DNA from: Halobacteriales archaeon
Lineage (GTDB): Archaea > Halobacteriota > Halobacteria > Halobacteriales > SKNY01
Assembly: GCA_007118975.1 (NCBI GenBank)
Contig: SKQO01000060.1
Span: forward strand, 1 to 64,000
Reading direction: 5' to 3'
Length of the DNA: 64,000 bases
This document shows positions 1-64,000 of this stretch, piece by piece. Below the pieces are notes generated by a model, which was not told the origin of the DNA, made no database searches, and saw nothing but the letters and a program-made list of their open reading frames with translations. Each line of letters opens with the position of its first letter. Position 1 is the stretch's first letter. A program made the translations under genes and the position numbers.

Positions 1-2
1 AG

Positions 3-560
3 CAGCCCCAACAGCAGAGTCAGCAGCAACAACCACAACAGCAGCAGGGACGCCAACAGCAGCCACAGCAACAGGGTCAGCAACAACAGCCCCAACAGCA
101 GCAGTGGGGGCAGCAGGGCCAGCAAGGCCAGCAGAGAATCCAACAACAGCCACAGCAGCAGACCCGGCAAGGGCAACAAGGTCAGCAAGGATTCCAACAG
201 CAGCCCCAGCAGCAGGGTCAGCAAAGTCAACAGAGGCTCCAACAGCAGCCACAGCAACAGGGTCAGCAACAACAGCCCCAACAACAGCAGTGGGGGCAGC
301 AGGGCCAACAAGGACAGCAGGGAATCCAACAACAGCCACAGCAACAGGGCCAGCAGCAACAACCACAACAGCAGCAGGGCCAACAAGGACAGCAGGGATT
401 CCAACAGCAGCCACAGCAACAGGGCCAGCAGCAACAACCACAACAGCAGCAGGGCCAACAAGGACAGCAGGGATTCCAACAGCAGCCACAGCAGCAGACC
501 CAGCAAGGGCAGCAAGAACGCCAACTGCAACAAACCCAGGGTCAGTCGCCCCACCAGTAA
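3..560 (+). CDS. Glutamine-rich repeat protein, C-terminal part (5' end outside window)
   Basis: Frame 3 is open from the window edge to a TAA at 558-560 and encodes about 185 residues, mostly Gln with Gly and Pro and an occasional Phe, Ile or Trp. Typical units are QQQPQQQGQQQQPQQQQ and GQQGQQGF. All three forward frames are open here because the DNA is a cag/caa repeat. I chose the Gln frame because it ends cleanly and the alternatives give Ser/Asn-rich or Ala/Thr-rich protein. The segment has no folded domain and is probably a disordered tail of a larger protein whose N-terminus lies outside the window. Function is unknown. The frame choice is the main uncertainty. Confidence 0.6.
   Translation, partial: QPQQQSQQQQPQQQQGRQQQPQQQGQQQQPQQQQWGQQGQQGQQRIQQQPQQQTRQGQQGQQGFQQQPQQQGQQSQQRLQQQPQQQGQQQQPQQQQWGQQGQQGQQGIQQQPQQQGQQQQPQQQQGQQGQQGFQQQPQQQGQQQQPQQQQGQQGQQGFQQQPQQQTQQGQQERQLQQTQGQSPHQ
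301..500 (+). repeat. 75-bp tandem repeat inside the Gln-rich gene
   Basis: The block beginning agggccaacaaggacagcag recurs at 301, 376 and 451, a period of exactly 75 bp or 25 codons. The copies differ by few bases before the third one diverges near 500. Less regular copies extend upstream to base 1. The in-frame period implies length change by unequal recombination or slippage without frameshift. Confidence 0.85.
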
Positions 561-1305
561 GGGACCCTAATAGTCGCTTTCACCCACGCGACAGACCAAA
601 TGCTCGGTAACACCCCGGCGAGAGATCGGGAGGTGAAACCGAGCAAAGAGCAGATCCCTCCCTGACCTCCCGTCGCGTCACTCTTTCCGAATTCATTCGT
701 GCTTGACTCACCGACCAGTCGAGCCAGCCACACGCCATCGAACAATATATGGGTAGTGTGACGGTTAGAAGGCATTCCGGGCTGTCCCCGTCTGGACCAG
801 TAGTGCGCCGCGCGAACGGATCTCAGGAGAAATTCGGTGAGAATCCCCGCAAACGAGTTGGTGACGTTGTTTCTCCCACTCACGGAGCCGGGGTCGTCCA
901 TTACCAACCACCGAACCACATTCGTCTCGAGCAACCGTGCAACGAACCATTCCAACCCGCTACATTCATCGATGCGGCAGCACTCAAGTGAGAGCGATCT
1001 CACGCGCAGAGAATCTCCAAAAGGATCGTTCTCGGTCTTCGGTAACAAGCTCTCGTCTTCTTCGCGATCCGGAATTTCCCTCTTAACCAAGGAGCATATC
1101 CAGTTAGCAATTCGTCACCGAGATCACCGAACGCCACGCCTCCTACACAGTTTCGGTCTTTGCCAGTCATACAAGGACCGTTGATCTGTGTACGAAACTC
1201 GATTTCATTGCTCTACCCCAACCGGATCAATGGTACCGCCTACTCTTTCGAGGTTCCCTTGCCCGGGACGTACTCGACCATCACAACGAGGAGCTCGAAC
1301 GCCTA
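561..1305. other. Intergenic, 745 bp without a convincing gene
   Basis: Open frames on both strands here lack the acidic composition and GC-rich third positions of the neighbouring genes. I found no tRNA, repeat or recognisable protein fragment. The minus-strand frame over 542-1090 runs into the Gln-rich gene and looks like chance. Confidence 0.5.
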
Positions 1306-1467
1306 TCAGATCTCGTGTGACTCTCTGGCAGTCGAATCTGTCAACCGATGTTTGAGCAGGATATACCCGACCACGACGGCAGCCGCAGCAAGCACACCTA
1401 CGGCGGGGCCAAATCGCTTGGTGGCAACCTTCCAAACAGTCCAGACTACGCCAAGTAATTGCAACAT
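1306..1467 (-). CDS. Small single-span membrane protein, 53 aa
   Basis: On the minus strand an ATG at 1467 opens 53 codons ending in TGA at 1306. The protein begins MLQLLGVVWTVWKVATKRFG. It then has a hydrophobic stretch of Ala, Val and Leu (about residues 21-37) and a charged tail ending RESHEI. This is the layout of small haloarchaeal membrane proteins with one helix and a short cytoplasmic tail. It lies 18 bp downstream of the DUF1328 gene on the same strand, so the two are probably cotranscribed. I do not recognise the family, and the function is unknown. Codon usage and the coherent hydrophobic segment are the reasons for calling it. Confidence 0.6.
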   Translation of the reverse strand: MLQLLGVVWTVWKVATKRFGPAVGVLAAAAVVVGYILLKHRLTDSTARESHEI

Positions 1468-1485
1468 TGTGTCGATGTACCCGTG

Positions 1486-1719
1486 TTAGAGCAATAATGA
1501 GATGATCGCGAGTACGATAAAGAGGATGACGAACCATTTGGCGATCGTCATCGTGATTCCAGCGACGCCGCTCGCCCCGACCGCTGCGGCGATGATTGCG
1601 AGGACGAAAAACACGATGGCCAACTCGAGGAACCCGCCAGTCAGCTGGAAGAGAACCGGTTCGAGGTGATGAATTGCGGCAACTGGTGTACCGATTAACG
1701 CCGATCCAGGTGTAACCAT
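1486..1719 (-). CDS. DUF1328 family small membrane protein (YtjA-like)
   Basis: A 77-residue protein with two hydrophobic segments. The first, about residues 29-50, is followed by the motif [15 protein letters not shown] and then by a C-terminal helix rich in Ile, Leu and Phe. The pattern of helix, G-x-G-G/S-x-AG loop and helix ending in ISLLL is characteristic of DUF1328 (E. coli YtjA). These proteins are predicted inner-membrane proteins of unknown biochemical role. The ATG at 1719 is followed by about 25 residues before the first helix, somewhat longer than bacterial members. The 53-aa membrane protein lies 18 bp downstream. Confidence 0.85.
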
Positions 1720-1994
1720 AGGTGTACCTTGGCTCGCTCACATACAGTTACAAAGAACATACAGCCGCGATCAGAATGTTTTCCGGTAAAATCAGAGTTG
1801 CCACCAGGCGACGGAGTCGTTCGCTTGACCCCTCGAGGTTTCACCGTACGACCGTTGGGGCGCCAACACGACCGTAATGTAGTTATTTGTCAACCGCCAT
1901 GCTTTTCGTGCACAGATTAGGCAAGAGTGAAACACATATCAGGGGCAAATCCGGGACAATACTTTTTGGCCGTTGCAAAGAATCGACGATCGGA

Positions 1995-2192
1995 ATGGCC
2001 TACGAGAAAACGACCATCATCGGCACCAGTACAGAAGGATTCACGGAAGCGACGGATGACGCCATCGAGGAGGCACAGGAGAGATACGAGAACATCAAGT
2101 GGGCAGAAACGAGCTTGCGTGGGGTCGAGTTGGCCGGCGGAAACCGGGAATACCAGGTCGAAGCTGTGATTGCCTACGCCGTGAACGAGTGA
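1995..2192 (+). CDS. Dodecin, flavin-binding
   Basis: A 65-residue protein beginning MAYEKTTIIGTSTEGFTEAT. Dodecins are beta-alpha-beta-beta proteins that form hollow dodecamers and store or buffer flavin; the Halobacterium salinarum protein prefers riboflavin and related molecules. Trp36, in KWAET, matches the tryptophan that stacks on the isoalloxazine ring, and Gln54, in REYQVEA, matches the glutamine that contacts flavin. The frame is open upstream to 1887, but family length and homology place the start at the ATG at 1995. An AATACTTTTTGG stretch at about 1958-1969 is a plausible TATA element, giving a very short leader. It is monocistronic. Confidence 0.95.
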   Translation: MAYEKTTIIGTSTEGFTEATDDAIEEAQERYENIKWAETSLRGVELAGGNREYQVEAVIAYAVNE

Positions 2193-2212
2193 GTGGCTCG
2201 GGAATCGTCGGA

Positions 2213-2220
2213 TCTTATAA
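2213..2220 (+). promoter_or_regulatory. TATA box of the amidohydrolase gene
   Basis: The sequence tcttataa has its centre about 27 bp upstream of the ATG at 2245. That is the expected archaeal TATA to start-site distance and suggests a leaderless transcript. Confidence 0.55.
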
Positions 2221-2235
2221 CGGTCTACCGAGTGT

Positions 2236-3657
2236 ATGCCACTGATGGGCAAACAAGCTACGATCGATCGCGTCGAGGAGCGTCGCGCGGAACTCGAAAC
2301 ACTCGCGGGTGAGCTCTGGGAAAATCCGGAACTCGGGCTCCAGGAGGAGGAATCGGCGGAGCGGATCGTTCATACGCTCGAGGATCGAGGATTTCGCGTC
2401 GAGACAGGCGTGGGTGGGATGCCCACGGCGTTCGTCGGTGAGATCGGTACCGGCTCACCGTGTGTGGGGATCCTCGGTGAGTATGACGCACTTCCCGGCC
2501 TCTCCCAGGAGGTTAGTGCTGTACGTGAGCCCGTCGAAAACGGGAGGCCGGGACACGGTTGTGGGCACAATCTCCTCGGAACTGCAGGGGTGGGAGCTGT
2601 GCTCGCTCTCGCAGAAGCAATCGAGGCAGGCACCCTCGAAGGAACACTTCGGTTTTACGGGTGCCCCGCCGAGGAGCAACTGGTCGGCAAGGTGTACATG
2701 GCCCGGGATGGGGCGTTCGATGATTTGGATGCCGCACTGACTTGGCATCCCAGCGACCTCACGCGGCCCACGCGTGACCGGTCGTTAGCCCTCGATTCGA
2801 TCGTCTACCGATTCGAGGGCGAATCCGCCCATGCGGCTGCATCGCCGGAGGCCGGCCGGAGTGCACTCGATGCTGTCCAACTGTTGAACACCGGCGTGGA
2901 GTACCTCAGAGAACACGTCCCGGAGGCCGCGAGGGTACACTATTCAATTCAGGACGGGGGCGACGCGCCGAACGTAGTGCCGCCATCCGCGAGCGTCTGG
3001 TATTACGTCCGATCTCCCGAGCGTTCGCAGGTAGAAGCCATCAGCGACTGGTTGGACGACATCGCCGAGGGTGCCGCAATAATGACTCAGACCGAAGTCT
3101 CCCGACAATACCTGACAGGTTGCTACGATTACCGACCCAACGGGACGATCACCGACGTGATCACGAAAAATCTCCATGAGGTAGAACCGGTCGCTTTTGC
3201 CGAGGAAGACCGATCGTTTGCCGAAGCGCTTCAGGCCAGCTTGGACCCCGGAGAAATCGACTCCAGTCTCGAGAAGCTTACCGACGAGGATCGCGCGGCA
3301 GTCGACGGTCATGCCGTCTACGCAAACCCTGTCGAGGCGACAAATGCGGGAGAGGCGGGTGGCGGGTCTACTGACGTCGGTGACGTCAGCTGGATCACTC
3401 CCACGGGGCAGTTTCGAGCGACGACGTATCCGGTGGGGACGCCAGGTCACACCTGGCAAGCGGTGGCGGCAAATGGGAGCTTCGGGGTGAAAGGGATGGT
3501 ATTCGCCGCGAAGGTCCTGGCGGCCTCCGCATACGACCTCCTTGCTGACCCACAGCTACTTGGGGAGGCGGCCGCGGAGTTTGCTCGTACCGGAAACGAC
3601 TACGAATGCTCGGTTCCGGGTGGGATCGAGCCGCCGTTCGACGTCTGGGAGCAGTGA
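2236..3657 (+). CDS. M20-family amidohydrolase, AbgB-like
   Basis: A 473-residue metallopeptidase-fold hydrolase. The metal-site motifs of the M20 amidohydrolase branch are in order: GEYDALPGLSQ (81-91), GHGCGHN (106-112), CPAEE (143-147) and the HPSD segment (171-174). The dimerisation domain lies at about residues 190-310. The sequence is closest in style to AbgB, the subunit that cleaves p-aminobenzoyl-glutamate, but the substrate here is unknown and no abgA partner is adjacent. A TATA box TTATAA at 2215-2220 predicts transcription starting near 2244, so the second ATG at 2245 (MGKQAT) may be the true leaderless start. It lies just downstream of dodecin in the same direction, with its own promoter. 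Confidence 0.9.
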   Translation: MPLMGKQATIDRVEERRAELETLAGELWENPELGLQEEESAERIVHTLEDRGFRVETGVGGMPTAFVGEIGTGSPCVGILGEYDALPGLSQEVSAVREPVENGRPGHGCGHNLLGTAGVGAVLALAEAIEAGTLEGTLRFYGCPAEEQLVGKVYMARDGAFDDLDAALTWHPSDLTRPTRDRSLALDSIVYRFEGESAHAAASPEAGRSALDAVQLLNTGVEYLREHVPEAARVHYSIQDGGDAPNVVPPSASVWYYVRSPERSQVEAISDWLDDIAEGAAIMTQTEVSRQYLTGCYDYRPNGTITDVITKNLHEVEPVAFAEEDRSFAEALQASLDPGEIDSSLEKLTDEDRAAVDGHAVYANPVEATNAGEAGGGSTDVGDVSWITPTGQFRATTYPVGTPGHTWQAVAANGSFGVKGMVFAAKVLAASAYDLLADPQLLGEAAAEFARTGNDYECSVPGGIEPPFDVWEQ

Positions 3658-3930
3658 TCCCGGGTCGCGTCGGGAAGACCGCTAACCCCACAACGCGTGC
3701 CGATTCGCGGGCGAAAAAGGTCGTATTAACACCGTGGGGCCTCGAACGAGAGACCCGATCCGCAAGATTGCCCAAAACGAAGGGGTGACCACGTATTCGA
3801 ATCGAAAGATTTGGAACTGAGCGACGGGAGACTTTCCATGAGTATCGCGAGTCGAATGCGGTTCCCGACTTAAACACCCCCGCTTATCAGGGAATAGCAG
3901 CAAGGGCATTCGATCGCCAAGGTTCGAGCA

Positions 3931-4290
3931 ATGCCGTTATCGCAAGTCGACACTTCGGGAACCACGAATGGTTCAGATGGGAACTCCGTCGATGCATCTT
4001 CGATCCTCGCCCATCTGGAGGACGACACCAACCGCTACTTTCTCAGTGCAATGAGCCTTGAGTGGTTGACCGCCCGGGAACTCACTGCCATCGCGGACAC
4101 ACCACTGTCGACGACCTATCGAAAACTCAACGCCATGGAGGAAGCTGGCCTGCTCGATCGTAGAAAACGTATCGCCGATAATGGAAAACACCCCGAGGAG
4201 TACCGGTGTCGCCCGATCGTGGTTTCATTTCGTCTCGGCGGGCCGTCGGGATTAGAAATGAGCGTGGCCACGACCGACAGCCGACAGTAA
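3931..4290 (+). CDS. Winged helix-turn-helix transcriptional regulator (ArsR-like)
   Basis: A 119-residue haloarchaeal wHTH protein. After a hydrophilic 25-residue N-terminus comes the helical block DDTNRYFLSAMSLEWLTARE. It is followed by the recognition-helix region TPLSTTYRKLNAMEEAGLLD and a wing (RRKRIADNGKHPEEYRC). The LSTTYRKL...GLL pattern is typical of small haloarchaeal regulators that switch neighbouring genes. The C-terminus is short, with no ligand domain visible. It stands alone, between the amidohydrolase and a 600-bp gene-free stretch, so its target cannot be deduced. A TTAAAC element lies about 55 bp upstream. Confidence 0.8.
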   Translation: MPLSQVDTSGTTNGSDGNSVDASSILAHLEDDTNRYFLSAMSLEWLTARELTAIADTPLSTTYRKLNAMEEAGLLDRRKRIADNGKHPEEYRCRPIVVSFRLGGPSGLEMSVATTDSRQ

Positions 4291-4889
4291 GGTGCCGGGA
4301 TTCACGATCTTCGTGCGATATCTGTTTGCGCGGCTCCACCACCCCCAGCTCCACGGGAGTCCATCTCCTAGTTGATCTTGGTCACCGTTTGATGACTTGA
4401 CACCCGGAGTTGATAGAGCGGCGGTCCTCGTCGCCTCCGATCGGTCATCTCGGCGCGATTCTCGAGATCCATATAGGAGGTCCCACGAACTCAAGTTCGG
4501 TCCCCCCTCTCGAGCTACCATGTTCCGCATGAGGGTGCCGGCTCGATCGACGATATTCCACGTGAGCGCCTACCAGTTGGCCTCGCGGTGTGGCTGGTGA
4601 CAACCTCGGTGGCGGTCGGTTTACCCACGGACGAGAGCGATAGACTGGATTGTTAAAGCTTGTCGGGGACAAGAGATCCGAACGCAAAAGATTCCGATGA
4701 GGGTCGGAAGTTGTCGAGGGTCACCGGGCACCCGTCGCGTTCGTCACTCGCTGGCCCGGTGTGTTCGCGGTCACGTACCGTTCGAGTCGATCCTTACGAC
4801 CCTTGTTAGGCAACGGCTGTGCCCCTGAATAGGAGAGGGATTTCCATTGATGGAAAACATTCACGGTGACCGTGTAGGACCGGTGTCAA
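4291..4889. other. Intergenic, about 600 bp between convergent genes
   Basis: No frame here has haloarchaeal coding character, and no RNA gene was recognised. The one clear structure is the palindrome at 4841-4856. The flanking genes (HTH regulator, VOC protein) point towards each other, so the region should hold their two transcription ends. Confidence 0.5.
4841..4856. repeat. Perfect inverted repeat TTTCCAT-TG-ATGGAAA
   Basis: Seven-bp arms around a 2-nt centre, 33 bp beyond the stop codon of the VOC gene. A related sequence, TTCCATTGCTGGAA, lies at 6654-6667, also just after a stop codon. The short spacer and the recurrence favour a protein-binding site over an RNA hairpin, but this is inference. 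Confidence 0.5.
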
Positions 4890-5510
4890 TTACCCGAGAC
4901 CACCCACACCGCTCGTAGCGTCGGGAAGCTCGGCGGGCGTCGAATCGAGACCGAGTTCCTCCAGCGCGGCCGCGAGATGTTCGTCTTGGGCGAACTCGGC
5001 CCCTGCCTCCTCGCGGATACGCTGTGTCGTGGCGAACACCTCGGCCTTTCGGTCGGCAGGGATGTCGTACTTGTCCGTGGTCAACTCGATGACGAGCCCG
5101 TTATGGTCGGTCGTGTAGAGCGAAAAGAAAATGCCGCGGTCGAAGACGTTGTACCGATGCCCGGCGTCTTCCAACGCCTGCATGGTATCTTCGAACTCCT
5201 TGGGGGCAATCGCGAATGCGAGGTGGTGAACGCCGCCCGTTTGGGTTCTGAGACGCCCTGTGTTCGAAGCACGGTCCGGGTTCACAAACACAGTGAGGAT
5301 ACGACCGTCGCCGGTGTCGAAAAAGAGATGACTTTGCTGTGGGTCGTCGAGGTTCGGCTGCCGAAGTACCAGGGGCATGCCGAGCAGGTCGCGATAAAAG
5401 GCAATCGTGTCCCTCGCGTTGCTCCCCCAGATTGTGATGTGATCAGTCCCTACCGTCCGTATCGGACTTTCCGGCGGTTCGGCCGTGACTGCAGGCTGAT
5501 CTTCTCCCAT
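4890..5510 (-). CDS. VOC superfamily protein (glyoxalase / extradiol dioxygenase type)
   Basis: A 206-residue protein with two beta-alpha-beta-beta-beta modules. Candidate metal ligands are His24 (GTDHITIWG), His95 or His96 (GVHHLAF) and Glu142 (GLVIELTTDKY), as in vicinal-oxygen-chelate enzymes. The SLYTTDHNGLVIE segment resembles ring-cleaving dioxygenases and glyoxalase-like proteins. The final 50 residues form a charged helical tail ending in a Gly-rich end. The substrate is unknown. It is divergent from the AstE-like gene, with about 80 bp between the starts, so the two share a promoter region and may be regulated together. Confidence 0.85.
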   Translation of the reverse strand: MGEDQPAVTAEPPESPIRTVGTDHITIWGSNARDTIAFYRDLLGMPLVLRQPNLDDPQQSHLFFDTGDGRILTVFVNPDRASNTGRLRTQTGGVHHLAFAIAPKEFEDTMQALEDAGHRYNVFDRGIFFSLYTTDHNGLVIELTTDKYDIPADRKAEVFATTQRIREEAGAEFAQDEHLAAALEELGLDSTPAELPDATSGVGGLG

Positions 5511-5560
5511 GTACCCTACACACGTCCGAGCGGAGTATACGTTTCCCCCATCGACACACC

Positions 5561-5568
5561 CTTATTGA
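5561..5568 (+). promoter_or_regulatory. TATA-like box of the AstE-like gene
   Basis: The sequence cttattga has its centre about 26 bp before the ATG at 5590. That fits leaderless transcription and decides between the GTG at 5584 and the ATG at 5590. Confidence 0.5.
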
Positions 5569-5589
5569 GCCGCTGGACACTCTGTGGTC

Positions 5590-6648
5590 ATGCAGCTAGG
5601 TCACACGGAGTCGAGACCTGGGGCGATCACGAGAGGGTCACTGCCTGTGGCTTCCCTCCCGACTGGCATTACCGAGACGTTACCGCTTATCATTGCCCAA
5701 GGAGAGCGCGATGGACCGACCCTGTGGCTTACGGCAACCATCCACGGTGATGAGGCCAACGGCCTGGCGGTCGCTCACGAAGTGATGCGGGAAGATCTTC
5801 CCGGGATGCTTCGCGGGACGGTCGTGTGCCTGCCAAATCTGAATCCTGCCGGCTTGCGACGTAACAAGCGCAGACCCTACTACGGGGGTGATCTGAACCG
5901 GTGTTTTCCCGAATCTCCCGGCGAGGAACCCGAATCGCTCGACGAGCAGATCTGTCATCGGGTATTCGACGCTTTCACGGGAAACGCCGACGCCCTGATC
6001 GACCTCCATACGGCGAATATTGGCGCCATTCCATTCAACATCCGACATCGCGTCCTCTACGGCGAGTTCCGCAGTCGAGACGATGCGGAGGCGCTGGCAA
6101 ACGAACAGAAGCAGTTGATGACGGCGTTCGGACTGCCGATTGTCAATCAGTACGACGAGTATCGAGAGAAAGAGCTCCATCGGTCGACCACCGGCGCCGC
6201 ACTCAACCTTGCAAACATCCCGGCGATGACGGTGGAACTCGGTCAACATAGCGTCGTTCGAGATGAAGTGGTGGACGCCGGTGTCGCCGGCTGTTACCGA
6301 GTCATGAATGCAATGAACATGATCGAGGCGGTGCCGCCCGGAATCGCCGACGCAGACCCAGGGTATGCTGGGCGCGTTAACTTCCCCGTCAAACGCGCCG
6401 AAGCGCCGACCACGAGAGAAGCAGGAATCCTCCGGCATCGGATCTCCCCGGGTGAGCCGTTCGACGAAGGTGAGACGATAGCCGACGTCATGGCCATAGA
6501 CGGTAGCCATGTGGAGGAGGTGCGGGCGACGGCGGACGGCTACCTGGTCAACCGGGCAACCGGAGCCGCAGTCTATCCGTACGACGAAGTCGGGAACGTC
6601 GTGGTTCGGGACGATGGCCCGGTCGTCCTCCCACGCGACGAGGCCTGA
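5590..6648 (+). CDS. Succinylglutamate desuccinylase/aspartoacylase family deacylase
   Basis: A 352-residue M14-type zinc hydrolase of the AstE/AspA family. The metal ligands are visible as His52 and Glu55 in ATIHGDEANG and His140 in LIDLHTANIG, with RRNKRRPYYGGDLNR (90-104) forming the substrate-side loop. The C-terminal third (about 250-352) is the beta-domain of this family and contains a GE-type turn (GEPFDEGETIADV). Family members remove acyl groups from amino acids; the substrate here is unknown. An in-frame GTG lies at 5584, but the TATA spacing supports the ATG at 5590. It is divergent from the VOC gene. Confidence 0.88.
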   Translation: MQLGHTESRPGAITRGSLPVASLPTGITETLPLIIAQGERDGPTLWLTATIHGDEANGLAVAHEVMREDLPGMLRGTVVCLPNLNPAGLRRNKRRPYYGGDLNRCFPESPGEEPESLDEQICHRVFDAFTGNADALIDLHTANIGAIPFNIRHRVLYGEFRSRDDAEALANEQKQLMTAFGLPIVNQYDEYREKELHRSTTGAALNLANIPAMTVELGQHSVVRDEVVDAGVAGCYRVMNAMNMIEAVPPGIADADPGYAGRVNFPVKRAEAPTTREAGILRHRISPGEPFDEGETIADVMAIDGSHVEEVRATADGYLVNRATGAAVYPYDEVGNVVVRDDGPVVLPRDEA

Positions 6649-6653
6649 GGTAT

Positions 6654-6667
6654 TTCCATTGCTGGAA
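6654..6667. repeat. Inverted repeat TTCCA-TTGC-TGGAA
   Basis: It starts 6 bp after the deacylase stop codon and lies 155 bp upstream of metY. It matches the core of the palindrome at 4844-4855 except for the centre base. It could be an operator or a transcription end; I cannot tell which. Confidence 0.4.
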
Positions 6668-6821
6668 CGACGAGGGGTGTATCTCGTCCCACATGGTGGG
6701 ACGATGACAACGAATGCCCGTTGACAGGTGGTATGGATGAACCGGGAAGGGGACGTGAGGAAGGCAACAGACCGTAGAAATGCGGGCGATTGAATACGTC
6801 GGCGTTGAGAGATGAGGACGT

Positions 6822-8102
6822 ATGACGGAATATTCGTTCGACACCGACAGCGTCCACGCGGGACAGGAGCCAGATCCCACGACGGGTGCTCGTGCACCCC
6901 CGATCTATCAGACAACGTCGTACGTCTTCGAGGATACGAGTCACGCCGCCGCACTGTTCGGCCTCGAAGAATTCGGCAATATCTATTCGCGGATCATGAA
7001 CCCCACCAACGCGATGCTCGAGGAGCGAATTGCTACACTCGAGGGCGGCGTGGGGGCCCTGGCTACCGCGTCGGGAATGGCTTCACTGGATCTGGCGACG
7101 TTCATCCTGGCTGAGGCTGGGGACAACATTGTGAGCGCCTCGAGCCTCTATGGAGGAACGTACACGTATCTAACACATACGGTCGCAAAACGGGGAATCG
7201 AAACCCGGTTCGTCGACACGCTCGATTACGATGCGTACGCCCAAGCGATCGACGAAGATACCGCCTATGTCCACTGTGAGACGATCGGAAACCCCGCGCT
7301 GGACGTACCCGACCTGGAGCGAATCGCGGAGATCGCTCACGAACACGACGTGCCGTTTTTTATCGACAATACGTTCGCGAGTCCGTATCTCTGCCACCCG
7401 ATCGAGCACGGCGCGGACATCGTCTGGCACTCAACCACGAAATGGATGCACGGGGCCGGTTCGACGATAGGCGGAATCCTGGTCGACGGCGGGACGTTTC
7501 CCTGGGACGAAGGGGACTATCCGGAACTCACCGAGCCGAACCCGGCGTATCACGGGATGAACTTTTACGAAACGTTCGGCGAAGCCGCGTTTTCGATCGC
7601 GGCGAGGACGCGCGGCCTCCGTGACCTGGGTAACCAGCAGGCGCCATTCGACGCGTGGGTCACCCTACAGAAACTCGAGACGCTCCCCCTGCGGATGCAA
7701 CGCCACTCCGATAACGCGATGGCCGTTGCCGAGTACTTGGCCGACCATCCCGAGGTCGCCTGGATCAACTATCCCGGGCTCAGCGATCACAAAACCCACG
7801 ACAACGCCAAGCGGTATCTCGACGGCGGTTTCGGTGGGATGATCACGTTCGGCCTCGAGCAAGGATACGACGCCGGGCGGGAGATGGTCGACGCAACGGA
7901 ACTGGCCAGTCTTCTGGCAAACGTCGGTGACGCGAAGACGCTCATCATCCATCCAGCGAGCACGACACACCAGCAACTGACGGAGGAAGAAAAACTCGCC
8001 AGCGGGGTAACTGACGACCTCATCAGGATCTCGGTCGGAATCGAGAACGTCGACGATATCATCGACGACATCGGAACAGCCATCGACGTGGCGACGAACT
8101 AG
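6822..8102 (+). CDS. metY: O-acetylhomoserine aminocarboxypropyltransferase / cysteine synthase-type PLP enzyme
   Basis: A 426-residue member of the Cys/Met-metabolism PLP family. It starts with the typical HAGQEPDPTTGARAPPIYQT segment. The PLP lysine is Lys207 in WHSTTKWMHGAG, the aspartate of the cofactor site is in FIDNTFASPYL, and SASSLYGGTY is the phosphate-side loop. The length and the long insertion around 225-260 (PAYHGMNFYETFGEAAF) mark the MetY/O-acetylhomoserine sulfhydrylase branch rather than MetB/MetC. The reaction is O-acetyl-L-homoserine plus sulfide to homocysteine in cytoplasmic methionine synthesis. The usual partner metX is not in the window. Confidence 0.93.
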   Translation: MTEYSFDTDSVHAGQEPDPTTGARAPPIYQTTSYVFEDTSHAAALFGLEEFGNIYSRIMNPTNAMLEERIATLEGGVGALATASGMASLDLATFILAEAGDNIVSASSLYGGTYTYLTHTVAKRGIETRFVDTLDYDAYAQAIDEDTAYVHCETIGNPALDVPDLERIAEIAHEHDVPFFIDNTFASPYLCHPIEHGADIVWHSTTKWMHGAGSTIGGILVDGGTFPWDEGDYPELTEPNPAYHGMNFYETFGEAAFSIAARTRGLRDLGNQQAPFDAWVTLQKLETLPLRMQRHSDNAMAVAEYLADHPEVAWINYPGLSDHKTHDNAKRYLDGGFGGMITFGLEQGYDAGREMVDATELASLLANVGDAKTLIIHPASTTHQQLTEEEKLASGVTDDLIRISVGIENVDDIIDDIGTAIDVATN

Positions 8103-8111
8103 ATCCTCAGA

Positions 8112-8417
8112 CTATTGGTCCTCGACGAGGTCGGCGAATTCATCGGTGGGAATGATCCCCATCGTCCGGACGTCAAGCCCGTGGCGTGTCATCATGACGG
8201 CCGCTTCGAGAACCGCTGTACGAGAGGGGGCGCGAAGAATCACCAGAAAGTCGGCTGGACCCAACACCGTATACGACTCCTCGATCTCGACTTCGAACTC
8301 TTTGCATTCCCGACGGATATCCCCCCAAACAGACGCGATCGCTTGGACGTTCTCGACATCCGCCGAATCGAGCTGGACGAGCATTGCATACTGATCCTCC
8401 GTGGCGTCCTGCGGCAT
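8112..8417 (-). CDS. GYD domain protein
   Basis: A 101-residue single-domain protein of the GYD family, which has a ferredoxin-like fold. It shows the strand-helix pattern AMLVQLD...VWGDIRRECKEFEVEIEESYTVLGPADFLVILRAPS. The segment YTVLGPADFLVIL corresponds to the family's signature around Gly-Tyr/Phe-Asp, here with Ala-Asp-Phe. The family's function is unknown. It ends 10 bp from the end of metY, convergent with it. The DoxX-type gene lies upstream on the same strand, 68 bp away, and could be cotranscribed. Confidence 0.8.
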   Translation of the reverse strand: MPQDATEDQYAMLVQLDSADVENVQAIASVWGDIRRECKEFEVEIEESYTVLGPADFLVILRAPSRTAVLEAAVMMTRHGLDVRTMGIIPTDEFADLVEDQ

Positions 8418-8485
8418 GGCAAACGCCCGGCGTGGCAGCCACTAAGTTAAGGAGAACCGAAGCGAGTTTATCTCGCGGGAGGATG

Positions 8486-9682
8486 TCAGTCCCCACTCAC
8501 ACTAGTCTCGATTTCCGGATACCGGGAAGCAATCCGCTGATCGATCGCGAGCGGACCGCTGCCCGTGATGAGCAACACTGAAACCATCCCGAAAAGGGAT
8601 ATGTGAGCGAGTACCGGATCGTCCGGAAGCGCAAACAAGGTGAGCGTGAACATAGAAAAGGCCACGCAGGCCGACGCCCGAACGAAGAATCCAACGAGAA
8701 GGGCAACCCCGAGCACGATCTCGGTGAGGCCTGCTCCGAGGACCCACATACCCGCATCGACCGGAACGACCTCCGTCAGGTCGTACTGATCCACCACCAT
8801 CTTCGCCCTGCCAGCGTTGAGGATTTTTTCGTGAAGGCCAAGAAATATGAAGTTGATGCCCAGGCCGAACCGGACGAACACGGGTGCGTAGAACCCGTAC
8901 CGCGATGTCTTTGCCTCGATCCACTGCATCGGGCGAGGAAAGTCCGAAAAACGGCGGAACTGTGACTGTTGCACCTCGGCAAGTTGGCCGAGTACCTGAT
9001 CCGCACTGGGACGACCGCTCCCCAGCACGATAATCGCCAGGAACCCGCCCAGGTATTCGCTCGCAAGCGCGAGTTCGCTGGTAATGATGAATCCAACGAG
9101 GTATGAGAGAAGACCGATGCCGGCAGCGATCCGGGTCGCGAGCCCGAACAACAGCATGAACCCGATGGTCACCTTAAACAGTCGAAACGCGACCGGCACC
9201 TCCGGCGTGAAAAAATACCCGGCAAAGCCGGCCCCCACCAACGGTAGACCGATCGCCAACCGAAGGAGCCAGGGAACCAGATCGGTATACTCACGGAGGG
9301 TGGCACGAATGACCGCAATCTCGAGCGCCCCTGGTCGGAAGCGAAGATAGGCCCACACGGCTACAACCGAGCACAAACCAGCCACGCTAAGTATTCCGAG
9401 ATTTGTCGGCACCGTCAATACTTCGAGGAGAAACTCCACCAGTGGTATCTCCTCGCCTTCTTCCTCGGTGACGTATCGGACGTGAGCAGTCGTTTCCGTG
9501 GGAATCACCCCAAGCGCCCCAACACAAAGCCCAATCACTACGGTGAAACGCGGACAATCGCGAAGGGGAGATCGACCAAGAAGTGTCACGGGGGCTCTTG
9601 TTGCACACGATGAAACCTCTCGATCCGACTCACGCAACTCCTGCAAGCACACGTCGTGGAAACGTCGGTGCGAAGAATTCAC
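8486..9682 (-). CDS. DoxX family membrane protein
   Basis: A 398-residue polytopic protein. A first hydrophobic segment at about 46-62 may be a signal peptide or anchor. It is followed by an external acidic loop (HVRYVTEEEGEEI) and about nine further membrane spans. Two DoxX-like four-helix modules are apparent (about 130-220 and 265-390), the second with the family's loop GLGINFIFLGLHEKILNAG. DoxX proteins are linked to thiosulfate:quinone oxidoreductase and redox membrane complexes, but this haloarchaeal branch is uncharacterised. The GTG at 9682 is preceded by a CATATACTTATC element at 9713-9724, at the right distance for a TATA box. A second GTG at 9589 would leave a more compact leader. 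Confidence 0.85.
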   Translation of the reverse strand: MNSSHRRFHDVCLQELRESDREVSSCATRAPVTLLGRSPLRDCPRFTVVIGLCVGALGVIPTETTAHVRYVTEEEGEEIPLVEFLLEVLTVPTNLGILSVAGLCSVVAVWAYLRFRPGALEIAVIRATLREYTDLVPWLLRLAIGLPLVGAGFAGYFFTPEVPVAFRLFKVTIGFMLLFGLATRIAAGIGLLSYLVGFIITSELALASEYLGGFLAIIVLGSGRPSADQVLGQLAEVQQSQFRRFSDFPRPMQWIEAKTSRYGFYAPVFVRFGLGINFIFLGLHEKILNAGRAKMVVDQYDLTEVVPVDAGMWVLGAGLTEIVLGVALLVGFFVRASACVAFSMFTLTLFALPDDPVLAHISLFGMVSVLLITGSGPLAIDQRIASRYPEIETSVSGD

Positions 9683-9893
9683 TTAGAATACCCGAGTTAG
9701 GCCCTGATTGCTGATAAGTATATGCTGGCTAGTGACAGGTTGGAACCACCGGTACGGTCCGGAAAGCTCGCGTTCCCATGAGTCGGTCATTCCGGTGAAA
9801 TGGCCACGCCCAACCCACCCTGCGCAAGATCGACGCATTACCGGACCGCCCGAACAACAGGAAGTACCCAGAATGGAAAACGTGGTCCTACGA

Positions 9894-10541
9894 TCAGAGA
9901 TGTCCCTGGCGATAAATGTGGACGACTGTCAGGCCCACTGGGAGCAATCCCACAGAAACCACACCGATCACGATCGACCACACGAACAGGTGAAGGGGCA
10001 TAACCGCGAGCAAGATGGCAGTCGCGACGCCCCCTACAATCAGACCGATGAGAAGCCACCGCATCAACCGTGGCCATTGACGTGTTTGGTCCCTGTTTGG
10101 GGCACGATCAACATACGCCAGCACCCAGTCAAGGTGCTCACCGGCACCGACCGTTTTCGAACTCTCGTCGTATTGAATCACCCCGTGATCCGCAAGTTTG
10201 GGGAGATGTGTCTGGATTAGCGAAACATAGACACTGCGGCGGGCGTCCCGTGGCGGCGGCATCTGATCCTGCTCGTCCCCCGCGATGTGTTCGGAAAGGT
10301 CTCGGGCACTCACCGCCTCATCCGCCCCTCGTATCTTTTCCAGTACCGCGCGTCGGCGATCGTTGCTCAACAAGGCGTATACGCTCGACGTGTTAGGGCG
10401 AGCCACTCCATCCCCATCATCCAATTGCTCACGATACCTTGACCGTGATTTGTTACCAGTTTCGGCTGCCGTGTCGGCTGTGTTTTTGGTCTTCTGTAAG
10501 CCCCTCATCGGTCGGTCCCCTTTCGAACCCGTTGACTGCAT
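9894..10541 (-). CDS. DUF7344-type HTH membrane protein (paralog 1)
   Basis: A 215-residue protein (from the ATG at 10541) with a hydrophilic N-terminus and then a winged-helix domain with the haloarchaeal signature SVYALLSNDRRRAVLEKI...HLPKLADHGVIQYD. Two membrane helices follow near the C-terminus, separated by a short loop, and the tail is short. This matches the family often labelled DUF7344: a DNA-binding-like domain tethered to the membrane, function unknown. The frame is open to 10595, but a minus-strand CTTTAAAT box at 10606-10612 predicts transcription starting near 10581, so I chose the first ATG inside the transcript. It resembles the gene at 10902-11522 in domain order and motifs. 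Confidence 0.82.
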   Translation of the reverse strand: MQSTGSKGDRPMRGLQKTKNTADTAAETGNKSRSRYREQLDDGDGVARPNTSSVYALLSNDRRRAVLEKIRGADEAVSARDLSEHIAGDEQDQMPPPRDARRSVYVSLIQTHLPKLADHGVIQYDESSKTVGAGEHLDWVLAYVDRAPNRDQTRQWPRLMRWLLIGLIVGGVATAILLAVMPLHLFVWSIVIGVVSVGLLPVGLTVVHIYRQGHL

Positions 10542-10901
10542 CGCCTCGCTCCCAACTCCCCAGGTTTCCCACGGTTTCGAGACTAGTGGGCACAACCCAA
10601 TCGGATTTAAAGTATGGGATTGGTTTAGATCCTATCATATTCAGATCCTGCCGCCAACTGTCAATGTAACCGTACGTGTCCGTGCGTGATGGTCTATCAA
10701 ATGCGGTCTCGGACCTCGCTGCGAGATTCGCCATACATTCGTCAGGCTTCTCAGAGGTGAGGCCCACGAATCCAACCCTCCAGCCCGCCGCTGGCGGGGC
10801 CACGATACCCACATTTCTGTGTCGTCGATGCGCGATCGCTCGTGTTGATCTTTGCCTCACCCGTGTCAGACCGAGAGTATCCGAGCGTGGTGTATGTTCC
10901 A
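10542..10901. other. Promoter region between two DUF7344-type genes
   Basis: The only signal seen is the minus-strand TATA-like box CTTTAAAT at 10606-10612, serving the gene that starts at 10541. No credible small gene is visible in the remaining bases. Confidence 0.5.
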
Positions 10902-11522
10902 TCAGTGAGACTGGAACCGCGCGAGATCAAGCCGGTAACCATTTCGTTTCCGCTTGGTCGAATACAGGTGCGCGAGGGACGTAACCACAAAGATCGTGAC
11001 GATGATAGCGGCGAGGATTCCTCCCCCGACCCTTCCAAACGGGGTCAGACTGAACCAGTGGAGGAGAACAAGAAGAAGGCCCGAGACCGAAAGGGCAGCG
11101 TACGCGTGGCTCCACGTGATATCAGCACCGGGAACGTACTCAAGATACGGCTCGATTTCTGCGGCACGATCTTGTAGGGTCACGTTACCGCGTTGTCGGT
11201 CAAATTCCACCAGACCTTCGCGTTGGAGTTTCGGCAGGTGCGATTGTCGCAGTGCCGTGTATACGCATTTTCGCTCGTCGGCGCGAAGCTCCTCGATTCG
11301 GGTACCATTTTCCCAGGCGGCGACTTGGTCGACGAGTTCCCCGAGCGACACGTTCTCTTGTGCGGTTGTTTCCCGCAAGTAATGCAACACGAGCCGGCGT
11401 CGTTCGTTGCTCAAAATTTCAAAGATCTGATCGCGAGAGAGCTTCCCCTTGTGTTGCCGGTTATGTACCGTCAAACCTCGCGAAACGATCTCGACCCCTG
11501 CATGGTCCAGTTTGCTGGCCAT
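10902..11522 (-). CDS. DUF7344-type HTH membrane protein (paralog 2)
   Basis: A 206-residue protein with the same layout as its neighbour. The winged-helix core contains IFEILSNERRRLVLHYL, then YTALRQSHLPKLQREGLVEFD. Two C-terminal membrane helices follow (SVSGLLLVLLHWF and a Gly/Ile/Val-rich helix), and the basic tail (STKRKRNGYR) should be cytoplasmic. Neither paralog shows a ligand pocket. The tandem arrangement on one strand, with its own intergenic region for the downstream gene, points to duplication followed by separate regulation. The role is unknown; membrane-linked transcription control is an inference from domain order only. Confidence 0.82.
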   Translation of the reverse strand: MASKLDHAGVEIVSRGLTVHNRQHKGKLSRDQIFEILSNERRRLVLHYLRETTAQENVSLGELVDQVAAWENGTRIEELRADERKCVYTALRQSHLPKLQREGLVEFDRQRGNVTLQDRAAEIEPYLEYVPGADITWSHAYAALSVSGLLLVLLHWFSLTPFGRVGGGILAAIIVTIFVVTSLAHLYSTKRKRNGYRLDLARFQSH

Positions 11523-12226
11523 CTCGACCTATTGATGATTTGTCTAGCCGATAGTTAATCACGATTTAGCACATCGTAACCAACGATATACTCCGATCGG
11601 AAAGGCGAGTGTCGGGTGTTAACCGACCATTACGTGGGTGTGTCTTCCATGGAAAGTGGATTGTCATCGTACTGGACGTGTGAACGCTTCTATGAGCTCG
11701 CCGGAACCACCATGACTGGAGTTACAGCGAATACAGTTGGCCCGACCAGTCCTGTGTCGCGGGTGGGAGACCGGATCGATAGCGGCGAGCTATTCCCCGC
11801 TCCATCGAAACCAGCGATTCACACGCCTCAACGTTGGAAAGTTCACCCGACGAGAACCATTCATCATCGCCTAACGACATCGGATCGATCATTTTCCAGT
11901 GGGCGGGCATCAACGACAACTCCGTTCGCCAGGAGCGCTGGAATATATGAATTCTCCAGCCACGACCCACGGAAATGCGATGGAATCGAGGCGTCGAAGA
12001 TTCATCACGACCAGCAACGCTCAATCCCCTGCTGACACGATCAAGGGTTGATTATGCTGGCAGCTGGAAACCCCTTCTAGCCCGGCGATTTTTCCAGGAT
12101 AATCATACCAAAGACACCTCTCACGGCACTAGGAGACCGAGATGGAAGGCGATCGAGGGGCCAGTGCCGCCAGGCGGCCCATGTGCGGGATTAGTCGGGT
12201 ATCGGAGTGGGGAAAAAATACCGAAA
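11523..12226. other. Intergenic, about 700 bp
   Basis: Several short frames are open on both strands, but none has the codon bias of the neighbouring genes or a recognisable motif. A TTCCATGGAA palindrome occurs at 11645-11654. It may contain decayed sequence that I cannot identify. Confidence 0.45.
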
Positions 12227-12631
12227 ATGTGTACAACGACGGCGACCCGTTCGATCTACGACGTCCAGGAGCGAATCCAGTCGCAGGGCCGTCGGGGAGT
12301 CATCATCCCACGTACCGCCAAATCGGGGCGGTATTCGAGAGCAAGCCACGCAACTCGCCGGATGATGGGTGATCTAATGCGCTTCAAACACCTCGAACAT
12401 GTGAAGGGTGGGTTGGCTCGCTACGGGTACAGACCCCCGCGCATCGCTTCCGCTCACGAGATCGATACGTTCGTAAGGCCCTCGAGCCGACCGCTGCGGA
12501 TCGGCCACTGTCCGGACTGCGGTTCGATGCTCACGAGAGACGACCTGTGGATCGAATCGGACGCGGTCCACAAACCGCAGCGATTATTCGCGGTCTGCGG
12601 GTTCTGTGAGACATCACTCAAGTTGAGATAA
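12227..12631 (+). CDS. Small zinc-ribbon protein, hypothetical
   Basis: A 134-residue protein whose C-terminal part carries two cysteine pairs, CPDCGSML and CGFCETSL, spaced as in a zinc ribbon. The N-terminal half is basic (RRGVIIPRTAKSGRYSR) and is followed by MRFKHLEHVKGGLARYGYR. The frame is open further upstream, but codon bias begins around the ATG at 12227, which follows an A-rich stretch (gaaaaaataccgaaa). In-frame ATGs at 12362, 12365 and 12377 are alternatives that would leave only the ribbon and the helix before it. Basic plus zinc-ribbon character suggests nucleic-acid or protein binding, but I do not recognise the family. Confidence 0.6.
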   Translation: MCTTTATRSIYDVQERIQSQGRRGVIIPRTAKSGRYSRASHATRRMMGDLMRFKHLEHVKGGLARYGYRPPRIASAHEIDTFVRPSSRPLRIGHCPDCGSMLTRDDLWIESDAVHKPQRLFAVCGFCETSLKLR

Positions 12632-12665
12632 GCCAGTATATGGCACCCGCCCCCCTTGCTTCATC

Positions 12666-12827
12666 TTAGTTGGGATCGAGCCCCAGTGCCTCCGTCCACT
12701 CACGTCCACACGAGAGACATTTATATCGCTCGAGAATGCCGGAATCCATCGGCTCCTCCTCCATCCAGACGTTACGTTCGCGACCGCATTCACGACATGG
12801 GACTTCGAGATGAATGGGGGGTGACAT
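12666..12827 (-). CDS. Small CxxC zinc-finger protein, 53 aa
   Basis: A 53-residue protein beginning MSPPIHLEVPCRECGRERN, with a second pair in YKCLSCGREWTEAL. Two CxxCG knuckles about 25 residues apart predict one zinc ribbon. Such tiny proteins are abundant in haloarchaea, and most have unknown function. The frame continues open upstream to 13094, but that extension lacks coding character. The ATG at 12827 gives the compact protein. It is convergent with the zinc-ribbon gene at 12227-12631, with 34 bp between them. Confidence 0.7.
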   Translation of the reverse strand: MSPPIHLEVPCRECGRERNVWMEEEPMDSGILERYKCLSCGREWTEALGLDPN

Positions 12828-13320
12828 GGTGGGAAGTTCGCTACCAGTACTAAAGAGAAGACATCGCATAATCACGTATCCTAACATCCCATGTTTGCCT
12901 TTCATCGGCGGTGTCGGGCCCGTGGCCACTGACACGCTCCCACACTGAACCGGGAGCATCGAAGGTCGTCGTCCCAATCCCAATTCAGTGCCCGTGATCA
13001 TATGATACACCCTATGTAGTTTGGGATAATTCTTCCTCGAGCGGGCGGCACCGACCGCCGTCCGAATGCTGTCGATCGAAATCAGCGAACACACACTCGC
13101 CCGGATTCAAGTCCGCTGTTCCGATGTTGGGGTGTAACGAAACATGAGTGCGGGATCTCCGTCCCCTTTTAGCTTGCTAAGTTATCCATAATGTGCATCC
13201 CCGCACAGCCGGGGGCGGTTAAGGCCGGGGAACGATGACCGAGGGGGATAAGGTCGGTTCTTCGGCCGTGACTTTACGATTCTTATAACAATATGGATAC
13301 GTGTAAAATCCACGGTTGAC
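12828..13320. other. Intergenic, about 490 bp between divergent genes
   Basis: It holds the promoters of the small zinc-finger gene (minus) and the PadR gene (plus). For the latter, CTTATAAC at 13283-13290 is a good TATA box. No gene was found. Confidence 0.5.
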
Positions 13321-13605
13321 ATGGCTGGCGAAATCTTCGAACTCACCGGATTTCAGCGGGACCTGCTTTACGTAACAGGCGGGAAGGATCAGCCCTCCGG
13401 GCAGATCATCAAGGAGGAACTCGAACAGGAGATCGGCGAAATTACCCATGGGCGCCTGTACCCTAACCTGGACACGCTCGTGAACAAAGGGCTCGTCGAG
13501 AAGGGCGAGCACGATCGGCGCACAAACTATTATCAGCTGACAGACCTGGGAAGCGAAGCGCTCCGCAGTAGACGAGATTGGGAAGAGCGCTACGTCAACC
13601 TCTGA
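13321..13605 (+). CDS. PadR family transcriptional regulator
   Basis: A 94-residue winged-helix protein. It opens with LTGFQRDLLYVTGGKDQPSG, then IIKEELEQEIGEITHGRLYP, the recognition helix NLDTLVNKGLVEKG and the wing DRRTNYYQLTDLG. The GRLYPNLDTLVNKGLVEK pattern is the PadR signature (xLYxxLxxLxxxGLI). The short C-terminus (EALRSRRDWEERYVNL) lacks the long dimerisation helix of full PadR proteins, as in many haloarchaeal members. It is a DNA-binding repressor in the cytoplasm with unknown ligand and targets. A TATA box lies at 13283-13290. Confidence 0.88.
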   Translation: MAGEIFELTGFQRDLLYVTGGKDQPSGQIIKEELEQEIGEITHGRLYPNLDTLVNKGLVEKGEHDRRTNYYQLTDLGSEALRSRRDWEERYVNL

Positions 13606-14049
13606 CGGTCCAGGTCACGTATGCGTCCGACGGGGAAAGCGGTAGGCGTCCCCGGCTGTCCGGGACTACAGAGTGCGTGCGTCCCGACATGCGGGAAGTT
13701 GGCACGAACGGAAACACGGAATAGTTCCGGATGTCGTCACTGTGATTGCTCTCCCCAATCACACAGTAGTTCAGTCTGAACGAGTAACACGAATTCTTCG
13801 AGTGACGGTGCAATATATTGATTTGAATTGATGAATTGAGAGGTGATCGCCGAAAGGATACGATTCACCGCAGGCTGACGAAGGCAACCTCCCCTGGCTG
13901 CCACGGCGCGGATGCTACCGTGACACCCTCTGCAACCCGTAAAAACGATGATCCCCCAGCGGCGGAAGTAGTATTAAACCATTCGTAACGGCCGAATAGC
14001 GGGATGCTATACGACAAGTTCAAATTTGCGGGTGGTACTGTTTCGTTAA
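13606..14049. other. Intergenic, about 440 bp, with a small inverted repeat
   Basis: TGTGATTG at 13741-13748 and CAATCACA at 13756-13763 form 8-bp arms around a 7-nt loop, about 135 bp after the PadR gene. The rest is unremarkable. An AT-rich stretch near 13810-13840 and TTCAAATTTG near 14019 probably belong to the promoter of the next gene. Confidence 0.45.
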
Positions 14050-14379
14050 ATGGCCTCGCTCGATTCTATCTTCCGTGCCTTGGCCAGGAAACGACGGCGA
14101 GACGCCCTCGACTGTCTTCAACGCCACCACACGGTGAGTCTGGCTGATCTCGCGGAATTCGTCGCTGCGCGAGAGCAGCCCGCAGCCATCGACCGACCGC
14201 AACCGCAGCCGGTGCTCGATATTTACTGTTCGCTGTATCACGAAGACATCCCGATCCTGGAGCGAGCGGAGCTCGCTCAGTACACCCAAGAGGCCGATAT
14301 GGTACGGTTGGCCGACGAAGCCACCCAACGGCTGGAACGAACCCGGGGGGCACTTGACGAGATCATCTCGAACGGGTAA
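14050..14379 (+). CDS. DUF7344-type HTH protein without membrane helices
   Basis: A 109-residue protein with the winged-helix core FRALARKRRRDALDCLQRH and the helix pattern SLADLAEFVAAREQ...VLDIYCSLYHEDIPILERAELAQYT. This resembles the N-terminal domain of the two membrane paralogs at 9894-11522, but it ends after the domain, with only a helical tail. It is a likely cytoplasmic DNA-binding protein. It lies 128 bp upstream of the first nucleotide-sugar gene of the glycan locus in the same direction. Control of that locus is therefore possible but unproven. Confidence 0.75.
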   Translation: MASLDSIFRALARKRRRDALDCLQRHHTVSLADLAEFVAAREQPAAIDRPQPQPVLDIYCSLYHEDIPILERAELAQYTQEADMVRLADEATQRLERTRGALDEIISNG

Positions 14380-14507
14380 CTCCGAACTAACGTAGTAGGA
14401 CGTAGGTGTAGTGCACACTGGATGCGTACCCGTGTAGTCAACAAACGATGTGATCCGCATCGAGACGGACCAGGACGATCGACCGGCACTAACTCCCGGC
14501 GGCATGA

Positions 14508-15515
14508 ATGTGGGACCCAATTCCGAGGGATCAAGCCGTGATCTCGGATGCCAGGGTCTTGATCACTGGCGGATGCGGGTTCATCGGCAGTCATCTCGTT
14601 CGTGCACTGGAGCCGGACAACGAGGTGAGAATCCTGGACATCGATATTACAGAGGACACGCCTCCCGGAACGGTACCCATCGTCGGCGATATCCGAGATG
14701 CGGAGACCGTCGCAGAGGCGATGGCTGGCGTCGACATTGTCTTTCATCAGGCAGCGTCCGTGGACGTGAAAGCCTCAGTCACCTCGCCGAAGTCGAGTCA
14801 CGAGACGAATGTCACGGGTACGCTAAACGTCCTCGAGGCAGCCCGAGAAGAGAATCCTCGTCTCGTTGTCGCGTCGAGTGCTGCCGTCTACGGTGACGCA
14901 AATACGGTACCCATTGCAGAAACTGCCCCGCTCGAACCGAATTCTCCGTACGGCCTCGAGAAATCGGCTGCCGATCAGTATACGCGGCTCTATCACGACC
15001 TATACGGGCTGGACACGGTCCCATTACGGTATTTCAACGTCTATGGTCCGGGACAACGAGCGAGCACGTATTCTGGCGTAATAACGAATTTTGTGGGGCA
15101 GGCGCGGCGCGGTGATCCCATCACAATATACGGCGACGGCGAGCAAACGCGGGATTTTATTCACGTCGATGACGTCGTCACAGCCAACCTTCTTGCCGCC
15201 ACCACCGACGCGGTCGGGAAAGCGTACAACGTGGGAACAGGCAAGAGTGTCACGGTGGAGAAACTGGCGAAGCTCCTTCGACGGTTAACGGGGAGTAACT
15301 CAGAGATCGTGTACACCGACCCGCGTCCGGGTGATGTTCGACAGAGTTGTGCAGAAACCACACGGGCCCAAGAAGGCCTGGGGTTCACATCGACGGTCCA
15401 CGTAGAGGACGGGCTGACCGCCCTTTACGGTGGGCCCTCACGTAGCAGCTGCGGCCAGCATCACCCGATTCTCAGATCTCGGCAGATTTCCCTCCCTAGA
15501 GCCGACGAAAGCTGA
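14508..15515 (+). CDS. NAD-dependent nucleotide-sugar epimerase/dehydratase
   Basis: An extended-SDR enzyme of about 335 residues. It has the NAD-binding loop TGGCGFIGSH, the active-site region ASSAAVYGD, the YxxxK pair in SPYGLEKSAADQ and the substrate-domain motif RYFNVYGPGQR. This is the UDP-glucose 4-epimerase/UDP-glucuronate epimerase type; the exact sugar cannot be read from sequence. The ATG at 14508 precedes an in-frame GTG at 14538 (VISDARVLITGG), which would give a more usual N-terminus. The last 25 residues run 20 bp into the convergent wecC gene and are Ser/Arg-rich, unlike relatives. A late frameshift or a mutated stop may have lengthened the C-terminus. Confidence 0.88.
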   Translation: MWDPIPRDQAVISDARVLITGGCGFIGSHLVRALEPDNEVRILDIDITEDTPPGTVPIVGDIRDAETVAEAMAGVDIVFHQAASVDVKASVTSPKSSHETNVTGTLNVLEAAREENPRLVVASSAAVYGDANTVPIAETAPLEPNSPYGLEKSAADQYTRLYHDLYGLDTVPLRYFNVYGPGQRASTYSGVITNFVGQARRGDPITIYGDGEQTRDFIHVDDVVTANLLAATTDAVGKAYNVGTGKSVTVEKLAKLLRRLTGSNSEIVYTDPRPGDVRQSCAETTRAQEGLGFTSTVHVEDGLTALYGGPSRSSCGQHHPILRSRQISLPRADES

Positions 15516-16788
15516 GCGACGAATCCTGCCAGACGTCCTGGTCGAGGATTCCTTTGGTATCAAGGACCAGCTCACCAGCCATACGCCTGCCCACATCATG
15601 TGGGTCGAGCGCACGGAATTCGTCGTGATCGGCGGTTATTACGGCGGCATCCGCCCCGGCAAGTGCACGTTTTGCCTCGATGAGTGGAATGTCTGCGTCC
15701 GTGACGTGCGGATCGGCCGCAGTGACTTCGATCCCACCCGGCATCCCACCATCCGAAACCGCAGTAGTCGCAGTTACTTCCATCTCCCCAAGCTCGCGGA
15801 TCAATTTCAGGCCTGGGCTCATCCGCGTATCCCCGACGTTTCCCTTGTAGGCAACACCGAGCACGGCGATTCGTCGGTCTTCGAGCGAACCCAACTCGGT
15901 ATGCAGGAGGTCGATGATGTACCGTGACATCCCGTCATTGACTGCTCGGGCGGTCGCGACCAGGTCAAGCTGATCGGAGGATTGGCCCAAGAACCATGGA
16001 TCGACGGGGAGACAGTGGCCGCCGACTCCCGGACCTGGCTGATGGACCTCGACCCGGGGATGCGTGTTTGCCATCTCGATCGTCTCCCGCGTGTCGATCT
16101 CGTAATCCCGGGCGAGCCGCGCAAATTCGTTTGCCAACGCGATATTGACGTCACGGTACGTGTTCTGGGCAAGTTTTGCGAACTCGGCGACAGTCGGATC
16201 GACGACAGTTCGTATATCGCCAGCCACAAACGAACGATAGAGATTCACTGCCGCGTCTGTTGACGTCCCATCGATTCCACCGACCAGGCGATCGTTCTCG
16301 CGGAGCTCCTGGAGAATCTTGCCGGGGAGTACCGTCTCGGGACAGTGTGCGAGGGAAAATTCTCGCGCGGCAGTGAGACCACCGGCCTCAAGCCGGGGAG
16401 CGACAACATCGGTTGTCGTCCCCGGGGGGACGGTCGACTCCAGGATGACTGTGTCTCCCGGCCGCAATCGGGTCGCGATCGCGTCACTGGCCGCGATGAC
16501 GTAGCTGAGATCCGCCCGTCGCTCCTCGCGATCCAGCGGGGTGGGAACACAGATCAGCTGGTACTCGGCCGTTACCGGGGTGTCGACAATGTGTAATGAC
16601 CCGTTGTCGATCGCCTCCATAAGAAGTCCATGTAGGCCTGGCTCCTCGAACCGGCTATCCCCCCGCCGAAGCTCGCTGCGAAGCTCCGCGTCGACGTCGT
16701 ACCCGAACACCTCGAAACCGTTTACTGCAAGGATCGCAGCCGTCGGCAAGCCGATATATCCGAGGCCATGGATACAAACCCTGCTCAT
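15496..16788 (-). CDS. wecC: UDP-N-acetyl-D-mannosamine dehydrogenase-type nucleotide-sugar dehydrogenase
   Basis: A 430-residue UDP-sugar dehydrogenase. It has an N-terminal NAD domain (HGLGYIGLPTA), the ESTVPPGTT motif (117-125), Lys205 in AEFAKLAQNTYRDVNIA, and the catalytic Cys259 in GVGGHCLPVDP. It ends with the C-terminal nucleotide-binding domain. The GHCLPVDPWF sequence and the LAHCPETVLPGK segment favour the UDP-ManNAc/UDP-GlcNAc branch over UDP-glucose dehydrogenase. It oxidises the C6 alcohol to the carboxylate in two NAD steps, giving UDP-ManNAcA. Its ATG overlaps the wecB stop codon (ATGA at 16785-16788), so the pair is translationally coupled. Confidence 0.93.
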   Translation of the reverse strand: MSRVCIHGLGYIGLPTAAILAVNGFEVFGYDVDAELRSELRRGDSRFEEPGLHGLLMEAIDNGSLHIVDTPVTAEYQLICVPTPLDREERRADLSYVIAASDAIATRLRPGDTVILESTVPPGTTTDVVAPRLEAGGLTAAREFSLAHCPETVLPGKILQELRENDRLVGGIDGTSTDAAVNLYRSFVAGDIRTVVDPTVAEFAKLAQNTYRDVNIALANEFARLARDYEIDTRETIEMANTHPRVEVHQPGPGVGGHCLPVDPWFLGQSSDQLDLVATARAVNDGMSRYIIDLLHTELGSLEDRRIAVLGVAYKGNVGDTRMSPGLKLIRELGEMEVTATTAVSDGGMPGGIEVTAADPHVTDADIPLIEAKRALAGADAAVITADHDEFRALDPHDVGRRMAGELVLDTKGILDQDVWQDSSLSFRRL

Positions 16789-17885
16789 GCGTGGACCGTT
16801 TCAACATCGGAGCGAAGATCTTCGAGGATCCGTTGGCTCGCCCTGCCATCGCCGAACGGGTTCCGCCAGTCGGCATCCAGCGAAAGCATCCCATCAACGT
16901 TCCGGCGAACGGTTGACTCATCCGGGTGCGCAAGCGTGTTGGCACCGACCTCGATCGTTTCCGGTCGTTCCGTGCTATCCCGAAGCGTCACGCAGGGAAC
17001 CCCAAGGACGCAGGCTTCCTCCTGAACGCCGCCGGAATCGGTGAGAATCAACCGGGCTGTCGCCTCCAACCGGATGAAATCCAGATATTCAAGGGGTTCG
17101 ATCACCCGGATTCGTTTCGGAACCTCGATATCGAAGGCCCGAAGCCGTTCTCTGCCCCGCGGGTGGATCGGATAGATAACATCGACATCGTGGTCGCGCG
17201 CAGCTTCGGCAACTGCGCCAAGCAACGAAGAAAAGCGGGTTTCGTCGTCTACGTTCTTCGGGCGGTGTGCGGTGAGCAGGAAAAACTCGCCCGGGTCAAC
17301 CGCGAGTTCCTCGAGCACGTTGCTCTTCTCGCGAGCGAGTTCACGGTTGCGACGGAGGGAATCGACGATGGTATTCCCCGTCACCAGAATGCGTCGATCC
17401 GGGATCCCCTCGGCCAGCAAGTACTGTTTGCTCTGATTCGTTGGAGCATAAAGCCGGTCGGCGACGTGGTCGGTCACGACCCGGTTGATTTCCTCTGGCA
17501 TCTCGCGGTCGAAACTCCGGAGCCCGGCCTCCACGTGGCCCAATTGAACGTCCAGCTTGCTGCTGGCGAGCGCTCCGGCCAGTACGCTATTGGTATCGCC
17601 CTGAACGACGACCCCATGAGGCGATCGGTCCGTGAGTATCCGTTCGATCTCTGTCAACATTTTACCCGTCTGGGCGCCGTGCGGGCCGGAGCCGACACCG
17701 AGATGATAATCGGGCTCGGGAAGATCGAGCTGGTCGAAAAACACCGCATCGAGCGAATCAGAGTAGTGTTGACCCGTGTGGATGACGACGAACGGGATGT
17801 CGGCGGCCTCGCACCGCTGGATGAGTGGTGCGAGTTTGATGATCTCCGGGCGAGTCCCGAGGACGATCGCAAGCCCATCGGTCAC
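16785..17885 (-). CDS. wecB: UDP-N-acetylglucosamine 2-epimerase (non-hydrolysing)
   Basis: A 366-residue GT-B-fold epimerase. Motifs are VLGTRPEIIKLAPLI (8-22), HTGQHYSD, HVEAGLRSFDREMPEE, LTAHRPKNVD and TDSGGVQEEACVLGVP near the C-terminal UDP site. It interconverts UDP-GlcNAc and UDP-ManNAc in the cytoplasm. It starts with GTG at 17885 (VTDGLAIVLG) and is the first gene of the wecB-wecC pair on the minus strand, so the pair supplies UDP-ManNAcA. ManNAcA-type sugars are known in archaeal S-layer glycans and bacterial antigens; which product is made here is not shown by sequence. Confidence 0.95.
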   Translation of the reverse strand: MTDGLAIVLGTRPEIIKLAPLIQRCEAADIPFVVIHTGQHYSDSLDAVFFDQLDLPEPDYHLGVGSGPHGAQTGKMLTEIERILTDRSPHGVVVQGDTNSVLAGALASSKLDVQLGHVEAGLRSFDREMPEEINRVVTDHVADRLYAPTNQSKQYLLAEGIPDRRILVTGNTIVDSLRRNRELAREKSNVLEELAVDPGEFFLLTAHRPKNVDDETRFSSLLGAVAEAARDHDVDVIYPIHPRGRERLRAFDIEVPKRIRVIEPLEYLDFIRLEATARLILTDSGGVQEEACVLGVPCVTLRDSTERPETIEVGANTLAHPDESTVRRNVDGMLSLDADWRNPFGDGRASQRILEDLRSDVETVHA

Positions 17886-17999
17886 GGTGATCGGCCCCCG
17901 ATGATCGAATATCGTCGTCGCAAGCGGAAAGCGGGGCTGGACGAGACGTCGCCGGAATCGATACGTGAGGTACGAATCTGAACCTGATGCCGTTGATAC

Positions 18000-18161
18000 A
18001 TGGGAAGTGCTGGTGTAATCCGCTGGCGTCGAACCGCCGAGGGTGAGATCGGAGAGACGCCGTTACTGGAGAGGTATCCCGAGTTGGCCTTCGTTATTCA
18101 GCGCTTTCGAGCACAGATCGGCGGGACGGTCCGATTCCAAGCCATAGCTATTCACGAGTGA
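18000..18161 (+). CDS. Hypothetical small protein, 53 aa
   Basis: An ATG at 18000 opens 53 codons ending in TGA. The start is MGSAGVIRWRRTAEGEIGE, followed by a helix-like block ERYPELAFVIQRFRAQIGG and a strand-like end TVRFQAIAIHE. Third positions are GC-rich and the composition is protein-like, unlike the surrounding intergenic DNA. It lies between wecB (divergent) and the GT2 gene (same direction). It may be a genuine small protein or the remnant of a longer gene. I do not recognise the family. Confidence 0.5.
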   Translation: MGSAGVIRWRRTAEGEIGETPLLERYPELAFVIQRFRAQIGGTVRFQAIAIHE

Positions 18162-18390
18162 GCGAAACGGTGTTCGGCGGTAACCTCGTCTTAAATCCCC
18201 GCGTGCGTGGCTCGCCTCCCCTCCTCAGTCAACATTAGCACGTTTCGTATTGGAACATTGCTGGGATCGAATGAAAGCAACCTTGGGAGGTCGCTTACGC
18301 CCCTCGCCGACCGGGTGCTCCCATTAACACCGTTGTAACAATGCAGTGTTCGACCCCTTTTCCGTCACGCTTCAGCGCCCGTGAGGCGGT

Positions 18391-18397
18391 GGAGGTG
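18391..18397 (+). promoter_or_regulatory. Shine-Dalgarno sequence for the GTG start at 18406
   Basis: GGAGGTG matches the 3' end of 16S rRNA over seven bases and lies 8 nt from the GTG. It is unusual here because other genes in the window look leaderless, and it decides between two starts. Confidence 0.6.
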
Positions 18398-18405
18398 GAA
18401 ATCTC

Positions 18406-19269
18406 GTGTCAGAACATTCAGCGTCTCAGGCTTCGACGGTCGGAGCGGATCGAACGGAGAACGAACGCGACGTTTTAGAAACCGAGGCGGCCGGCCGTTC
18501 ACAGCCCAGATCGCGCGCACGTCACACAGAACCCCGACTGAGCGGGATGGATCCGACAATCATCGCGGGGATTCCGGCGTACAACGAGGCCAACACCATC
18601 GCGGACGTCGTGGCGGAAACTGAACCCTTCGTTGACGAGGTGGTGGTGGTTGACGATGGAAGCGGGGATGAAACCGCCCGCCGGGCCAGACGAGCCGGAG
18701 CGAGCGTCGTCGAACACGAAAGAAACCAAGGATACGGGGCGGCGCTCGCGACAACGTTTCGCTATGCTCGTGACGCCGACGCCGATCATCTCGTCATTCT
18801 CGACGGTGATGGACAGCACGATCCCATCGACGTTCCCCAGTTGATAAGCAAACAACAGGAGTCGGCGGCCGACATCGTGATTGCAAGCCGCTTTGTGGAA
18901 GGGGCAGACTCCGAGACGCCGCTCTATCGTCGGTTCGGCCTCGGCGTGGTTAACACACTGACAAACGCCGTCGTGCGGGTCCAAGGGACTCGACTCGGCA
19001 TCTCCGACACCCAAAGTGGGTACCGCGCCTACAATCGGGAGGCGATCGAATCACTGGCGTCTTGCGAGGAAATCGGTGACGGGATGGACGCAAGCCTCGG
19101 AATCCTGTTTCACGGCGTTCAGCAGGGCTACCGGTTTGCCGAGGTGCCGACCGAAATCGACTACGACGTCGACGACGCCAACTCCCAGCATCCTCTCACC
19201 CATGGGCTCACACTCGTGGCCCGGATTCTCGGGGAAGCACTTCCCGACTGGGCAGTGTCTCATCGCTAG
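18406..19269 (+). CDS. GT2 family glycosyltransferase, dolichyl-phosphate sugar synthase type
   Basis: A 287-residue enzyme with a GT-A domain starting at about residue 48 (MDPTIIAGIPAYNEANTIAD). It has the nucleotide motif VVVDDGSGDETA, the metal motif LDGDGQHDP and the acceptor region DTQSGYRAYNREAIE. This is the DPM1/AglJ-like group that moves a sugar from a nucleotide to a polyprenyl phosphate at the cytoplasmic face of the membrane. A GTG at 18406 follows a strong Shine-Dalgarno sequence (GGAGGTG, 18391-18397, 8-nt spacer), supporting a hydrophilic 47-residue extension before the domain. The ATG at 18547 would give the domain alone. No C-terminal membrane helix is present. Confidence 0.9.
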   Translation: MSEHSASQASTVGADRTENERDVLETEAAGRSQPRSRARHTEPRLSGMDPTIIAGIPAYNEANTIADVVAETEPFVDEVVVVDDGSGDETARRARRAGASVVEHERNQGYGAALATTFRYARDADADHLVILDGDGQHDPIDVPQLISKQQESAADIVIASRFVEGADSETPLYRRFGLGVVNTLTNAVVRVQGTRLGISDTQSGYRAYNREAIESLASCEEIGDGMDASLGILFHGVQQGYRFAEVPTEIDYDVDDANSQHPLTHGLTLVARILGEALPDWAVSHR

Positions 19270-19389
19270 CGAACACTCCTAACGACACGCCCCGCTAGGG
19301 TCTACTCTTGAGAGAGCAGGTGGAGACACTGCAGCACGCGGGATTCTGTGCACGACCGCAGTGGGAGGAGACGCGAATTCGCGCCGCTC

Positions 19390-21375
19390 CTACACCGATG
19401 AACCGGGAAGGAGCTCACGGCTCGGGAGCTCCGTTCGATTCCCATCGATGTCGACCGCGGTGAGCGTATTGTTCGCGTTCTCGAAGTCGATATCGGCCGG
19501 TGCGATGCTCGGTGCGGTGAGCGCGAGAATGAGTTGAGCACGTCGTCCAGCGGGGGGCGATGACTCGATCGAGATGACGTCGCGTTCGAGCTCGCGACCG
19601 AAAGACGGGTAATACGGACCACGGGCGATCGAGATCGCGTTATCAGGCGCTGTAACGCGAACGGCCGTGGAGGGGGCATCCGCCGGTCGCCGAAGGGTTC
19701 CGGTATCACTCCCGACATCGACCGATACCGCCGGATGGCAATGGAGTCTACTGGTTACCGGGCGACCGGCGTGGTTGTCCACCGTGTCCACGAGAACCCA
19801 CCAAGCAGGTCCGGCGAAAATCGCCCGATGATGTAAATATGCCGGGCCGTCAAGGGGCCGTGCACGGTAACGGCCTTCGAACATGGTTACGGGATCGGTG
19901 ACCCAACGAGTGCAAGGCGTCGGACGCGGCCCCATCAGGTATTTGCCGGCGATGACGATAGGCTCGAGCTCTCCGACTTGCACGGTATTGTGCCCACTCA
20001 CCCCACGGGCGTACTGACGTCGCTCATCTGCCACGTACCCGAACGTTCCCGTGTCGGTCAATACCGGCTCGCCACCGCACCAGAGAAGGAAACCGAGGGT
20101 GTCGCTGTGAGCGTGACCGGGCAGATGCGCCGGGGCGACCGGTCCGCCGTCGATAAGCATGCGGCCCCGCGTGGTTTCCAGCCAACCGTAGCCGGAGCCA
20201 CCGGGGGCTATCGACCGATCGGCAGTGATGGCCTCGTTCGGTCGCCGGCTCACACCGACGGCCTCCGCATAACTCATGCACGCAGCGAGTGGCAACGATT
20301 CGCCCTGAACCGCGTCATTGAGCAGTGGTAGCCGTCCGTCAGGGGGCTCCAGATGGCGGAGAAAGTCGGTTGCAGCGGTTGCGGTCCCGCTGATGGTATC
20401 GGGAACCTGCCGTCCATTTCGCCGGAGGAGGTCGACGACGGTGAGATAACGTGTGAGCGTCAGGACGTGGTACATCGAGCTCCGTTCGAAATGGCACCCG
20501 TCTGCGAGGAACTGTCGGGCCCCCGCGGTCTCGAGGATCGATATCCCCTGTTTCGTCCAGTCGGTCTCGGGCACCTCGAAGGCGAGGCCTGCCATGACGA
20601 GGGCGACACCGTTTTCGATGAGGTGATTTCCGCCGACATCCCACTCGACGTTCGACGCCAGGAACCGGGCATGTTTGAACACACCTCGCCGCACCGACCG
20701 CCGCAGTTGCGAGGACGATCCCTCCTCGACCCAGGCGAGGTACCGGAGCCACCGCTGGAGTCGAAGCGACACCGCCCACGGCGTCCACATCCCCCGTAGG
20801 TAGTGAGCGTCTCCGATCGTCGCGTTGTGCAACCAGTCGCCGATCCACGGGTCGAAGGCAGCGCGTAGCCGCCCGCATGCCTCGTGTCCAGGCCCGAAGC
20901 CGCGCACGATCCACGAAAATGGCTCGAAAGCATAGAGTTTGAGCGGCCAGAGAAGGGGCAGGTCCTCGTATCGTTCGCGATCCCAGGCGATCGCATTGTC
21001 GGTGTAAATTCGTCGCGAGTGGTTCATGAACGTGGGCTCACCTACGGCAGCTTCCCACGTCCGTTCACGCGCTAGTTCCCTGGTCGACGGTGCGAGGCAC
21101 GCGCGCAAGGCTGCAGAATTTGCAGCGATCGGGCCCAACGAGAGTTCGGGACTATCTGGGATGTTACGCTCGTAGTGACGATCGAGATCGACGGGTAGTC
21201 GAGGGATCAGTTGTTCTTTCAAGGTCCGGGTCGACATGCCGAGCAGTTGATTCCGTTCCAGATTGGCGAGGGTATACCCACCCGCATACAGCGTTCGCCA
21301 GTGTTCTTGGAGCGGTGACTCGGTCGATTCCGCGCCGTGTTTCGGCGGGGCCGAACGCAGTCCCGGACTAGTCAT
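19390..21375 (-). CDS. Heparinase II/III-like alginate lyase family protein
   Basis: A 661-residue protein. The N-terminal half is an alpha/alpha toroid (WSLRLQRWLRYLAW-type helices; NVEWDVGGNHLIENG at about 245-260; FLADGCHFERSSMYH). The C-terminal half is the heparinase II/III beta-sandwich (GYGWLETTRGRMLIDGG, HAHSDTLGFLLWCGGEP, GVSGHNTVQVGE). The HxHxD and SGHNT motifs are the family's metal and active-site regions. No signal peptide is visible, so it may act inside the cell or be exported otherwise. Its gene overlaps the 3' end of the GT4 gene by 8 bp on the same strand. In bacterial polysaccharide clusters this pairing is common, and the family there is thought to tailor uronate-containing glycans. 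Confidence 0.88.
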   Translation of the reverse strand: MTSPGLRSAPPKHGAESTESPLQEHWRTLYAGGYTLANLERNQLLGMSTRTLKEQLIPRLPVDLDRHYERNIPDSPELSLGPIAANSAALRACLAPSTRELARERTWEAAVGEPTFMNHSRRIYTDNAIAWDRERYEDLPLLWPLKLYAFEPFSWIVRGFGPGHEACGRLRAAFDPWIGDWLHNATIGDAHYLRGMWTPWAVSLRLQRWLRYLAWVEEGSSSQLRRSVRRGVFKHARFLASNVEWDVGGNHLIENGVALVMAGLAFEVPETDWTKQGISILETAGARQFLADGCHFERSSMYHVLTLTRYLTVVDLLRRNGRQVPDTISGTATAATDFLRHLEPPDGRLPLLNDAVQGESLPLAACMSYAEAVGVSRRPNEAITADRSIAPGGSGYGWLETTRGRMLIDGGPVAPAHLPGHAHSDTLGFLLWCGGEPVLTDTGTFGYVADERRQYARGVSGHNTVQVGELEPIVIAGKYLMGPRPTPCTRWVTDPVTMFEGRYRARPLDGPAYLHHRAIFAGPAWWVLVDTVDNHAGRPVTSRLHCHPAVSVDVGSDTGTLRRPADAPSTAVRVTAPDNAISIARGPYYPSFGRELERDVISIESSPPAGRRAQLILALTAPSIAPADIDFENANNTLTAVDIDGNRTELPSRELLPGSSV

Positions 21376-22681
21376 TGGCCTCCCGAAGTTCCATCAAGGC
21401 TGCACTCAACCGCTTGGCAATCGCTTCTCGATCGTAGTGGTCAATAACGAATTCGCGCCCGGCTGCTCCGAGTTGCTCGCGATGATCATCGTGTTCCAAC
21501 AAGCAGTCCAGGTGCCGGGCGAGCTGTTCGGGATCGTTTTCGGCATGCACACCGCCACCGGATACGTCGATGAAGCGTTCAATCTCGCCGCTGCCGGTCA
21601 CCACAGTCGGTAGGCCACAGGCCAGATATTCGTAGACTTTTGTGGGCATCGCATATCGCAACGCATCGTTCTCCTTGAGCGGAGCGATGCCAATCGTTGC
21701 AGCATGGAGGTGGGCTGGTACGGCAACCCGATCCACGACACCCACGAATTCGACTCGGTCCGCAACCCCACACTCAGCGGCGAGTTCTCGCAAACTCGAC
21801 TCCCGGTCCCCACCGCCCACAAGCCGCAAGACCGCGGTTTCGTGATCGAGATACGCCATGGCTTCGACGACGATATCTAGTGCCTGAGCACTCCCAAGAT
21901 TTCCGGTGTACACGATAACCGGTTGATCCGTTGATCCACTACTCCCTCCTTGAGGTTCTGCGGGGCGATTCGACTCAACGAGGGCCACAGAACCATTTAC
22001 ACTCGATTCGGATAACCGCCCGGGAGGCTCCGCGAACGGTGTAAACCGATCCGTATCGACCCCGTTCGGGACGATCATAATCCGCCCTGCCAACGTTTCG
22101 CCATACTCCGCGCGCACGCACTCCTGGAGGGTGTCCGTGGTCACCGCGATTCGGTTTGCCCGGTGAAGCACCGTCCGTTGAAACCGCCTGCTGATTCGTT
22201 CCAGCGCGCTCCCCCGAGAGAGATATCCCAGGGAGATCGAAGCGTCGATCCAGAGGTCACGGATATCGACGACCCATCCTTTACCGAGCACGTCGGCCAG
22301 GAGCCCGGGCGCCCCGGTCGAGATCGGTGGGGTAGAAGTGATGACGATATCGTAGCGACGGACGTTCCAGAGTAACCACAACATCGCATGTATGCCAAAG
22401 AGGAGATAGTAAAGCAGGCGTCGGACCATGCCAGGATCCTCGACGAGTGGTTGACACGACCAGAGTCGGTGGACGGTGATCCCGTCGATCGTATCGGTAT
22501 CGATCCGACGCCAGCTCCGATCGAACGCACCGGGTGGCACGCTGGGTGGTGGCGCAAGAACCGTCACCTTCCACCCCTCACGCCGGAGCTCCCTGGCGGT
22601 GTCGTGGATACGTGAGGCGTTGCCACCCTTCTCCGGTGGGAACAGCTGAGAGACGAACACGATATGACCGAGATCGGACAT
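21368..22681 (-). CDS. GT4 family glycosyltransferase (WbuB-like)
   Basis: A 437-residue GT-B enzyme. The N-terminal acceptor domain begins VFVSQLFPPEKGGNASRIHD. The C-terminal donor domain contains VYTGNLGSAQALDIVVEA, then EFVGVVDRVAVPAHLHAATIGIAPL, then the E-x7-E-like ALRYAMPTKVYEYLACGLP. Hydrophobic segments at about 85-110 suggest membrane association, as in WbuB/WcaI proteins that use lipid-linked acceptors. The start is the ATG at 22681; a TTG lies one codon earlier. It is the upstream gene of a two-gene unit with the heparinase-like gene. The donor sugar is unknown; GlcNAc, FucNAc or a uronic acid would fit relatives. Confidence 0.9.
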   Translation of the reverse strand: MSDLGHIVFVSQLFPPEKGGNASRIHDTARELRREGWKVTVLAPPPSVPPGAFDRSWRRIDTDTIDGITVHRLWSCQPLVEDPGMVRRLLYYLLFGIHAMLWLLWNVRRYDIVITSTPPISTGAPGLLADVLGKGWVVDIRDLWIDASISLGYLSRGSALERISRRFQRTVLHRANRIAVTTDTLQECVRAEYGETLAGRIMIVPNGVDTDRFTPFAEPPGRLSESSVNGSVALVESNRPAEPQGGSSGSTDQPVIVYTGNLGSAQALDIVVEAMAYLDHETAVLRLVGGGDRESSLRELAAECGVADRVEFVGVVDRVAVPAHLHAATIGIAPLKENDALRYAMPTKVYEYLACGLPTVVTGSGEIERFIDVSGGGVHAENDPEQLARHLDCLLEHDDHREQLGAAGREFVIDHYDREAIAKRLSAALMELREAND

Positions 22682-22828
22682 CAACTGAGTCCATGACTGC
22701 TCGGACTCTTTCTTATGGACAGGCTACGCCCCCATCCGGTAAGTTATGAGATCCCTTCGGGATCAGCGTTGGCGGGGTGTTAGGCTCGCTAGCAAGTCTG
22801 TAGTGAGAAGAAGGCTCGGAGATACCCC

Positions 22829-23179
22829 TTACCAGACGACGGCTGTGACCCGTTCAAACACGATGTAGGCGAGGATCACCCAGCCGCCGACTTTGATCCA
22901 CCGGAGATTGTCCGAAAACGTTGCATCGTAGCTGGTGATGAACACTTCACTGCAAACGAGCAACCAGAGAAAGCTCACGATGAACAACGACCGCAGTGAC
23001 AAACGACCGAACACAAATAAGGTGGCGAGTGCCACGAGCATACCTAGACCGAAGCCAAGGGCCACCGGCCGGGGGGTAGTCTCCATAAACTCTTGGAGAG
23101 AAAGCTGCGCCTGGGTCGCTTTCAACGTTTGCATCGTCACAGGGGACACCCGCTGGATCAAACTGGAGATAAGGACCAT
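22829..23179 (-). CDS. Hypothetical three-span membrane protein
   Basis: A 116-residue protein with an amphipathic N-terminus and three predicted membrane helices: about residues 40-58 (PVALGFGLGMLVALATLFVF), 63-83 (SLFIVSFLWLLVCSEVF) and 95-113 (GGWVILAYIVFERV). No motif is recognised. An internal ATG at residue 16 is an alternative start. It lies upstream of the GT4-heparinase unit on the same strand, 147 bp from it, and is divergent from the large GT-C-like membrane protein. It may be a small membrane component of the glycan machinery, but nothing in the sequence shows this. Confidence 0.65.
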   Translation of the reverse strand: MVLISSLIQRVSPVTMQTLKATQAQLSLQEFMETTPRPVALGFGLGMLVALATLFVFGRLSLRSLFIVSFLWLLVCSEVFITSYDATFSDNLRWIKVGGWVILAYIVFERVTAVVW

Positions 23180-23475
23180 TGAGCCGATATCCAGGAGGGA
23201 CGAGCAAAGTTACGGAGCTCATATCACCAGGCAGTCTCTGGATAGTCAATCCATAACAAACCTCAAACCATGCCATTGCTCGTACATGGATATACGCGCC
23301 TGCTGGCCTCGCCAGGATAAACGACCATACGCGCTTCGAGGCAACCGCAAGCATCGAGTGGATGTATCGGGGACGGTCCTGGGTGGGTCGTGACGGTGCC
23401 ACCGGGGGTGGACGCGGGTGGACAGCTCTTCTACAACTGGCGCCACCATGATTCGTACTCGACTATTCCAGTAGC

Positions 23476-25272
23476 ATGAGTTTGGGAACGACTCGAAGTG
23501 CTGATGCACTTCAAATGGCTGTGCTGGTCGGCCTGTCTCTTCTCATCGGTGCCATCGTGATGGTGATTTCGATGCCCCAGGCCCCGGGTTACGAACTTTC
23601 GATCTACGAAGCGTTTCCATCCGTTTTTTGGGCATTCCTCGTCGCCGCGATTGGCGTTGGTGCCTTCGTGATCGTGGGGAGTGCTCTACGCAAATCCGAC
23701 CACACATGGCGGTGGGGGCTTTTGTTGATGATACTCGCTAATTTACTGCTTGTGTTGTTACCCGTTATCCGGGGATATCGTATGTTTGGGCGATCAGATG
23801 CGATGACTCATCTCGGATTTTCCCACGACATCGGAATCCTCGGAACCGTCGATGGGAACCTCTATCCCCCCGCTCATTTGCTGATCCGTGCGGTGGTCGA
23901 TTCGACCGGAATGGATCCCGTCACAGTAGGCATGCTGATTCCGCCCCTGTTTACCCTCCTGTATTTCGGTGCGATGGGGCTTTTGGTCTTCACGGTGTTC
24001 GACACCCGTCGTGTCATCTTGTTAACTCTACCATTCGTTGCGCTCCCCGTGCTTCGACACGGTCACCTCGGGCTCCGCCCATTCGATTTGAGCGTGATGT
24101 TGCTACCGATCATGCTGTATCTTCTGGCCAAGGGCCATCAGGAGGCGTTCGCTCCGATTCGGGCGATGTCCGTCATCGCGCTAATCGCGGTGCTCCTGTA
24201 CCATCCGTTGACCGCGTTCTTCGTTACCGGGCTCGTGCTCATCTACGTTACTGCCAAACATCTACCACTCGCCCAGGACCGGTATAGCACACCCACGAGC
24301 GTATTCTCGTTATCCGCAGCCGTGTTCGTTGCGTGGTACTCGAACTATAGCGGAATCATCGTCCGGTTCCAGAGCGCCTATCACGAATTCGTGGGATCCG
24401 ATGAAGAAACCGAAACGCGGGCGGACGCGTACGCGGCCACCGTCGAGCAGGCATCGCCAGCCGTACTCGACATCGTTCGGGTGATCGCGTTCCGATACGG
24501 TCTCGAGTTCGTGTTGTTCGGGTTGGGCTTTGCGTTCCTCGGGTTGATGACCCTCCAGTACCTCCAGTGGGGGGACCGCCCCGACACCGTTACGTTTGCC
24601 TTCCTCGGGACGTTGGTGCTCTTTAGCGTCGGTGGCGTCGGTTTCCTGCTCCTGGATTTGATTGTTCCGATGGAACGTCCGTTCCAGATCGCCAAGGTCG
24701 TCGCAATCGTGCTGGTTGGGCAATTGTTCGCCTCGCTGTACCCGGGTAATATCGGTATTCAAAGTCAAACGTGGCAGCTACGATCGTTTTACACCGCGAT
24801 TGCCGGCGTTCTGCTGGTACTGATCTTGTTGTCTGTATTCAGTCTCCATCTATCGCCACTCGGTTCGGAGGTAAACCAACAGGTAACGGAAATGGAAATC
24901 GAAGGGAGCGAGTGGGCGTTCAATCACAGTGACCAAGAGTATGATGTCGTAGAGTTTGATCTGAGCCACCGTCGGTTCCACCACTACCATTACGGCGTCG
25001 AACACGAGTTCACAGTGCAAGGCGAAAGACCACCGGATCACTTCAATTATCAGGCAGGGCCAACATTCGGGGAATTCTACGAGGATGACAAACATCTCGT
25101 GATTAACGAGCTCGGGCGTGTGGTCTACCCGGAAGGGTTCCCCAACTACCCCGAAAATTGGCGATTTACACCTGATGATTACGAACGTCTCGAGGTTGAT
25201 CCGACCGTTGACCGGGCCTACGATAACGGCGACTACAACACATATCTCGTCCGTGCCACCGATGCGGCATAA
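23476..25272 (+). CDS. Large polytopic membrane protein, GT-C-like
   Basis: A 598-residue protein with about 11-13 membrane helices over residues 12-470 and a soluble C-terminal domain of about 120 residues, probably outside. The first large loop contains MFGRSDAMTHLGFSHDI, an acidic loop in the place where GT-C glycosyltransferases carry their catalytic Asp/Glu. The loop YLYPPAHLLI-like segment (GNLYPPAHLLIRAVV) and the YHPLTAFF motif recur in uncharacterised haloarchaeal membrane proteins of glycan loci. The C-terminus ends in YDNGDYNTYLVRA. It may be a lipid-linked-sugar transferase or polymerase; flippase is less likely. The family assignment is inference from topology and one motif. Confidence 0.7.
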   Translation: MSLGTTRSADALQMAVLVGLSLLIGAIVMVISMPQAPGYELSIYEAFPSVFWAFLVAAIGVGAFVIVGSALRKSDHTWRWGLLLMILANLLLVLLPVIRGYRMFGRSDAMTHLGFSHDIGILGTVDGNLYPPAHLLIRAVVDSTGMDPVTVGMLIPPLFTLLYFGAMGLLVFTVFDTRRVILLTLPFVALPVLRHGHLGLRPFDLSVMLLPIMLYLLAKGHQEAFAPIRAMSVIALIAVLLYHPLTAFFVTGLVLIYVTAKHLPLAQDRYSTPTSVFSLSAAVFVAWYSNYSGIIVRFQSAYHEFVGSDEETETRADAYAATVEQASPAVLDIVRVIAFRYGLEFVLFGLGFAFLGLMTLQYLQWGDRPDTVTFAFLGTLVLFSVGGVGFLLLDLIVPMERPFQIAKVVAIVLVGQLFASLYPGNIGIQSQTWQLRSFYTAIAGVLLVLILLSVFSLHLSPLGSEVNQQVTEMEIEGSEWAFNHSDQEYDVVEFDLSHRRFHHYHYGVEHEFTVQGERPPDHFNYQAGPTFGEFYEDDKHLVINELGRVVYPEGFPNYPENWRFTPDDYERLEVDPTVDRAYDNGDYNTYLVRATDAA

Positions 25273-25522
25273 TTGAGCCACCCTGCCCGGTGGAGTCGCT
25301 GACGACGTGAGCACGGCTCACCGGTAATGATCTCCGTGATTGTGTGGATTCGGTATCCGAATGTGGACATTGCCTGGTGACTCCCGGGAATAGCCCTGCC
25401 TGACCGCTGGACGTGAGGACTGATATGAGATTGTCCCGCCAGTGCGCTCGACCCCGGGAGCGAGCTTGGCGGTCACATACATTCAGTGACCGATGAGAAA
25501 AAGCGCCGTCAGCAACAGGTTC

Positions 25523-26674
25523 TCAACCGTCGTTGATCCACGCGTCGACATGGTGGTCCGGTGTATAGGATTTTCCAACCACATCCGGCCGCCCATTCCC
25601 ATTGAGATCAGTCACTTTCGCCTCGTGGGTAGCTACTCCGGAAGCGATTACCCGTTCCTCGAACTCCCCCTGGCCGGTATTGACAAAGAGAAAGTGGTGA
25701 GGAGTCTCATGCTTCCCGAGGCCCATTTCCGCCACGTAGATATCGTGGTCGCCGTTCCCGGTGAAATCTGCGATCTGGAGTGAATGCGGACAGAACAAGT
25801 TATCCTTCAACACGGTCGGTTCCCAGTCTGGGGGCTCAAAAAACGCAACCCGCCCCGGCCCCGTGCCATATTCTGGAGAGTCGCCCTCGGAGAGCACAAT
25901 GTCCATGGTACCGTTTCCGGTGAGATCCGCGGTCGCAACCCGCGTTAGATCCCAATCCGGAGCAATCTCCTCCGAGACCCAACCGGTCCTGGAACTCGTA
26001 TCGGGTCGATAGACGTGGGTGCCGGCAACGAGCTCCGTATTGCCGTCACCATCGAGATCCACGACCACGAGCCCCTCGGCCAGACGGTCCTCCGCGACGA
26101 TGTGCAGATACTCGCTCGGCCAAGGGGACTGAATTGGATCGTCCGGGATGTCGAAATAAAATATGGTTTCTGACTCCTGGGAGATACCGACCACTTCAGG
26201 TTCTCCGTCGTCATCGATATCCGCAACGGAGAGGTCGTGGTATTTTTCGAATCGATCGGTGATCACGTGTGGCACCCACAGCTGCCGGGGATCTCGCGGC
26301 ACCTCAAACCAGTACAGCTCCTGGTGACCGATTCCCTGACCCGCGACGAGATTCGGACGCCCGTCCCCCGAGATATCACCGAGCGTTGCTCCGACATCCA
26401 AATACGGAGCGACCGCGACATCGTGGCGGCGAAAGCCGGGATTCTCGTACCAAAACACGTTCGTTTCTGCCAGGCCCAGACGCTTGCGAAGCGAACGGAA
26501 GGTCGGCAAGTGCTGTTCGGCCGCGCGATCGATGAATCGCTTTCCGGGAAATCCCACACCAGCGCCCCCGACGATCACGTCATCTCGACCATTCCCCGTG
26601 AGATCGGTGGTCATACAAAACCCCAGTTTACCGCACGGTGGCGAATCGTCGATGACCTCGTGACGGAAATCCAT
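25523..26674 (-). CDS. FG-GAP/VCBS repeat protein, seven-bladed propeller
   Basis: A 383-residue protein built of seven repeats, each with a calcium-binding DxxGNG-type loop, beginning near residues 24, 100, 152, 206, 250, 303 and 356 (for example DLTGNGRDDVIVG, DIDDDGEPEVVG, DLNGNGRPDVVG). Seven copies fit a closed integrin-like beta-propeller. Such proteins usually bind glycans or proteins outside the cell, but no TAT or Sec signal is visible here: the protein starts MDFRHEVIDDSPPCGKLG directly before the first repeat. It could be cytoplasmic, or the true N-terminus may be missing. It is convergent with the GT-C-like gene. Confidence 0.85.
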   Translation of the reverse strand: MDFRHEVIDDSPPCGKLGFCMTTDLTGNGRDDVIVGGAGVGFPGKRFIDRAAEQHLPTFRSLRKRLGLAETNVFWYENPGFRRHDVAVAPYLDVGATLGDISGDGRPNLVAGQGIGHQELYWFEVPRDPRQLWVPHVITDRFEKYHDLSVADIDDDGEPEVVGISQESETIFYFDIPDDPIQSPWPSEYLHIVAEDRLAEGLVVVDLDGDGNTELVAGTHVYRPDTSSRTGWVSEEIAPDWDLTRVATADLTGNGTMDIVLSEGDSPEYGTGPGRVAFFEPPDWEPTVLKDNLFCPHSLQIADFTGNGDHDIYVAEMGLGKHETPHHFLFVNTGQGEFEERVIASGVATHEAKVTDLNGNGRPDVVGKSYTPDHHVDAWINDG

Positions 26675-27023
26675 CGATCAGGACCTCCTGTACGCCCGAT
26701 CAATAGTTTGTGAGCAGCTTCGCCCGAATTCGAGTTCGACAATCCTCGAACCATTCATATCACCTGAAAGTGAGTGAGAGTCCGTCTTTATTAGCGGGGC
26801 GCTTACCGACCATCGTCGTCAACACTCACCTTTCCCAACACCGCCACCCTGTGATCTGGTGGAATCGATACGGCGCGACCGAGACCCGGCAACTCCAGCA
26901 GTTTGCTGCCCACAGTAGCGGGAATTGGTAGGCGCTACTGCCGAATGGGTTGGAGCCACGAATGATGCGGCCAGCACGAGGAACTCATGCGCAGGAGCAA
27001 TACCCTCGGTGAACATCCCTTAG
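26675..27023. other. Intergenic, about 350 bp
   Basis: It lies upstream of the FG-GAP gene and downstream of the first GxHR-family gene, both on the minus strand. No gene, repeat or clear promoter was recognised. Confidence 0.45.
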
Positions 27024-27803
27024 CTAGGAAAAATCAACTAACTCACAAACGTCCGGGTGGTGTAGATACTCTCTGGCATCGTTGCTTAAATCGACATACG
27101 AATTCGCTCGGGAGACCTCATCTCGTACGCGTTGCCACTCTTCGTGGCGATACACGATACGTGTCGGGATCGAGTCGATGCCGGCAGCTTGCGCGAGTGT
27201 GGTCCGGTGATTGCCGTCAGCAAAGAGGATTAACGATCCGTCCCGACCCACGTTTACGGGTACAGCGGCGGACTCATCGAACCCCTCGGACTGTATGTTC
27301 TCGAACATCCGGTCGAGTTCCGCCGTATACGATTCAAACGCTTCGACAGACTGATCGTCCCCATCCAGTACCCGGAGGGACTTTCCTTCCGAAAGTCGAC
27401 TCATTCCGGTCTGATAATACTGCGTATCAGGCCACGGTTTTCCCTCCTCGTACCGTTCGAGCAGACCTTTCCACATGACCCCATACTCGAATCGGTGCAC
27501 CTTTTTCTCGTCCCAAGTACCTGGGACCACGCCAAACGGCGGGGCATCCTTCGGGAGGACCTTGTTCATGACGTACTCGATCTCAGATGGATCGAACCAT
27601 TGTCGCTCGTGCGTACGGGGTGCAGTTTCGCCATATCGCAACTGATAGGAGCACGCATAATACGCGAGAACACTCCAATGGAAAGCGAACTCCCGAGCAA
27701 TACGAAGGAAGGAATACACTCCTTCGTCTCTGAATGTATCGATCGCTCGCCCGAAAAGACCGGGAGGGCCGAGAGAGCCGAGCGAAGGCACAATACCACT
27801 CAT
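27024..27803 (-). CDS. GxHR-family protein, paralog 1 (ParB/sulfiredoxin-like)
   Basis: A 259-residue protein. The N-terminal 60 residues include amphipathic helices (REFAFHWSVLAYYACSYQL). The family core follows: WFDPSEIEYV, GTWDEKKVHRFEYG, LLERYEEGKPWPDTQYY, then a helical middle with FENIQSEGF. The C-terminal block is VNVGRDGSLILFADGNHRTTLAQAAGIDSIPTRIVYRHEEWQ with HPDVCELV at the end. The DGNHRxxxA segment resembles the DGHRR/GxHR loop of ParB- and sulfiredoxin-fold proteins, some of which are nucleotide-dependent kinases of small molecules. Function is unknown. It is divergent from the FkbM gene; three paralogs lie in this locus. Confidence 0.75.
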   Translation of the reverse strand: MSGIVPSLGSLGPPGLFGRAIDTFRDEGVYSFLRIAREFAFHWSVLAYYACSYQLRYGETAPRTHERQWFDPSEIEYVMNKVLPKDAPPFGVVPGTWDEKKVHRFEYGVMWKGLLERYEEGKPWPDTQYYQTGMSRLSEGKSLRVLDGDDQSVEAFESYTAELDRMFENIQSEGFDESAAVPVNVGRDGSLILFADGNHRTTLAQAAGIDSIPTRIVYRHEEWQRVRDEVSRANSYVDLSNDAREYLHHPDVCELVDFS

Positions 27804-28347
27804 CCTCCGTCGAGATTTGGGAGAAGCTTGGTAAAGTTAGACAGCCTATTTTTCCGTTGTCATAATGCTAAATTGCATACTGCTGGATAACGGGATAGTT
27901 ACGTTACAAAATTCCGAACTATCTCCGGGACAGACCAGTGCTCAAGAGCATCAACGATGGGTCCGTTGAGCAGACCCGCTCGAAATCACGTCCGTAGTGT
28001 CTTGGAGCTCCACTCAGGGGTGGCATCGAGGAATGGCCCACGTACGAGAGGGATACAAGCCCCCTAACTATGGCCTAACTGCTTCTGTTCTTTCTGAATG
28101 ATGAACGTCTCGGGAGACCAATTCGAGCTTGTCGAGCAATTAGATGACTTATTCAGCGAGTGCGAGCGAGAGCCCCCCTTCAATGTACAACGATGCCTGT
28201 TCTGGCATCAATATGGGCCGGGGTTCATGGGTATGCTTTACTGGGACGGTTCGGTACCTCATGGTCGAGTTACCAGCCAACTGACGAAGGGAGTCGTTCG
28301 CCTGCATCAGGTCGCGATTATTGCACACCGGTGTTTGGGCGGCGGCG
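27804..28347. other. Intergenic, about 540 bp between divergent genes
   Basis: It holds the promoters of GxHR paralog 1 and the FkbM gene. A frame from 28098 to 28355 is acidic at first but ends inside the FkbM start region and has no known motif. I do not call it. Confidence 0.4.
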
Positions 28348-29370
28348 ATGATTGACCGAGACATCCTGTCCCGACCGTCGGGCATGATTTGTCGTTTTGG
28401 CGGGCTCCGGATTCCGATTACCGAACGGCTCGAAGGGGCACTTGTAAACATCAATAACTTGATAGCACTATGGCGGCACAATGGAGCCACGTCAATTTCC
28501 ATCTATCTGTTAAGTGAACTATTCTCGCTTGCAACGTATCAGCGATACGCAGCGATTGCGTCTGACCTGCTCGGCACGAACATCGTGATGATTCGAGTTC
28601 GGGATTATGCGATGTTAGTCGATATAGAGGACCTCGGAATATCGCGGAATTTACTTCTGTTCGGGACATGGGAAGACAAACTTGCCACGTTGTTCGAAGA
28701 GGAGCTACGGAAACTTGGGGGGGAACTGAACAACGGGCTGGTCGTCGATATCGGTGCGAATATCGGGTACTATGCGTTGCTCGAATCGACATCGCTTGGC
28801 GACGACGCAGAAGTGCTCGCAATCGAACCGGCGAAAGACAACGCCAGGCTTCTCGAGCGGAACGTGCATCTGAATGGGCTTACAGAGCGAGTTTCGATCC
28901 ATCAGGGCGCAATCGGGGACCGAACAGGGACGGCAATCCTCCAACGATCGCGACGATCGAACCTCCATCGGATCGAACACGAACGCGTCTCCGACAGGCG
29001 AGGCGGGTCTCACAAAACCCAATTGTGGACCTTGGATGAGTTTCTTCGGTCCCAGGGACGGGATCCACAGGCAGTGAATGTGGTGCGAATGGACCTGGAG
29101 GGCTACGAACTAGAGGCCCTCGAAGGGATGGAGGAAGTCATCAACGGTGAGGGGCCACTGCTTCTCTATATCGAAGTTCATAACAACATTTTCGACGAGG
29201 AGGAAGCAACACGGGTCCCGGAACTGCTCGCTGCCGCCGGGTTTGAGATCCGTGGCGTCGAACGGGGGATCGTTACCGGACGACCGTTCGATGTGACTTT
29301 CAGTGCCCAGACGTGGGAGGAGTTGCCTGCGATCGAGAAAGCCTACGGATTGATTGCGGTAAAGGAGTGA
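28348..29370 (+). CDS. FkbM family methyltransferase
   Basis: A SAM-dependent methyltransferase of about 340 residues. Motif I is LVVDIGANIGYYALL, motif II is VLAIEPAKDNARLLERNVHLNG, and FkbM-type motifs are IHQGAIGDRTGTAIL and VNVVRMDLEGYELEALEGM. The N-terminal 100 residues are hydrophobic or amphipathic (ISIYLLSELFSLATYQRY) and may associate with the membrane. FkbM enzymes O-methylate sugars, lipids or polyketides, so glycan methylation fits the locus. The start is uncertain: ATG at 28348 (chosen), ATG at 28384, or an in-frame TTG at 28321. It is flanked on both sides by GxHR-family genes on the other strand. Confidence 0.88.
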   Translation: MIDRDILSRPSGMICRFGGLRIPITERLEGALVNINNLIALWRHNGATSISIYLLSELFSLATYQRYAAIASDLLGTNIVMIRVRDYAMLVDIEDLGISRNLLLFGTWEDKLATLFEEELRKLGGELNNGLVVDIGANIGYYALLESTSLGDDAEVLAIEPAKDNARLLERNVHLNGLTERVSIHQGAIGDRTGTAILQRSRRSNLHRIEHERVSDRRGGSHKTQLWTLDEFLRSQGRDPQAVNVVRMDLEGYELEALEGMEEVINGEGPLLLYIEVHNNIFDEEEATRVPELLAAAGFEIRGVERGIVTGRPFDVTFSAQTWEELPAIEKAYGLIAVKE

Positions 29371-29945
29371 GTGGTTCACTCGACCCGAAGCGCGACTCCA
29401 AGCACATCATACTCGACCAATGTGGAATCCGTTTTCCAACGGGCATGGGACGTGTGCGTTGAATCTCCACCAGTAACACCAGGCAGATCCGTTGACAGCC
29501 GTCCCGCTCAGACTGGCGAGGATTCCTGCGTAGTACAACAAGTCGTTCTCGCATCCCCAAACACATCCTGACCAGACGACGGGGTCTGGATGTGGTTTGT
29601 GAGTAATCCGGTCGGGCTTCGGATTGGAGGCGTGGTGAGCTTGGTATCCGTTTGCCTCTCACGGGCCGTGCTACCGTCCTGACTCAACCACAGGGATTGA
29701 ATAGGCATACGACGAAGGGTTGCGCTTTGGTGAGGGGCCCCGATCCAGCTCCAGTTTTCGTCTGACGTGCCTGTCTCACGATATGCTGTCAGATTTGAGG
29801 GCATTAATCGTCTTTTAAGCGCTGGATCCCCCGCCCGTCCCGCCGCCGTCGATGGTAAGACGCTCACAGTGAGGGGCGTTGGGGCAGTCGAGTCCGATCG
29901 ACGATACACAGGCTAGAAAAGACAGGGAAATAGCGGGATCTCCCC
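29371..29945. other. Intergenic, about 575 bp between convergent genes
   Basis: No frame shows coding bias, and no RNA gene was seen. A minus-strand frame at 29508-29909 has an Arg/Thr/Ser-rich composition unlike haloarchaeal proteins and was not called. Confidence 0.45.
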
Positions 29946-30737
29946 CTAGCGTAAGAGATACTCGACGTCCTCGTGGTCGTGGAAGGCCGGAACGTCGATT
30001 CCGTTGTATGCGGCTTCCCGGATTACCTGCCAGCCACGGTGCCGGATGTTCACTCTGACAGGAATCCGGTCTACGTCTAACAACTGAGCCATGACAAGTC
30101 GATGAATCCCCCCATCCCAGACGAATTCACCATCACGCGTGATGTTCACAGCGATCTCGCGAAACCTGGGTGGCAAGATAGAGATCTCGAAATCGTGGAG
30201 CAATTCGCCGGTCCGTTCGAGGTCGGATTGCGACCTGTATCCATTGGTAGAGAGATACGAGTACAATGAGTCCAGTTTCCGGCACCGTTCGAAGGCTTTC
30301 TCGGGAGCGACGTTGCCGTGCTCGGAAACACCCGTCGACAGAAATTCGACATATCCGGTGCGCTCCCAGCTGGCTCCCTCCTCGAAATGCTGGAATAAGG
30401 CCTCGTATACGATATCATCAGCGAAAGGAACGAGCTCTCGATCCCATTCGCCGCCGACAACGAGTGGTTTCCGAACGGCGTTCGAGGGCGGTTTCGTCGC
30501 CGATTTGCGCTGGACCACCTGTGGGTCGAGCCATATGATTCGATCGGGTCGAATGGGAGCGCTGTACTCTCGGCCGTGATGAACCCAGGCATTGAGCTGA
30601 GCTAACGTTGAAAAAGAGCTATAGACGAGCTTTCTGACGATCATAGATAGGTTCTCGGCGCGGCTCGATGGTTCAAGAATGGAAAATGGAATCCAATCAT
30701 CCGGCAGGTGTGTCATCACTACCACCCAGGCGACCAT
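29946..30737 (-). CDS. GxHR-family protein, paralog 2 (ParB/sulfiredoxin-like)
   Basis: A 263-residue protein with the family order of motifs. It has IIWLDPQVVQ, VVGGEWDRELVPFAD, LFQHFEEGASWERTGYV, a helical middle with LDSLYSYLSTNGY, and the C-terminal block VNITRDGEFVWDGGIHRLVMAQLLDVDRIPVRVNIRHRGWQ. The last residues are HEDVEYLLR. The N-terminus from the ATG at 30737 is hydrophobic and poorly conserved; in-frame ATGs at 30716 and 30644 are alternatives. It is convergent with the FkbM gene. Activity is unknown. The conserved His-Arg of GIHR and the GGEWD motif are the residues most likely to matter. Confidence 0.75.
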   Translation of the reverse strand: MVAWVVVMTHLPDDWIPFSILEPSSRAENLSMIVRKLVYSSFSTLAQLNAWVHHGREYSAPIRPDRIIWLDPQVVQRKSATKPPSNAVRKPLVVGGEWDRELVPFADDIVYEALFQHFEEGASWERTGYVEFLSTGVSEHGNVAPEKAFERCRKLDSLYSYLSTNGYRSQSDLERTGELLHDFEISILPPRFREIAVNITRDGEFVWDGGIHRLVMAQLLDVDRIPVRVNIRHRGWQVIREAAYNGIDVPAFHDHEDVEYLLR

Positions 30738-31105
30738 CCACGGGACAACCCGGGCAGTACTCCACTGAGGTCTCGGGTATCGTTGTGAAGCACCGGCGCT
30801 CCCGTGCCTGTAGATTCAAGGGGATAGTGGCGACTCGCCTCGCGTGCGGCTCTTCGGTAACTGGCGAACATCCGGGGTGGTCTCACGTCGCTCGAATTCG
30901 GCTTTGTTACGGGTAGCCTACCCCGTGATCTACCCCGATACGAGAATCACATCAACTCGGAGCCACCGAACGTGTTCAATCGTTCGGGGATTCGCATGCA
31001 CGAGCTCAGCTCGAAAAACCCCAGTGGCTGGCATTCCGCCCAGCCACACCGGAGGGGGTCCGGTCCCCGGGTTGGGTGGTCGGCTAACACGCGGGTCGAG
31101 GTGGA
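30738..31105. other. Intergenic, about 370 bp
   Basis: Upstream of GxHR paralog 2 and downstream of the beta-helix gene. A GC-rich stretch near 31050-31080 (gggggtccggtccccgggttggg) could fold and may be part of the beta-helix gene's transcription end. No gene was seen. Confidence 0.4.
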
Positions 31106-33604
31106 TTAGACCTCGATGGCCTCACTCATCACTGCGTTGTCAGTATCGTTGACCGACACCCGCACTTCGTCGACCTCTCCACGGACCCGGAGGATGTGAG
31201 AGAAGGCGGCGGAGTCGCCTGCGACACTCGTGCTCTCAGCGGCCACTACGTTGTCGTCAGTAATCAGTTTCGTCACGACCGTATCCAGTTTTCCGTCCTC
31301 GTGAGCGACTTCCCAATCGACGTCGTAGCGTTGCCAGTCGTCACTGCTTCGATCACTGACGTGGAACTCCTCAATGGTCGGGACGACGGGATTCGGATTC
31401 CCTTCACTCGTCTCGAAACTCACGATATCGCTCGTTTCACGAACACCATCAGCTTCTGCGAATGCCCTGAATTCGTAGCTCGTGTCCGCCTCGAGCTCCG
31501 AGAGTTCGGCCTCAAACGTCTCGGTTTCTTCGAGTGACTTCACCTCGGTGGTGTGGGGAAGATCATCGCCCTCGACTCCCCATTCGAAACCAACCCTGGC
31601 GGCGTCTACGCCTTCCAACGAGGTTAGCAAACCATTGAGAGTGGCGCTCGGGTTGTCGACCTCCGATGGTTCGTCTGCCTCGACGGCGAGCTCGACTGTG
31701 GACTCATCTACGCTCTCCGGAAACGGGGCAGTGGTTCCGTCTAATCCGACACTAAACACGTCGAACTCGACTCGGCCTGCATCAAACGAGCCGAGGCCGA
31801 CCCACCCGGACGAATGATCGTCATCGGATGTTTCGACGTCCCAGTCCGACGGCTCCAATTCGTCCGCGGGCCAGATTTTCACCTTGATATCGCTGCCCAC
31901 CGCTCGGAATCGCCGGAAGTAGAACGTATCTTCCTCGGGCGTGCCGAATCGCTCCATCGTCGAGAGTCGCCCGTCGGTGTACTTGGCAAGGCGGAACGCA
32001 TTCTCCCGGTTCTCGACTTCCACCCAATACCCGTCTGCACTACCGGGCCGGCCGGAAGTCCGAATGTGGGATCTAGCGTGAAACCCCAGATCGGAGTCAT
32101 CGGTGAATTCCGGAACCCGGAATTTGTCGAGCACCTCGACATCGTCTGGTTCGCCCAATCGGTCGCAAGAGAGGGCATACCGTGCCCGTTGACCTCCATC
32201 GTGCTCGAAGGTGAGTGCGTGATCGCCAGCAAACGCGTCACCTTCGACGACATCCCAATCATCAGCACCGCTTTCCCATTGCAGCGACCAGTCATCGTAT
32301 AGCGGCTCATCCGGTTCATTGCCCGAGGAGGGATTGCCGTCGGCCGAACCGTTGTGACCGGTTTCCTCGAAACTGGGAACATCGGGTTCGAGCGGCTCGC
32401 CGCCGTCGTCGATATTGTCGATCGAGAGGCTCCCGGTTGAACCGACGCCGTCCGCGTCGTCCCAGCTGAGAGACTCGATATCGCCGGATGCGTTCGGAGT
32501 TTGAAAGACCGGGTCATCGCCCCCAGATACACCGTGTACCGAGAGTGAACCGAAGCTGTCCCAATTGATCTCGTCGGAACTACCGCTGTTACGCTCCCAG
32601 AAACAGCCACGGCTCTCCCGGGCGAACCCGATATTGTGGAAGGCCACGTTATCGCCGGTAATGGTAACTTCCCTCCCGTTCCGGACACCCACACCGAACT
32701 CCGTTGTGTCTTCGACTTTGACGTGGTCCATGACAACCGTCGCGGAATCCCCATCGTGGACATACCACGCTTTGCGACCGTCATGGCCGCTCTCCATCAA
32801 ACTCTCGAACTCGTCCGTGTGGGCTTTGATGTAACAGTGTTCCAATCGAAGGTCAGCCGCGGTGAGTTTCGACCAGCCCGTCCCGACCCCCTCAACGTAC
32901 GACCAGCGAACGCGAATGTCGGTCTTCGGGGAGGAGTCGTTGATCGGGTTGCCTGCGATGTTGACGAAGCGGCATCGCTCGAGGTCCAACTCGTTCCCGT
33001 CGCTCGGGTTCCACGAGATCGCGTGACTGATCGAACTACCATCCGTCGCGACGTTTCGCTCGATGGCGATCCGCTCGAACGTGCACCATCTCGCCTCGAG
33101 GTCAATATCCCGAGCTCGAATCGCACGCATGTAGATATCGTTGAAATAGACCCGCTCCAACCGCAATGAGAGGTTGTTATCTCCTTTGCAATCGATCCCG
33201 TCACCCGGGTTGTCCAAATTGCCGGCGTTGCCGTACAATTGCACGCCGTGGAACTCACAAGTGCCGTGGTCTTCGTCCGATTCGAATTCGAACATCGTTT
33301 GCACGCGTGAGGTATCGCCACGGGCGGAGATCGCGATGACCGATTCCTCTGGCCCGTCTCCATAGATCGACCCACCGGCATCCGCGTCGGTACCAAACCG
33401 GATTCGCGGACCCGATCCCGATCGACCGATGTGGAAGGTGCCTGCGGGGACGTACACGTTCGTCCCGCTTGATTCGTTTGCTGCAGCAATGATCGCCTCA
33501 CGATTTCGTTCGGCCACATCGACGTCGTCATCGTCCGAGTTGGGCTCGGCACCGTAATTGGTGATGTCCTCGGCGTCGTCCGGGACGTAATCAGGCCGAC
33601 TCAT
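31106..33604 (-). CDS. Right-handed beta-helix (pectin-lyase fold) surface protein, multi-domain
   Basis: An 832-residue protein. Residues about 1-440 form a parallel beta-helix that starts EDITNYGAEPNSDDDD and includes VYVPAGTFHIGRSG and many C-x-F turns (WCTFERIAIERN, RCRFVNIAGN). After an acidic linker, residues about 470-650 look like a LamG/concanavalin-like module (LQWESGADDWDVVEG). Next is an Fn3-like module (VGFEWGVEG...SYEFRAFAE), then a final beta domain. It probably binds or cleaves polysaccharide outside the cell. The body lacks a signal peptide. The TAT leader is in the separate frame 33601-33831, which overlaps this ATG by four bases (ATGA). This frame is itself open upstream to 33784, so a frameshift is possible. 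It is paralogous to 34390-35931. Confidence 0.82.
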   Translation of the reverse strand: MSRPDYVPDDAEDITNYGAEPNSDDDDVDVAERNREAIIAAANESSGTNVYVPAGTFHIGRSGSGPRIRFGTDADAGGSIYGDGPEESVIAISARGDTSRVQTMFEFESDEDHGTCEFHGVQLYGNAGNLDNPGDGIDCKGDNNLSLRLERVYFNDIYMRAIRARDIDLEARWCTFERIAIERNVATDGSSISHAISWNPSDGNELDLERCRFVNIAGNPINDSSPKTDIRVRWSYVEGVGTGWSKLTAADLRLEHCYIKAHTDEFESLMESGHDGRKAWYVHDGDSATVVMDHVKVEDTTEFGVGVRNGREVTITGDNVAFHNIGFARESRGCFWERNSGSSDEINWDSFGSLSVHGVSGGDDPVFQTPNASGDIESLSWDDADGVGSTGSLSIDNIDDGGEPLEPDVPSFEETGHNGSADGNPSSGNEPDEPLYDDWSLQWESGADDWDVVEGDAFAGDHALTFEHDGGQRARYALSCDRLGEPDDVEVLDKFRVPEFTDDSDLGFHARSHIRTSGRPGSADGYWVEVENRENAFRLAKYTDGRLSTMERFGTPEEDTFYFRRFRAVGSDIKVKIWPADELEPSDWDVETSDDDHSSGWVGLGSFDAGRVEFDVFSVGLDGTTAPFPESVDESTVELAVEADEPSEVDNPSATLNGLLTSLEGVDAARVGFEWGVEGDDLPHTTEVKSLEETETFEAELSELEADTSYEFRAFAEADGVRETSDIVSFETSEGNPNPVVPTIEEFHVSDRSSDDWQRYDVDWEVAHEDGKLDTVVTKLITDDNVVAAESTSVAGDSAAFSHILRVRGEVDEVRVSVNDTDNAVMSEAIEV

Positions 33605-33831
33605 GATGAGTACTCCTGAAAATCGGTGGTGAACGTGTCCACGTCCGAGGCACTCCCAGTCGAGGAAGCAGAAACCATCGCCCCAGAACTGACCCCGACG
33701 ATTGCTGTCGCCACGCCAACCCTCACAAATTGGCGCCTGTTGAGTCGAGCGCTTCCGTGTCCCGCCTTCGAGTCGTCTGAACAAGGACCATCGTCCGTGG
33801 ATGACCCTTCTTGTGCCAGCTTGCGTGCCAT
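33601..33831 (-). CDS. TAT leader peptide frame preceding the beta-helix body
   Basis: A 76-residue product from the ATG at 33831: MARKLAQEG, an acidic Ser-rich stretch, then a twin-arginine signal (LNRRQFVRVGVATAIVG) with a VSAS-type cleavage region. It ends DTFTTDFQEYSS at TGA. The end is exactly where a mature surface protein would begin. The stop overlaps the ATG of the 832-residue beta-helix frame. Either the two are translated separately, leaving the body unexported, or they are one gene joined by a -1 shift, or an indel has split them. The first 16 coding bases equal those of the TAT gene at 59692. Confidence 0.65.
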   Translation of the reverse strand: MARKLAQEGSSTDDGPCSDDSKAGHGSARLNRRQFVRVGVATAIVGVSSGAMVSASSTGSASDVDTFTTDFQEYSS

Positions 33832-34389
33832 GCAGGCGTTAATCCCTTCATAATCGCAATAAGTGTTTCGTTCATTACATATTAACGACGGAGTGACATT
33901 CACGAAATATCTGATTTTATATCTAGAACATATCATGAATTCCCGGGCATGACGGTTGGTCGGTGATGTGTCGAACCAAGCCGTATATGAGGTAGGGACG
34001 TCTCACAGTGAATGGCGCCGCGTCCGATCGTCATTCGATGACACCCTGTTGCGACGTGCCACGGACGATGTGTTACGTCGAGTTACGACACGCATAACTG
34101 GACGACACTTCCCGGATCGAGCGAGAAGAGAAGTCGGCAACCTGCTTTATCCACTGCGAGGGTGAGTACACGAGCATCCAGCGCGCGAACTCAGCAACTG
34201 ACTCATAATAAGATTGCAGCTGAGGGAGCGAGGATCACACGGTGGCCGTGGCCGCGCTGAGTAAGCGATCAATAACCAAAGCTGAGTGTCTCCAATCTTC
34301 CCGTATCGAATGGTTGCCTGGTCGTTACATCCCCCCTCGAGCCTGAATAATGTCTTGTCCCGGTCTGAATTTGCCGTGGTATCGCACAA
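33832..34389. other. AT-rich divergent promoter region between two beta-helix genes
   Basis: 558 bp that should hold promoters for both beta-helix paralogs. The stretch 33838-33945 is notably AT-rich for this genome (attacatattaa, gattttatatctagaac). Apart from the minus-strand element at 33855-33867 I can assign nothing, and there is no gene. Confidence 0.5.
33855..33867 (-). promoter_or_regulatory. Core promoter element shared with the TAT gene at 59692
   Basis: The minus strand reads AACACTTATTGCG, 23 nt before the ATG at 33831. The identical 13 nt lie 23 nt before the ATG at 59692. CTTATTG is at TATA distance for a nearly leaderless transcript. Confidence 0.6.
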
Positions 34390-35931
34390 ATGAAGCGAAC
34401 GTTGGACGATCTTAACCGGCAGAGCCGACGGAAAATGCTCGCACTCATAGGTGCCGCCGGGGTTGGTGTTCTCGCGGGGCGAAATCGATTGGCTGCCTCC
34501 CGTGATAGCGACGATCCTGACACGATGGCGGACGATGGTCTGCCGGCGGGGGTGCAGGACCCGGTAATCCGGGACGAACCCCCGGTGAATGGGGGGAACT
34601 TTCCCTCTGACGACGATCCCCGCGATCGAAACGAAGATGGGACCGATTCCCCGCCAGGTGTGGACATAACCGCCTACGGCGCAAGGTCAAATCCGGACGA
34701 TGCAACAGCCGAGGAGGCTGCTGATAACCTCAGGGCACTCCGTATTGCCGCTCGAATTGCTGGGGATGGTGGGACGATTTACGTACCGGAAGGGCAGTTT
34801 CACATCGGTCACAGTGGTACCGGGCTTGATCCACACACGGAGTTTGGCGGGCGGGAGCCGAGTGGTATTTCCATCGTTGGAGACGGGCCTGACCGATCCA
34901 TCTTGACGCTGTCCCGGCATATCAATCCCGAACGCCAAGGTGTACAGGACGGATTCCGATGGAGCGATGGCACCTACCACGGGACCTTTGAGATAAAACA
35001 CGTTACCCTGGACGGGAACTATCAAAATATTGAATATAACATTCGGGGCGCTGGTGGTAGATCTCGTGGATGTGACGTGAACGGAGAAGGTGAGTTACAT
35101 CTGAAAAACACCCGCATTCGAGGATGGCAGCTCAACGGATGCAGAGCCGGATCGCTCCTCCGCACAGCCTCTTACTGTACGTTCGAAGATAATGGGATTA
35201 AGGTCCACAACGAATCAGAGGGGGATTCGATCTCACATCATCTTTCGGTCGATCCCTCAAGTGACGAAGAGGTGCTCATCGAACACTGCCATTTCATCGA
35301 TTCTGGGGGAAGTGCAGTGAACTGGACCTACGGTTCGGGTACCGTAGAGATACGATCGTGTTATGTGGAAGGAACCGGGGCGAACCTGTGTAAACACTCC
35401 TCCAGTGGCACTCTCAAGTTAAAGAACGTATTCCACCGTGCAAACACGGAATCATTAGAGTCCAAACTTCTGGATCTCGGTCCGTCCGATGGATTCATGG
35501 GAAGAAACCTCATTCAGCGAGTTCGCTCGACCGGCGAAGGTCCCGCAACGGTGGAGTTCGACAATGTCGAAAGCCGTGACATCACCGATTATGCGATTCA
35601 ATCACGTCAAGGTGAACTCAGGTTGACGGGGGACCTTCTCGCAATCCACAACGCCAACATGTTAAACGACGATGAAGTGATTCGGAATCGAAGCGGTGGG
35701 CGGTTTATCGACGTCGACATCGACCGCTTGTCGGTGCATGATTGCGACGGACAGATATTCGATACGGACGGTTCGACCGGTAGAGTGAACACCATCCGAT
35801 ACTCGGCTGTCCAGGGACTCGGGGACTCGGGCGGTATCTCAGTGTTCAACGTGGAAGAGGAGGAAGCGCCGTTCGAACCATCGGTTCCCGCTCGCGACGA
35901 TGTCGGGATCCAGGGATTCGAGGAATCGTAG
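34390..35931 (+). CDS. TAT-exported right-handed beta-helix protein
   Basis: A 513-residue protein. The N-terminus carries a twin-arginine signal (RQSRRKMLALIGAAGVGVLAG) and an acidic, Pro-rich linker to about residue 85. The beta-helix domain (about 90-480) begins VDITAYGARSNPDD and includes IYVPEGQFHIGHSGTG and SIVGDGPDRSILTLSRH. It is a clear paralog of the body at 31106-33604: both have the DIT-YGA start, YVP-G-FHIG, and ISH repeats at the same relative places. It lacks the LamG and Fn3 modules, stopping soon after EAPFEPSVPARDD. It is probably a surface glycan-binding or glycan-cleaving protein. It is divergent from its paralog. Confidence 0.85.
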   Translation: MKRTLDDLNRQSRRKMLALIGAAGVGVLAGRNRLAASRDSDDPDTMADDGLPAGVQDPVIRDEPPVNGGNFPSDDDPRDRNEDGTDSPPGVDITAYGARSNPDDATAEEAADNLRALRIAARIAGDGGTIYVPEGQFHIGHSGTGLDPHTEFGGREPSGISIVGDGPDRSILTLSRHINPERQGVQDGFRWSDGTYHGTFEIKHVTLDGNYQNIEYNIRGAGGRSRGCDVNGEGELHLKNTRIRGWQLNGCRAGSLLRTASYCTFEDNGIKVHNESEGDSISHHLSVDPSSDEEVLIEHCHFIDSGGSAVNWTYGSGTVEIRSCYVEGTGANLCKHSSSGTLKLKNVFHRANTESLESKLLDLGPSDGFMGRNLIQRVRSTGEGPATVEFDNVESRDITDYAIQSRQGELRLTGDLLAIHNANMLNDDEVIRNRSGGRFIDVDIDRLSVHDCDGQIFDTDGSTGRVNTIRYSAVQGLGDSGGISVFNVEEEEAPFEPSVPARDDVGIQGFEES

Positions 35932-36176
35932 ACGAATCGTTGGACAGAGCACTCCGGAGAACATTCCGCCACATTAGGAGTGCAAAGATGACGGATGTGT
36001 TAACAGCAATTGACGTGTTGTGAACTCCAAGCCATTCCCTCGTGACAAGCGCGTGGATCCGGATTCCAAACCCGAGATCATCGGGTACATCGAGTACCGA
36101 TGCCGATACAAAGGACACCCGAACCAGTTAGCGATGGCTTAGCCAAATACCTCCCAGCTGACGGTTCTAGGTACCG

Positions 36177-37148
36177 ATGGCATTGTCGTTTGATGGACCG
36201 CGGGCGGAGCCGTGGCCGCTTGTAAGCGTCGTGATTCCGACCTATGGGCGGAATGAGCGCCTCACAGAAGCAGTCCGAAGCGTGATCGATCAAACCTACC
36301 CGAACATCGAACTCATTGTCGTTGATGACGGCTCCCCCACTCCCGCCACGACAGCATTAGCGTCGCTCGACACGAGCGGGTTAACGAGAGCGACGTATAT
36401 TCGACATGAAGAAAACAGAGGAGCAAACGCAGCAAGAAACACCGGCATTCGAACCGCTTCCGGTGAATATGTCGCCTTTCTGGACGACGACGATCGATGG
36501 GACGCCGCCAAAATTTCGTGTCAAGTCCGGGCATTTTTATCCGCCGATCCGGAGGTCGGGTTGGTTTATAACGGACGACGGTCCGAGAGTCCGAATGGAA
36601 CGACCGTCACGAGTCCATCTGCTCGCGGCGATGTCGTCAAGGATCTATTGACCGGCGAGAGCTTCGGACAATTCTCGTCAATCATGGTCCGTACGGACGT
36701 GATCAGCGAGGCAGGTCTCCCCGATGAACGATTTCCAGCCTGGCAGGATCGAGAATGGCTCTTTCGGTTGGCCCAGCACTGTCATTTCAAACCGGTTCCG
36801 AAAACGCTCACGTATCGGCGCACTGAACTCCCCGACAGCATTACCAAACGCTTCGAAGCGAAACGGGATGTTGCGTATCCTCTCTTCATCGAGAAGCATT
36901 ACGAGCTGGGAAGAGAACACGGATACTGGTACGCGCGGACGTTCTTGGCGACCATGCGGATGAATTTAGCACGATCAGCAATGCGTGTGGGACGATACCG
37001 GGAGGGTCGAAAATACTTCATCCGTGCATTTCTGGCAAACCCTCTCTACCGACCAGTGCACCCTCATCTGATCGCGTCGCTCGGTGGGAAGGCAACCTAC
37101 GAATTAGCCGCCAACCTCCGGCGCACGTGGCAAACGCTTGTAAAATGA
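36177..37148 (+). CDS. GT2 family glycosyltransferase
   Basis: A 323-residue GT-A enzyme. The start VSVVIPTYGRNERLTEAVRSV, the donor motif LIVVDDGSPTP, and the metal-binding AFLDDDDRWDAAK are all typical. The acceptor side contains FPAWQDREWLFRLAQHC, where the acidic residue is the likely base. The C-terminal 80 residues form a helical region (GREHGYWYARTFLATMR). It should transfer one sugar in the assembly of the glycan; donor and acceptor are unknown. It lies 245 bp after the beta-helix gene and starts a run of genes in the same direction (SDR epimerase, GT4). Confidence 0.9.
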   Translation: MALSFDGPRAEPWPLVSVVIPTYGRNERLTEAVRSVIDQTYPNIELIVVDDGSPTPATTALASLDTSGLTRATYIRHEENRGANAARNTGIRTASGEYVAFLDDDDRWDAAKISCQVRAFLSADPEVGLVYNGRRSESPNGTTVTSPSARGDVVKDLLTGESFGQFSSIMVRTDVISEAGLPDERFPAWQDREWLFRLAQHCHFKPVPKTLTYRRTELPDSITKRFEAKRDVAYPLFIEKHYELGREHGYWYARTFLATMRMNLARSAMRVGRYREGRKYFIRAFLANPLYRPVHPHLIASLGGKATYELAANLRRTWQTLVK

Positions 37149-37465
37149 GCTCGTCGGCGCCGCCGGGGTGAATCCGAGGCAGTCAAGCACGAGATCCAGG
37201 GTTGTACTAATCTTAGCAAGGAGCGCGACGGTGGGGCGCTGGGAGCCCCCCGACCGTTTCCGGGCCGTCCTCACCGCGATGCCGCAGCAAATAGGCGCCG
37301 CGTAACCTTGTCCTGAGACGCCGGATGTTGCCAAACGCCCATGACTTACAGTATCAATCATACGTTGGGACAAGCGAAAAGCACGGAAAGGCGACATCGC
37401 TGGATTCTCGAGAGTCATGTTGCGCAAGACCGGGTCGACGCGTCATCCCGTCCACGGATTTGGCA
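37149..37465. other. Intergenic, about 320 bp, GC-rich block
   Basis: Bases 37155-37320 are more GC-rich than the flanks (gcgccgccggggtg, gcgctgggagccccccgacc) and open in several frames. They may be the remnant of an older element, but I recognise no protein or terminal repeat. Confidence 0.35.
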
Positions 37466-38422
37466 ATGAAGCCCGAAACTGTCCTTGTCACGGGAGGCGC
37501 GGGGTTCATCGGGTCACATCTGGTCGACGCCCTGCTCGATGATGGCAAGCGGGTCATTGTCATCGATGATATGTCCACTGGCCGGGAGGAATGGTTGTCT
37601 ACGGATACCGAGGTACATGCCGCTGACCTCACTGATCCTGCCGTCGCCGACGAGGTCGTCACGGAAACGGTCGAGACAGTCTACCATCTGGCTGCCAAGA
37701 GTGACGTTGACGACGATCAACCATCCAAGCAATTTCACACGAACGCGCAGATGACGTACAATTTGGTTGAGGCCGCCGTCGACACGGGTGTCTCTTCGTT
37801 CGTCTTTACATCATCTTCGACAATCTACGGGGAAGCCCCGCAACCCACACCCGAGGACTTCGGTCCGCTAGAACCGATCAGCCCCTACGGGGCGAGCAAA
37901 CTGGCGTGTGAAGGTATTCTCTCGGCTGCGGCACATACTTCGCCACTGTCAGTGTACAACTTCCGTTTCGCTAATATCGTGGGGCCGCGCCTCAGGGGAG
38001 CGGTCATCCCCGACTTTATCGAGAAACTACAACAAGACCCCACGCGTCTCGAAATCCTTGGGGATGGACGCCAGGAGAAATCGTATCTTCATGTGACCGA
38101 CTGCGTTGAAGCGATCCGTCTCGTTACTGAGCAACTCGATCCCTCGATGATAAGCCTCAATCTCGGCACCCGAACAACCACTGCCGTCGATCGAATTGCA
38201 ACGATCGTCGCGGAAGAAATGAATCTCGCACCTGAACTCACGTACACCGGTGGTGATCGGGGATGGATGGGTGATGTCCCGCGGATGCGATTGTCGATCG
38301 AGAAACTTGCCGCGCTCGGGTGGGAACCCCGATACGAAAGCGAGAAAGCGGTCCGCCGGGCAACCAGAGAACTGCTCGAAGAGATGGACGTCCCCTCGAC
38401 CGTCGCTGAGCCAGCTAATTAG
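37466..38422 (+). CDS. NAD-dependent nucleotide-sugar epimerase
   Basis: A 318-residue extended-SDR enzyme from the ATG at 37466. The NAD loop is TGGAGFIGSHLVD, the active-site strand is FTSSSTIYGE, the YxxxK pair is in SPYGASKLACEG, and the substrate domain has NFRFANIVGPR. The sequence resembles archaeal UDP-glucose 4-epimerase-type and GDP/UDP-sugar epimerases of glycosylation loci. The exact reaction is not readable. The frame is open upstream to 37325, but the family start at MKPETVLVTGG is clear. It lies between two glycosyltransferase genes on the same strand, so it probably supplies their donor sugar. Confidence 0.9.
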   Translation: MKPETVLVTGGAGFIGSHLVDALLDDGKRVIVIDDMSTGREEWLSTDTEVHAADLTDPAVADEVVTETVETVYHLAAKSDVDDDQPSKQFHTNAQMTYNLVEAAVDTGVSSFVFTSSSTIYGEAPQPTPEDFGPLEPISPYGASKLACEGILSAAAHTSPLSVYNFRFANIVGPRLRGAVIPDFIEKLQQDPTRLEILGDGRQEKSYLHVTDCVEAIRLVTEQLDPSMISLNLGTRTTTAVDRIATIVAEEMNLAPELTYTGGDRGWMGDVPRMRLSIEKLAALGWEPRYESEKAVRRATRELLEEMDVPSTVAEPAN

Positions 38423-38509
38423 CATCTGCTGTCCCGTCATGGGATACTTCGTCTCGCAACCTCGATAAGGTGCCGGCTAACCAAACGCTTCAGTTGACAC
38501 TCTCTTGTA

Positions 38510-39736
38510 ATGGCGACAAGACCGCAATCCGGTGGATGTTTCGAGGAGGCCGCGGCCACCGGGAGTACGGACGCGGCCGAGCCGCGATCCAGCGTGGTGA
38601 ACGAGCGAGGAAGGAATCCGCTCATCGCGTTTTTTATTCCTGATCTGACAGTCGGTGGGGCAGAGCAGGTCACTGTGAACATCGCGAACGGCCTCGCAAG
38701 AAGGGGGTACAACGTCGACCTCCTGCTGTCGCGATTCGAGGGGGAGTTACGGTCGCAACTCGTCTCGGGCGTCACCGTTCGCACGCTCCCTCCAGCCCGA
38801 ACGCCAGTTATCGGCGTGCTTGCCCACGCCCCGGCGATCGTTCGGTATGTTCGACGACATTCTCCCGACGCGCTCATCCCACATCTCGAACACCCGAGTG
38901 TGGTGTGTCTTGCCACTGATCGGGCGGCGGGGTTAGACACCGCGGTGATACCAACCCACCATTCCGCGTTCGGAGCGAGTGCGGACGAGACAACGAAAGA
39001 TATGGTCGTGCGCCGACTGGTCCCCAGCCTGTACCCCCGGTCCGACCGGATCATCGCAGTTTCGGAAGGTGTCGCCGCGAGTATCGTCGAACAGACCGCG
39101 GTCTCGAGAGATGACGTTTCGGTACTGCACAACCCGGTAGAGCTCGAAACGGTCAGGAGCATGGCCGGAGAACCGGTACAACACGAATGGATTGAAGACG
39201 AGGAGACGCCCGTCATTCTTTTCGTCGGCCGTCATGCGGAGCAAAAAGGGCTCAAAACCTGGTTGCAAGCGTTCGAGAAAGTCGCAGATCGTCACCCGTC
39301 CGTGCGGGCGGTCCTGGCCGGGACCGGCCCGCAGCGAGCGGAGATACAGGAGTTTTCGAACACCCTGGGAATTGCGGACCGGGTTTCGATGCCGGGCTAT
39401 GTCGACAACCCGTACCGTTACATGAAAAAGGCCAGTACCTTTCTGCTGACGTCCGAGTATGAGGGACTACCGACAGTACTGATCGAGGCCTTGGCCTGTG
39501 GATGCCAGGTCGTGGCCACCGATTGTGTGAGTGGACCCCGAGAGATCCTTTCTGACGGCGAGCACGGGCGTCTCGCCCCGGTGGGGGACAGTGATGCCAT
39601 CGCCCGCGCCGTCGACAAATCCCTGTCCGACCCCGTCCCGCCGGAAACGCTCCGTGCTCGGGCTAATGACTTCTCCCCCGACGCCGTGATGGACGAGTAC
39701 GAGCGATTTATCGGCACCCATATTCGTTCCCATTAA
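38510..39736 (+). CDS. GT4 family glycosyltransferase
   Basis: A 408-residue GT-B enzyme. The acceptor domain begins IAFFIPDLTVGGAEQVTVNIA-like (LIAFFIPDLTVGGAEQ), and the donor domain carries ILFVGRHAEQKGLKTWLQAFE, then RVSMPGYVDNPYRYMKKASTF, then TSEYEGLPTVLIEALACGC with the E-x7-E pair. The first 40 residues are hydrophilic and variable. It is a retaining sugar transferase at the cytoplasmic face of the membrane, with unknown donor. It follows the epimerase by 87 bp and probably shares its transcript. It is convergent with the next GT4 gene, with 53 bp between. Confidence 0.92.
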   Translation: MATRPQSGGCFEEAAATGSTDAAEPRSSVVNERGRNPLIAFFIPDLTVGGAEQVTVNIANGLARRGYNVDLLLSRFEGELRSQLVSGVTVRTLPPARTPVIGVLAHAPAIVRYVRRHSPDALIPHLEHPSVVCLATDRAAGLDTAVIPTHHSAFGASADETTKDMVVRRLVPSLYPRSDRIIAVSEGVAASIVEQTAVSRDDVSVLHNPVELETVRSMAGEPVQHEWIEDEETPVILFVGRHAEQKGLKTWLQAFEKVADRHPSVRAVLAGTGPQRAEIQEFSNTLGIADRVSMPGYVDNPYRYMKKASTFLLTSEYEGLPTVLIEALACGCQVVATDCVSGPREILSDGEHGRLAPVGDSDAIARAVDKSLSDPVPPETLRARANDFSPDAVMDEYERFIGTHIRSH

Positions 39737-39789
39737 CTGAAATGTTCCCATAGAAGGCCCGTTCGTCACTGCGGGGGACACGGTTGAGC

Positions 39790-40986
39790 CTATCTTCCCG
39801 TTTGTTCCACAATAGTTTCGTGGTGAGATGCCAACCGCTCGCCGTGGGCGTCCCAGGTCCACCCTTTCTCGACGAGCCGTTCACGTCCCTTCAGGCCCAT
39901 CTCCGCTCGCCGCTTCGGGGTAGCAAGAAGGTCGGCAAGGGCATCGGCAAGAGCTGTCGGATCCTTCGGGGGAATCAAAAGGCCAGTTTCTCCGGCCCTT
40001 ACCTGCTCAGGAATTCCAGAGACGTCAGTTCCGACGACCGCCGTTTCACTGGCCATCGCCTCGTACACCGTGTTTGGTCGACCTTCGGCGTGACTCGGGA
40101 CTATCAAGATATCGGCCACCGTGAGCCACCGTCGAAGCGCCAACGGGGGGACTTTCCACAGTACCTCGTACCCGGTGTGTTCGCTTCTCGTGAGTGCCTG
40201 CAGCAAGTTCGGGCGCAAATCGCCATAATGACCGACAAACACTAGCTTCACGTCTTCGTGAGGGATGTGGTCTAGCGCGGCCACGATCTCGTGGATCCCC
40301 TTTCGCTCGGTGTACCCCCCGCAGAACAGGACGACGGCCGTGTCCCCTGGAATTCCCAGTTCACGTTTAATGGCCGATGTACACGCGACCGGATACCGCT
40401 CGGGGTTGGCACCGTTGGGGAGAACGCTGACCTTCGCTGGATCGACGAGATCCGCTGCGATATCGGCCAGCGACTGACTGACACAGTATACGCCGGACGC
40501 GTAGGTCAAGGTCTCCCGAATTTTTCGTCGGCCACGGCGTGGCAACTCTTGGTAGTCGTTAAGGAGCTTGCCACGACCCATCACCGTCAACGGAATATCG
40601 TGGCGGCGACAGTAAGGGAGCAACGCGTACCCGTCGTAGTGGATGTGGCCGGCATGGCAGATATCAGGTGGTTCGACATGCTTCTCGAGGTAGGCGGGAA
40701 GTCGTCTGGCGACGGAGGCAGAGGAGAGTGTATATCGAAACAGACGCTGTGGAAGGAGGTACGCAAAGCGTGGGTATCGAACAGCATGACTGTCGAAGGC
40801 GTGGTACTCCGGTATCTCCCGGTAAGATGCGTACGGGCCGATCGGCGGGGCGAACGGCCGGGGGGCCACGACCGTTGCATCGACGCCGGTATCGGTCAAT
40901 GCGCGAATGGAGCGGAAATTGAACAACCCCAGGTAGGGGTTGTATGGATCCGGATGATTCGCCGCGCTCACGACGGCCCGATACAT
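39790..40986 (-). CDS. GT4 family glycosyltransferase
   Basis: A 398-residue GT-B enzyme. The N-terminal domain begins VVSAANHPDPYNPYLGLFNFRS and contains DICHAGHIHYDGYALLPY. The C-terminal domain contains VLFCGGYTERKGIHEIVAAL, then VLWKVPPLALRRWLTVADILI, then PSHAEGRPNTVYEAMASETAVVG with the E-x7-E motif. The order and sizes are those of retaining GT4 enzymes acting on lipid-linked glycans. The gene is single on the minus strand, convergent with the neighbouring GT4, and 238 bp downstream of the ABC exporter gene that is on the same strand. Confidence 0.92.
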   Translation of the reverse strand: MYRAVVSAANHPDPYNPYLGLFNFRSIRALTDTGVDATVVAPRPFAPPIGPYASYREIPEYHAFDSHAVRYPRFAYLLPQRLFRYTLSSASVARRLPAYLEKHVEPPDICHAGHIHYDGYALLPYCRRHDIPLTVMGRGKLLNDYQELPRRGRRKIRETLTYASGVYCVSQSLADIAADLVDPAKVSVLPNGANPERYPVACTSAIKRELGIPGDTAVVLFCGGYTERKGIHEIVAALDHIPHEDVKLVFVGHYGDLRPNLLQALTRSEHTGYEVLWKVPPLALRRWLTVADILIVPSHAEGRPNTVYEAMASETAVVGTDVSGIPEQVRAGETGLLIPPKDPTALADALADLLATPKRRAEMGLKGRERLVEKGWTWDAHGERLASHHETIVEQTGR

Positions 40987-41224
40987 CTACGTTGACATCC
41001 TCATCCCCGTGGAAAAAGTAGCCCGCTACTAACGGGCCCTAGAACTCCGGGAGGCGGATAATTTGCCAAGAATGGCTGTCGATCGAGACCCTTTTCCAAT
41101 AGCCTGGACCGGTTCATCCCCATCCATTGGGTGGACGCTGCCGACGGTGCGGTTGTTCAATGGCAGGAACAGGTCGCAAAAGCGTGCCTGGGGCGACCTC
41201 TCCGCCGAGGGATGCACCCCGGAA

Positions 41225-43027
41225 TTAGGACTGAATCGCGTACAACTCCGCATACTTCCCGTCACTCGCAACCAGCTCCTCGTGGTTACCGTGTTCGGAA
41301 ATTCGCCCATTCTCCATGGTGTAGATCCGATCGGCGTTGACGACCGTCGACAGACGGTGGGCGATTGTAATGATTGCATACTCTCGCTCCATCGACTCGA
41401 TTGCTCGCTGGACCTCCTTTTCCAGATTCGAATCGAGATCGCTCGTGGCTTCATCGAGGATTAAGACATCCGCATCGGTGAGGAGGGCCCGGGCGAGTGC
41501 AACGCGCTGTTTCTGGCCCCCGGACAGCCTCACACCCTCGTCGCCGAGTTGGGTTTCCAACCCCTGCGGGAGCTCGTCCATAAACTCGTCGACCTTCGCA
41601 ATCTCGCAGGCTTCCCTGATGTCGACGTCGCTTGCATTCCGGGCTCCGATCGTCAGGTTCCCCCGGAGCGTGTCGTTGAAGATAAACGGGCTCTGTCGTA
41701 CGACAGCCAGGCGATCGCGCCACTCCCGCGGATGCATCTCATCGATGGGCAGACCGTTCGCATAAATTCGACCGCTGTCGGGATCGTAATACCGGGCAAG
41801 CAGGGAGACGATGGTTGACTTCCCGGCGCCGGATTGGCCGACGAACGCGATGAATTCGCCTCGTGTTACCTCGAAGCTGACGTTTTTCAGGACGAGTTCA
41901 TCCTCACCATCGTAGGAGAAGGTCACGTCATCGAATGCGATGTCTTCGACTCGATCGGGAGCGTCCTGCTCGCCACTGGTGGGTTCAGACCGGTGTTCAA
42001 GTTCCTCGATAAACGCCTGAGTGCGGACGAGATGTGGCAAATTATTCTCGATTTGGTAGACCAATTTGTTGATGCTGCTCATCTTTGGGCCCAGCTGGAA
42101 CATCACGAACAGAAACAACCCAAGCTCCCCGAACGAGAGATCGGCGAACGTGAGCGCGATATAGATAAGGAGGAAAATGAATAGCCCGATGGAAAGCCGG
42201 TAAAAGTCCTTGATGGCGGCCTCATTCCGTCGCAGTTTGGCTTTATTGTAGGTATATTTCTCCACTGCCTCGGCAAACCCGGCGTATACTTCATCCCGCA
42301 ATTGATACAATCGAATATCACGAATCCCCATGATTCCCGCTTGTGACGTTTGATGGCGACGTTGCTGGGCGTCGGCGACACGCTCACCGACGCGATATCC
42401 GGGTTCCAACGCAACCCTGAATAAAATGGTTAGTGCCCCCAGAATGGCGATTGCGATTACAGTGAGCAACGGCGAAATCCAGAACGCAATCGCGAGATAG
42501 ACCCCAGTGAGGAAGACGAGATCCGCCATCGACACGATTTTCTTGATGACGTTCGAGGAAACGGATGCCTCCGTGAGGATCGCATTGAGCATCTCATCTG
42601 AGGCCTCCTGGTCAAAATAGGACATGCGGACATCGAGTGCCCGATCAAAGGCCCGCTTTTGCAAGTATGCCCGATACGAGTAACGGAGAAGCTCTCGAAG
42701 CCAGGCGACGAGGAACGAAACGGAATAGCGCGTGCTCATTACCAACGCAACCCCCGCGATGACGTAACCAAGCGAGAACGGCACCCCCACCCACTGGTAA
42801 ATCTCGACGAAGATCAGCGTGATTCCTTCCGCTTCCGCCACTGGATCATCTGCTTGCACGATCTCGATAATCGGAACAATAAACGTCATTCCGATCCCCT
42901 CGAGGGCAGCCGCAACAATCCCCAATATCGCGATGAGGCCGATCAGCGGCGGATTAAAACGGGCAACCGTTGCAAGTGCGCTGAGTTTCTGCTTGAGCGT
43001 AATGTCGTCCGGAATGGAGTCGTCCAT
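41225..43027 (-). CDS. ABC transporter, fused membrane and ATPase domains (MsbA-like exporter)
   Basis: A 600-residue half-transporter from the ATG at 43027 (a TTG lies three codons upstream). The six-helix exporter domain (about 15-325) is followed by the ATPase with Walker A (GQSGAGKST), Q-loop (VVRQSPFIFND), signature LSGGQKQR, Walker B (DVLILDEATSD) and the switch His in IAHRLSTV. All catalytic motifs are intact, so a homodimer should hydrolyse ATP. In glycan loci this type flips lipid-linked sugars or exports glycolipids across the membrane. It is the only clear exporter or flippase in this locus, so it is the best candidate for moving the product outward. Confidence 0.93.
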   Translation of the reverse strand: MDDSIPDDITLKQKLSALATVARFNPPLIGLIAILGIVAAALEGIGMTFIVPIIEIVQADDPVAEAEGITLIFVEIYQWVGVPFSLGYVIAGVALVMSTRYSVSFLVAWLRELLRYSYRAYLQKRAFDRALDVRMSYFDQEASDEMLNAILTEASVSSNVIKKIVSMADLVFLTGVYLAIAFWISPLLTVIAIAILGALTILFRVALEPGYRVGERVADAQQRRHQTSQAGIMGIRDIRLYQLRDEVYAGFAEAVEKYTYNKAKLRRNEAAIKDFYRLSIGLFIFLLIYIALTFADLSFGELGLFLFVMFQLGPKMSSINKLVYQIENNLPHLVRTQAFIEELEHRSEPTSGEQDAPDRVEDIAFDDVTFSYDGEDELVLKNVSFEVTRGEFIAFVGQSGAGKSTIVSLLARYYDPDSGRIYANGLPIDEMHPREWRDRLAVVRQSPFIFNDTLRGNLTIGARNASDVDIREACEIAKVDEFMDELPQGLETQLGDEGVRLSGGQKQRVALARALLTDADVLILDEATSDLDSNLEKEVQRAIESMEREYAIITIAHRLSTVVNADRIYTMENGRISEHGNHEELVASDGKYAELYAIQS

Positions 43028-43807
43028 TGAGATCAACTACATGAGTGATCTTCGAGGAAGACGAAGACGTGCTCTGGCGCTCTCGACGCACGTTTCGGCG
43101 GTGGAGATATCATTACAATGTAAAACGCCGTGGAGTGGTGATTGTTAATTCGCGATTAGGTCGTATTTCCGGGGATTTGATTCCCCTCGGAACCGCTAGA
43201 AAACGAGTCACAGTTGAACATCACCCGTAAACTGCACAATGGCGTGATAGTGATCAAGCGAGGAACGGAACGAAGTGGGGCTCACCCTGCGGGGCCATCG
43301 ATTGGGACATCTCAGATGCGTCAGCGTATTGCATGTCGAAATATTTAGATCTGAAAGGGATGTCTCGAAACTGTACCGGACGCTAACAAGTTGGGGTTGG
43401 TGAGGTTTAGAGAGGAAACCGAGTGGGAGTTCACATCCACCCCACCCCCGGACTATCTGCTGTTGTCACGGTGATACCGTAATGAGATCAATACGAACGT
43501 TCCAATCACCAAAAAATCGATGACAACCATCAATGGTGCCCCGTGGAGTGTGTGACGGCATTACTCTGCCCGTTCAAAACCCTCGTGGTGTGGTAGTTGC
43601 CTCCCGAGTAGCACATCCCTGGAGAGTACCGATATCTCGACGGCAGTCACCCGAGAAAGTTATCCGATAGCCGAATGGGGGGCTGTTGAGAAATGCGCAG
43701 TGAGACCAACCCCGCGCCATTCACTATTATCGAATACATTTCATCGATGTAACGGGTACCGGCGGCCGTGCCTTGGCTTGAGCCATTCGCTACGTCTCCC
43801 CATCTTA
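43028..43807. other. Intergenic, about 780 bp, possible gene remnant
   Basis: The exporter promoter should lie here. On the minus strand 43254-43382 is open and reads like a protein end (KYFDMQYADASEMSQ), but no start or upstream continuation is visible. No intact gene or RNA was found. Confidence 0.4.
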
Positions 43808-44686
43808 TCAGCCGCGCAAAAGCCTAGTCCGTAACCGTCCCACTGTGCTCGTCGTCAAGTACTCGCCTACCACTCGAATCGTACTCACAATGCCATCACG
43901 TTGTGTCCTGTAGTACAATCGTCTGATTCTCCCGACATCTGTGGGGTTATCAGTGTCGATACGGAGCCCACGCGAATGTGTGTACACCCGAGCCTCACAC
44001 GACTCGTTGAGGATCGACCGACCCTTCGCCGGATCGTATCTGTATGTTAGCCCCTTCTGGCCATCTGTCTCCAACAGCCGGCCGTGAAACACTTTTACGC
44101 GGCCGTACAGATAGCCGGGGTAGTGACTGTAGAGACAGTTGTATTGCGGTGGTAACACTAGCATTTCGACAGTACTTAGATAGAGGGCGGTCCGGAAAGA
44201 CGGCTGATCAACGATTGTATCCGAGTGGTATTCGAACAGGCGCAACCACCCCACGAGCAAATCCTCGACCGCTTTGGTTTGTCGATAGGCGATAAATCCG
44301 GTATTGTACTCGGGCACGCCATCGGGAACGATACCCAATGGGCTCTCTCGCGATCGGACGTGGGACGGATCCATTACCAAACACAAGTCGAATCGATCGA
44401 GCATCTGAAACACCTCACTGATATCGGCATCGAGATAAATATCAGTATCCAGATAAATTGTCCGCTCATAAGGCGATTTCCCAAGGCAGGAAATTACGTC
44501 GTGTGATCCGTCCCCCCGCGGATTTGGTATGATTGCGTTGTGATCGATATGTTCGGAGTGGATAGCGGCATCCGAAAAAACCGTAATCGGAATATTCGGC
44601 ATCTGGACTTTGACGCTTTCGGCGGAAATCCGGCACTCCCGACGATATGTCTCCCCCGTAGCCACGTAGACGATGCCGACACTCAT
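43808..44686 (-). CDS. GT8-like nucleotide-diphospho-sugar transferase
   Basis: A 292-residue protein with a GT-A fold. The start VGIVYVATGETYRRECRISA is typical of GT8-like transferases. The DxD metal motif is IYLDTDIYLDADI (Asp80, Asp82 with a second DAD at 86-88). Then come FIAYRQTKAVEDLLVGW and VDQPSFRTALYLS, which place the acceptor-side residues. The C-terminus has HSRGLRIDTDNP. It is probably a retaining transferase with UDP-sugar donor. Third positions are less GC-rich than in the neighbouring wecBC genes, which may mean separate acquisition. It stands alone on the minus strand. Confidence 0.82.
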   Translation of the reverse strand: MSVGIVYVATGETYRRECRISAESVKVQMPNIPITVFSDAAIHSEHIDHNAIIPNPRGDGSHDVISCLGKSPYERTIYLDTDIYLDADISEVFQMLDRFDLCLVMDPSHVRSRESPLGIVPDGVPEYNTGFIAYRQTKAVEDLLVGWLRLFEYHSDTIVDQPSFRTALYLSTVEMLVLPPQYNCLYSHYPGYLYGRVKVFHGRLLETDGQKGLTYRYDPAKGRSILNESCEARVYTHSRGLRIDTDNPTDVGRIRRLYYRTQRDGIVSTIRVVGEYLTTSTVGRLRTRLLRG

Positions 44687-44950
44687 ATTGACGCAAAAAG
44701 GCGGCTCACTTGACTTAGTAAGGGTTCAGCTACGGGATCCTCATTGACCGTATCTCGTTAACGCACTCATAACTCGGTGATCGGTGTGATAGCGAGACAT
44801 CAATGGTCGGAGTATACGCTATTACCCGGATAACCCAGTGATAACTAATGATGTCCGCGTAGAATATTTGACTATTGGACAGAACACGTCGACAATCACG
44901 ATGGGTTTCGCCCGACAGCGCTTGCGGTTTCCAGGCTCAACCGGACTTAC

Positions 44951-45682
44951 ATGACACACGTCGAGTTCATGGGGGCGCCGGGAGTCGGCAAGACATCCCT
45001 CTGGGAACAGCTGATAACACACGACGAGTGCTACGGTGGCGTCGGGGATGGGGCCCTACGAAGAGTGTTCCTTGAGGGCACACGAACGAGGTACCGGCTC
45101 TGCTACCACCTTCTCCCATCATCCCTGCAGCGGACGTTTGAGAACGAGTTGCTCCGGTATCGATACCGCCAGCGATCTCTCGACGCCTACCTAAACGACC
45201 ACACCGAATTTGTCGAAACCATGTGTCTTCTTGCGCATAGCGTAGAACAAGATCGATCAGACATCACCAGATGGTTGCTACGGGATACTGCTCGTTACGA
45301 ACTGGGACGGCGGACGGTCACGGATGGTGAGGTTCTCTGTATAGATGAGGGCTTTATGCAACGATTGTTCTCGATATATTGGCGAGATCCAGACATGCAG
45401 TTATATCGATACATACAATCTGTCACAACGCCCTCGCTCGTGATCCATGTGGATGCCCCGCCGGAAACCGCCCTTGCGCGACAACGGTCGCGGGGGCGAG
45501 TCACTGCCGATCGAAGCTGGGAAGCGGATGAGCCACGGTTGGTCCAGCGGAAGATCCGAAGACTATGTCTAGACCTCGAAGCGACGCTCTCGGAAGAGAC
45601 GAATGTCCTTCATATCGATAATATCGGCGAGACCGAACCGATTGTTAGCGAGATTCGACGAGAAATTCATCGACACGTGTGA
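44951..45682 (+). CDS. P-loop kinase-like protein, paralog 1
   Basis: A 243-residue protein with the P-loop GAPGVGKT at residues 8-15. A second conserved point is the Walker-B-like IDEGF at 130-134. A LID-like Arg-rich segment follows: LVIHVDAPPETALARQRSRGR. This is the layout of nucleoside/nucleotide-kinase-like P-loop proteins. It aligns closely with the protein at 54003-54767, with the same P-loop and IDEGF positions within one residue. The substrate is unknown; a sugar, lipid or amino-acid alcohol of the glycan pathway is possible. It is convergent with GxHR paralog 3, with 146 bp between them. Confidence 0.82.
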   Translation: MTHVEFMGAPGVGKTSLWEQLITHDECYGGVGDGALRRVFLEGTRTRYRLCYHLLPSSLQRTFENELLRYRYRQRSLDAYLNDHTEFVETMCLLAHSVEQDRSDITRWLLRDTARYELGRRTVTDGEVLCIDEGFMQRLFSIYWRDPDMQLYRYIQSVTTPSLVIHVDAPPETALARQRSRGRVTADRSWEADEPRLVQRKIRRLCLDLEATLSEETNVLHIDNIGETEPIVSEIRREIHRHV

Positions 45683-45828
45683 CATGGAGCCACACACGTT
45701 GCTCACCGAGTGCCTCGAACGTAAAGCCGTAGAATAGGTGGAAAAGATCCCTCACATGATAGGGATATGGGTTCCTGTTATCAATGACGGTCGGCATTCG
45801 TCACGTCCAGCAGATCTGGATGTCGCGC

Positions 45829-46707
45829 TCAGCTCCTGATTCCTGTGACCTTGTCCCCACGATATAGTGCGTCGCGGCGATCTTGCCAAAACTCATGACG
45901 TAACGTGACGTGGCAGGGAATACGAAGATCAAAAATTTGGGCGATGGCGAATCGGTGCTTCCCACTGTTCGCGAGGTGGATCGTCCCATCCCTGGCGATC
46001 GTGAGCACTGGCTCGAGATTGTGAGGGCTCGATCCCGGACCATTCGGCGTGGCATGTTCGCTTGCGGGTCGGTAGCCGTTGTCCCTGATGTCGGCGAACA
46101 AGTCATCCACGTATGAACATCTTCCTTCGATGAAATCTGCTACCGAGGAGTATCCGTACGCCTCCCGTCCCGCGTCGATCCGGTCGGCCGCATGGGCTAC
46201 GTAATCGGTCTCCTTCCATTCACGGCCAGCCTCAAATCGTTGTTTTATGCCGGCAAACGTGGGATGTTCGTCAAGCTCGTGGAGGTTCTCCGACTCGTCC
46301 CAACCGCCGCCTCCCACTCGGCCCAGGCCTCTCGAATAGGTAATCCCGGTACGATGCGTGATTGAGCTCGGTTCAATTAGCAGGGTTTTGAAAGGGTGGA
46401 CAGGTGTGTCGTACCGGATGCGATTCCGAGTGTGGTGGCGGTAGGAGTTCAGCGCGATCAATGTCGGATGTTTGCTCTTCAATGGTGGGCTGTCCTTCGC
46501 AACATGTGCTAGGGCACGTACAAATCCCGTCGGACCCTCACGCCACAGCAGCCGACAGGCACGGATCGGGAGAGACCCCATCAACCTGTTCATCCCGATC
46601 GGGCTCTCGGCAGAACGAATCGAGGTAATTCCCTGCCTAATCGAATAGCTGGGACGTTGTAGTCCATCAATTACCGTCAGATCCGCTTGAGGACTTCTCG
46701 GGTTCAT
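45829..46707 (-). CDS. GxHR-family protein, paralog 3 (ParB/sulfiredoxin-like)
   Basis: A 292-residue member of the four-copy family. After a variable N-terminus with basic helices (RACRLLWREGPTGFVRAL) come LLIEPSSITH, GGGGWDESENLHELDEH, IKQRFEAGREWKETDYV, a helical middle with DDLFADIRDNGY, and the C-terminal block LTIARDGTIHLANSGKHRFAIAQIFDLRIPCHVTLRHEFWQ. Its GKHR replaces the DGNHR of paralog 1. The ATG overlaps the stop of paralog 4 (ATGA at 46704-46707), so it is translationally coupled and the N-terminus is fixed by that overlap. Function is unknown. Confidence 0.78.
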   Translation of the reverse strand: MNPRSPQADLTVIDGLQRPSYSIRQGITSIRSAESPIGMNRLMGSLPIRACRLLWREGPTGFVRALAHVAKDSPPLKSKHPTLIALNSYRHHTRNRIRYDTPVHPFKTLLIEPSSITHRTGITYSRGLGRVGGGGWDESENLHELDEHPTFAGIKQRFEAGREWKETDYVAHAADRIDAGREAYGYSSVADFIEGRCSYVDDLFADIRDNGYRPASEHATPNGPGSSPHNLEPVLTIARDGTIHLANSGKHRFAIAQIFDLRIPCHVTLRHEFWQDRRDALYRGDKVTGIRS

Positions 46708-47552
46708 CCTCCTCGGACGATATCATTCATGTCTGGATGACGTAGCTGTCGTTTCTCTTGCAATGTTAACCTCGAGCGGTCCATCGTACGAAACCGATGA
46801 CGCCTTTGTTGCCATATTTGATGTCGGATATGTACGCGGACCGGGATCCGATCGATCTCCAGTACTCGCGCCACGAAAAATCGGTGGCGACCGGTGACAA
46901 AGATGACCTCTCCGTTTCGACCGATACTGACCATCACCTCATCCCGCTCCGGCGGCCTAGTTGTGGTCACTTCCATGGGTGCATCGATGCGCGAGCGTAG
47001 CTCCCGCTGAGTGAGATATCCGTGCTCGCGCATATGCTGGAACAGCGAATCAACCGCCGCAAACCGATTCCTCATTCGGTCCGGCGTGCTGTACCGCTTC
47101 GAGATAGCCCCCGATCGAAATCGCTCGTAAATATCGGTCTCTTCCCAGGCAATGCCTTCATCAAACCGTCGTTTCATGGCTCGATAGAATCCGAGATCGG
47201 AAATACGAGCCAGTCGAGGCTCGGTTGGATCAGCGAATCCTTCCTTTGTTCCCAAGTATTCGACTGCCGTCGTGTAGGGACTCCGATCCCACTCTCCACC
47301 GCGAACGTAGGACCGATTCTTGTCCAGGCCCAGGTACCTCGGGACAAGCATCCACTCTACGACGCCCGGGTCGATCGAGATGAGTTTGTGGGGATGGGCA
47401 GTACTGCCGCCGTATCGCACAGTGTCCGCACGGCGCATTAATTCCGGTCGCCGTCGCTCGGCTGCCGACCGCGCAAAGACCCGCGTCTCGATCAGGGCGC
47501 TGGCGGGGCCATCTTTACTGCCCAAGCGATCGAAGTAATTACCCAGAACCAT
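46704..47552 (-). CDS. GxHR-family protein, paralog 4 (ParB/sulfiredoxin-like)
   Basis: A 282-residue member with SIDPGVVEWMLVPRYLG, VRGGEWDRSPYTTAVE, MKRRFDEGIAWEETDIY, a helical middle with VDSLFQHMREHGY, and VSIGRNGEVIFVTGRHRFFVARVLEIDRIPVRVHIRHQIWQ, ending HPDMNDIVRGG. It is richest in arginine of the four and lacks the extended N-terminal helices of paralog 1. It is the second gene of a minus-strand unit: aldo/keto reductase, 39 bp, paralog 4, ATGA overlap, paralog 3. The coupling suggests the two paralogs act together, perhaps as a heteromer; this is inference. Confidence 0.78.
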   Translation of the reverse strand: MVLGNYFDRLGSKDGPASALIETRVFARSAAERRRPELMRRADTVRYGGSTAHPHKLISIDPGVVEWMLVPRYLGLDKNRSYVRGGEWDRSPYTTAVEYLGTKEGFADPTEPRLARISDLGFYRAMKRRFDEGIAWEETDIYERFRSGAISKRYSTPDRMRNRFAAVDSLFQHMREHGYLTQRELRSRIDAPMEVTTTRPPERDEVMVSIGRNGEVIFVTGRHRFFVARVLEIDRIPVRVHIRHQIWQQRRHRFRTMDRSRLTLQEKRQLRHPDMNDIVRGG

Positions 47553-47591
47553 CGGATACGCCAGCAGTACGCGAATACATCGATGGTGAAC

Positions 47592-48512
47592 TCACGTGAA
47601 TTTCCCGAGTACTGAAGCGGGAACTACCCGTTCGGCCACCGGACCGACCACCCCACGCGCCCGATACACGAGGCCACCTTCCCGGTTGTGTCGATACCAA
47701 AAGGGTGCCTCGAGTTCGTCGATCCGCGTCATCTCCGCTTCTGAAAGTGTGAAGTCGAACACGTCGAAGTTCTCCTGGAGTCGAGGCGGTCTTACCGTCT
47801 TTGGGATGGTGACCACGTGATCCTGCTGAATCAACCACCGGATGGCGACCTGTGCCGCCGTCTTATCGTACTCCGCACCGATCGTTGTAAGCACATCGTC
47901 ACCGACGACCCGGCCCTCCGCGAGTGGGCTATAGGCGGTCAATACGACATCGTTCGACTGACAAAACGAGAGCACCTCATCCTGTCGCCAGTACGGATGG
48001 TGTTCGACCTGATTGGTGAAGATCGGGATGGCTGAAACGTCCATCGCTCGTTGGAGCTGGTCGACGGAAAAATTACTCACCCCGATTCGCTCAACACACC
48101 CCGAATCGACGAGTTCCGCCAGCGCTCCGAAGGTTTCCTCCATGTCGGCTCGGGAGTTCCACCAGTGGATGAGCAACAGATCGACGTACGACGTCCCCAG
48201 ACGGTCGAGACACCCGGTTGCTGCCTCGACCACGCTGTCGTAATCGAGAAACCGTGGGTATCCTTTGATCTTGGTCGTAAGAAAGATCTCGTCTCGATCG
48301 AGCCCGGAACAATCGATGGCCCGACCGACCACCGCTTCGTTCTCGTATGCCATCGCGGTGTCGATGTGCCGATAGCCCATGTCGAGGGCAGCTCGAACTG
48401 CGTCAAAACATTCGTACCCCCCGGCGCGATAGGTACCGAGGCCAATTGGAGGAATTCCATAGTTCCCGAGTTCAGCGTCGTTGTCCCCACTCTGCAGCAC
48501 ACGACTGGCCAC
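47592..48512 (-). CDS. Aldo/keto reductase
   Basis: A 306-residue TIM-barrel NADPH reductase. The catalytic tetrad can be read as Asp and Tyr in GYRHIDTAMAYENE, Lys in LTTKIKGYP and His in DLLLIHWWNS. The C-terminal NADPH-phosphate loop is IPKTVRPPRLQENF. The start is a GTG at 48512. It reduces an aldehyde or ketone to an alcohol; in this place a keto-sugar or activated sugar is a fair guess. It is first in a unit with two GxHR-family genes, and 233 bp from the divergent Gfo/Idh gene. Confidence 0.92.
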   Translation of the reverse strand: MASRVLQSGDNDAELGNYGIPPIGLGTYRAGGYECFDAVRAALDMGYRHIDTAMAYENEAVVGRAIDCSGLDRDEIFLTTKIKGYPRFLDYDSVVEAATGCLDRLGTSYVDLLLIHWWNSRADMEETFGALAELVDSGCVERIGVSNFSVDQLQRAMDVSAIPIFTNQVEHHPYWRQDEVLSFCQSNDVVLTAYSPLAEGRVVGDDVLTTIGAEYDKTAAQVAIRWLIQQDHVVTIPKTVRPPRLQENFDVFDFTLSEAEMTRIDELEAPFWYRHNREGGLVYRARGVVGPVAERVVPASVLGKFT

Positions 48513-48745
48513 GTCAACTCACCTGACGTTGCTTGCTTGTGCTACCGGCAGTGACACAATAAAGGAGCACGAGTCGGATTGGGATCATCACGCTTGCGGC
48601 GACCTTGTCCGTTTCCGGTGATTAGTATTCGACCCATAATGCTGACAATTCAAACTGTGCCCATCATCGTGCTCCAAAACCCGTGGTGGGCCAATCAAAT
48701 ATGGATAGTGTAACTATGGAATGGGAACGGGATCGCTAGCTATCC

Positions 48746-49765
48746 GTGGTCAACATCAGTATTGTCGGGGCAGGCGCCATCTCCCAAGAGGCGTATCTCC
48801 CGGCTCTTGAAGAAATCGAACAGGCGCGCTTGCAGTACGTCGTGGATCTGGATGAAGAGCGGGCAGCTCGTCTCGCAACCGAGTATGGGGCCGTGGGACA
48901 TCGGGCGAACTATCTTGACGCCCTTGATGAGACGGACGCCGTCATCGTCGCGACACCACCTGGCTCACACGCCGACGTTTCCCGGGCATGTCTCGAATCC
49001 GACGTCCACGTCTTCACGGAAAAGCCCGTGGCGGTATCGAGCGAGGTTGCAGCGGAGCTGGTCGAACTCGCCACATCACGGGACCGGCACTTCGCCATCT
49101 CCCGCCAGTACCGCGAGACACCAGTTTGTCAGTTGTTGACCACGATGCTAGAAAGCGAGGCACTGGACGATCTCGCGGAATTTTCGATCACCTTCGGCGA
49201 CGAAACACACTGGGGATTTCGCAGCGATTACCGAATGAATCGGGCGGCTGCGGGTGGTGGCGTCCTTACGGACAAGGGCGAACATCCGCTTGATGTGCTG
49301 TTATGGTTGTTCGGGAACGAATGGGAGCTCCATCGCTACTGCGACGATAACTACGGCGGGCTCGAAGCAAATGCGTCCCTGGAACTTGCCTTCCCGGCCG
49401 TTGGAGTCAACGGAACAGTGGAGATCACGGGGACCAGGGATTTGTCGAACGAATTAGTGTTGCGGGGCAATCGTTCTCGGTTACGGGGCGACCCGGGTGG
49501 GAAAGAGCTCGTGCTCGAACGATCCGATACCAACGAGCAAACGACGATTGAAGCGACCCGGTCTGTCCCAAATTCGTACCTCGTTCGCGTCGGATACCAG
49601 GCAAAGCGGTTCATCGACGCAGTCGCCGGCGAAGAACCGACCTATGTCCCCGCGGCCAGCGGTGTCGAGGTTCGCCGGCTGATCGAAACGTGTTACGAGC
49701 AACGCCAATCGATGGTTCATTCCTGGGAGCAACCGGGACTCGAGCGAGCGACGGAGGTATCCTGA
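48746..49765 (+). CDS. Gfo/Idh/MocA family oxidoreductase
   Basis: A 339-residue NAD(P)-dependent dehydrogenase. The N-terminal Rossmann domain begins VNISIVGAGAISQEAYLPAL, with VIVATPPGSHADV and FTEKPVAVSSE (the EKP motif whose Lys is catalytic). The C-terminal alpha/beta domain follows, with GGGVLTDKGEHPLDVLLWLFG, whose His is the usual partner. Such enzymes oxidise or reduce hydroxyl groups of nucleotide sugars, for example in UDP-sugar 3-oxidation. The start is a GTG. Only one base separates its stop from the next ATG, so it forms an operon with the SDR gene. Confidence 0.9.
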   Translation: MVNISIVGAGAISQEAYLPALEEIEQARLQYVVDLDEERAARLATEYGAVGHRANYLDALDETDAVIVATPPGSHADVSRACLESDVHVFTEKPVAVSSEVAAELVELATSRDRHFAISRQYRETPVCQLLTTMLESEALDDLAEFSITFGDETHWGFRSDYRMNRAAAGGGVLTDKGEHPLDVLLWLFGNEWELHRYCDDNYGGLEANASLELAFPAVGVNGTVEITGTRDLSNELVLRGNRSRLRGDPGGKELVLERSDTNEQTTIEATRSVPNSYLVRVGYQAKRFIDAVAGEEPTYVPAASGVEVRRLIETCYEQRQSMVHSWEQPGLERATEVS

Positions 49766-49766
49766 G

Positions 49767-50945
49767 ATGGTACCGACTCGGGTCCTCCTGACCGGCGCTG
49801 GCGGGTTCGTGGGCGGCCGGGTTGCACACCGGATCGCGCTCGGCGAGACGGAGGAGCTCACCGCATTACTCCACACCCCCGCGGGCCCAGGCGCGATGCG
49901 GCTCGCCCGGCTCCCGGTCGACATCGAAGTCGGCTCCGTACTCGACAAGGAACTTCTCGAGCGATTACTCGCCGATTGTGACGCAATCGTCAACTGCGCG
50001 TTTGGGATGGGAAAAACGTCGGAAGACGGGACGCGGACACTCCTCGAAGCGGCCGCAGCTGCCGATATCGAGTCTTTCGTTCACCTCAGTTCCGCAGTCG
50101 TCCACGGTCACCATCTCGATGGAACGCTTCACGAGTCGGCCCCCTTCGCGCCAGACGACGAGTACGGCGAGTGGAAGCGGAAGGGAGAGGAAGTGATCGC
50201 GGCGTTCGAGGGCGGTGCGGCCCCGGATCCTGCGATTATCCGTCCCATGATCGTCTACGGACCGCACGATGATTGGGTGACCGGTGCCCTCGAGACCGTC
50301 CGTACCGGTGCGGTCCTGGCCGAAGGTGGTATCGGGACCCTAAATCAGATCTATATCGACAACCTGGTCGACGTTATCCTCCTGGCAATGCGGGAGCCAG
50401 CCGCAAAAGGGGAGACGTTCCTTGCAGTCGACGACGATCACGTCACCTGGCGGCAATTTTATCGCGACGTCGGTAGCATCCTTGCAGAACACCCACCGTT
50501 TCAGGAGCTTTCCCGCCGAGAAATTCGATTGAGGAAACGTGCAAACACGGTCCGAGACAGTGTCGTCCCACCAGTGAAGGCCGTTGGGGGAATGGTGACT
50601 GCGGACGAAGCCCAAGAGAATGCAGTGGCGGAACTCGCCCGGACGCCATGGGCCGTGCCGCTTGTCAAGCAGGTCCCCCAACCAGTGCGCGAACGGCTTC
50701 TCGATCGAGTTATCGGTGATGGCTCGAACGGTCAACCAGTCAAGCTTGAACGAACAAACGGATCAGACAAGTCCCGCTCGCCGCAGTACGAACTCCCCGA
50801 GGAACGATTCGTGCGGATGCAATCGAGCCTCGGGAGCGTCTCGAACGAAAAATCCAAGGATCTCCTTGGCTGGGAACAACGAGTTGCCTACGAGAAGGGG
50901 ATGGAATACGTCGGCAAATGGCTTGCCTACGACGGTCGCTTGTGA
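49767..50945 (+). CDS. NAD-dependent epimerase/dehydratase (extended SDR)
   Basis: A 392-residue SDR enzyme. The NAD loop is TGAGGFVGGRVAH, the active-site strand is LSSAVVHGHH, and the YxxxK pair is in DEYGEWKRKGEE. Unusually, the C-terminal part is extended (about 290-392) with RTPWAVPLVKQVP and a conserved-looking GWEQRVAYEKGMEYV end that is seen in SDR proteins of glycan loci. The first half lacks a strong 4-epimerase signature, so dehydratase, reductase or epimerase are all possible. It begins one base after the oxidoreductase gene, so the two probably work in sequence on the same nucleotide sugar. Confidence 0.87.
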   Translation: MVPTRVLLTGAGGFVGGRVAHRIALGETEELTALLHTPAGPGAMRLARLPVDIEVGSVLDKELLERLLADCDAIVNCAFGMGKTSEDGTRTLLEAAAAADIESFVHLSSAVVHGHHLDGTLHESAPFAPDDEYGEWKRKGEEVIAAFEGGAAPDPAIIRPMIVYGPHDDWVTGALETVRTGAVLAEGGIGTLNQIYIDNLVDVILLAMREPAAKGETFLAVDDDHVTWRQFYRDVGSILAEHPPFQELSRREIRLRKRANTVRDSVVPPVKAVGGMVTADEAQENAVAELARTPWAVPLVKQVPQPVRERLLDRVIGDGSNGQPVKLERTNGSDKSRSPQYELPEERFVRMQSSLGSVSNEKSKDLLGWEQRVAYEKGMEYVGKWLAYDGRL

Positions 50946-51198
50946 ACGTTTGAGGGAGTCCGTGTCTCGAACCAGGTTCCTGATGCGGCCAGTGTATATC
51001 TCGCTTCGAACCAACGATCCGCTGCATCCGTAATGCTCTCCGTAAATTCGGAGATGCTCATTACCGTGGTTTTTAACAATTTGCCGGTAGCGCGTGCCTC
51101 ATCCCGTGTGGTTTGACTGCCCGTGCTTCGAGCGCAATCGGCAAGGGCCGCATGATTGTAGATGATTGTCCAGTACAACCGGTAGCCCGTAATCAATA

Positions 51199-52098
51199 AT
51201 GCCCACTCCCATATCGGTCGTTATCGCGACGTACTACCGTAACAACCTCGTCCATGACGCCATCGAGAGCGTCCTCGACCAGGATTACGAACCCGTCGAG
51301 CTGATCGTGGTGGACGATTCTGGTGAGGGTCACGCCGAACCGGTGCTCTCCGGATACCCCGATGTGACCCCTATCTATTTGGAGGAAAATCGAGGCTGGG
51401 CGGGGGCATATACTGCTGGCATCCGCGCATCGACCGGAGTCTACGTTCATCTCCTGGACGATGACGATTACTTTCTCCCCGAAAAACTTGCCAAGACCGC
51501 CGCCGTGCTGGAAGCAAATCCGGGTGTAGGTGTCGTTTACAGCGGCCTCGAATCTGACGTTCGGGGGTTCCAGTATCCCCATCCCGAAGTGTCCGGGGAT
51601 GTGCTCGAATGGGCGCTGCGGTTCAAAATGTATCCCTGTTGTACCATCACGATGCTAATCGAGCGTGAGGTACTGATGGATGTCCTGCCCCTCCCGACCT
51701 ATGCGGACGATCTCGCTCTGAAGATCGAGCTGGCGAAACGGACGAAGTTCGCGACCGTCGACGAATGTCTGGTCTATCGACGGAAAGAACAGAGCAGAAA
51801 ATGGGTCGGGCTCGAGAAATTTGCGGAAATGAAACGGATCGTACACCACCAGCGGGACCTTTACGAGAAACACCCGGATATTCGGCGCGCTGTGCTCGCC
51901 GAAAGGTACGAGGAAGAAGGACAGTTCCGATTGGAACAACAACTGTGGTCGGCGCAGGCAATCTACTGTTTTCTCAAGGCCGCGTATTACGCGGAGGACG
52001 CCCGGGTTCGCTGCGGGGGGCAGATGTTTGCGTCGTTACTCGGACGGCCGGGATGGTTGACGGCTCAACGGGCTCGTGCTATGTTCGCGGGCAACTAG
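51199..52098 (+). CDS. GT2 family glycosyltransferase
   Basis: A 299-residue GT-A enzyme. The start ISVVIATYYRNNLVHDAIESV, the donor motif VELIVVDDSGEG and the metal-binding LLDDDDYFLPEKL are typical. The acceptor-side region YADDLALKIELAKRTKFA follows. The C-terminal 70 residues form helices. The enzyme should act at the cytoplasmic face with an unknown donor. It lies 253 bp after the oxidoreductase-SDR operon in the same direction, so cotranscription is possible but not certain. Confidence 0.9.
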   Translation: MPTPISVVIATYYRNNLVHDAIESVLDQDYEPVELIVVDDSGEGHAEPVLSGYPDVTPIYLEENRGWAGAYTAGIRASTGVYVHLLDDDDYFLPEKLAKTAAVLEANPGVGVVYSGLESDVRGFQYPHPEVSGDVLEWALRFKMYPCCTITMLIEREVLMDVLPLPTYADDLALKIELAKRTKFATVDECLVYRRKEQSRKWVGLEKFAEMKRIVHHQRDLYEKHPDIRRAVLAERYEEEGQFRLEQQLWSAQAIYCFLKAAYYAEDARVRCGGQMFASLLGRPGWLTAQRARAMFAGN

Positions 52099-52249
52099 AG
52101 CATGAATCGTTTCACTACCTTACCAGGTGACACAAAGAGACGCGGAAAACTGGATTATGAATCATCCTTAGCAGAGACGAGTACCAACCGATCGGAACGG
52201 ACCTGTTCACTCGCAGCGTCGCTGAATCCCAGAGAGCCCAGTTCGGAGC

Positions 52250-53371
52250 TCATGGATTTGGAACGGATTCCGTGATCTCCACCTCCCGGTTACCGGCATC
52301 GCCTCCCGATCGAATGCGGTCACGAGTCCGCAACAACGCCTGCACTCCAGACCAGATGCCGCTCCGCATGGCCCTTGGGACGAGTGATCCGAGGTACATT
52401 GCGAGTGCGCCGACGTGAGCGGGGGAATGGACCAGACACTGCGTGAAATAATCCCGTGCGAGTGCGGCATTATTTGCCTCGAGCTCGTGGCAACCCTGGG
52501 AAAAACATTCCTCAGCGATTCGCCCCCTCGCAATATGCCGAAAGTCAGGGTAGTGCTGTGCGACGTAATCGTACGCGTCGAGCCTGTGTTTCGTTTTTAC
52601 GCGTCTAGATTGCTGATCCGTTAACGACCCCTCTCGTAGCCGCCGCACCGCCATTGGCTCTTCAACGAATGCTGGAGGATGGTCGCGAAACAATTCCACG
52701 GCAAACAGCCGGTCCTCGAAGTTCCGGATACCTTGTACGAACGGCCGGGGAGATACGGCCGATTTGTTAAATAGCAGGGTAGAAGTGTGGGGGTAAATCG
52801 CGCCCGTCAGGGCAGCGCGAGCCGCTGAACTCCCCTCCGGAGGGGCACGATTCCGTAGTTTGACCTGTGGCGTTTCGTTCCCCCAGAATTTCACGAAGTA
52901 ATGAGAAGTATAGCTCGCCGTGGCATCGGGCGACAATCCACGGAGTTGACGTTCTAGCTTTTCCGGGTGCCAAAAATCATCCGCATCCAGGAGCGCGATA
53001 AAGTCACCGTTGGCGCGGCTAATTCCCTCGTTTCTGGCGGCTGCGACACCTATCGGGGCTGTCACGATGTGTCGAATCCATTCACATTCGGCCGCTATCG
53101 CTTCGATCCATTCCACATCCGAGGAATCGACAACGACGAGTTCTACGTTTTGATGTGTTTGTGCCCCGACGCTATGGAGAGCATCTTGGAGGTAACCTGC
53201 ATCCCGAAACGTTGGAACCACGACCGACACAAGGGGCCCGTCGTTACCGCGTTTCGAGGTGAGCCCAATCGCCTTGGCTCCAGCTGGCGGCGTTTCTCCT
53301 GGATGGCGTCGTATCAACGGCTCCGGTATTTCGTCATCAGTGGCGTGTGCGAACGCATCTATCCAGGTCAT
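52250..53371 (-). CDS. GT2 family glycosyltransferase
   Basis: A 373-residue GT-A enzyme. After a hydrophilic 45-residue N-terminus comes VSVVVPTFRDAGYLQDALHSV, then VELVVVDSSDVE, then FIALLDADDFWHPEKL with its DxD-like DADD. The C-terminal 120 residues, with helical repeats (HELEANNAALARDYF), resemble the TPR-like end of some glycan GT2 enzymes. The start is the ATG at 53371; a TTG four codons upstream is an alternative. It is convergent with the GT2 gene at 51199-52098, with 151 bp between. Confidence 0.9.
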   Translation of the reverse strand: MTWIDAFAHATDDEIPEPLIRRHPGETPPAGAKAIGLTSKRGNDGPLVSVVVPTFRDAGYLQDALHSVGAQTHQNVELVVVDSSDVEWIEAIAAECEWIRHIVTAPIGVAAARNEGISRANGDFIALLDADDFWHPEKLERQLRGLSPDATASYTSHYFVKFWGNETPQVKLRNRAPPEGSSAARAALTGAIYPHTSTLLFNKSAVSPRPFVQGIRNFEDRLFAVELFRDHPPAFVEEPMAVRRLREGSLTDQQSRRVKTKHRLDAYDYVAQHYPDFRHIARGRIAEECFSQGCHELEANNAALARDYFTQCLVHSPAHVGALAMYLGSLVPRAMRSGIWSGVQALLRTRDRIRSGGDAGNREVEITESVPNP

Positions 53372-53383
53372 AAACGGTGTCAA

Positions 53384-54002
53384 TGTCGATTGGACCGGAG
53401 ATATCTCACAATCATGACTCTTACTCGCATGTGAATCGTGAGGTGTGGCGCCTTACACCACCCTTTGTTCGTGAAATACATGAGTAATAAGCGATTAATC
53501 CATGGATGAAACGGCACCGCCGCGCCTCATTGGCCGGAGTCTACCCCGAGTACCGCTTGCGGAGTATTCGAGTGTGCTCGTCTCAATCGGAGGGTCAGCG
53601 GGTCAGCCCGATCCGACATCGACGGCGGAATAATGATTTTCTGATGATGTCTTTAACCTCGAGGCAGATCCTTGCGTTACTCAACTGCTTGCAGGCAGAT
53701 GGTGGTATCGAGAAACCAATCAAACGCTGCTACACATCCAAGGGCTCTTCTCGGCGGGTCGTTTAAGCATCAACGCGAGGCGGTTTCGATGACCTATACC
53801 GGGTTCGAGTGCTTGCGATCCTACCAGGGCCGGGGGCCGACGTTGACCAGTCGTGACCCGAGACCAAACCCGGACGACCGAGTGGCGAACCGGTTTTCCC
53901 GACGCACAGTGATATCGTACCGACAGATATAGCGTCAGTTGGCCCGCCGATTGACACACCCCGGGTTAAATCCGCCAAGGAGGCTTCTTGCTGGAAGTCG
54001 TC
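53384..54002. other. Intergenic, about 620 bp
   Basis: It lies between two minus-strand genes, GT2 and the second P-loop kinase. Open frames on both strands are basic and Ser-rich, unlike local proteins. No repeat, RNA or promoter was recognised with confidence. Confidence 0.45.
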
Positions 54003-54767
54003 TCAATCGATCGTTGCCCGAAGTGCGCGAGCAGCCTCCTCAGTCGCCTCAGCAACCTCGAGTTCCTCGGTGTCCACCTCGATAACCACCGTACCCGCCG
54101 CAGCGTACGCATCCGCAACGGCGCGGGCCATCTTCGCCGCTCGTTCAGCATGCGACAACTGACTCCTGTCGGGTAATGACTCCCAAGATCGTGGCACGCC
54201 ACCGTCTCGTGCTCGACACCGTCCGAGACAGGTTTCGGGGGTTGCACGGGTGAACACCACGATGTCGGGCGTGGGAACGGACGAGATGTATTCAGTGAGA
54301 TCGGCTTGGGAAACCGGCTTTTCCGAACACGGCGGATGGAGTACCGAGCCCGCACACACTGCGAAACCCTCGTCAATGAGAACGGTTGCCTCTCTCGACA
54401 AGTGTGCATCTATCGTTGCAAATCGTTCCATCAGCGAAAGCATTTTTCTGGCGACAAAATCCACCCGATCATCGTCGTTCGAATAGCGCTTGATCTGGGG
54501 CCCGACCGTCGCAAAAACGTGAGGATGTTTCAAGCTCGCCAAATGAAGAGCGTGGTCTGTTACGCCGAACGCCCTTGCGAGGTGTGACAGTACGGGATCG
54601 GGTAATAATTTCGCGAGAATCCCGCTTGGTCCGGGTAACACAGCCTTGGAAATGGCCTCGCGATATGCTTCAGTAAAGGACTGACAGGTGGAATCGCACT
54701 CGCAGAGCGTAGCCGCGAGCGTCGATTTACCGGAGCCCGCCACGCCGATCATCTCGACGTGTCTCAA
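54003..54767 (-). CDS. P-loop kinase-like protein, paralog 2
   Basis: A 254-residue protein with P-loop GVAGSGKST (8-16) and IDEGF at 131-135, aligned with the protein at 44951-45682. Both begin with HVE before the P-loop, both have IDEGF at the same place, and both share a PE[TC]-type turn before an Arg-rich LID (TPETCLGRCRARDGG). The start is a TTG at 54767 at the position equivalent to the paralog's ATG; the in-frame ATG five codons later would leave only two residues before the P-loop. The middle 100 residues are more diverged, suggesting different substrates. It is transcribed towards the GT2 gene. Function is unknown. Confidence 0.82.
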   Translation of the reverse strand: MRHVEMIGVAGSGKSTLAATLCECDSTCQSFTEAYREAISKAVLPGPSGILAKLLPDPVLSHLARAFGVTDHALHLASLKHPHVFATVGPQIKRYSNDDDRVDFVARKMLSLMERFATIDAHLSREATVLIDEGFAVCAGSVLHPPCSEKPVSQADLTEYISSVPTPDIVVFTRATPETCLGRCRARDGGVPRSWESLPDRSQLSHAERAAKMARAVADAYAAAGTVVIEVDTEELEVAEATEEAARALRATID

Positions 54768-54856
54768 AGTCGCCCTCCTTCACGGGCCCGGATCGGGGAA
54801 AAAGAATAACCACGTCGATAGCTTGACTCCATATTGGGTGGTTTCTTGGGATCGCG

Positions 54857-55993
54857 TTAGTTCACGACCTCGTTTTCGGGTTTGTGTGCTACCCCCTCAC
54901 TCTCCACCATCGCTTCAAGGGGATTATCCCCGATTTCGAGCGGAAGATCCACTCGCCCGCCCCGTCTCGCCGATTCCCAGCATGCAAAAATGACTTCCGT
55001 GCTCCGAAGGGCATAATCTGCCCCGATGACCGGTCGTCGATTCTCGTCAATTGCCGAAACGACCTCCTCGATCGCACGTTCGACGTAGGTTGGTTTCCCG
55101 AGGAATGCGTCCGGAACGGCGGGCATTTTTCCGAGAACTCGATCGACCGGGTGTGCTCCAGCACGCCAGATTCCATCCCGCCCAGTATCGACGTGTTGCC
55201 AGCCCGAATCATTGGTACGAATCCGCAAAGGTGGTCCCCCGTCCGAACCAACCTCGATGATGCCATCCGTCCCGACGATTCGGAGGTGACAGTCGAGAAA
55301 ACCACATTCCCCGGTCGAAGCAAATCCATCAATGCCCCCCTCATAACGCCACCGTGCAAGGGCCTCGGTTTCCTGGTATAATCCATACAGTTTCGACGGA
55401 TTCCGTCGATCAACCTGGGCCAACACCCACTCGACGGGGGCGTGATCGGTCAAGTATCCGCAGAGATCAAAGAGATGGGTTCCGTAATCGTAGAGATCCT
55501 GACCCCCCATTTCGAGGCGCTGAAGGTCACCGATACGTCCCTCATCGAGAAGTTCCTTGGCCCCTTGATATGGGCGAGAGAACCGCCGCTGGTGATTGAA
55601 GGTCAGCTGGACGTCATGACGCTGGCAGACCTCCGCCATCTCACGGCACTCACTCCACGTCCTGGCCATCGGTTTCTCGCAGTGAATCGCGGATACACCG
55701 CCCGTCTCAGCGCAATCGATGACGATCTGAGCGTGGCTCGACGGCGGGGTGCAGATACTAAGCACGTCGATCTCGTACGCTGTGAGCATCCGCTCATAAT
55801 CCTCGAATACGCCTGATGGAGGGATATCGAAGGTGTCTGCGAACGATCGCGCATGATCAGAGACGAGATCGGCACACGCCACGAGCGAGCAGTTATCGAG
55901 CCGCTGGTACCCTTGAGCGTGTCGATAGGCCATCGCGTACCGATTCTCGTCAGTTGGATCACCGGTACCGATCACCCCGACATCATACGTCAT
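54857..55993 (-). CDS. Gfo/Idh/MocA family oxidoreductase
   Basis: A 378-residue NAD(P)-dependent dehydrogenase. The Rossmann part begins VGVIGTGDPTDENRYAMAYR, with LSICTPPSSHAQIV and IHCEKPMARTW (EKP-type Lys). The C-terminal domain contains FNHQRRFSRPYQGAKELLDEG and GTHLFDLCGYLTDHAP, where the His is the likely proton partner. The N-terminal segment between the Gly motif and YRHAQGY is longer than usual. It is upstream of the second P-loop kinase on the same strand, 89 bp apart, so they probably form a unit. It is the second member of this family in the locus and not a recent copy of the one at 48746. Confidence 0.9.
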   Translation of the reverse strand: MTYDVGVIGTGDPTDENRYAMAYRHAQGYQRLDNCSLVACADLVSDHARSFADTFDIPPSGVFEDYERMLTAYEIDVLSICTPPSSHAQIVIDCAETGGVSAIHCEKPMARTWSECREMAEVCQRHDVQLTFNHQRRFSRPYQGAKELLDEGRIGDLQRLEMGGQDLYDYGTHLFDLCGYLTDHAPVEWVLAQVDRRNPSKLYGLYQETEALARWRYEGGIDGFASTGECGFLDCHLRIVGTDGIIEVGSDGGPPLRIRTNDSGWQHVDTGRDGIWRAGAHPVDRVLGKMPAVPDAFLGKPTYVERAIEEVVSAIDENRRPVIGADYALRSTEVIFACWESARRGGRVDLPLEIGDNPLEAMVESEGVAHKPENEVVN

Positions 55994-56577
55994 TCAGAAA
56001 CAATCACTTCCGACAGGTATTCGTTAACGGCCGATTACGCGTCGCTTTCGCCCGCAAAAGTGGCGTCGGCTGTTTCCTTGGGTTCCACCTGACAGTTTCT
56101 CCCCGCTAGATCTGTCGATTGAGAAGAAACTCGCCGACAGTGTCGCCCGCTTTCATCTCGAGGAAAACTCGGTCTCCCAGTCGAATGCGTTGCTCAGTAG
56201 CTCAATGCGTCGCCTCACGATTCGTTCTTGGAGAAGTTTTCCCCGAGGCCGATAGACTAGGGGCAGTGCAGACACTACCAATGAAGGGTAGAGTAATTCT
56301 GTGAGCCTCACGCATCCACCATCGCGCGAGATGTCTCAGTGATTCCTGTAGTCGAGGGCGTTCGCTGGGCGGATGAGGTCAGTATGTGGCTGACCGTGTG
56401 CCACTACCAGTGAGTTACCCGCCCTCCGGTCAACCGCCGATCGGAACAGAAGCGCACATTCACCGATTTGGAGGGATCTAAACGTGCCCCGATCCTATTC
56501 GAGGCATTCGTGGTCGCCGTTAGAAAGCCCCGAACTCGTCGATGGTTTCAACGTAGCGTACTGTGACAGTCTGGACA
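55994..56577. other. Intergenic, about 580 bp, possible decayed sequence
   Basis: Two overlapping minus-strand frames in 56106-56330 read partly like protein (LGDRVFLEMKAGDTVGEF; ELLYPSLVVSALPLVYRPRG), but in different frames and without starts. They may be a relic of a gene, or chance. Nothing else was found. Confidence 0.35.
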
Positions 56578-57339
56578 TCACGCCTTCGGATCGCTGTCAC
56601 TTTCCTTCGGGGGACTCAATAACCCGACAAGGCGGCCGCTGGCTCTGGCGATATTTCGGCCACTTCTCGCGAGGATGAGGCCGGGCGACGCCCCCAGGTA
56701 TCTGGAAGGTGTAAGGAGGTCGACGAGCGAGAGGGCGAAGATTCTGCCCGTGGAAACACCCTGTTTTTTTAGGTAATACGGCGTCATCTTCTCGAGTCGG
56801 TATTGCTTCCGCCAGTAATCGAGTAACGACTCGGCGTACACGTGTTCGACCACCATATCCGGATTATAATAGATATCGTACTTGGCGTTCACTCGTTCGG
56901 CAAGCTCCTTCTCCTCGTGGCCCCACCCCATCGATTCATCCCAGCCCCCCACATCATCGAGCACCTCTCGCCGGATGCCCATGTTACACCCCCAGAACCG
57001 ATCGACATACCGCGGCGTCTCGCCGAAACTGTAATGGGAAGTGAGCTGGCCCGCGAACAGATCATCACGCGGATGGATGGTCCGTCCGGTCACAGCGGCC
57101 TCTTCTTCCAGGGTCGAGGCGGCTGCCGCGAGATATCCGGAGCGGGGGCGCGAGTCGTCGTCGAGAAAGACGATCTTTTCCGCGTCTGCCGCCCTATACC
57201 CCTCGTTTCTGGCTTTCGTCACGGGCGTGTCATCGCAGACAATGAGTTCGAAATCCTCGAAATCGTCCCGCTCTAAATAATCGAGCACCTCGATCTCCGA
57301 ACGCGGCCGCATCGTCGGGATCACGACACTGAGTTCCAT
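56578..57339 (-). CDS. GT2 family glycosyltransferase
   Basis: A 253-residue GT-A enzyme. The start ELSVVIPTMRPRSEIEVLDYL, the donor motif ELIVCDDTPVTKARNEGYR, and KIVFLDDDSRPRSGYL are typical, as is the later GWDESMGWGHEEKELAERV, whose Glu/Asp pair is the acceptor-side signature of rhamnosyl- and chondroitin-type GT2 enzymes. The C-terminal 60 residues contain an amphipathic segment (RIFALSLVDLLTPSRYLG) that may sit on the membrane. The start is the ATG at 57339, divergent from the DUF1616 gene, with 182 bp between. Confidence 0.9.
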   Translation of the reverse strand: MELSVVIPTMRPRSEIEVLDYLERDDFEDFELIVCDDTPVTKARNEGYRAADAEKIVFLDDDSRPRSGYLAAAASTLEEEAAVTGRTIHPRDDLFAGQLTSHYSFGETPRYVDRFWGCNMGIRREVLDDVGGWDESMGWGHEEKELAERVNAKYDIYYNPDMVVEHVYAESLLDYWRKQYRLEKMTPYYLKKQGVSTGRIFALSLVDLLTPSRYLGASPGLILARSGRNIARASGRLVGLLSPPKESDSDPKA

Positions 57340-57521
57340 CGGCGTATCGGACCATACGTTTCGGTGTTGCTTGCTTTAATAGGAATAGTTTAACGCCGGA
57401 AGGTTATCGCGTTCATTCGGGCTGCGCTGCGTCGGTCAGAGATTCGGCGTAGATTGCTCGGTTCGAGGCGAAGCGGTGAACGACTCGGTGCTGAGAACGC
57501 GTTAGGGAGGTTGTAATTTTT

Positions 57522-58535
57522 GTGAGACCCCGTCAGTATCCGATGATGTCGAGAGGAGTACGAACAGGACAGGAATCGAGATCGGTAAGCTTCGACCTCG
57601 TCCTGGGGATTTTACTCGGGGTGTGGATGATTACCGTCGGGCTCGGGTATTGGTCGGATATGTTCGGACGCGCCGTACTTGGCATCATCGCGATTCTCAT
57701 CGCGCCCGGTTGGATGCTCGTCGCAGCATTGCTCCCCAGTGCTGGATCGCGAGCGTTCTCTTCATGGTCGACTGGAGGCCCGGAAAGGGTCCAGGTCTCG
57801 AGCATCGAACGAGGCGTGCTTGCTGTCGGCATGAGTCTCTGTCTGGTCCCGCTCATCGGAATGGCCGTCCACTTCTCACCGGCAACCATTCGTCCCGGGA
57901 CGTTCCTCGGTGCAATCGGTGGTGCAACGGCCGTTCTTGGGCTGCTTGCAGTCTTTCGGCGCCTTCAACTCCAACCGAGGGAACGATATACCATCGGTGG
58001 GCCTGGGAGTCTGATCGGGGAGATTGAGCGACTCCAAACGCCGGGAACGAACCCTGCCATCGCCATCCTACTCGTGGTTGGGTTCCTGTTCGCGGGTGGG
58101 GGGATTGGATATGCAGTCTGGGCGGCTGAGCCGGGCGAACCGCACACCGCGTTTCATTTAACCACCGAAGATCCGGACACTGGTGAATTCGTGGCTGCGG
58201 GATATCCATCGGAGGTGACCGAAGGAGGGGAAGCGACAGTAACAGTCGGGATCACCAACGCCGAAGATCGACCGATTGAGTATACCGTCATCGTGCTCCT
58301 TCAATCCGTGTCCGCGGATCGCGAGCCATTTACGGAGGAGGAACTCGATCGCTTCGAAGTTCCGCTCGAGCAGGGTAACTCCTGGACAGCCCAGCACTCA
58401 GTCGAGCCTTCGGTGACTGGGGACGAACTCCGCGTCACCTATCTACTCTACGATGATGCCCCCGTCGACGAACCAGGTACAGAAAACGCCTATCGGTCGG
58501 CACACTACTGGGTCGATGTGGAACCGGCCAACTGA
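57522..58535 (+). CDS. DUF1616 family membrane protein
   Basis: A 337-residue protein. Two hydrophobic pairs (about 24-72 and 94-148) give four membrane spans near the N-terminus; a fifth lies at about 185-207. It is followed by an external beta domain (220-337) with EVTEGGEATVTVGITNAEDR and an ending AYRSAHYWVDVEPAN. This layout is that of DUF1616, a family found in haloarchaea and methanogens and often near polysaccharide genes. Biochemical function is unknown. The start is a GTG at 57522; ATGs at 57543 and 57546 are alternatives. It is divergent from the GT2 gene. Confidence 0.85.
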   Translation: MRPRQYPMMSRGVRTGQESRSVSFDLVLGILLGVWMITVGLGYWSDMFGRAVLGIIAILIAPGWMLVAALLPSAGSRAFSSWSTGGPERVQVSSIERGVLAVGMSLCLVPLIGMAVHFSPATIRPGTFLGAIGGATAVLGLLAVFRRLQLQPRERYTIGGPGSLIGEIERLQTPGTNPAIAILLVVGFLFAGGGIGYAVWAAEPGEPHTAFHLTTEDPDTGEFVAAGYPSEVTEGGEATVTVGITNAEDRPIEYTVIVLLQSVSADREPFTEEELDRFEVPLEQGNSWTAQHSVEPSVTGDELRVTYLLYDDAPVDEPGTENAYRSAHYWVDVEPAN

Positions 58536-58594
58536 TACAGAGGGCATTGCGTAGCCGTCCTGTAACTAAGTGAACGACAGGAGACGTGGCACGT

Positions 58595-59164
58595 ATGTGG
58601 CCCTGGGAGCACGCGTTGTTCGCGTATATCTTTTATTCGTTGTACGTTCGAGCTCGACACCGAGAGACCCCAGACGACTGGCCGGTGGTTGCACTGGTCG
58701 GAGGTTCACTGTTTCCCGATCTCATCGACAAGCCTCTCGCCTGGCAGTTCGACGTGTTTGAGAGCGGTTATGCCGTAGCCCACTCAGTGTTCGTAGCCGT
58801 CCCTATCGTTGGACTGATCTACGTCATCACGGGTCGAACGGGGCATCGGCGAAGTGGGATCGCATTCGGAATTGGCTATCTCCTTCATCTCGTGGGGGAT
58901 GTCCTGCCGCGAACCGTGGCACGGGGCGAGTTGTATCTAGATCCGATCACCTGGCCGTACGGGAACCCGAGGCCCGATCACCACGAAAGCTTACTTACTG
59001 GATTCATAGATAATTTGTGGGAGTATCTCGCCCACTTTGCAACATTGGACATTACACCTGTTGTGGCTCTGCAGCTCGGAGTGGTGTTCATCGGAACCAT
59101 ACTCTGGATCATCGACGGGTTCCCCGGGCTTCGACTGTTCTGGCGAAAGCGACGGATTGAGTAG
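58595..59164 (+). CDS. Membrane-bound metal-dependent hydrolase, YdjM-like
   Basis: A 189-residue integral membrane protein from the ATG at 58595 (MWPWEHALFAYIF), the usual start for haloarchaeal members; a GTG three codons upstream is an alternative. The family motifs are visible: GGSLFPDLIDKPLAW, AHSVFVAVPIV, YLLHLVGDVLP and HHESLLTGF, which provide the His and Asp residues that would bind metal. About five hydrophobic segments are predicted. The family is called YdjM or metal-dependent hydrolase; the substrate is unknown. It follows the DUF1616 gene by 59 bp and may be cotranscribed with it. Confidence 0.88.
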   Translation: MWPWEHALFAYIFYSLYVRARHRETPDDWPVVALVGGSLFPDLIDKPLAWQFDVFESGYAVAHSVFVAVPIVGLIYVITGRTGHRRSGIAFGIGYLLHLVGDVLPRTVARGELYLDPITWPYGNPRPDHHESLLTGFIDNLWEYLAHFATLDITPVVALQLGVVFIGTILWIIDGFPGLRLFWRKRRIE

Positions 59165-59242
59165 TTGACGCGCCCGGTGGTGGTCTGGTATTGATGAATC
59201 TCTCGAGGAGTACTCCAGCACGAAGATTGACGGTGTCACCTT

Positions 59243-59692
59243 CTACACGCGCACGATTGCCTCGGGGGCGACCCGCGATCCGTCCACCTGCACGTTCACA
59301 TCCCCACCCACAGCAACGTACCCGAGGTCGCCCGTGATCTGGTATCGCCGTCGGCCTGCCGCTACAACACCCTCGGCCGATGACCCCGAGACACGCTTTC
59401 CGGCCCCGGGACCATCCCGGGGGCTTGCCGCGATCGATCCGTCCACGGTCACCTCGTAAGCGACCAGATCCCCAGTTCCGATGATCTCGAGTTCTCGTTC
59501 CGTCTCGGAAGCATTATCATTTGCGGCTGTCGTCCCGGTCACGCCCAAAGCAGCCACTGCCGCTGCGATCGCCGCACCTGCGCGCATGCAACCGCGCCGG
59601 CTAAACCCGACAAGCTTCTGTTTGCTGTTCGATACGTCTTTGTCAGCAGACCCTCTCGTTGGATCTTCTTCTTCCTCCAGCTTGCGTGCCAT
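59243..59692 (-). CDS. TAT-exported protein with a haloarchaeal surface-module C-terminus
   Basis: A 149-residue protein from the ATG at 59692. MARKLEEEEDP is followed by an acidic stretch and a twin-arginine signal (FSRRGCMRAGAAIAAAVAALG). The mature part is one beta domain (LEIIGTGDLVAYEVTVDG ... YVAVGGDVNVQVDG), which I believe occurs at the C-terminus of larger haloarchaeal beta-helix surface proteins. Here it stands alone. The first 16 coding bases and the promoter element equal those of the leader at 33831. It probably binds glycan or other surface structures; that is inference. It is convergent with the YdjM-like gene. Confidence 0.78.
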   Translation of the reverse strand: MARKLEEEEDPTRGSADKDVSNSKQKLVGFSRRGCMRAGAAIAAAVAALGVTGTTAANDNASETERELEIIGTGDLVAYEVTVDGSIAASPRDGPGAGKRVSGSSAEGVVAAGRRRYQITGDLGYVAVGGDVNVQVDGSRVAPEAIVRV

Positions 59693-59715
59693 GCGAATTC
59701 GGATTCTAGAATCGG

Positions 59716-59728
59716 CGCAATAAGTGTT
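59716..59728 (-). promoter_or_regulatory. Core promoter element shared with the TAT leader at 33831
   Basis: AACACTTATTGCG on the minus strand, 23 nt before the ATG, identical in sequence and spacing to 33855-33867. The flanking bases differ, which argues for selection on this block. Confidence 0.6.
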
Positions 59729-59861
59729 GCGATACTTATGTATTTTCATATGCGTGAAAGTTCATCAAGCAATCACACCGTAAAGTCCCAATATAGACAT
59801 TCAACAGTGTTTTTAACAGCATTTTCAAAGTGCAAGATCAAATATATTACCTAAATCAGAG

Positions 59862-59887
59862 AGATCGTAATGACACCATTACGATCT
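59862..59887. repeat. Perfect inverted repeat AGATCGTAATG-ACAC-CATTACGATCT
   Basis: Eleven-bp arms and a 4-nt loop. As RNA this is a stable hairpin. It lies 4 bp beyond the stop of a possible minus-strand small frame, and 170 bp upstream of the TAT gene start. Confidence 0.75.
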
Positions 59888-60022
59888 TGTTTACTCACTG
59901 AAACCGCCCGCCGTGATGCCACCAGTGGTACCGAGATATCTTGCGAAACCGAGATGGATGAGTGCCACGAGAAGTTGTTCTGAGATTGCGTTTTCGTGCC
60001 AGGTGGTGGATACCATGGAAGC

Positions 60023-60046
60023 ACGCACCGACCCTGGTCGGTGCGT
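60023..60046. repeat. Perfect inverted repeat ACGCACCGACC-CT-GGTCGGTGCGT
   Basis: Eleven-bp arms with a 2-nt centre, GC-rich, followed by TTGT on the plus strand. It is 165 bp upstream of the Bat-like regulator's TATA box. It could be an operator dyad or a transcription end. Confidence 0.75.
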
Positions 60047-60208
60047 TTGTCGATTACGAACGCCATAACTCTGACACACCCTTCGGATCTTGAATGATTT
60101 TCCCTGGACATCAACTCGACCCAGGCGACTGACCAGTTATGCCATGGACACATCAAATTAATATACAATCAACTAGGACTTTAATTTCCTTAAACTAATG
60201 GAGTGAAA

Positions 60209-60215
60209 TTTATAA
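60209..60215 (+). promoter_or_regulatory. TATA box of the Bat-like regulator
   Basis: tttataa, centre about 27 bp upstream of the in-frame GTG at 60239. This predicts a leaderless transcript starting at or next to that codon. Confidence 0.65.
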
Positions 60216-60238
60216 GCATCGGCTTGGAAGTCGCGGCT

Positions 60239-62668
60239 GTGACCGGTTCCCGGTTGGAGGGTTTAGAAACCGTGAATGAAATCAATTCTGATATATCCCA
60301 GCGGAGAACACACCCTGTTCGCCGTGGAGCTGGGTCGGCTGGATTCGAAACCCGACCTTCGGATGGTGAACACTCTGGGGTGGTAATATTGGACTCGTCT
60401 TTGCACGTTCTTACGGGCAAGCTGGGCGGAAGCGTTGCCTCACACGTTGCGGCGTTGGACACGGGGACGTCCTTGAAAGACCGGACGGATCGTCTGTATG
60501 GGCGTATCGCGCGGGCGAGCGAAGAGGCTCTGCAAAGCGGCGCTCCAAACCGATTCGAAGTGACCCTGGATGACCGCCGTTCCATTACCGGTGCGGCACT
60601 TCCGATGGGAAACTCCGTCGCGGTTCGGTTGAAAGAAGCTGATAGCGACTCGGCCCGGGCCTCGACGACAGATAGCGAGTATTCGAGCGTGTGTCTCCTA
60701 GATGCCACCGATCGGATCACCGCCATCGACGACGAACTGGTCGAGCTGAGTGGACAGACACGGGATCAACTTGTCGGCGCCCCGAAAACACAGCTGTTCG
60801 TCATCGACGCAGGAGCCGCCGCCGATGAAATCGGGGTGCGCACGGACGGGGGGGTACACGTGCCCATACAGGTCGAAGAAGTAGCACTGTCACATGGGAA
60901 ACTCCTTCTCATCGAACCGAAGTGTTCACTGCTGGATCGCTGGAAACTGGAGCGTGCCCTCTTGCGCGCGGCTGAGGCCTTTGTGGACGCAGAACACTCA
61001 GAAACCGTTCTGTCGAAAATCCCGCCAGTCATCGAGGAGGTATGTTCACACGCACGGACGGTCGTATACTCGTTCGATGCGTCGACAACAACACTTGAAC
61101 CAGTAGCGGGTGATATTGAGGACGCGTTACCCCGAAATCCGGGCTGTGAGACCTGGATGGCATTTGTCGCGGCTCAAGCCGAGAATAGTGAAACCGGTGG
61201 ACGACGTGAGCTTGGAACCCCCGGGGCTGCATTGGTAACGCCCCAACGGAGCGAGATAGGTTGGAGCATATCGTCGGGGCGTTCGGATCCGCGAGAGGAA
61301 GTCCCACCACCGGAGATCATATTCGCCTCGCTTGCGGATCGAGGCCTCGCCCGGATTACCATCGATCGGAATGCTCCCTCTCAACTCGATCTAGCATTCG
61401 TCGAGCGACTTTTGACATATGCGGTTTCCGCTCTCGAACGGATCGAAATGACGGGGAAACTCGATCGACAACGAGATCGTCTCGCGGTTCGACGGGAGGA
61501 AATCACTCGGTCCCGGAAGCGATCGGCCGTGCTAAATCAGGTGGCGGGCAAACTCGACGATGCCCGCACGGTCAGTGAAGCGACCGAGGCTGCCTGTACC
61601 CAGATCGCTGAACTCGCGGAGGTGGCTTTCGCGTGGATGGGTGACGCTGATAAAAACACCGACCTTGTTCACCGGATTGCACAGTCTGGCGAGGATCGAG
61701 GATATCTCGACTGGATCGCTGCGACACAAGCAGACGAATCAATAGCCACGGTGGAGCCAACTGCGCGCGCGATAAAGCATCGGGAACTGGTTTGCGAGTG
61801 TGAGTTATCTGATGCCGGCGAACGTGAGCCCTGGCGACAACAATGTTTAATGAAGGGGTTCCAGGCCGTCGTGAGTGTCCCCGTTGCTCATCAACGTGTG
61901 CAATATGGCGCGCTCACGATATACGCTACCGAATCGGATGCGATTGGGGAGGAATTCGTCCAGATGCTAGAGACGATTGCCACGACAGTGGGAAACACCA
62001 TTAATCGTGTGATTATGGAGCAGTCACTCCACGAAGAGGCGGACATTGAACTTTCGTTCAGCCTTTCCGATCCCGAGGCCTTGCTCTGTCGACTCGCAGC
62101 AAGGCTCGGAGATCCAGTTACCATCTCGAGCACCATCCCTCGGGACCGAAAATCAGCCGAGCTATATATACAGACGGCTGCAGGAGAACCAGCGGATATC
62201 GAGGCACTTCCCACGATCAAGGAAGTGCGCGAACCATCTGACAGCAACTGTGATCTGGTTGTGACCGTTTCGGAGCCACCAATTACCGGCTGCCTCGCGA
62301 ATTTTGGAGCGCGGGTAAAGGAGATGCGTGCCGAGTGTGACAGGATTGACTCGATCGTGAACGTTCCTTCGGCAACGAACGTCCGGAGGCTCATGAATCG
62401 CCTCGGTGAGCACTATCGAAATGTGGAACTGAACGCCCGACGGCGGCAGAATCGCGGATCAAGATCCTCACGAGCGCCGGTGATTGACGACCTCACCGAG
62501 AGGCAACGGGAGGTGGCCCGGGAGGCATATCGGCTGGGCTACTTCGAATGGCCACGCGAGAAGACGGGCGAAGAGGTCGCAAACGCGTTGGATATCACCC
62601 AGCCAACGTTCAACCGTCACTTGCGCATCACCGAACAGGCGATATTCGCGGAACTCTTCTCCGACTAA
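60239..62668 (+). CDS. Bat-like (bacterioopsin activator type) regulator with GAF and HTH_10 domains
   Basis: An 809-residue haloarchaeal regulator. The N-terminal part holds a divergent PAS-like region (CLLDATDRITAIDDELVELSG), then one weak and one clear GAF domain (SRKRSAVLNQVAGKLDDA... VVSVPVAHQRVQYGALTIYA), then the Bat-type domain. The C-terminal HTH_10 is IDDLTERQREVAREAYRLGY...TGEEVANALDITQPTFNRHLR. It should sense a signal (light, redox or small molecule) and control transcription; no kinase domain is present. I chose the GTG at 60239 because the TATA box fixes transcription there. The frame is open to a GTG at 60203, and a GTG at 60272 is also possible. Targets are unknown. Confidence 0.88.
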   Translation: MTGSRLEGLETVNEINSDISQRRTHPVRRGAGSAGFETRPSDGEHSGVVILDSSLHVLTGKLGGSVASHVAALDTGTSLKDRTDRLYGRIARASEEALQSGAPNRFEVTLDDRRSITGAALPMGNSVAVRLKEADSDSARASTTDSEYSSVCLLDATDRITAIDDELVELSGQTRDQLVGAPKTQLFVIDAGAAADEIGVRTDGGVHVPIQVEEVALSHGKLLLIEPKCSLLDRWKLERALLRAAEAFVDAEHSETVLSKIPPVIEEVCSHARTVVYSFDASTTTLEPVAGDIEDALPRNPGCETWMAFVAAQAENSETGGRRELGTPGAALVTPQRSEIGWSISSGRSDPREEVPPPEIIFASLADRGLARITIDRNAPSQLDLAFVERLLTYAVSALERIEMTGKLDRQRDRLAVRREEITRSRKRSAVLNQVAGKLDDARTVSEATEAACTQIAELAEVAFAWMGDADKNTDLVHRIAQSGEDRGYLDWIAATQADESIATVEPTARAIKHRELVCECELSDAGEREPWRQQCLMKGFQAVVSVPVAHQRVQYGALTIYATESDAIGEEFVQMLETIATTVGNTINRVIMEQSLHEEADIELSFSLSDPEALLCRLAARLGDPVTISSTIPRDRKSAELYIQTAAGEPADIEALPTIKEVREPSDSNCDLVVTVSEPPITGCLANFGARVKEMRAECDRIDSIVNVPSATNVRRLMNRLGEHYRNVELNARRRQNRGSRSSRAPVIDDLTERQREVAREAYRLGYFEWPREKTGEEVANALDITQPTFNRHLRITEQAIFAELFSD

Positions 62669-62899
62669 ATCGACCGTCTCAACGGATGCTTTCTATTTCG
62701 AGTCCGGGCATTCATTAGTAATTAGACGTGCCCCGGTGGAGCGTGAGTAGGAAACGCCCCGATCGTGCCATAGACGTTGTCAGGCCAGAGTTGGTAGCGA
62801 TTCCCAGGGCTACACACGTAGTGTTACGATTTCATTTACCGCTATTATGGTTGCCATAACCGACATGGCAGTAGGGCATATACCTGGAATTGGGTACGC

Positions 62900-63142
62900 A
62901 TGACCCGCACTGCTGGCACCACCATTTGCTGGGATATCGTTTCGTCGGTCGCCGACGCAAAAGGAGTCGATCCTGTCGAGTTGGAGGGACGATTAGGAGA
63001 CTTGTTCGACGTAGAAGCGCTGCAGCGAACCGTCGATTGCGCGAGACGCGCCGACGGGATCGACTTATCGGTCGAGTTCGAACTCGAAAACTGCAATGTC
63101 TCCGTTACCCCTCATGCCGTCGAGGCCCAACGCCTCGATTGA
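62900..63142 (+). CDS. HalOD1 output-domain protein
   Basis: An 80-residue single-domain protein with the HalOD1 signature. ICWDIVSSVADAKGVDPVEL is followed by GRLGDLFDVEALQRTVD and a beta-rich end (VEFELENCNVSVTP). HalOD1 proteins are common in haloarchaea, alone or fused to response regulators, and are thought to act as output modules in signalling. The mechanism is unknown. It lies 231 bp after the Bat-like regulator in the same direction, and a functional link is possible. Confidence 0.88.
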   Translation: MTRTAGTTICWDIVSSVADAKGVDPVELEGRLGDLFDVEALQRTVDCARRADGIDLSVEFELENCNVSVTPHAVEAQRLD

Positions 63143-63170
63143 CGGCATCCCAACTTCAGTCGAACGAACC

Positions 63171-63830
63171 TTATTCTTCGACGTCGTTCTCCTCGGCCGC
63201 GAGCACGAGCGTTACCTCCTGATCCGCGCCTTCGATGGTGACTTCCTCCTCAGCCTCGCCGATGTCATCCTCATGCGCGCGAACAGTGTAGTCGCCATCC
63301 GGTAGCTCGACGGTCGCCATCCCATCCTGATCGGTTGTGACCTCTTCTTCGAGGGCATCCGCACCCATGTCATCATCAACTTCGATTGAGGCTCCCTCGA
63401 CGGGATTGCCATCCTCGTCTTCGACCGTGATGGAGAGTTCATATTCCTCCACATCGTCAGGATCCTCATCGTCGGGATCAACGTCATTTTCTTCGTCGTC
63501 CGGTTCGACCTCATCATCGTCCGGCTCGTCGTCCGGCTCGACCTCGTCGTCATCGTCCGGTTCGATGGCGTCGTCATCGTCCGGCTCGTCGTCCGGCTCG
63601 ACCTCGTCGTCATCGTCCGGTTCGATGGCGTCGTCATCATCCGGCTCGTCGTCCGGTTCGATCGCGTCGTCATCATCCGGCTCGTCGTCCGGTTCGATCG
63701 CGTCGTCATCGTCTGTATCATCGACTGGGTCGAGATCGTCGGTATCGTCGTCCGTACAGCCGGCCAGGCTCGTGAGGCCCGCCAAGCCAAGAACGGTTAC
63801 GAACCGCCGCCGGTTAATATGCTCTCTCAT
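63171..63830 (-). CDS. TAT lipoprotein with Asp/Glu-Pro repeats and a CNA-B/carboxypeptidase-regulatory-like domain
   Basis: A 219-residue protein. The twin-arginine signal NRRRFVTVLGLAGLTSLAGC ends in a lipobox, so Cys25 or near is lipidated. Residues about 27-130 are an extremely acidic repeat (DDDDAIEPDDEP and variants). The C-terminal domain (about 132-210) has EYELSITVEDEDGNPVEGASIEV...MATVELPDGDYTVRAHED, a beta-sandwich of the carboxypeptidase-regulatory type. The repeat would be an extended, strongly charged spacer holding the domain away from the membrane. Function is unknown. It is convergent with the HalOD1 gene. Confidence 0.85.
   Translation of the reverse strand: MREHINRRRFVTVLGLAGLTSLAGCTDDDTDDLDPVDDTDDDDAIEPDDEPDDDDAIEPDDEPDDDDAIEPDDDDEVEPDDEPDDDDAIEPDDDDEVEPDDEPDDDEVEPDDEENDVDPDDEDPDDVEEYELSITVEDEDGNPVEGASIEVDDDMGADALEEEVTTDQDGMATVELPDGDYTVRAHEDDIGEAEEEVTIEGADQEVTLVLAAEENDVEE
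63481..63712 (-). repeat. Acidic-codon tandem repeat in the lipoprotein gene
   Basis: A 60-bp block (starting acctcgtcgtcatcgtccgg at 63541) recurs at 63601 with two mismatches, and shorter 36-39 bp blocks continue on both sides. All units keep the frame and code for Asp/Glu-Pro repeats. Length variation between strains is likely. Confidence 0.85.
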
Positions 63831-64000
63831 TGTGCTGCGAGCGACGGTTGCCCTGGGGTGACTGTTGGTATTTTTATCATATCCGACATTTATTGAGGAT
63901 CAAGACGACCGGTTGGCCGGGGGGTATTGTCGTTCGCGACTGATTTGGTGACTGTGCCTTCCCGGAGAGGCAGCATTCCTTGTCAATGCGGTTTAACCCG

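Follow-up and report, generated by a model that had tools for sequence, protein, structure and literature searches.

The four genes and their surroundings

What could be the function of four distant paralogs, each provided with a G-x-H-R loop, in a surface-glycan locus of an archaeon? We addressed this question in a stretch of 64,000 nt of a Halobacteriales archaeon (assembly GCA_007118975.1, contig SKQO01000060.1, positions 1 to 64,000, forward strand), called the window in what follows. An earlier note on this DNA had picked out the four open reading frames, without giving their strand, as copies of an undescribed family. Each of them has an ATG start and a stop at the coordinates of Table 1, all are on the minus strand, and they are real paralogs, with pairwise identities of 24-28% in a full-length alignment (A1) which contains 26 invariant columns. 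The motifs follow one another in the order (D/E)P, G-x-W-D, G-x-x-W-x-x-T, G[YF], R(D/N)G, G-x-H-R, A, IP and RH-x-x-WQ. The order announced by the note is correct, but P0003 does not carry all the motifs: it is devoid of the terminal HPD/HED motif, and it has IEP at the site where the other three copies have DP.

Table 1. Members of the GxHR family and neighboring genes in the window
Feature	Coordinates	Strand	Remarks
P0001, GxHR-family member, 259 aa	27024..27803	-	GNHR loop, C-terminal HPDV; predicted ParB/Srx-type fold
FkbM-type SAM methyltransferase	28321..29370	+	between P0001 and P0002; Pfam Methyltransf_21 4e-20
P0002, GxHR-family member, 263 aa	29946..30737	-	GIHR loop, C-terminal HEDV
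NAD-dependent epimerase/dehydratase	37325..38422	+	56-60% homologs adjoin P0003-like members in two other genomes
ABC exporter, membrane domain and ATPase	41225..43036	-	homologs in other family loci
PL1, P-loop small-molecule kinase-like protein	44951..45682	+	convergent with P0003; weak Pfam AAA matches
P0003, GxHR-family member, 292 aa	45829..46707	-	GKHR loop
P0004, GxHR-family member, 282 aa	46704..47552	-	GRHR loop, C-terminal HPDM; copy used for modelling
Aldo/keto reductase (AKR)	47592..48512	-	Pfam; 39 bases upstream of P0004, same strand

By Pfam, the window locus is of the surface-glycan type, with glycosyltransferases, epimerases, a UDP-sugar dehydrogenase and a WecB-type epimerase; a heparinase-like protein, an ABC exporter, an FkbM methyltransferase and MocA-type oxidoreductases are also encoded there. 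The three neighbors named by the note (FkbM, AKR and the P-loop protein) were all found by Pfam, the last one through weak AAA matches, and the FkbM methyltransferase is a possible partner of the family. Because P0003 and the end of P0004 share 4 bases and the gap to the AKR gene is short, all on the same strand, AKR-P0004-P0003 (48512-45829) probably form one operon, as judged from gene spacing. We rejected AKR as a general partner of the family, since it is present in none of the 40 family loci sampled.

Three other genes of the window deserve mention. A second P-loop small-molecule kinase-like protein is encoded at 54003-54767. The 598-aa product of 23476-25272 has multiple membrane spans and no Pfam match; distant homologs of it were found in 8 of 117 family loci and in none of 20 controls, and it is possibly a glycan polymerase or a membrane glycosyltransferase. 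The 892-aa reading frame at 31106-33784 has a sub-threshold match to a purple-acid-phosphatase N-domain and no homolog among the other family loci.

Distribution and origin of the family

A profile built from P0001-P0004 has 11 matches in their own genome (78% complete). Seven of these are beyond the four: three on contig C115, one each on C101, C41 and C74, and a fragment on C153, with a best E-value of 6e-44. In the order as a whole, where at most 8 candidates were scored per genome and complete match lists were obtained for 11 genomes, the family is present in 99 of 295 genomes and 49 of 88 genera, often in multiple copies per genome. These matches, in their own genome and in the order, show that the four are related beyond chance. 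A scan of GTDB contigs with the pattern HRLxIAK[LI]L[EGD] yielded 77 loci, haloarchaeal for the most part; the others are from Nanohaloarchaea, Lokiarchaeota, Bacillota, Bacteroidota, Planctomycetota, Pseudomonadota, Verrucomicrobiota and further phyla. Hence the family is tied neither to haloarchaea nor to the locus of the window, as its members also occur in bacteria, in other archaea and in other loci. Those found on annotated plasmids are labelled "hypothetical protein". Phages, searched with one member, gave no match and viral contigs gave a single fragment, so that the family does not appear to be viral as far as these sequence searches went.

We then considered whether the four copies arose by local expansion. 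In a tree of 123 members they are united in 0% of the bootstrap trees. The nearest relatives of P0003 and of P0004 are proteins from other archaeal families (supports 100/89 and 100/92, respectively), P0002 clusters with proteins from other archaeal families, and P0001 is a long branch without placement. As the tree never groups the four copies, we rejected local duplication as their origin, and the view of the earlier note, in which old copies had been kept in one locus, finds no support in the form given there. From their sequences, P0001-P0004 look like separate subfamilies, which would have been either separately acquired or long separated.

Two observations concern the copies in other haloarchaea. 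In Halorubrum vacuolatum, five diverged members are packed inside 7 kb (L055:7180-13809). A truncated member is found with equal score, identity and span in three differently named haloarchaea (L054:12001-12492 and the plasmids NZ_KX906370 and CP007061); it sits among transposases in DL31, and this looks like the recent exchange of a broken copy.

Association with surface-glycan loci

We compared 40 loci of 13-19 kb, chosen among the better-scoring matches in the order, with 20 control stretches of the genomes of this order. One or more genes for a glycosyltransferase or flippase are present in 29 of the 40 family loci and in 1 of the 20 controls (Fisher p = 8e-7), and 24 family loci possess at least two; about one quarter have none by the references used. 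This shows that the GxHR family is strongly tied to surface-glycan loci, and the possibility, raised in the note, that it occurs mostly outside such loci is not what we found. The same picture is given by the 113 immediate neighbors in named loci, which include 14 Glycos_transf_2, 13 Glycos_transf_1 and 14 Polysacc_synt. FkbM is present in 5 of the 40 family loci and in none of the 20 controls. Full-length homologs of the ABC exporter of the window occur in 21 of 117 family loci, 18 of them with at least 45% identity, and in 0 of 20 controls (p = 0.04). In the bacterium Salipaludibacillus, the member is part of a capsule-type locus which also encodes a Wzy protein, a TupA-like ATP-grasp protein and a glycerophosphotransferase. 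In Fuchsiella alkaliacetigena, two tandem members come directly after a run of genes with Pfam Kdo/WaaP kinase matches and an O-antigen ligase gene (L129:4630-11064).

PL1 is rare, being present in 11 of the 295 genomes, all of which have the GxHR family (p = 4e-6), and 11 of its 12 copies are within 7 kb of a family member. Part of this association is accounted for by the common residence of both in glycan loci. Separately, we noticed by eye a nucleotidyltransferase-like protein near members (L056:7054-7857); a cluster of three is seen in three loci.

A new family with a predicted ParB-type fold

Neither Pfam nor NCBIfam gave any match for P0001-P0004, and on 90 members Pfam returned no relevant model, ParB_N included, in agreement with the claim that the family was undescribed. 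PF02195 reaches 0 of the 90 members at E 0.1 and has no match anywhere in the genome of the window, so that it misses all 11 family matches there. On the same 90 members, the only relevant NCBIfam matches are to SbnI (5 members, best 3.7e-4) and to SerK (1 member, 0.0088). The SbnI model also matches the fusion protein L110 described below, with 15.6 bits for a cut-off of 350, and no member reaches the curated cut-offs of either model. These matches are a hint in the direction of kinases, which comes from sequence models and is independent of the fold comparison. Among the sequences of the PDB, the family profile found nothing beyond chance matches.

The AlphaFold model of P0004, computed from a 90-sequence alignment, has a pLDDT of 85 and a pTM of 0.81. 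The matches listed by Foldseek against the PDB are not unrelated folds: nearly all are sulfiredoxin (with ATP/ADP), ParB/Noc/KorB (with CTP/CDP), SbnI (with ADP) and the P. furiosus protein 1vk1, and superposition on Noc and SbnI gives 2.2-2.6 A across about 75 residues. Foldseek gave weak E-values (0.064 at best) and low TM-scores, because the shared part is the C-terminal core, about 80 of 282 residues. In profile-profile comparisons, we obtained 59.5% with haloarchaeal ParB, the GxHR loop falling on GQRR, and 45.2% with SerK-like proteins, the loop falling on DGMHR; as references, SerK-like proteins compared with ParB gave 27% and an unrelated methyltransferase 8%. Since the structural match and the profile alignment of core and loop agree, membership in the ParB-CTPase fold superfamily, which the earlier note had suspected from the loop, is well supported at the level of prediction. 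The profile comparison does not put the family closer to kinases than to ParB.

In an alignment of 90 members (A5), the P motif GxxR has its G in 88 and its R in all 90, where H and R are partly selected since the scan pattern contains HRL; in the 43 rows of A2, assembled without this selection, G214, R224 and P237 are invariant and H223 is kept in at least 90%. The aspartate of the DGxHR loop of SerK is catalytic. The Asp preceding the glycine is present in just 25 of the 90 members, so that serine-kinase chemistry is not simply transferable to the family. Outside the presumed nucleotide loop, the residues kept are polar and aromatic (GxWD, WxxT, RHxxW).

With SbnI and SerK (NF033589, NF053625), the family thus has in common a ParB-type fold, as predicted here, and the GxHR loop, a putative phosphate loop, but it differs from them by RHxxWQ and HPD besides GxWD and WxxT, by an N-terminal helical region, and by its residence in glycan loci, where SbnI and SerK belong to amino-acid or siderophore loci. 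With the PF02195 ParB-CTPase proteins it shares the predicted core fold and the position of the P motif. Unlike them, it has a glycan context and no C-terminal dimerisation domain according to Pfam on the 90 members, and the same scan gave just three weak HTH_24 matches (best 0.046). Sulfiredoxin, the best Foldseek match, has in common a core of about 82 residues, which binds ATP in sulfiredoxin, and a GxHR-type loop, whereas the position of the Cys of its GCHR is not conserved in the family, which has in addition its N-terminal region and its glycan context.

Fusions to methyltransferases

In several genomes a class I SAM methyltransferase follows the HPDL end of the domain in one fused protein (L078, with two genes, L087, L102, L110 and L118). 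The hosts are Lokiarchaeota (two tandem genes), a planctomycete, a Nealsonbacteria MAG, Azospirillum and an unclassified bacterium; no such fusion was seen in haloarchaea. A further candidate, L105 (513 aa), was rejected, being a family reading frame joined to transposase sequence.

These fusions recall WbdD, the chain terminator of E. coli O9a, which puts a phosphate on the terminus of the O9a chain and methylates this phosphate, with His132, His133 and Arg203 in its methyltransferase (PMC3482155). For the model of the Nealsonbacteria fusion (pLDDT 88.6), Foldseek places XrdM at rank 1 and WbdD at ranks 2, 3, 5 and 6. By sequence, WbdD is only about 12th among the methyltransferases compared with the fused domain; we therefore regard the modelled likeness as suggestive only, rejected WbdD as a specific relative and kept it as an analogy. 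A pair of histidines stands at about the position of that of WbdD in some fusions and is missing in L087 and L118; such a pair occurs in ordinary methyltransferases too. A similar methyltransferase fold, by the model, the glycan locus and, in some loci, an ABC exporter are common to both systems, and the fusions may follow the two-part logic of WbdD. In contrast, WbdD has a kinase of eukaryotic-type fold and the reversed order of domains, while our fusions have a predicted ParB-type fold followed by the methyltransferase and no member scanned has a Pfam kinase domain; no haloarchaeal fusion was seen, and the sequence likeness is nothing special.

Discussion

We propose that the GxHR family is an NTP-using enzyme of surface-glycan synthesis, most likely a kinase of glycans or of their precursors, and we give this reading a probability of about 0.45. 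The SerK-type kinase idea of the note has received circumstantial support, to which the methyltransferase fusions, the LPS-kinase genes before the two Fuchsiella members and the P-loop kinase-like PL1 near the family contribute as clues to the chemistry, and kinase activity itself is what we infer. The protein would combine a ParB/sulfiredoxin fold with an N-terminal helical region; the R(D/N)G...GxHR loop would bind the phosphates of a nucleotide, and a phosphate would be transferred to a hydroxyl group on a sugar, on a glycan end or on a glycan precursor. Where a SAM methyltransferase is fused, in some bacteria and Asgard archaea, it could methylate this phosphate or a nearby hydroxyl, so that the chain would be capped in the manner of WbdD, whose kinase fold is another one. 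On this view, the many diverged copies would be distinguished by their glycan acceptors. We infer NTP use, phosphoryl transfer, acceptor and capping alike.

The main rival is an NTP-binding regulator or scaffold, which would bind ATP or CTP and switch or recruit a glycosyltransferase, a methyltransferase or an exporter without any catalysis. Most ParB-fold proteins are indeed CTP/ATP switches, and their fusions to methyltransferases and acetyltransferases have been discussed as regulatory (PMC12704722). The likeness of our family to ParB, at least equal to that to SerK, and the non-conserved Asp of the loop go in the same direction. However, many diverged copies per locus which keep GxWD, WxxT and RHxxW fit a substrate pocket better, and the HTH and dimerisation domains are missing; we hold this explanation to be somewhat unlikely.

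Quite unlikely, in our opinion, is a kinase of free amino acids or small metabolites, similar to SerK or SbnI, which would make a phosphorylated block such as O-phosphoserine for the decoration of glycans. No relevant family model other than SbnI and SerK gave a match, and a P-loop kinase, where present, is often a neighbor, but the scores are far under the curated cut-offs, the Asp of DGxHR is mostly absent and no gene of serine metabolism turned up next to those examined. Very improbable is a DNA-binding ParB-like transcription or partition factor that lies in glycan islands by chance: the fold superfamily includes homologs which regulate genes (PMC12704722) and the islands are mobile, but PF02195 misses all 11 genomic matches, Pfam detects no HTH above chance, no linkage to parA was seen, the neighbors being glycan genes, and neither the methyltransferase fusions nor the several copies per locus agree with such a role.

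Returning to the glycan kinase, one can formulate a bolder version: a new class of ParB-fold glycan kinases in archaea and bacteria, an independent counterpart of WbdD, which in some lineages would make methyl-phosphate caps by means of a fused or neighboring methyltransferase. We find this version rather doubtful.

A survey of 2025 reported that some ParB-fold proteins fused to SAM methyltransferases bind ATP (PMC12704722). As PF02195 reaches none of the 90 members, a survey based on this model should miss the GxHR family, which would represent a large ParB-fold set outside its range. The family is present in one third of the sampled genomes of the order, often in several copies, and has no entry in Pfam or NCBIfam. 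To our knowledge, glycan phosphorylation has so far been assigned to no ParB-fold enzyme. If the GxHR proteins are kinases, glycan phosphorylation would be added to the repertoire of this fold, and phosphate or methyl-phosphate would be predicted on the surface glycans of haloarchaea.
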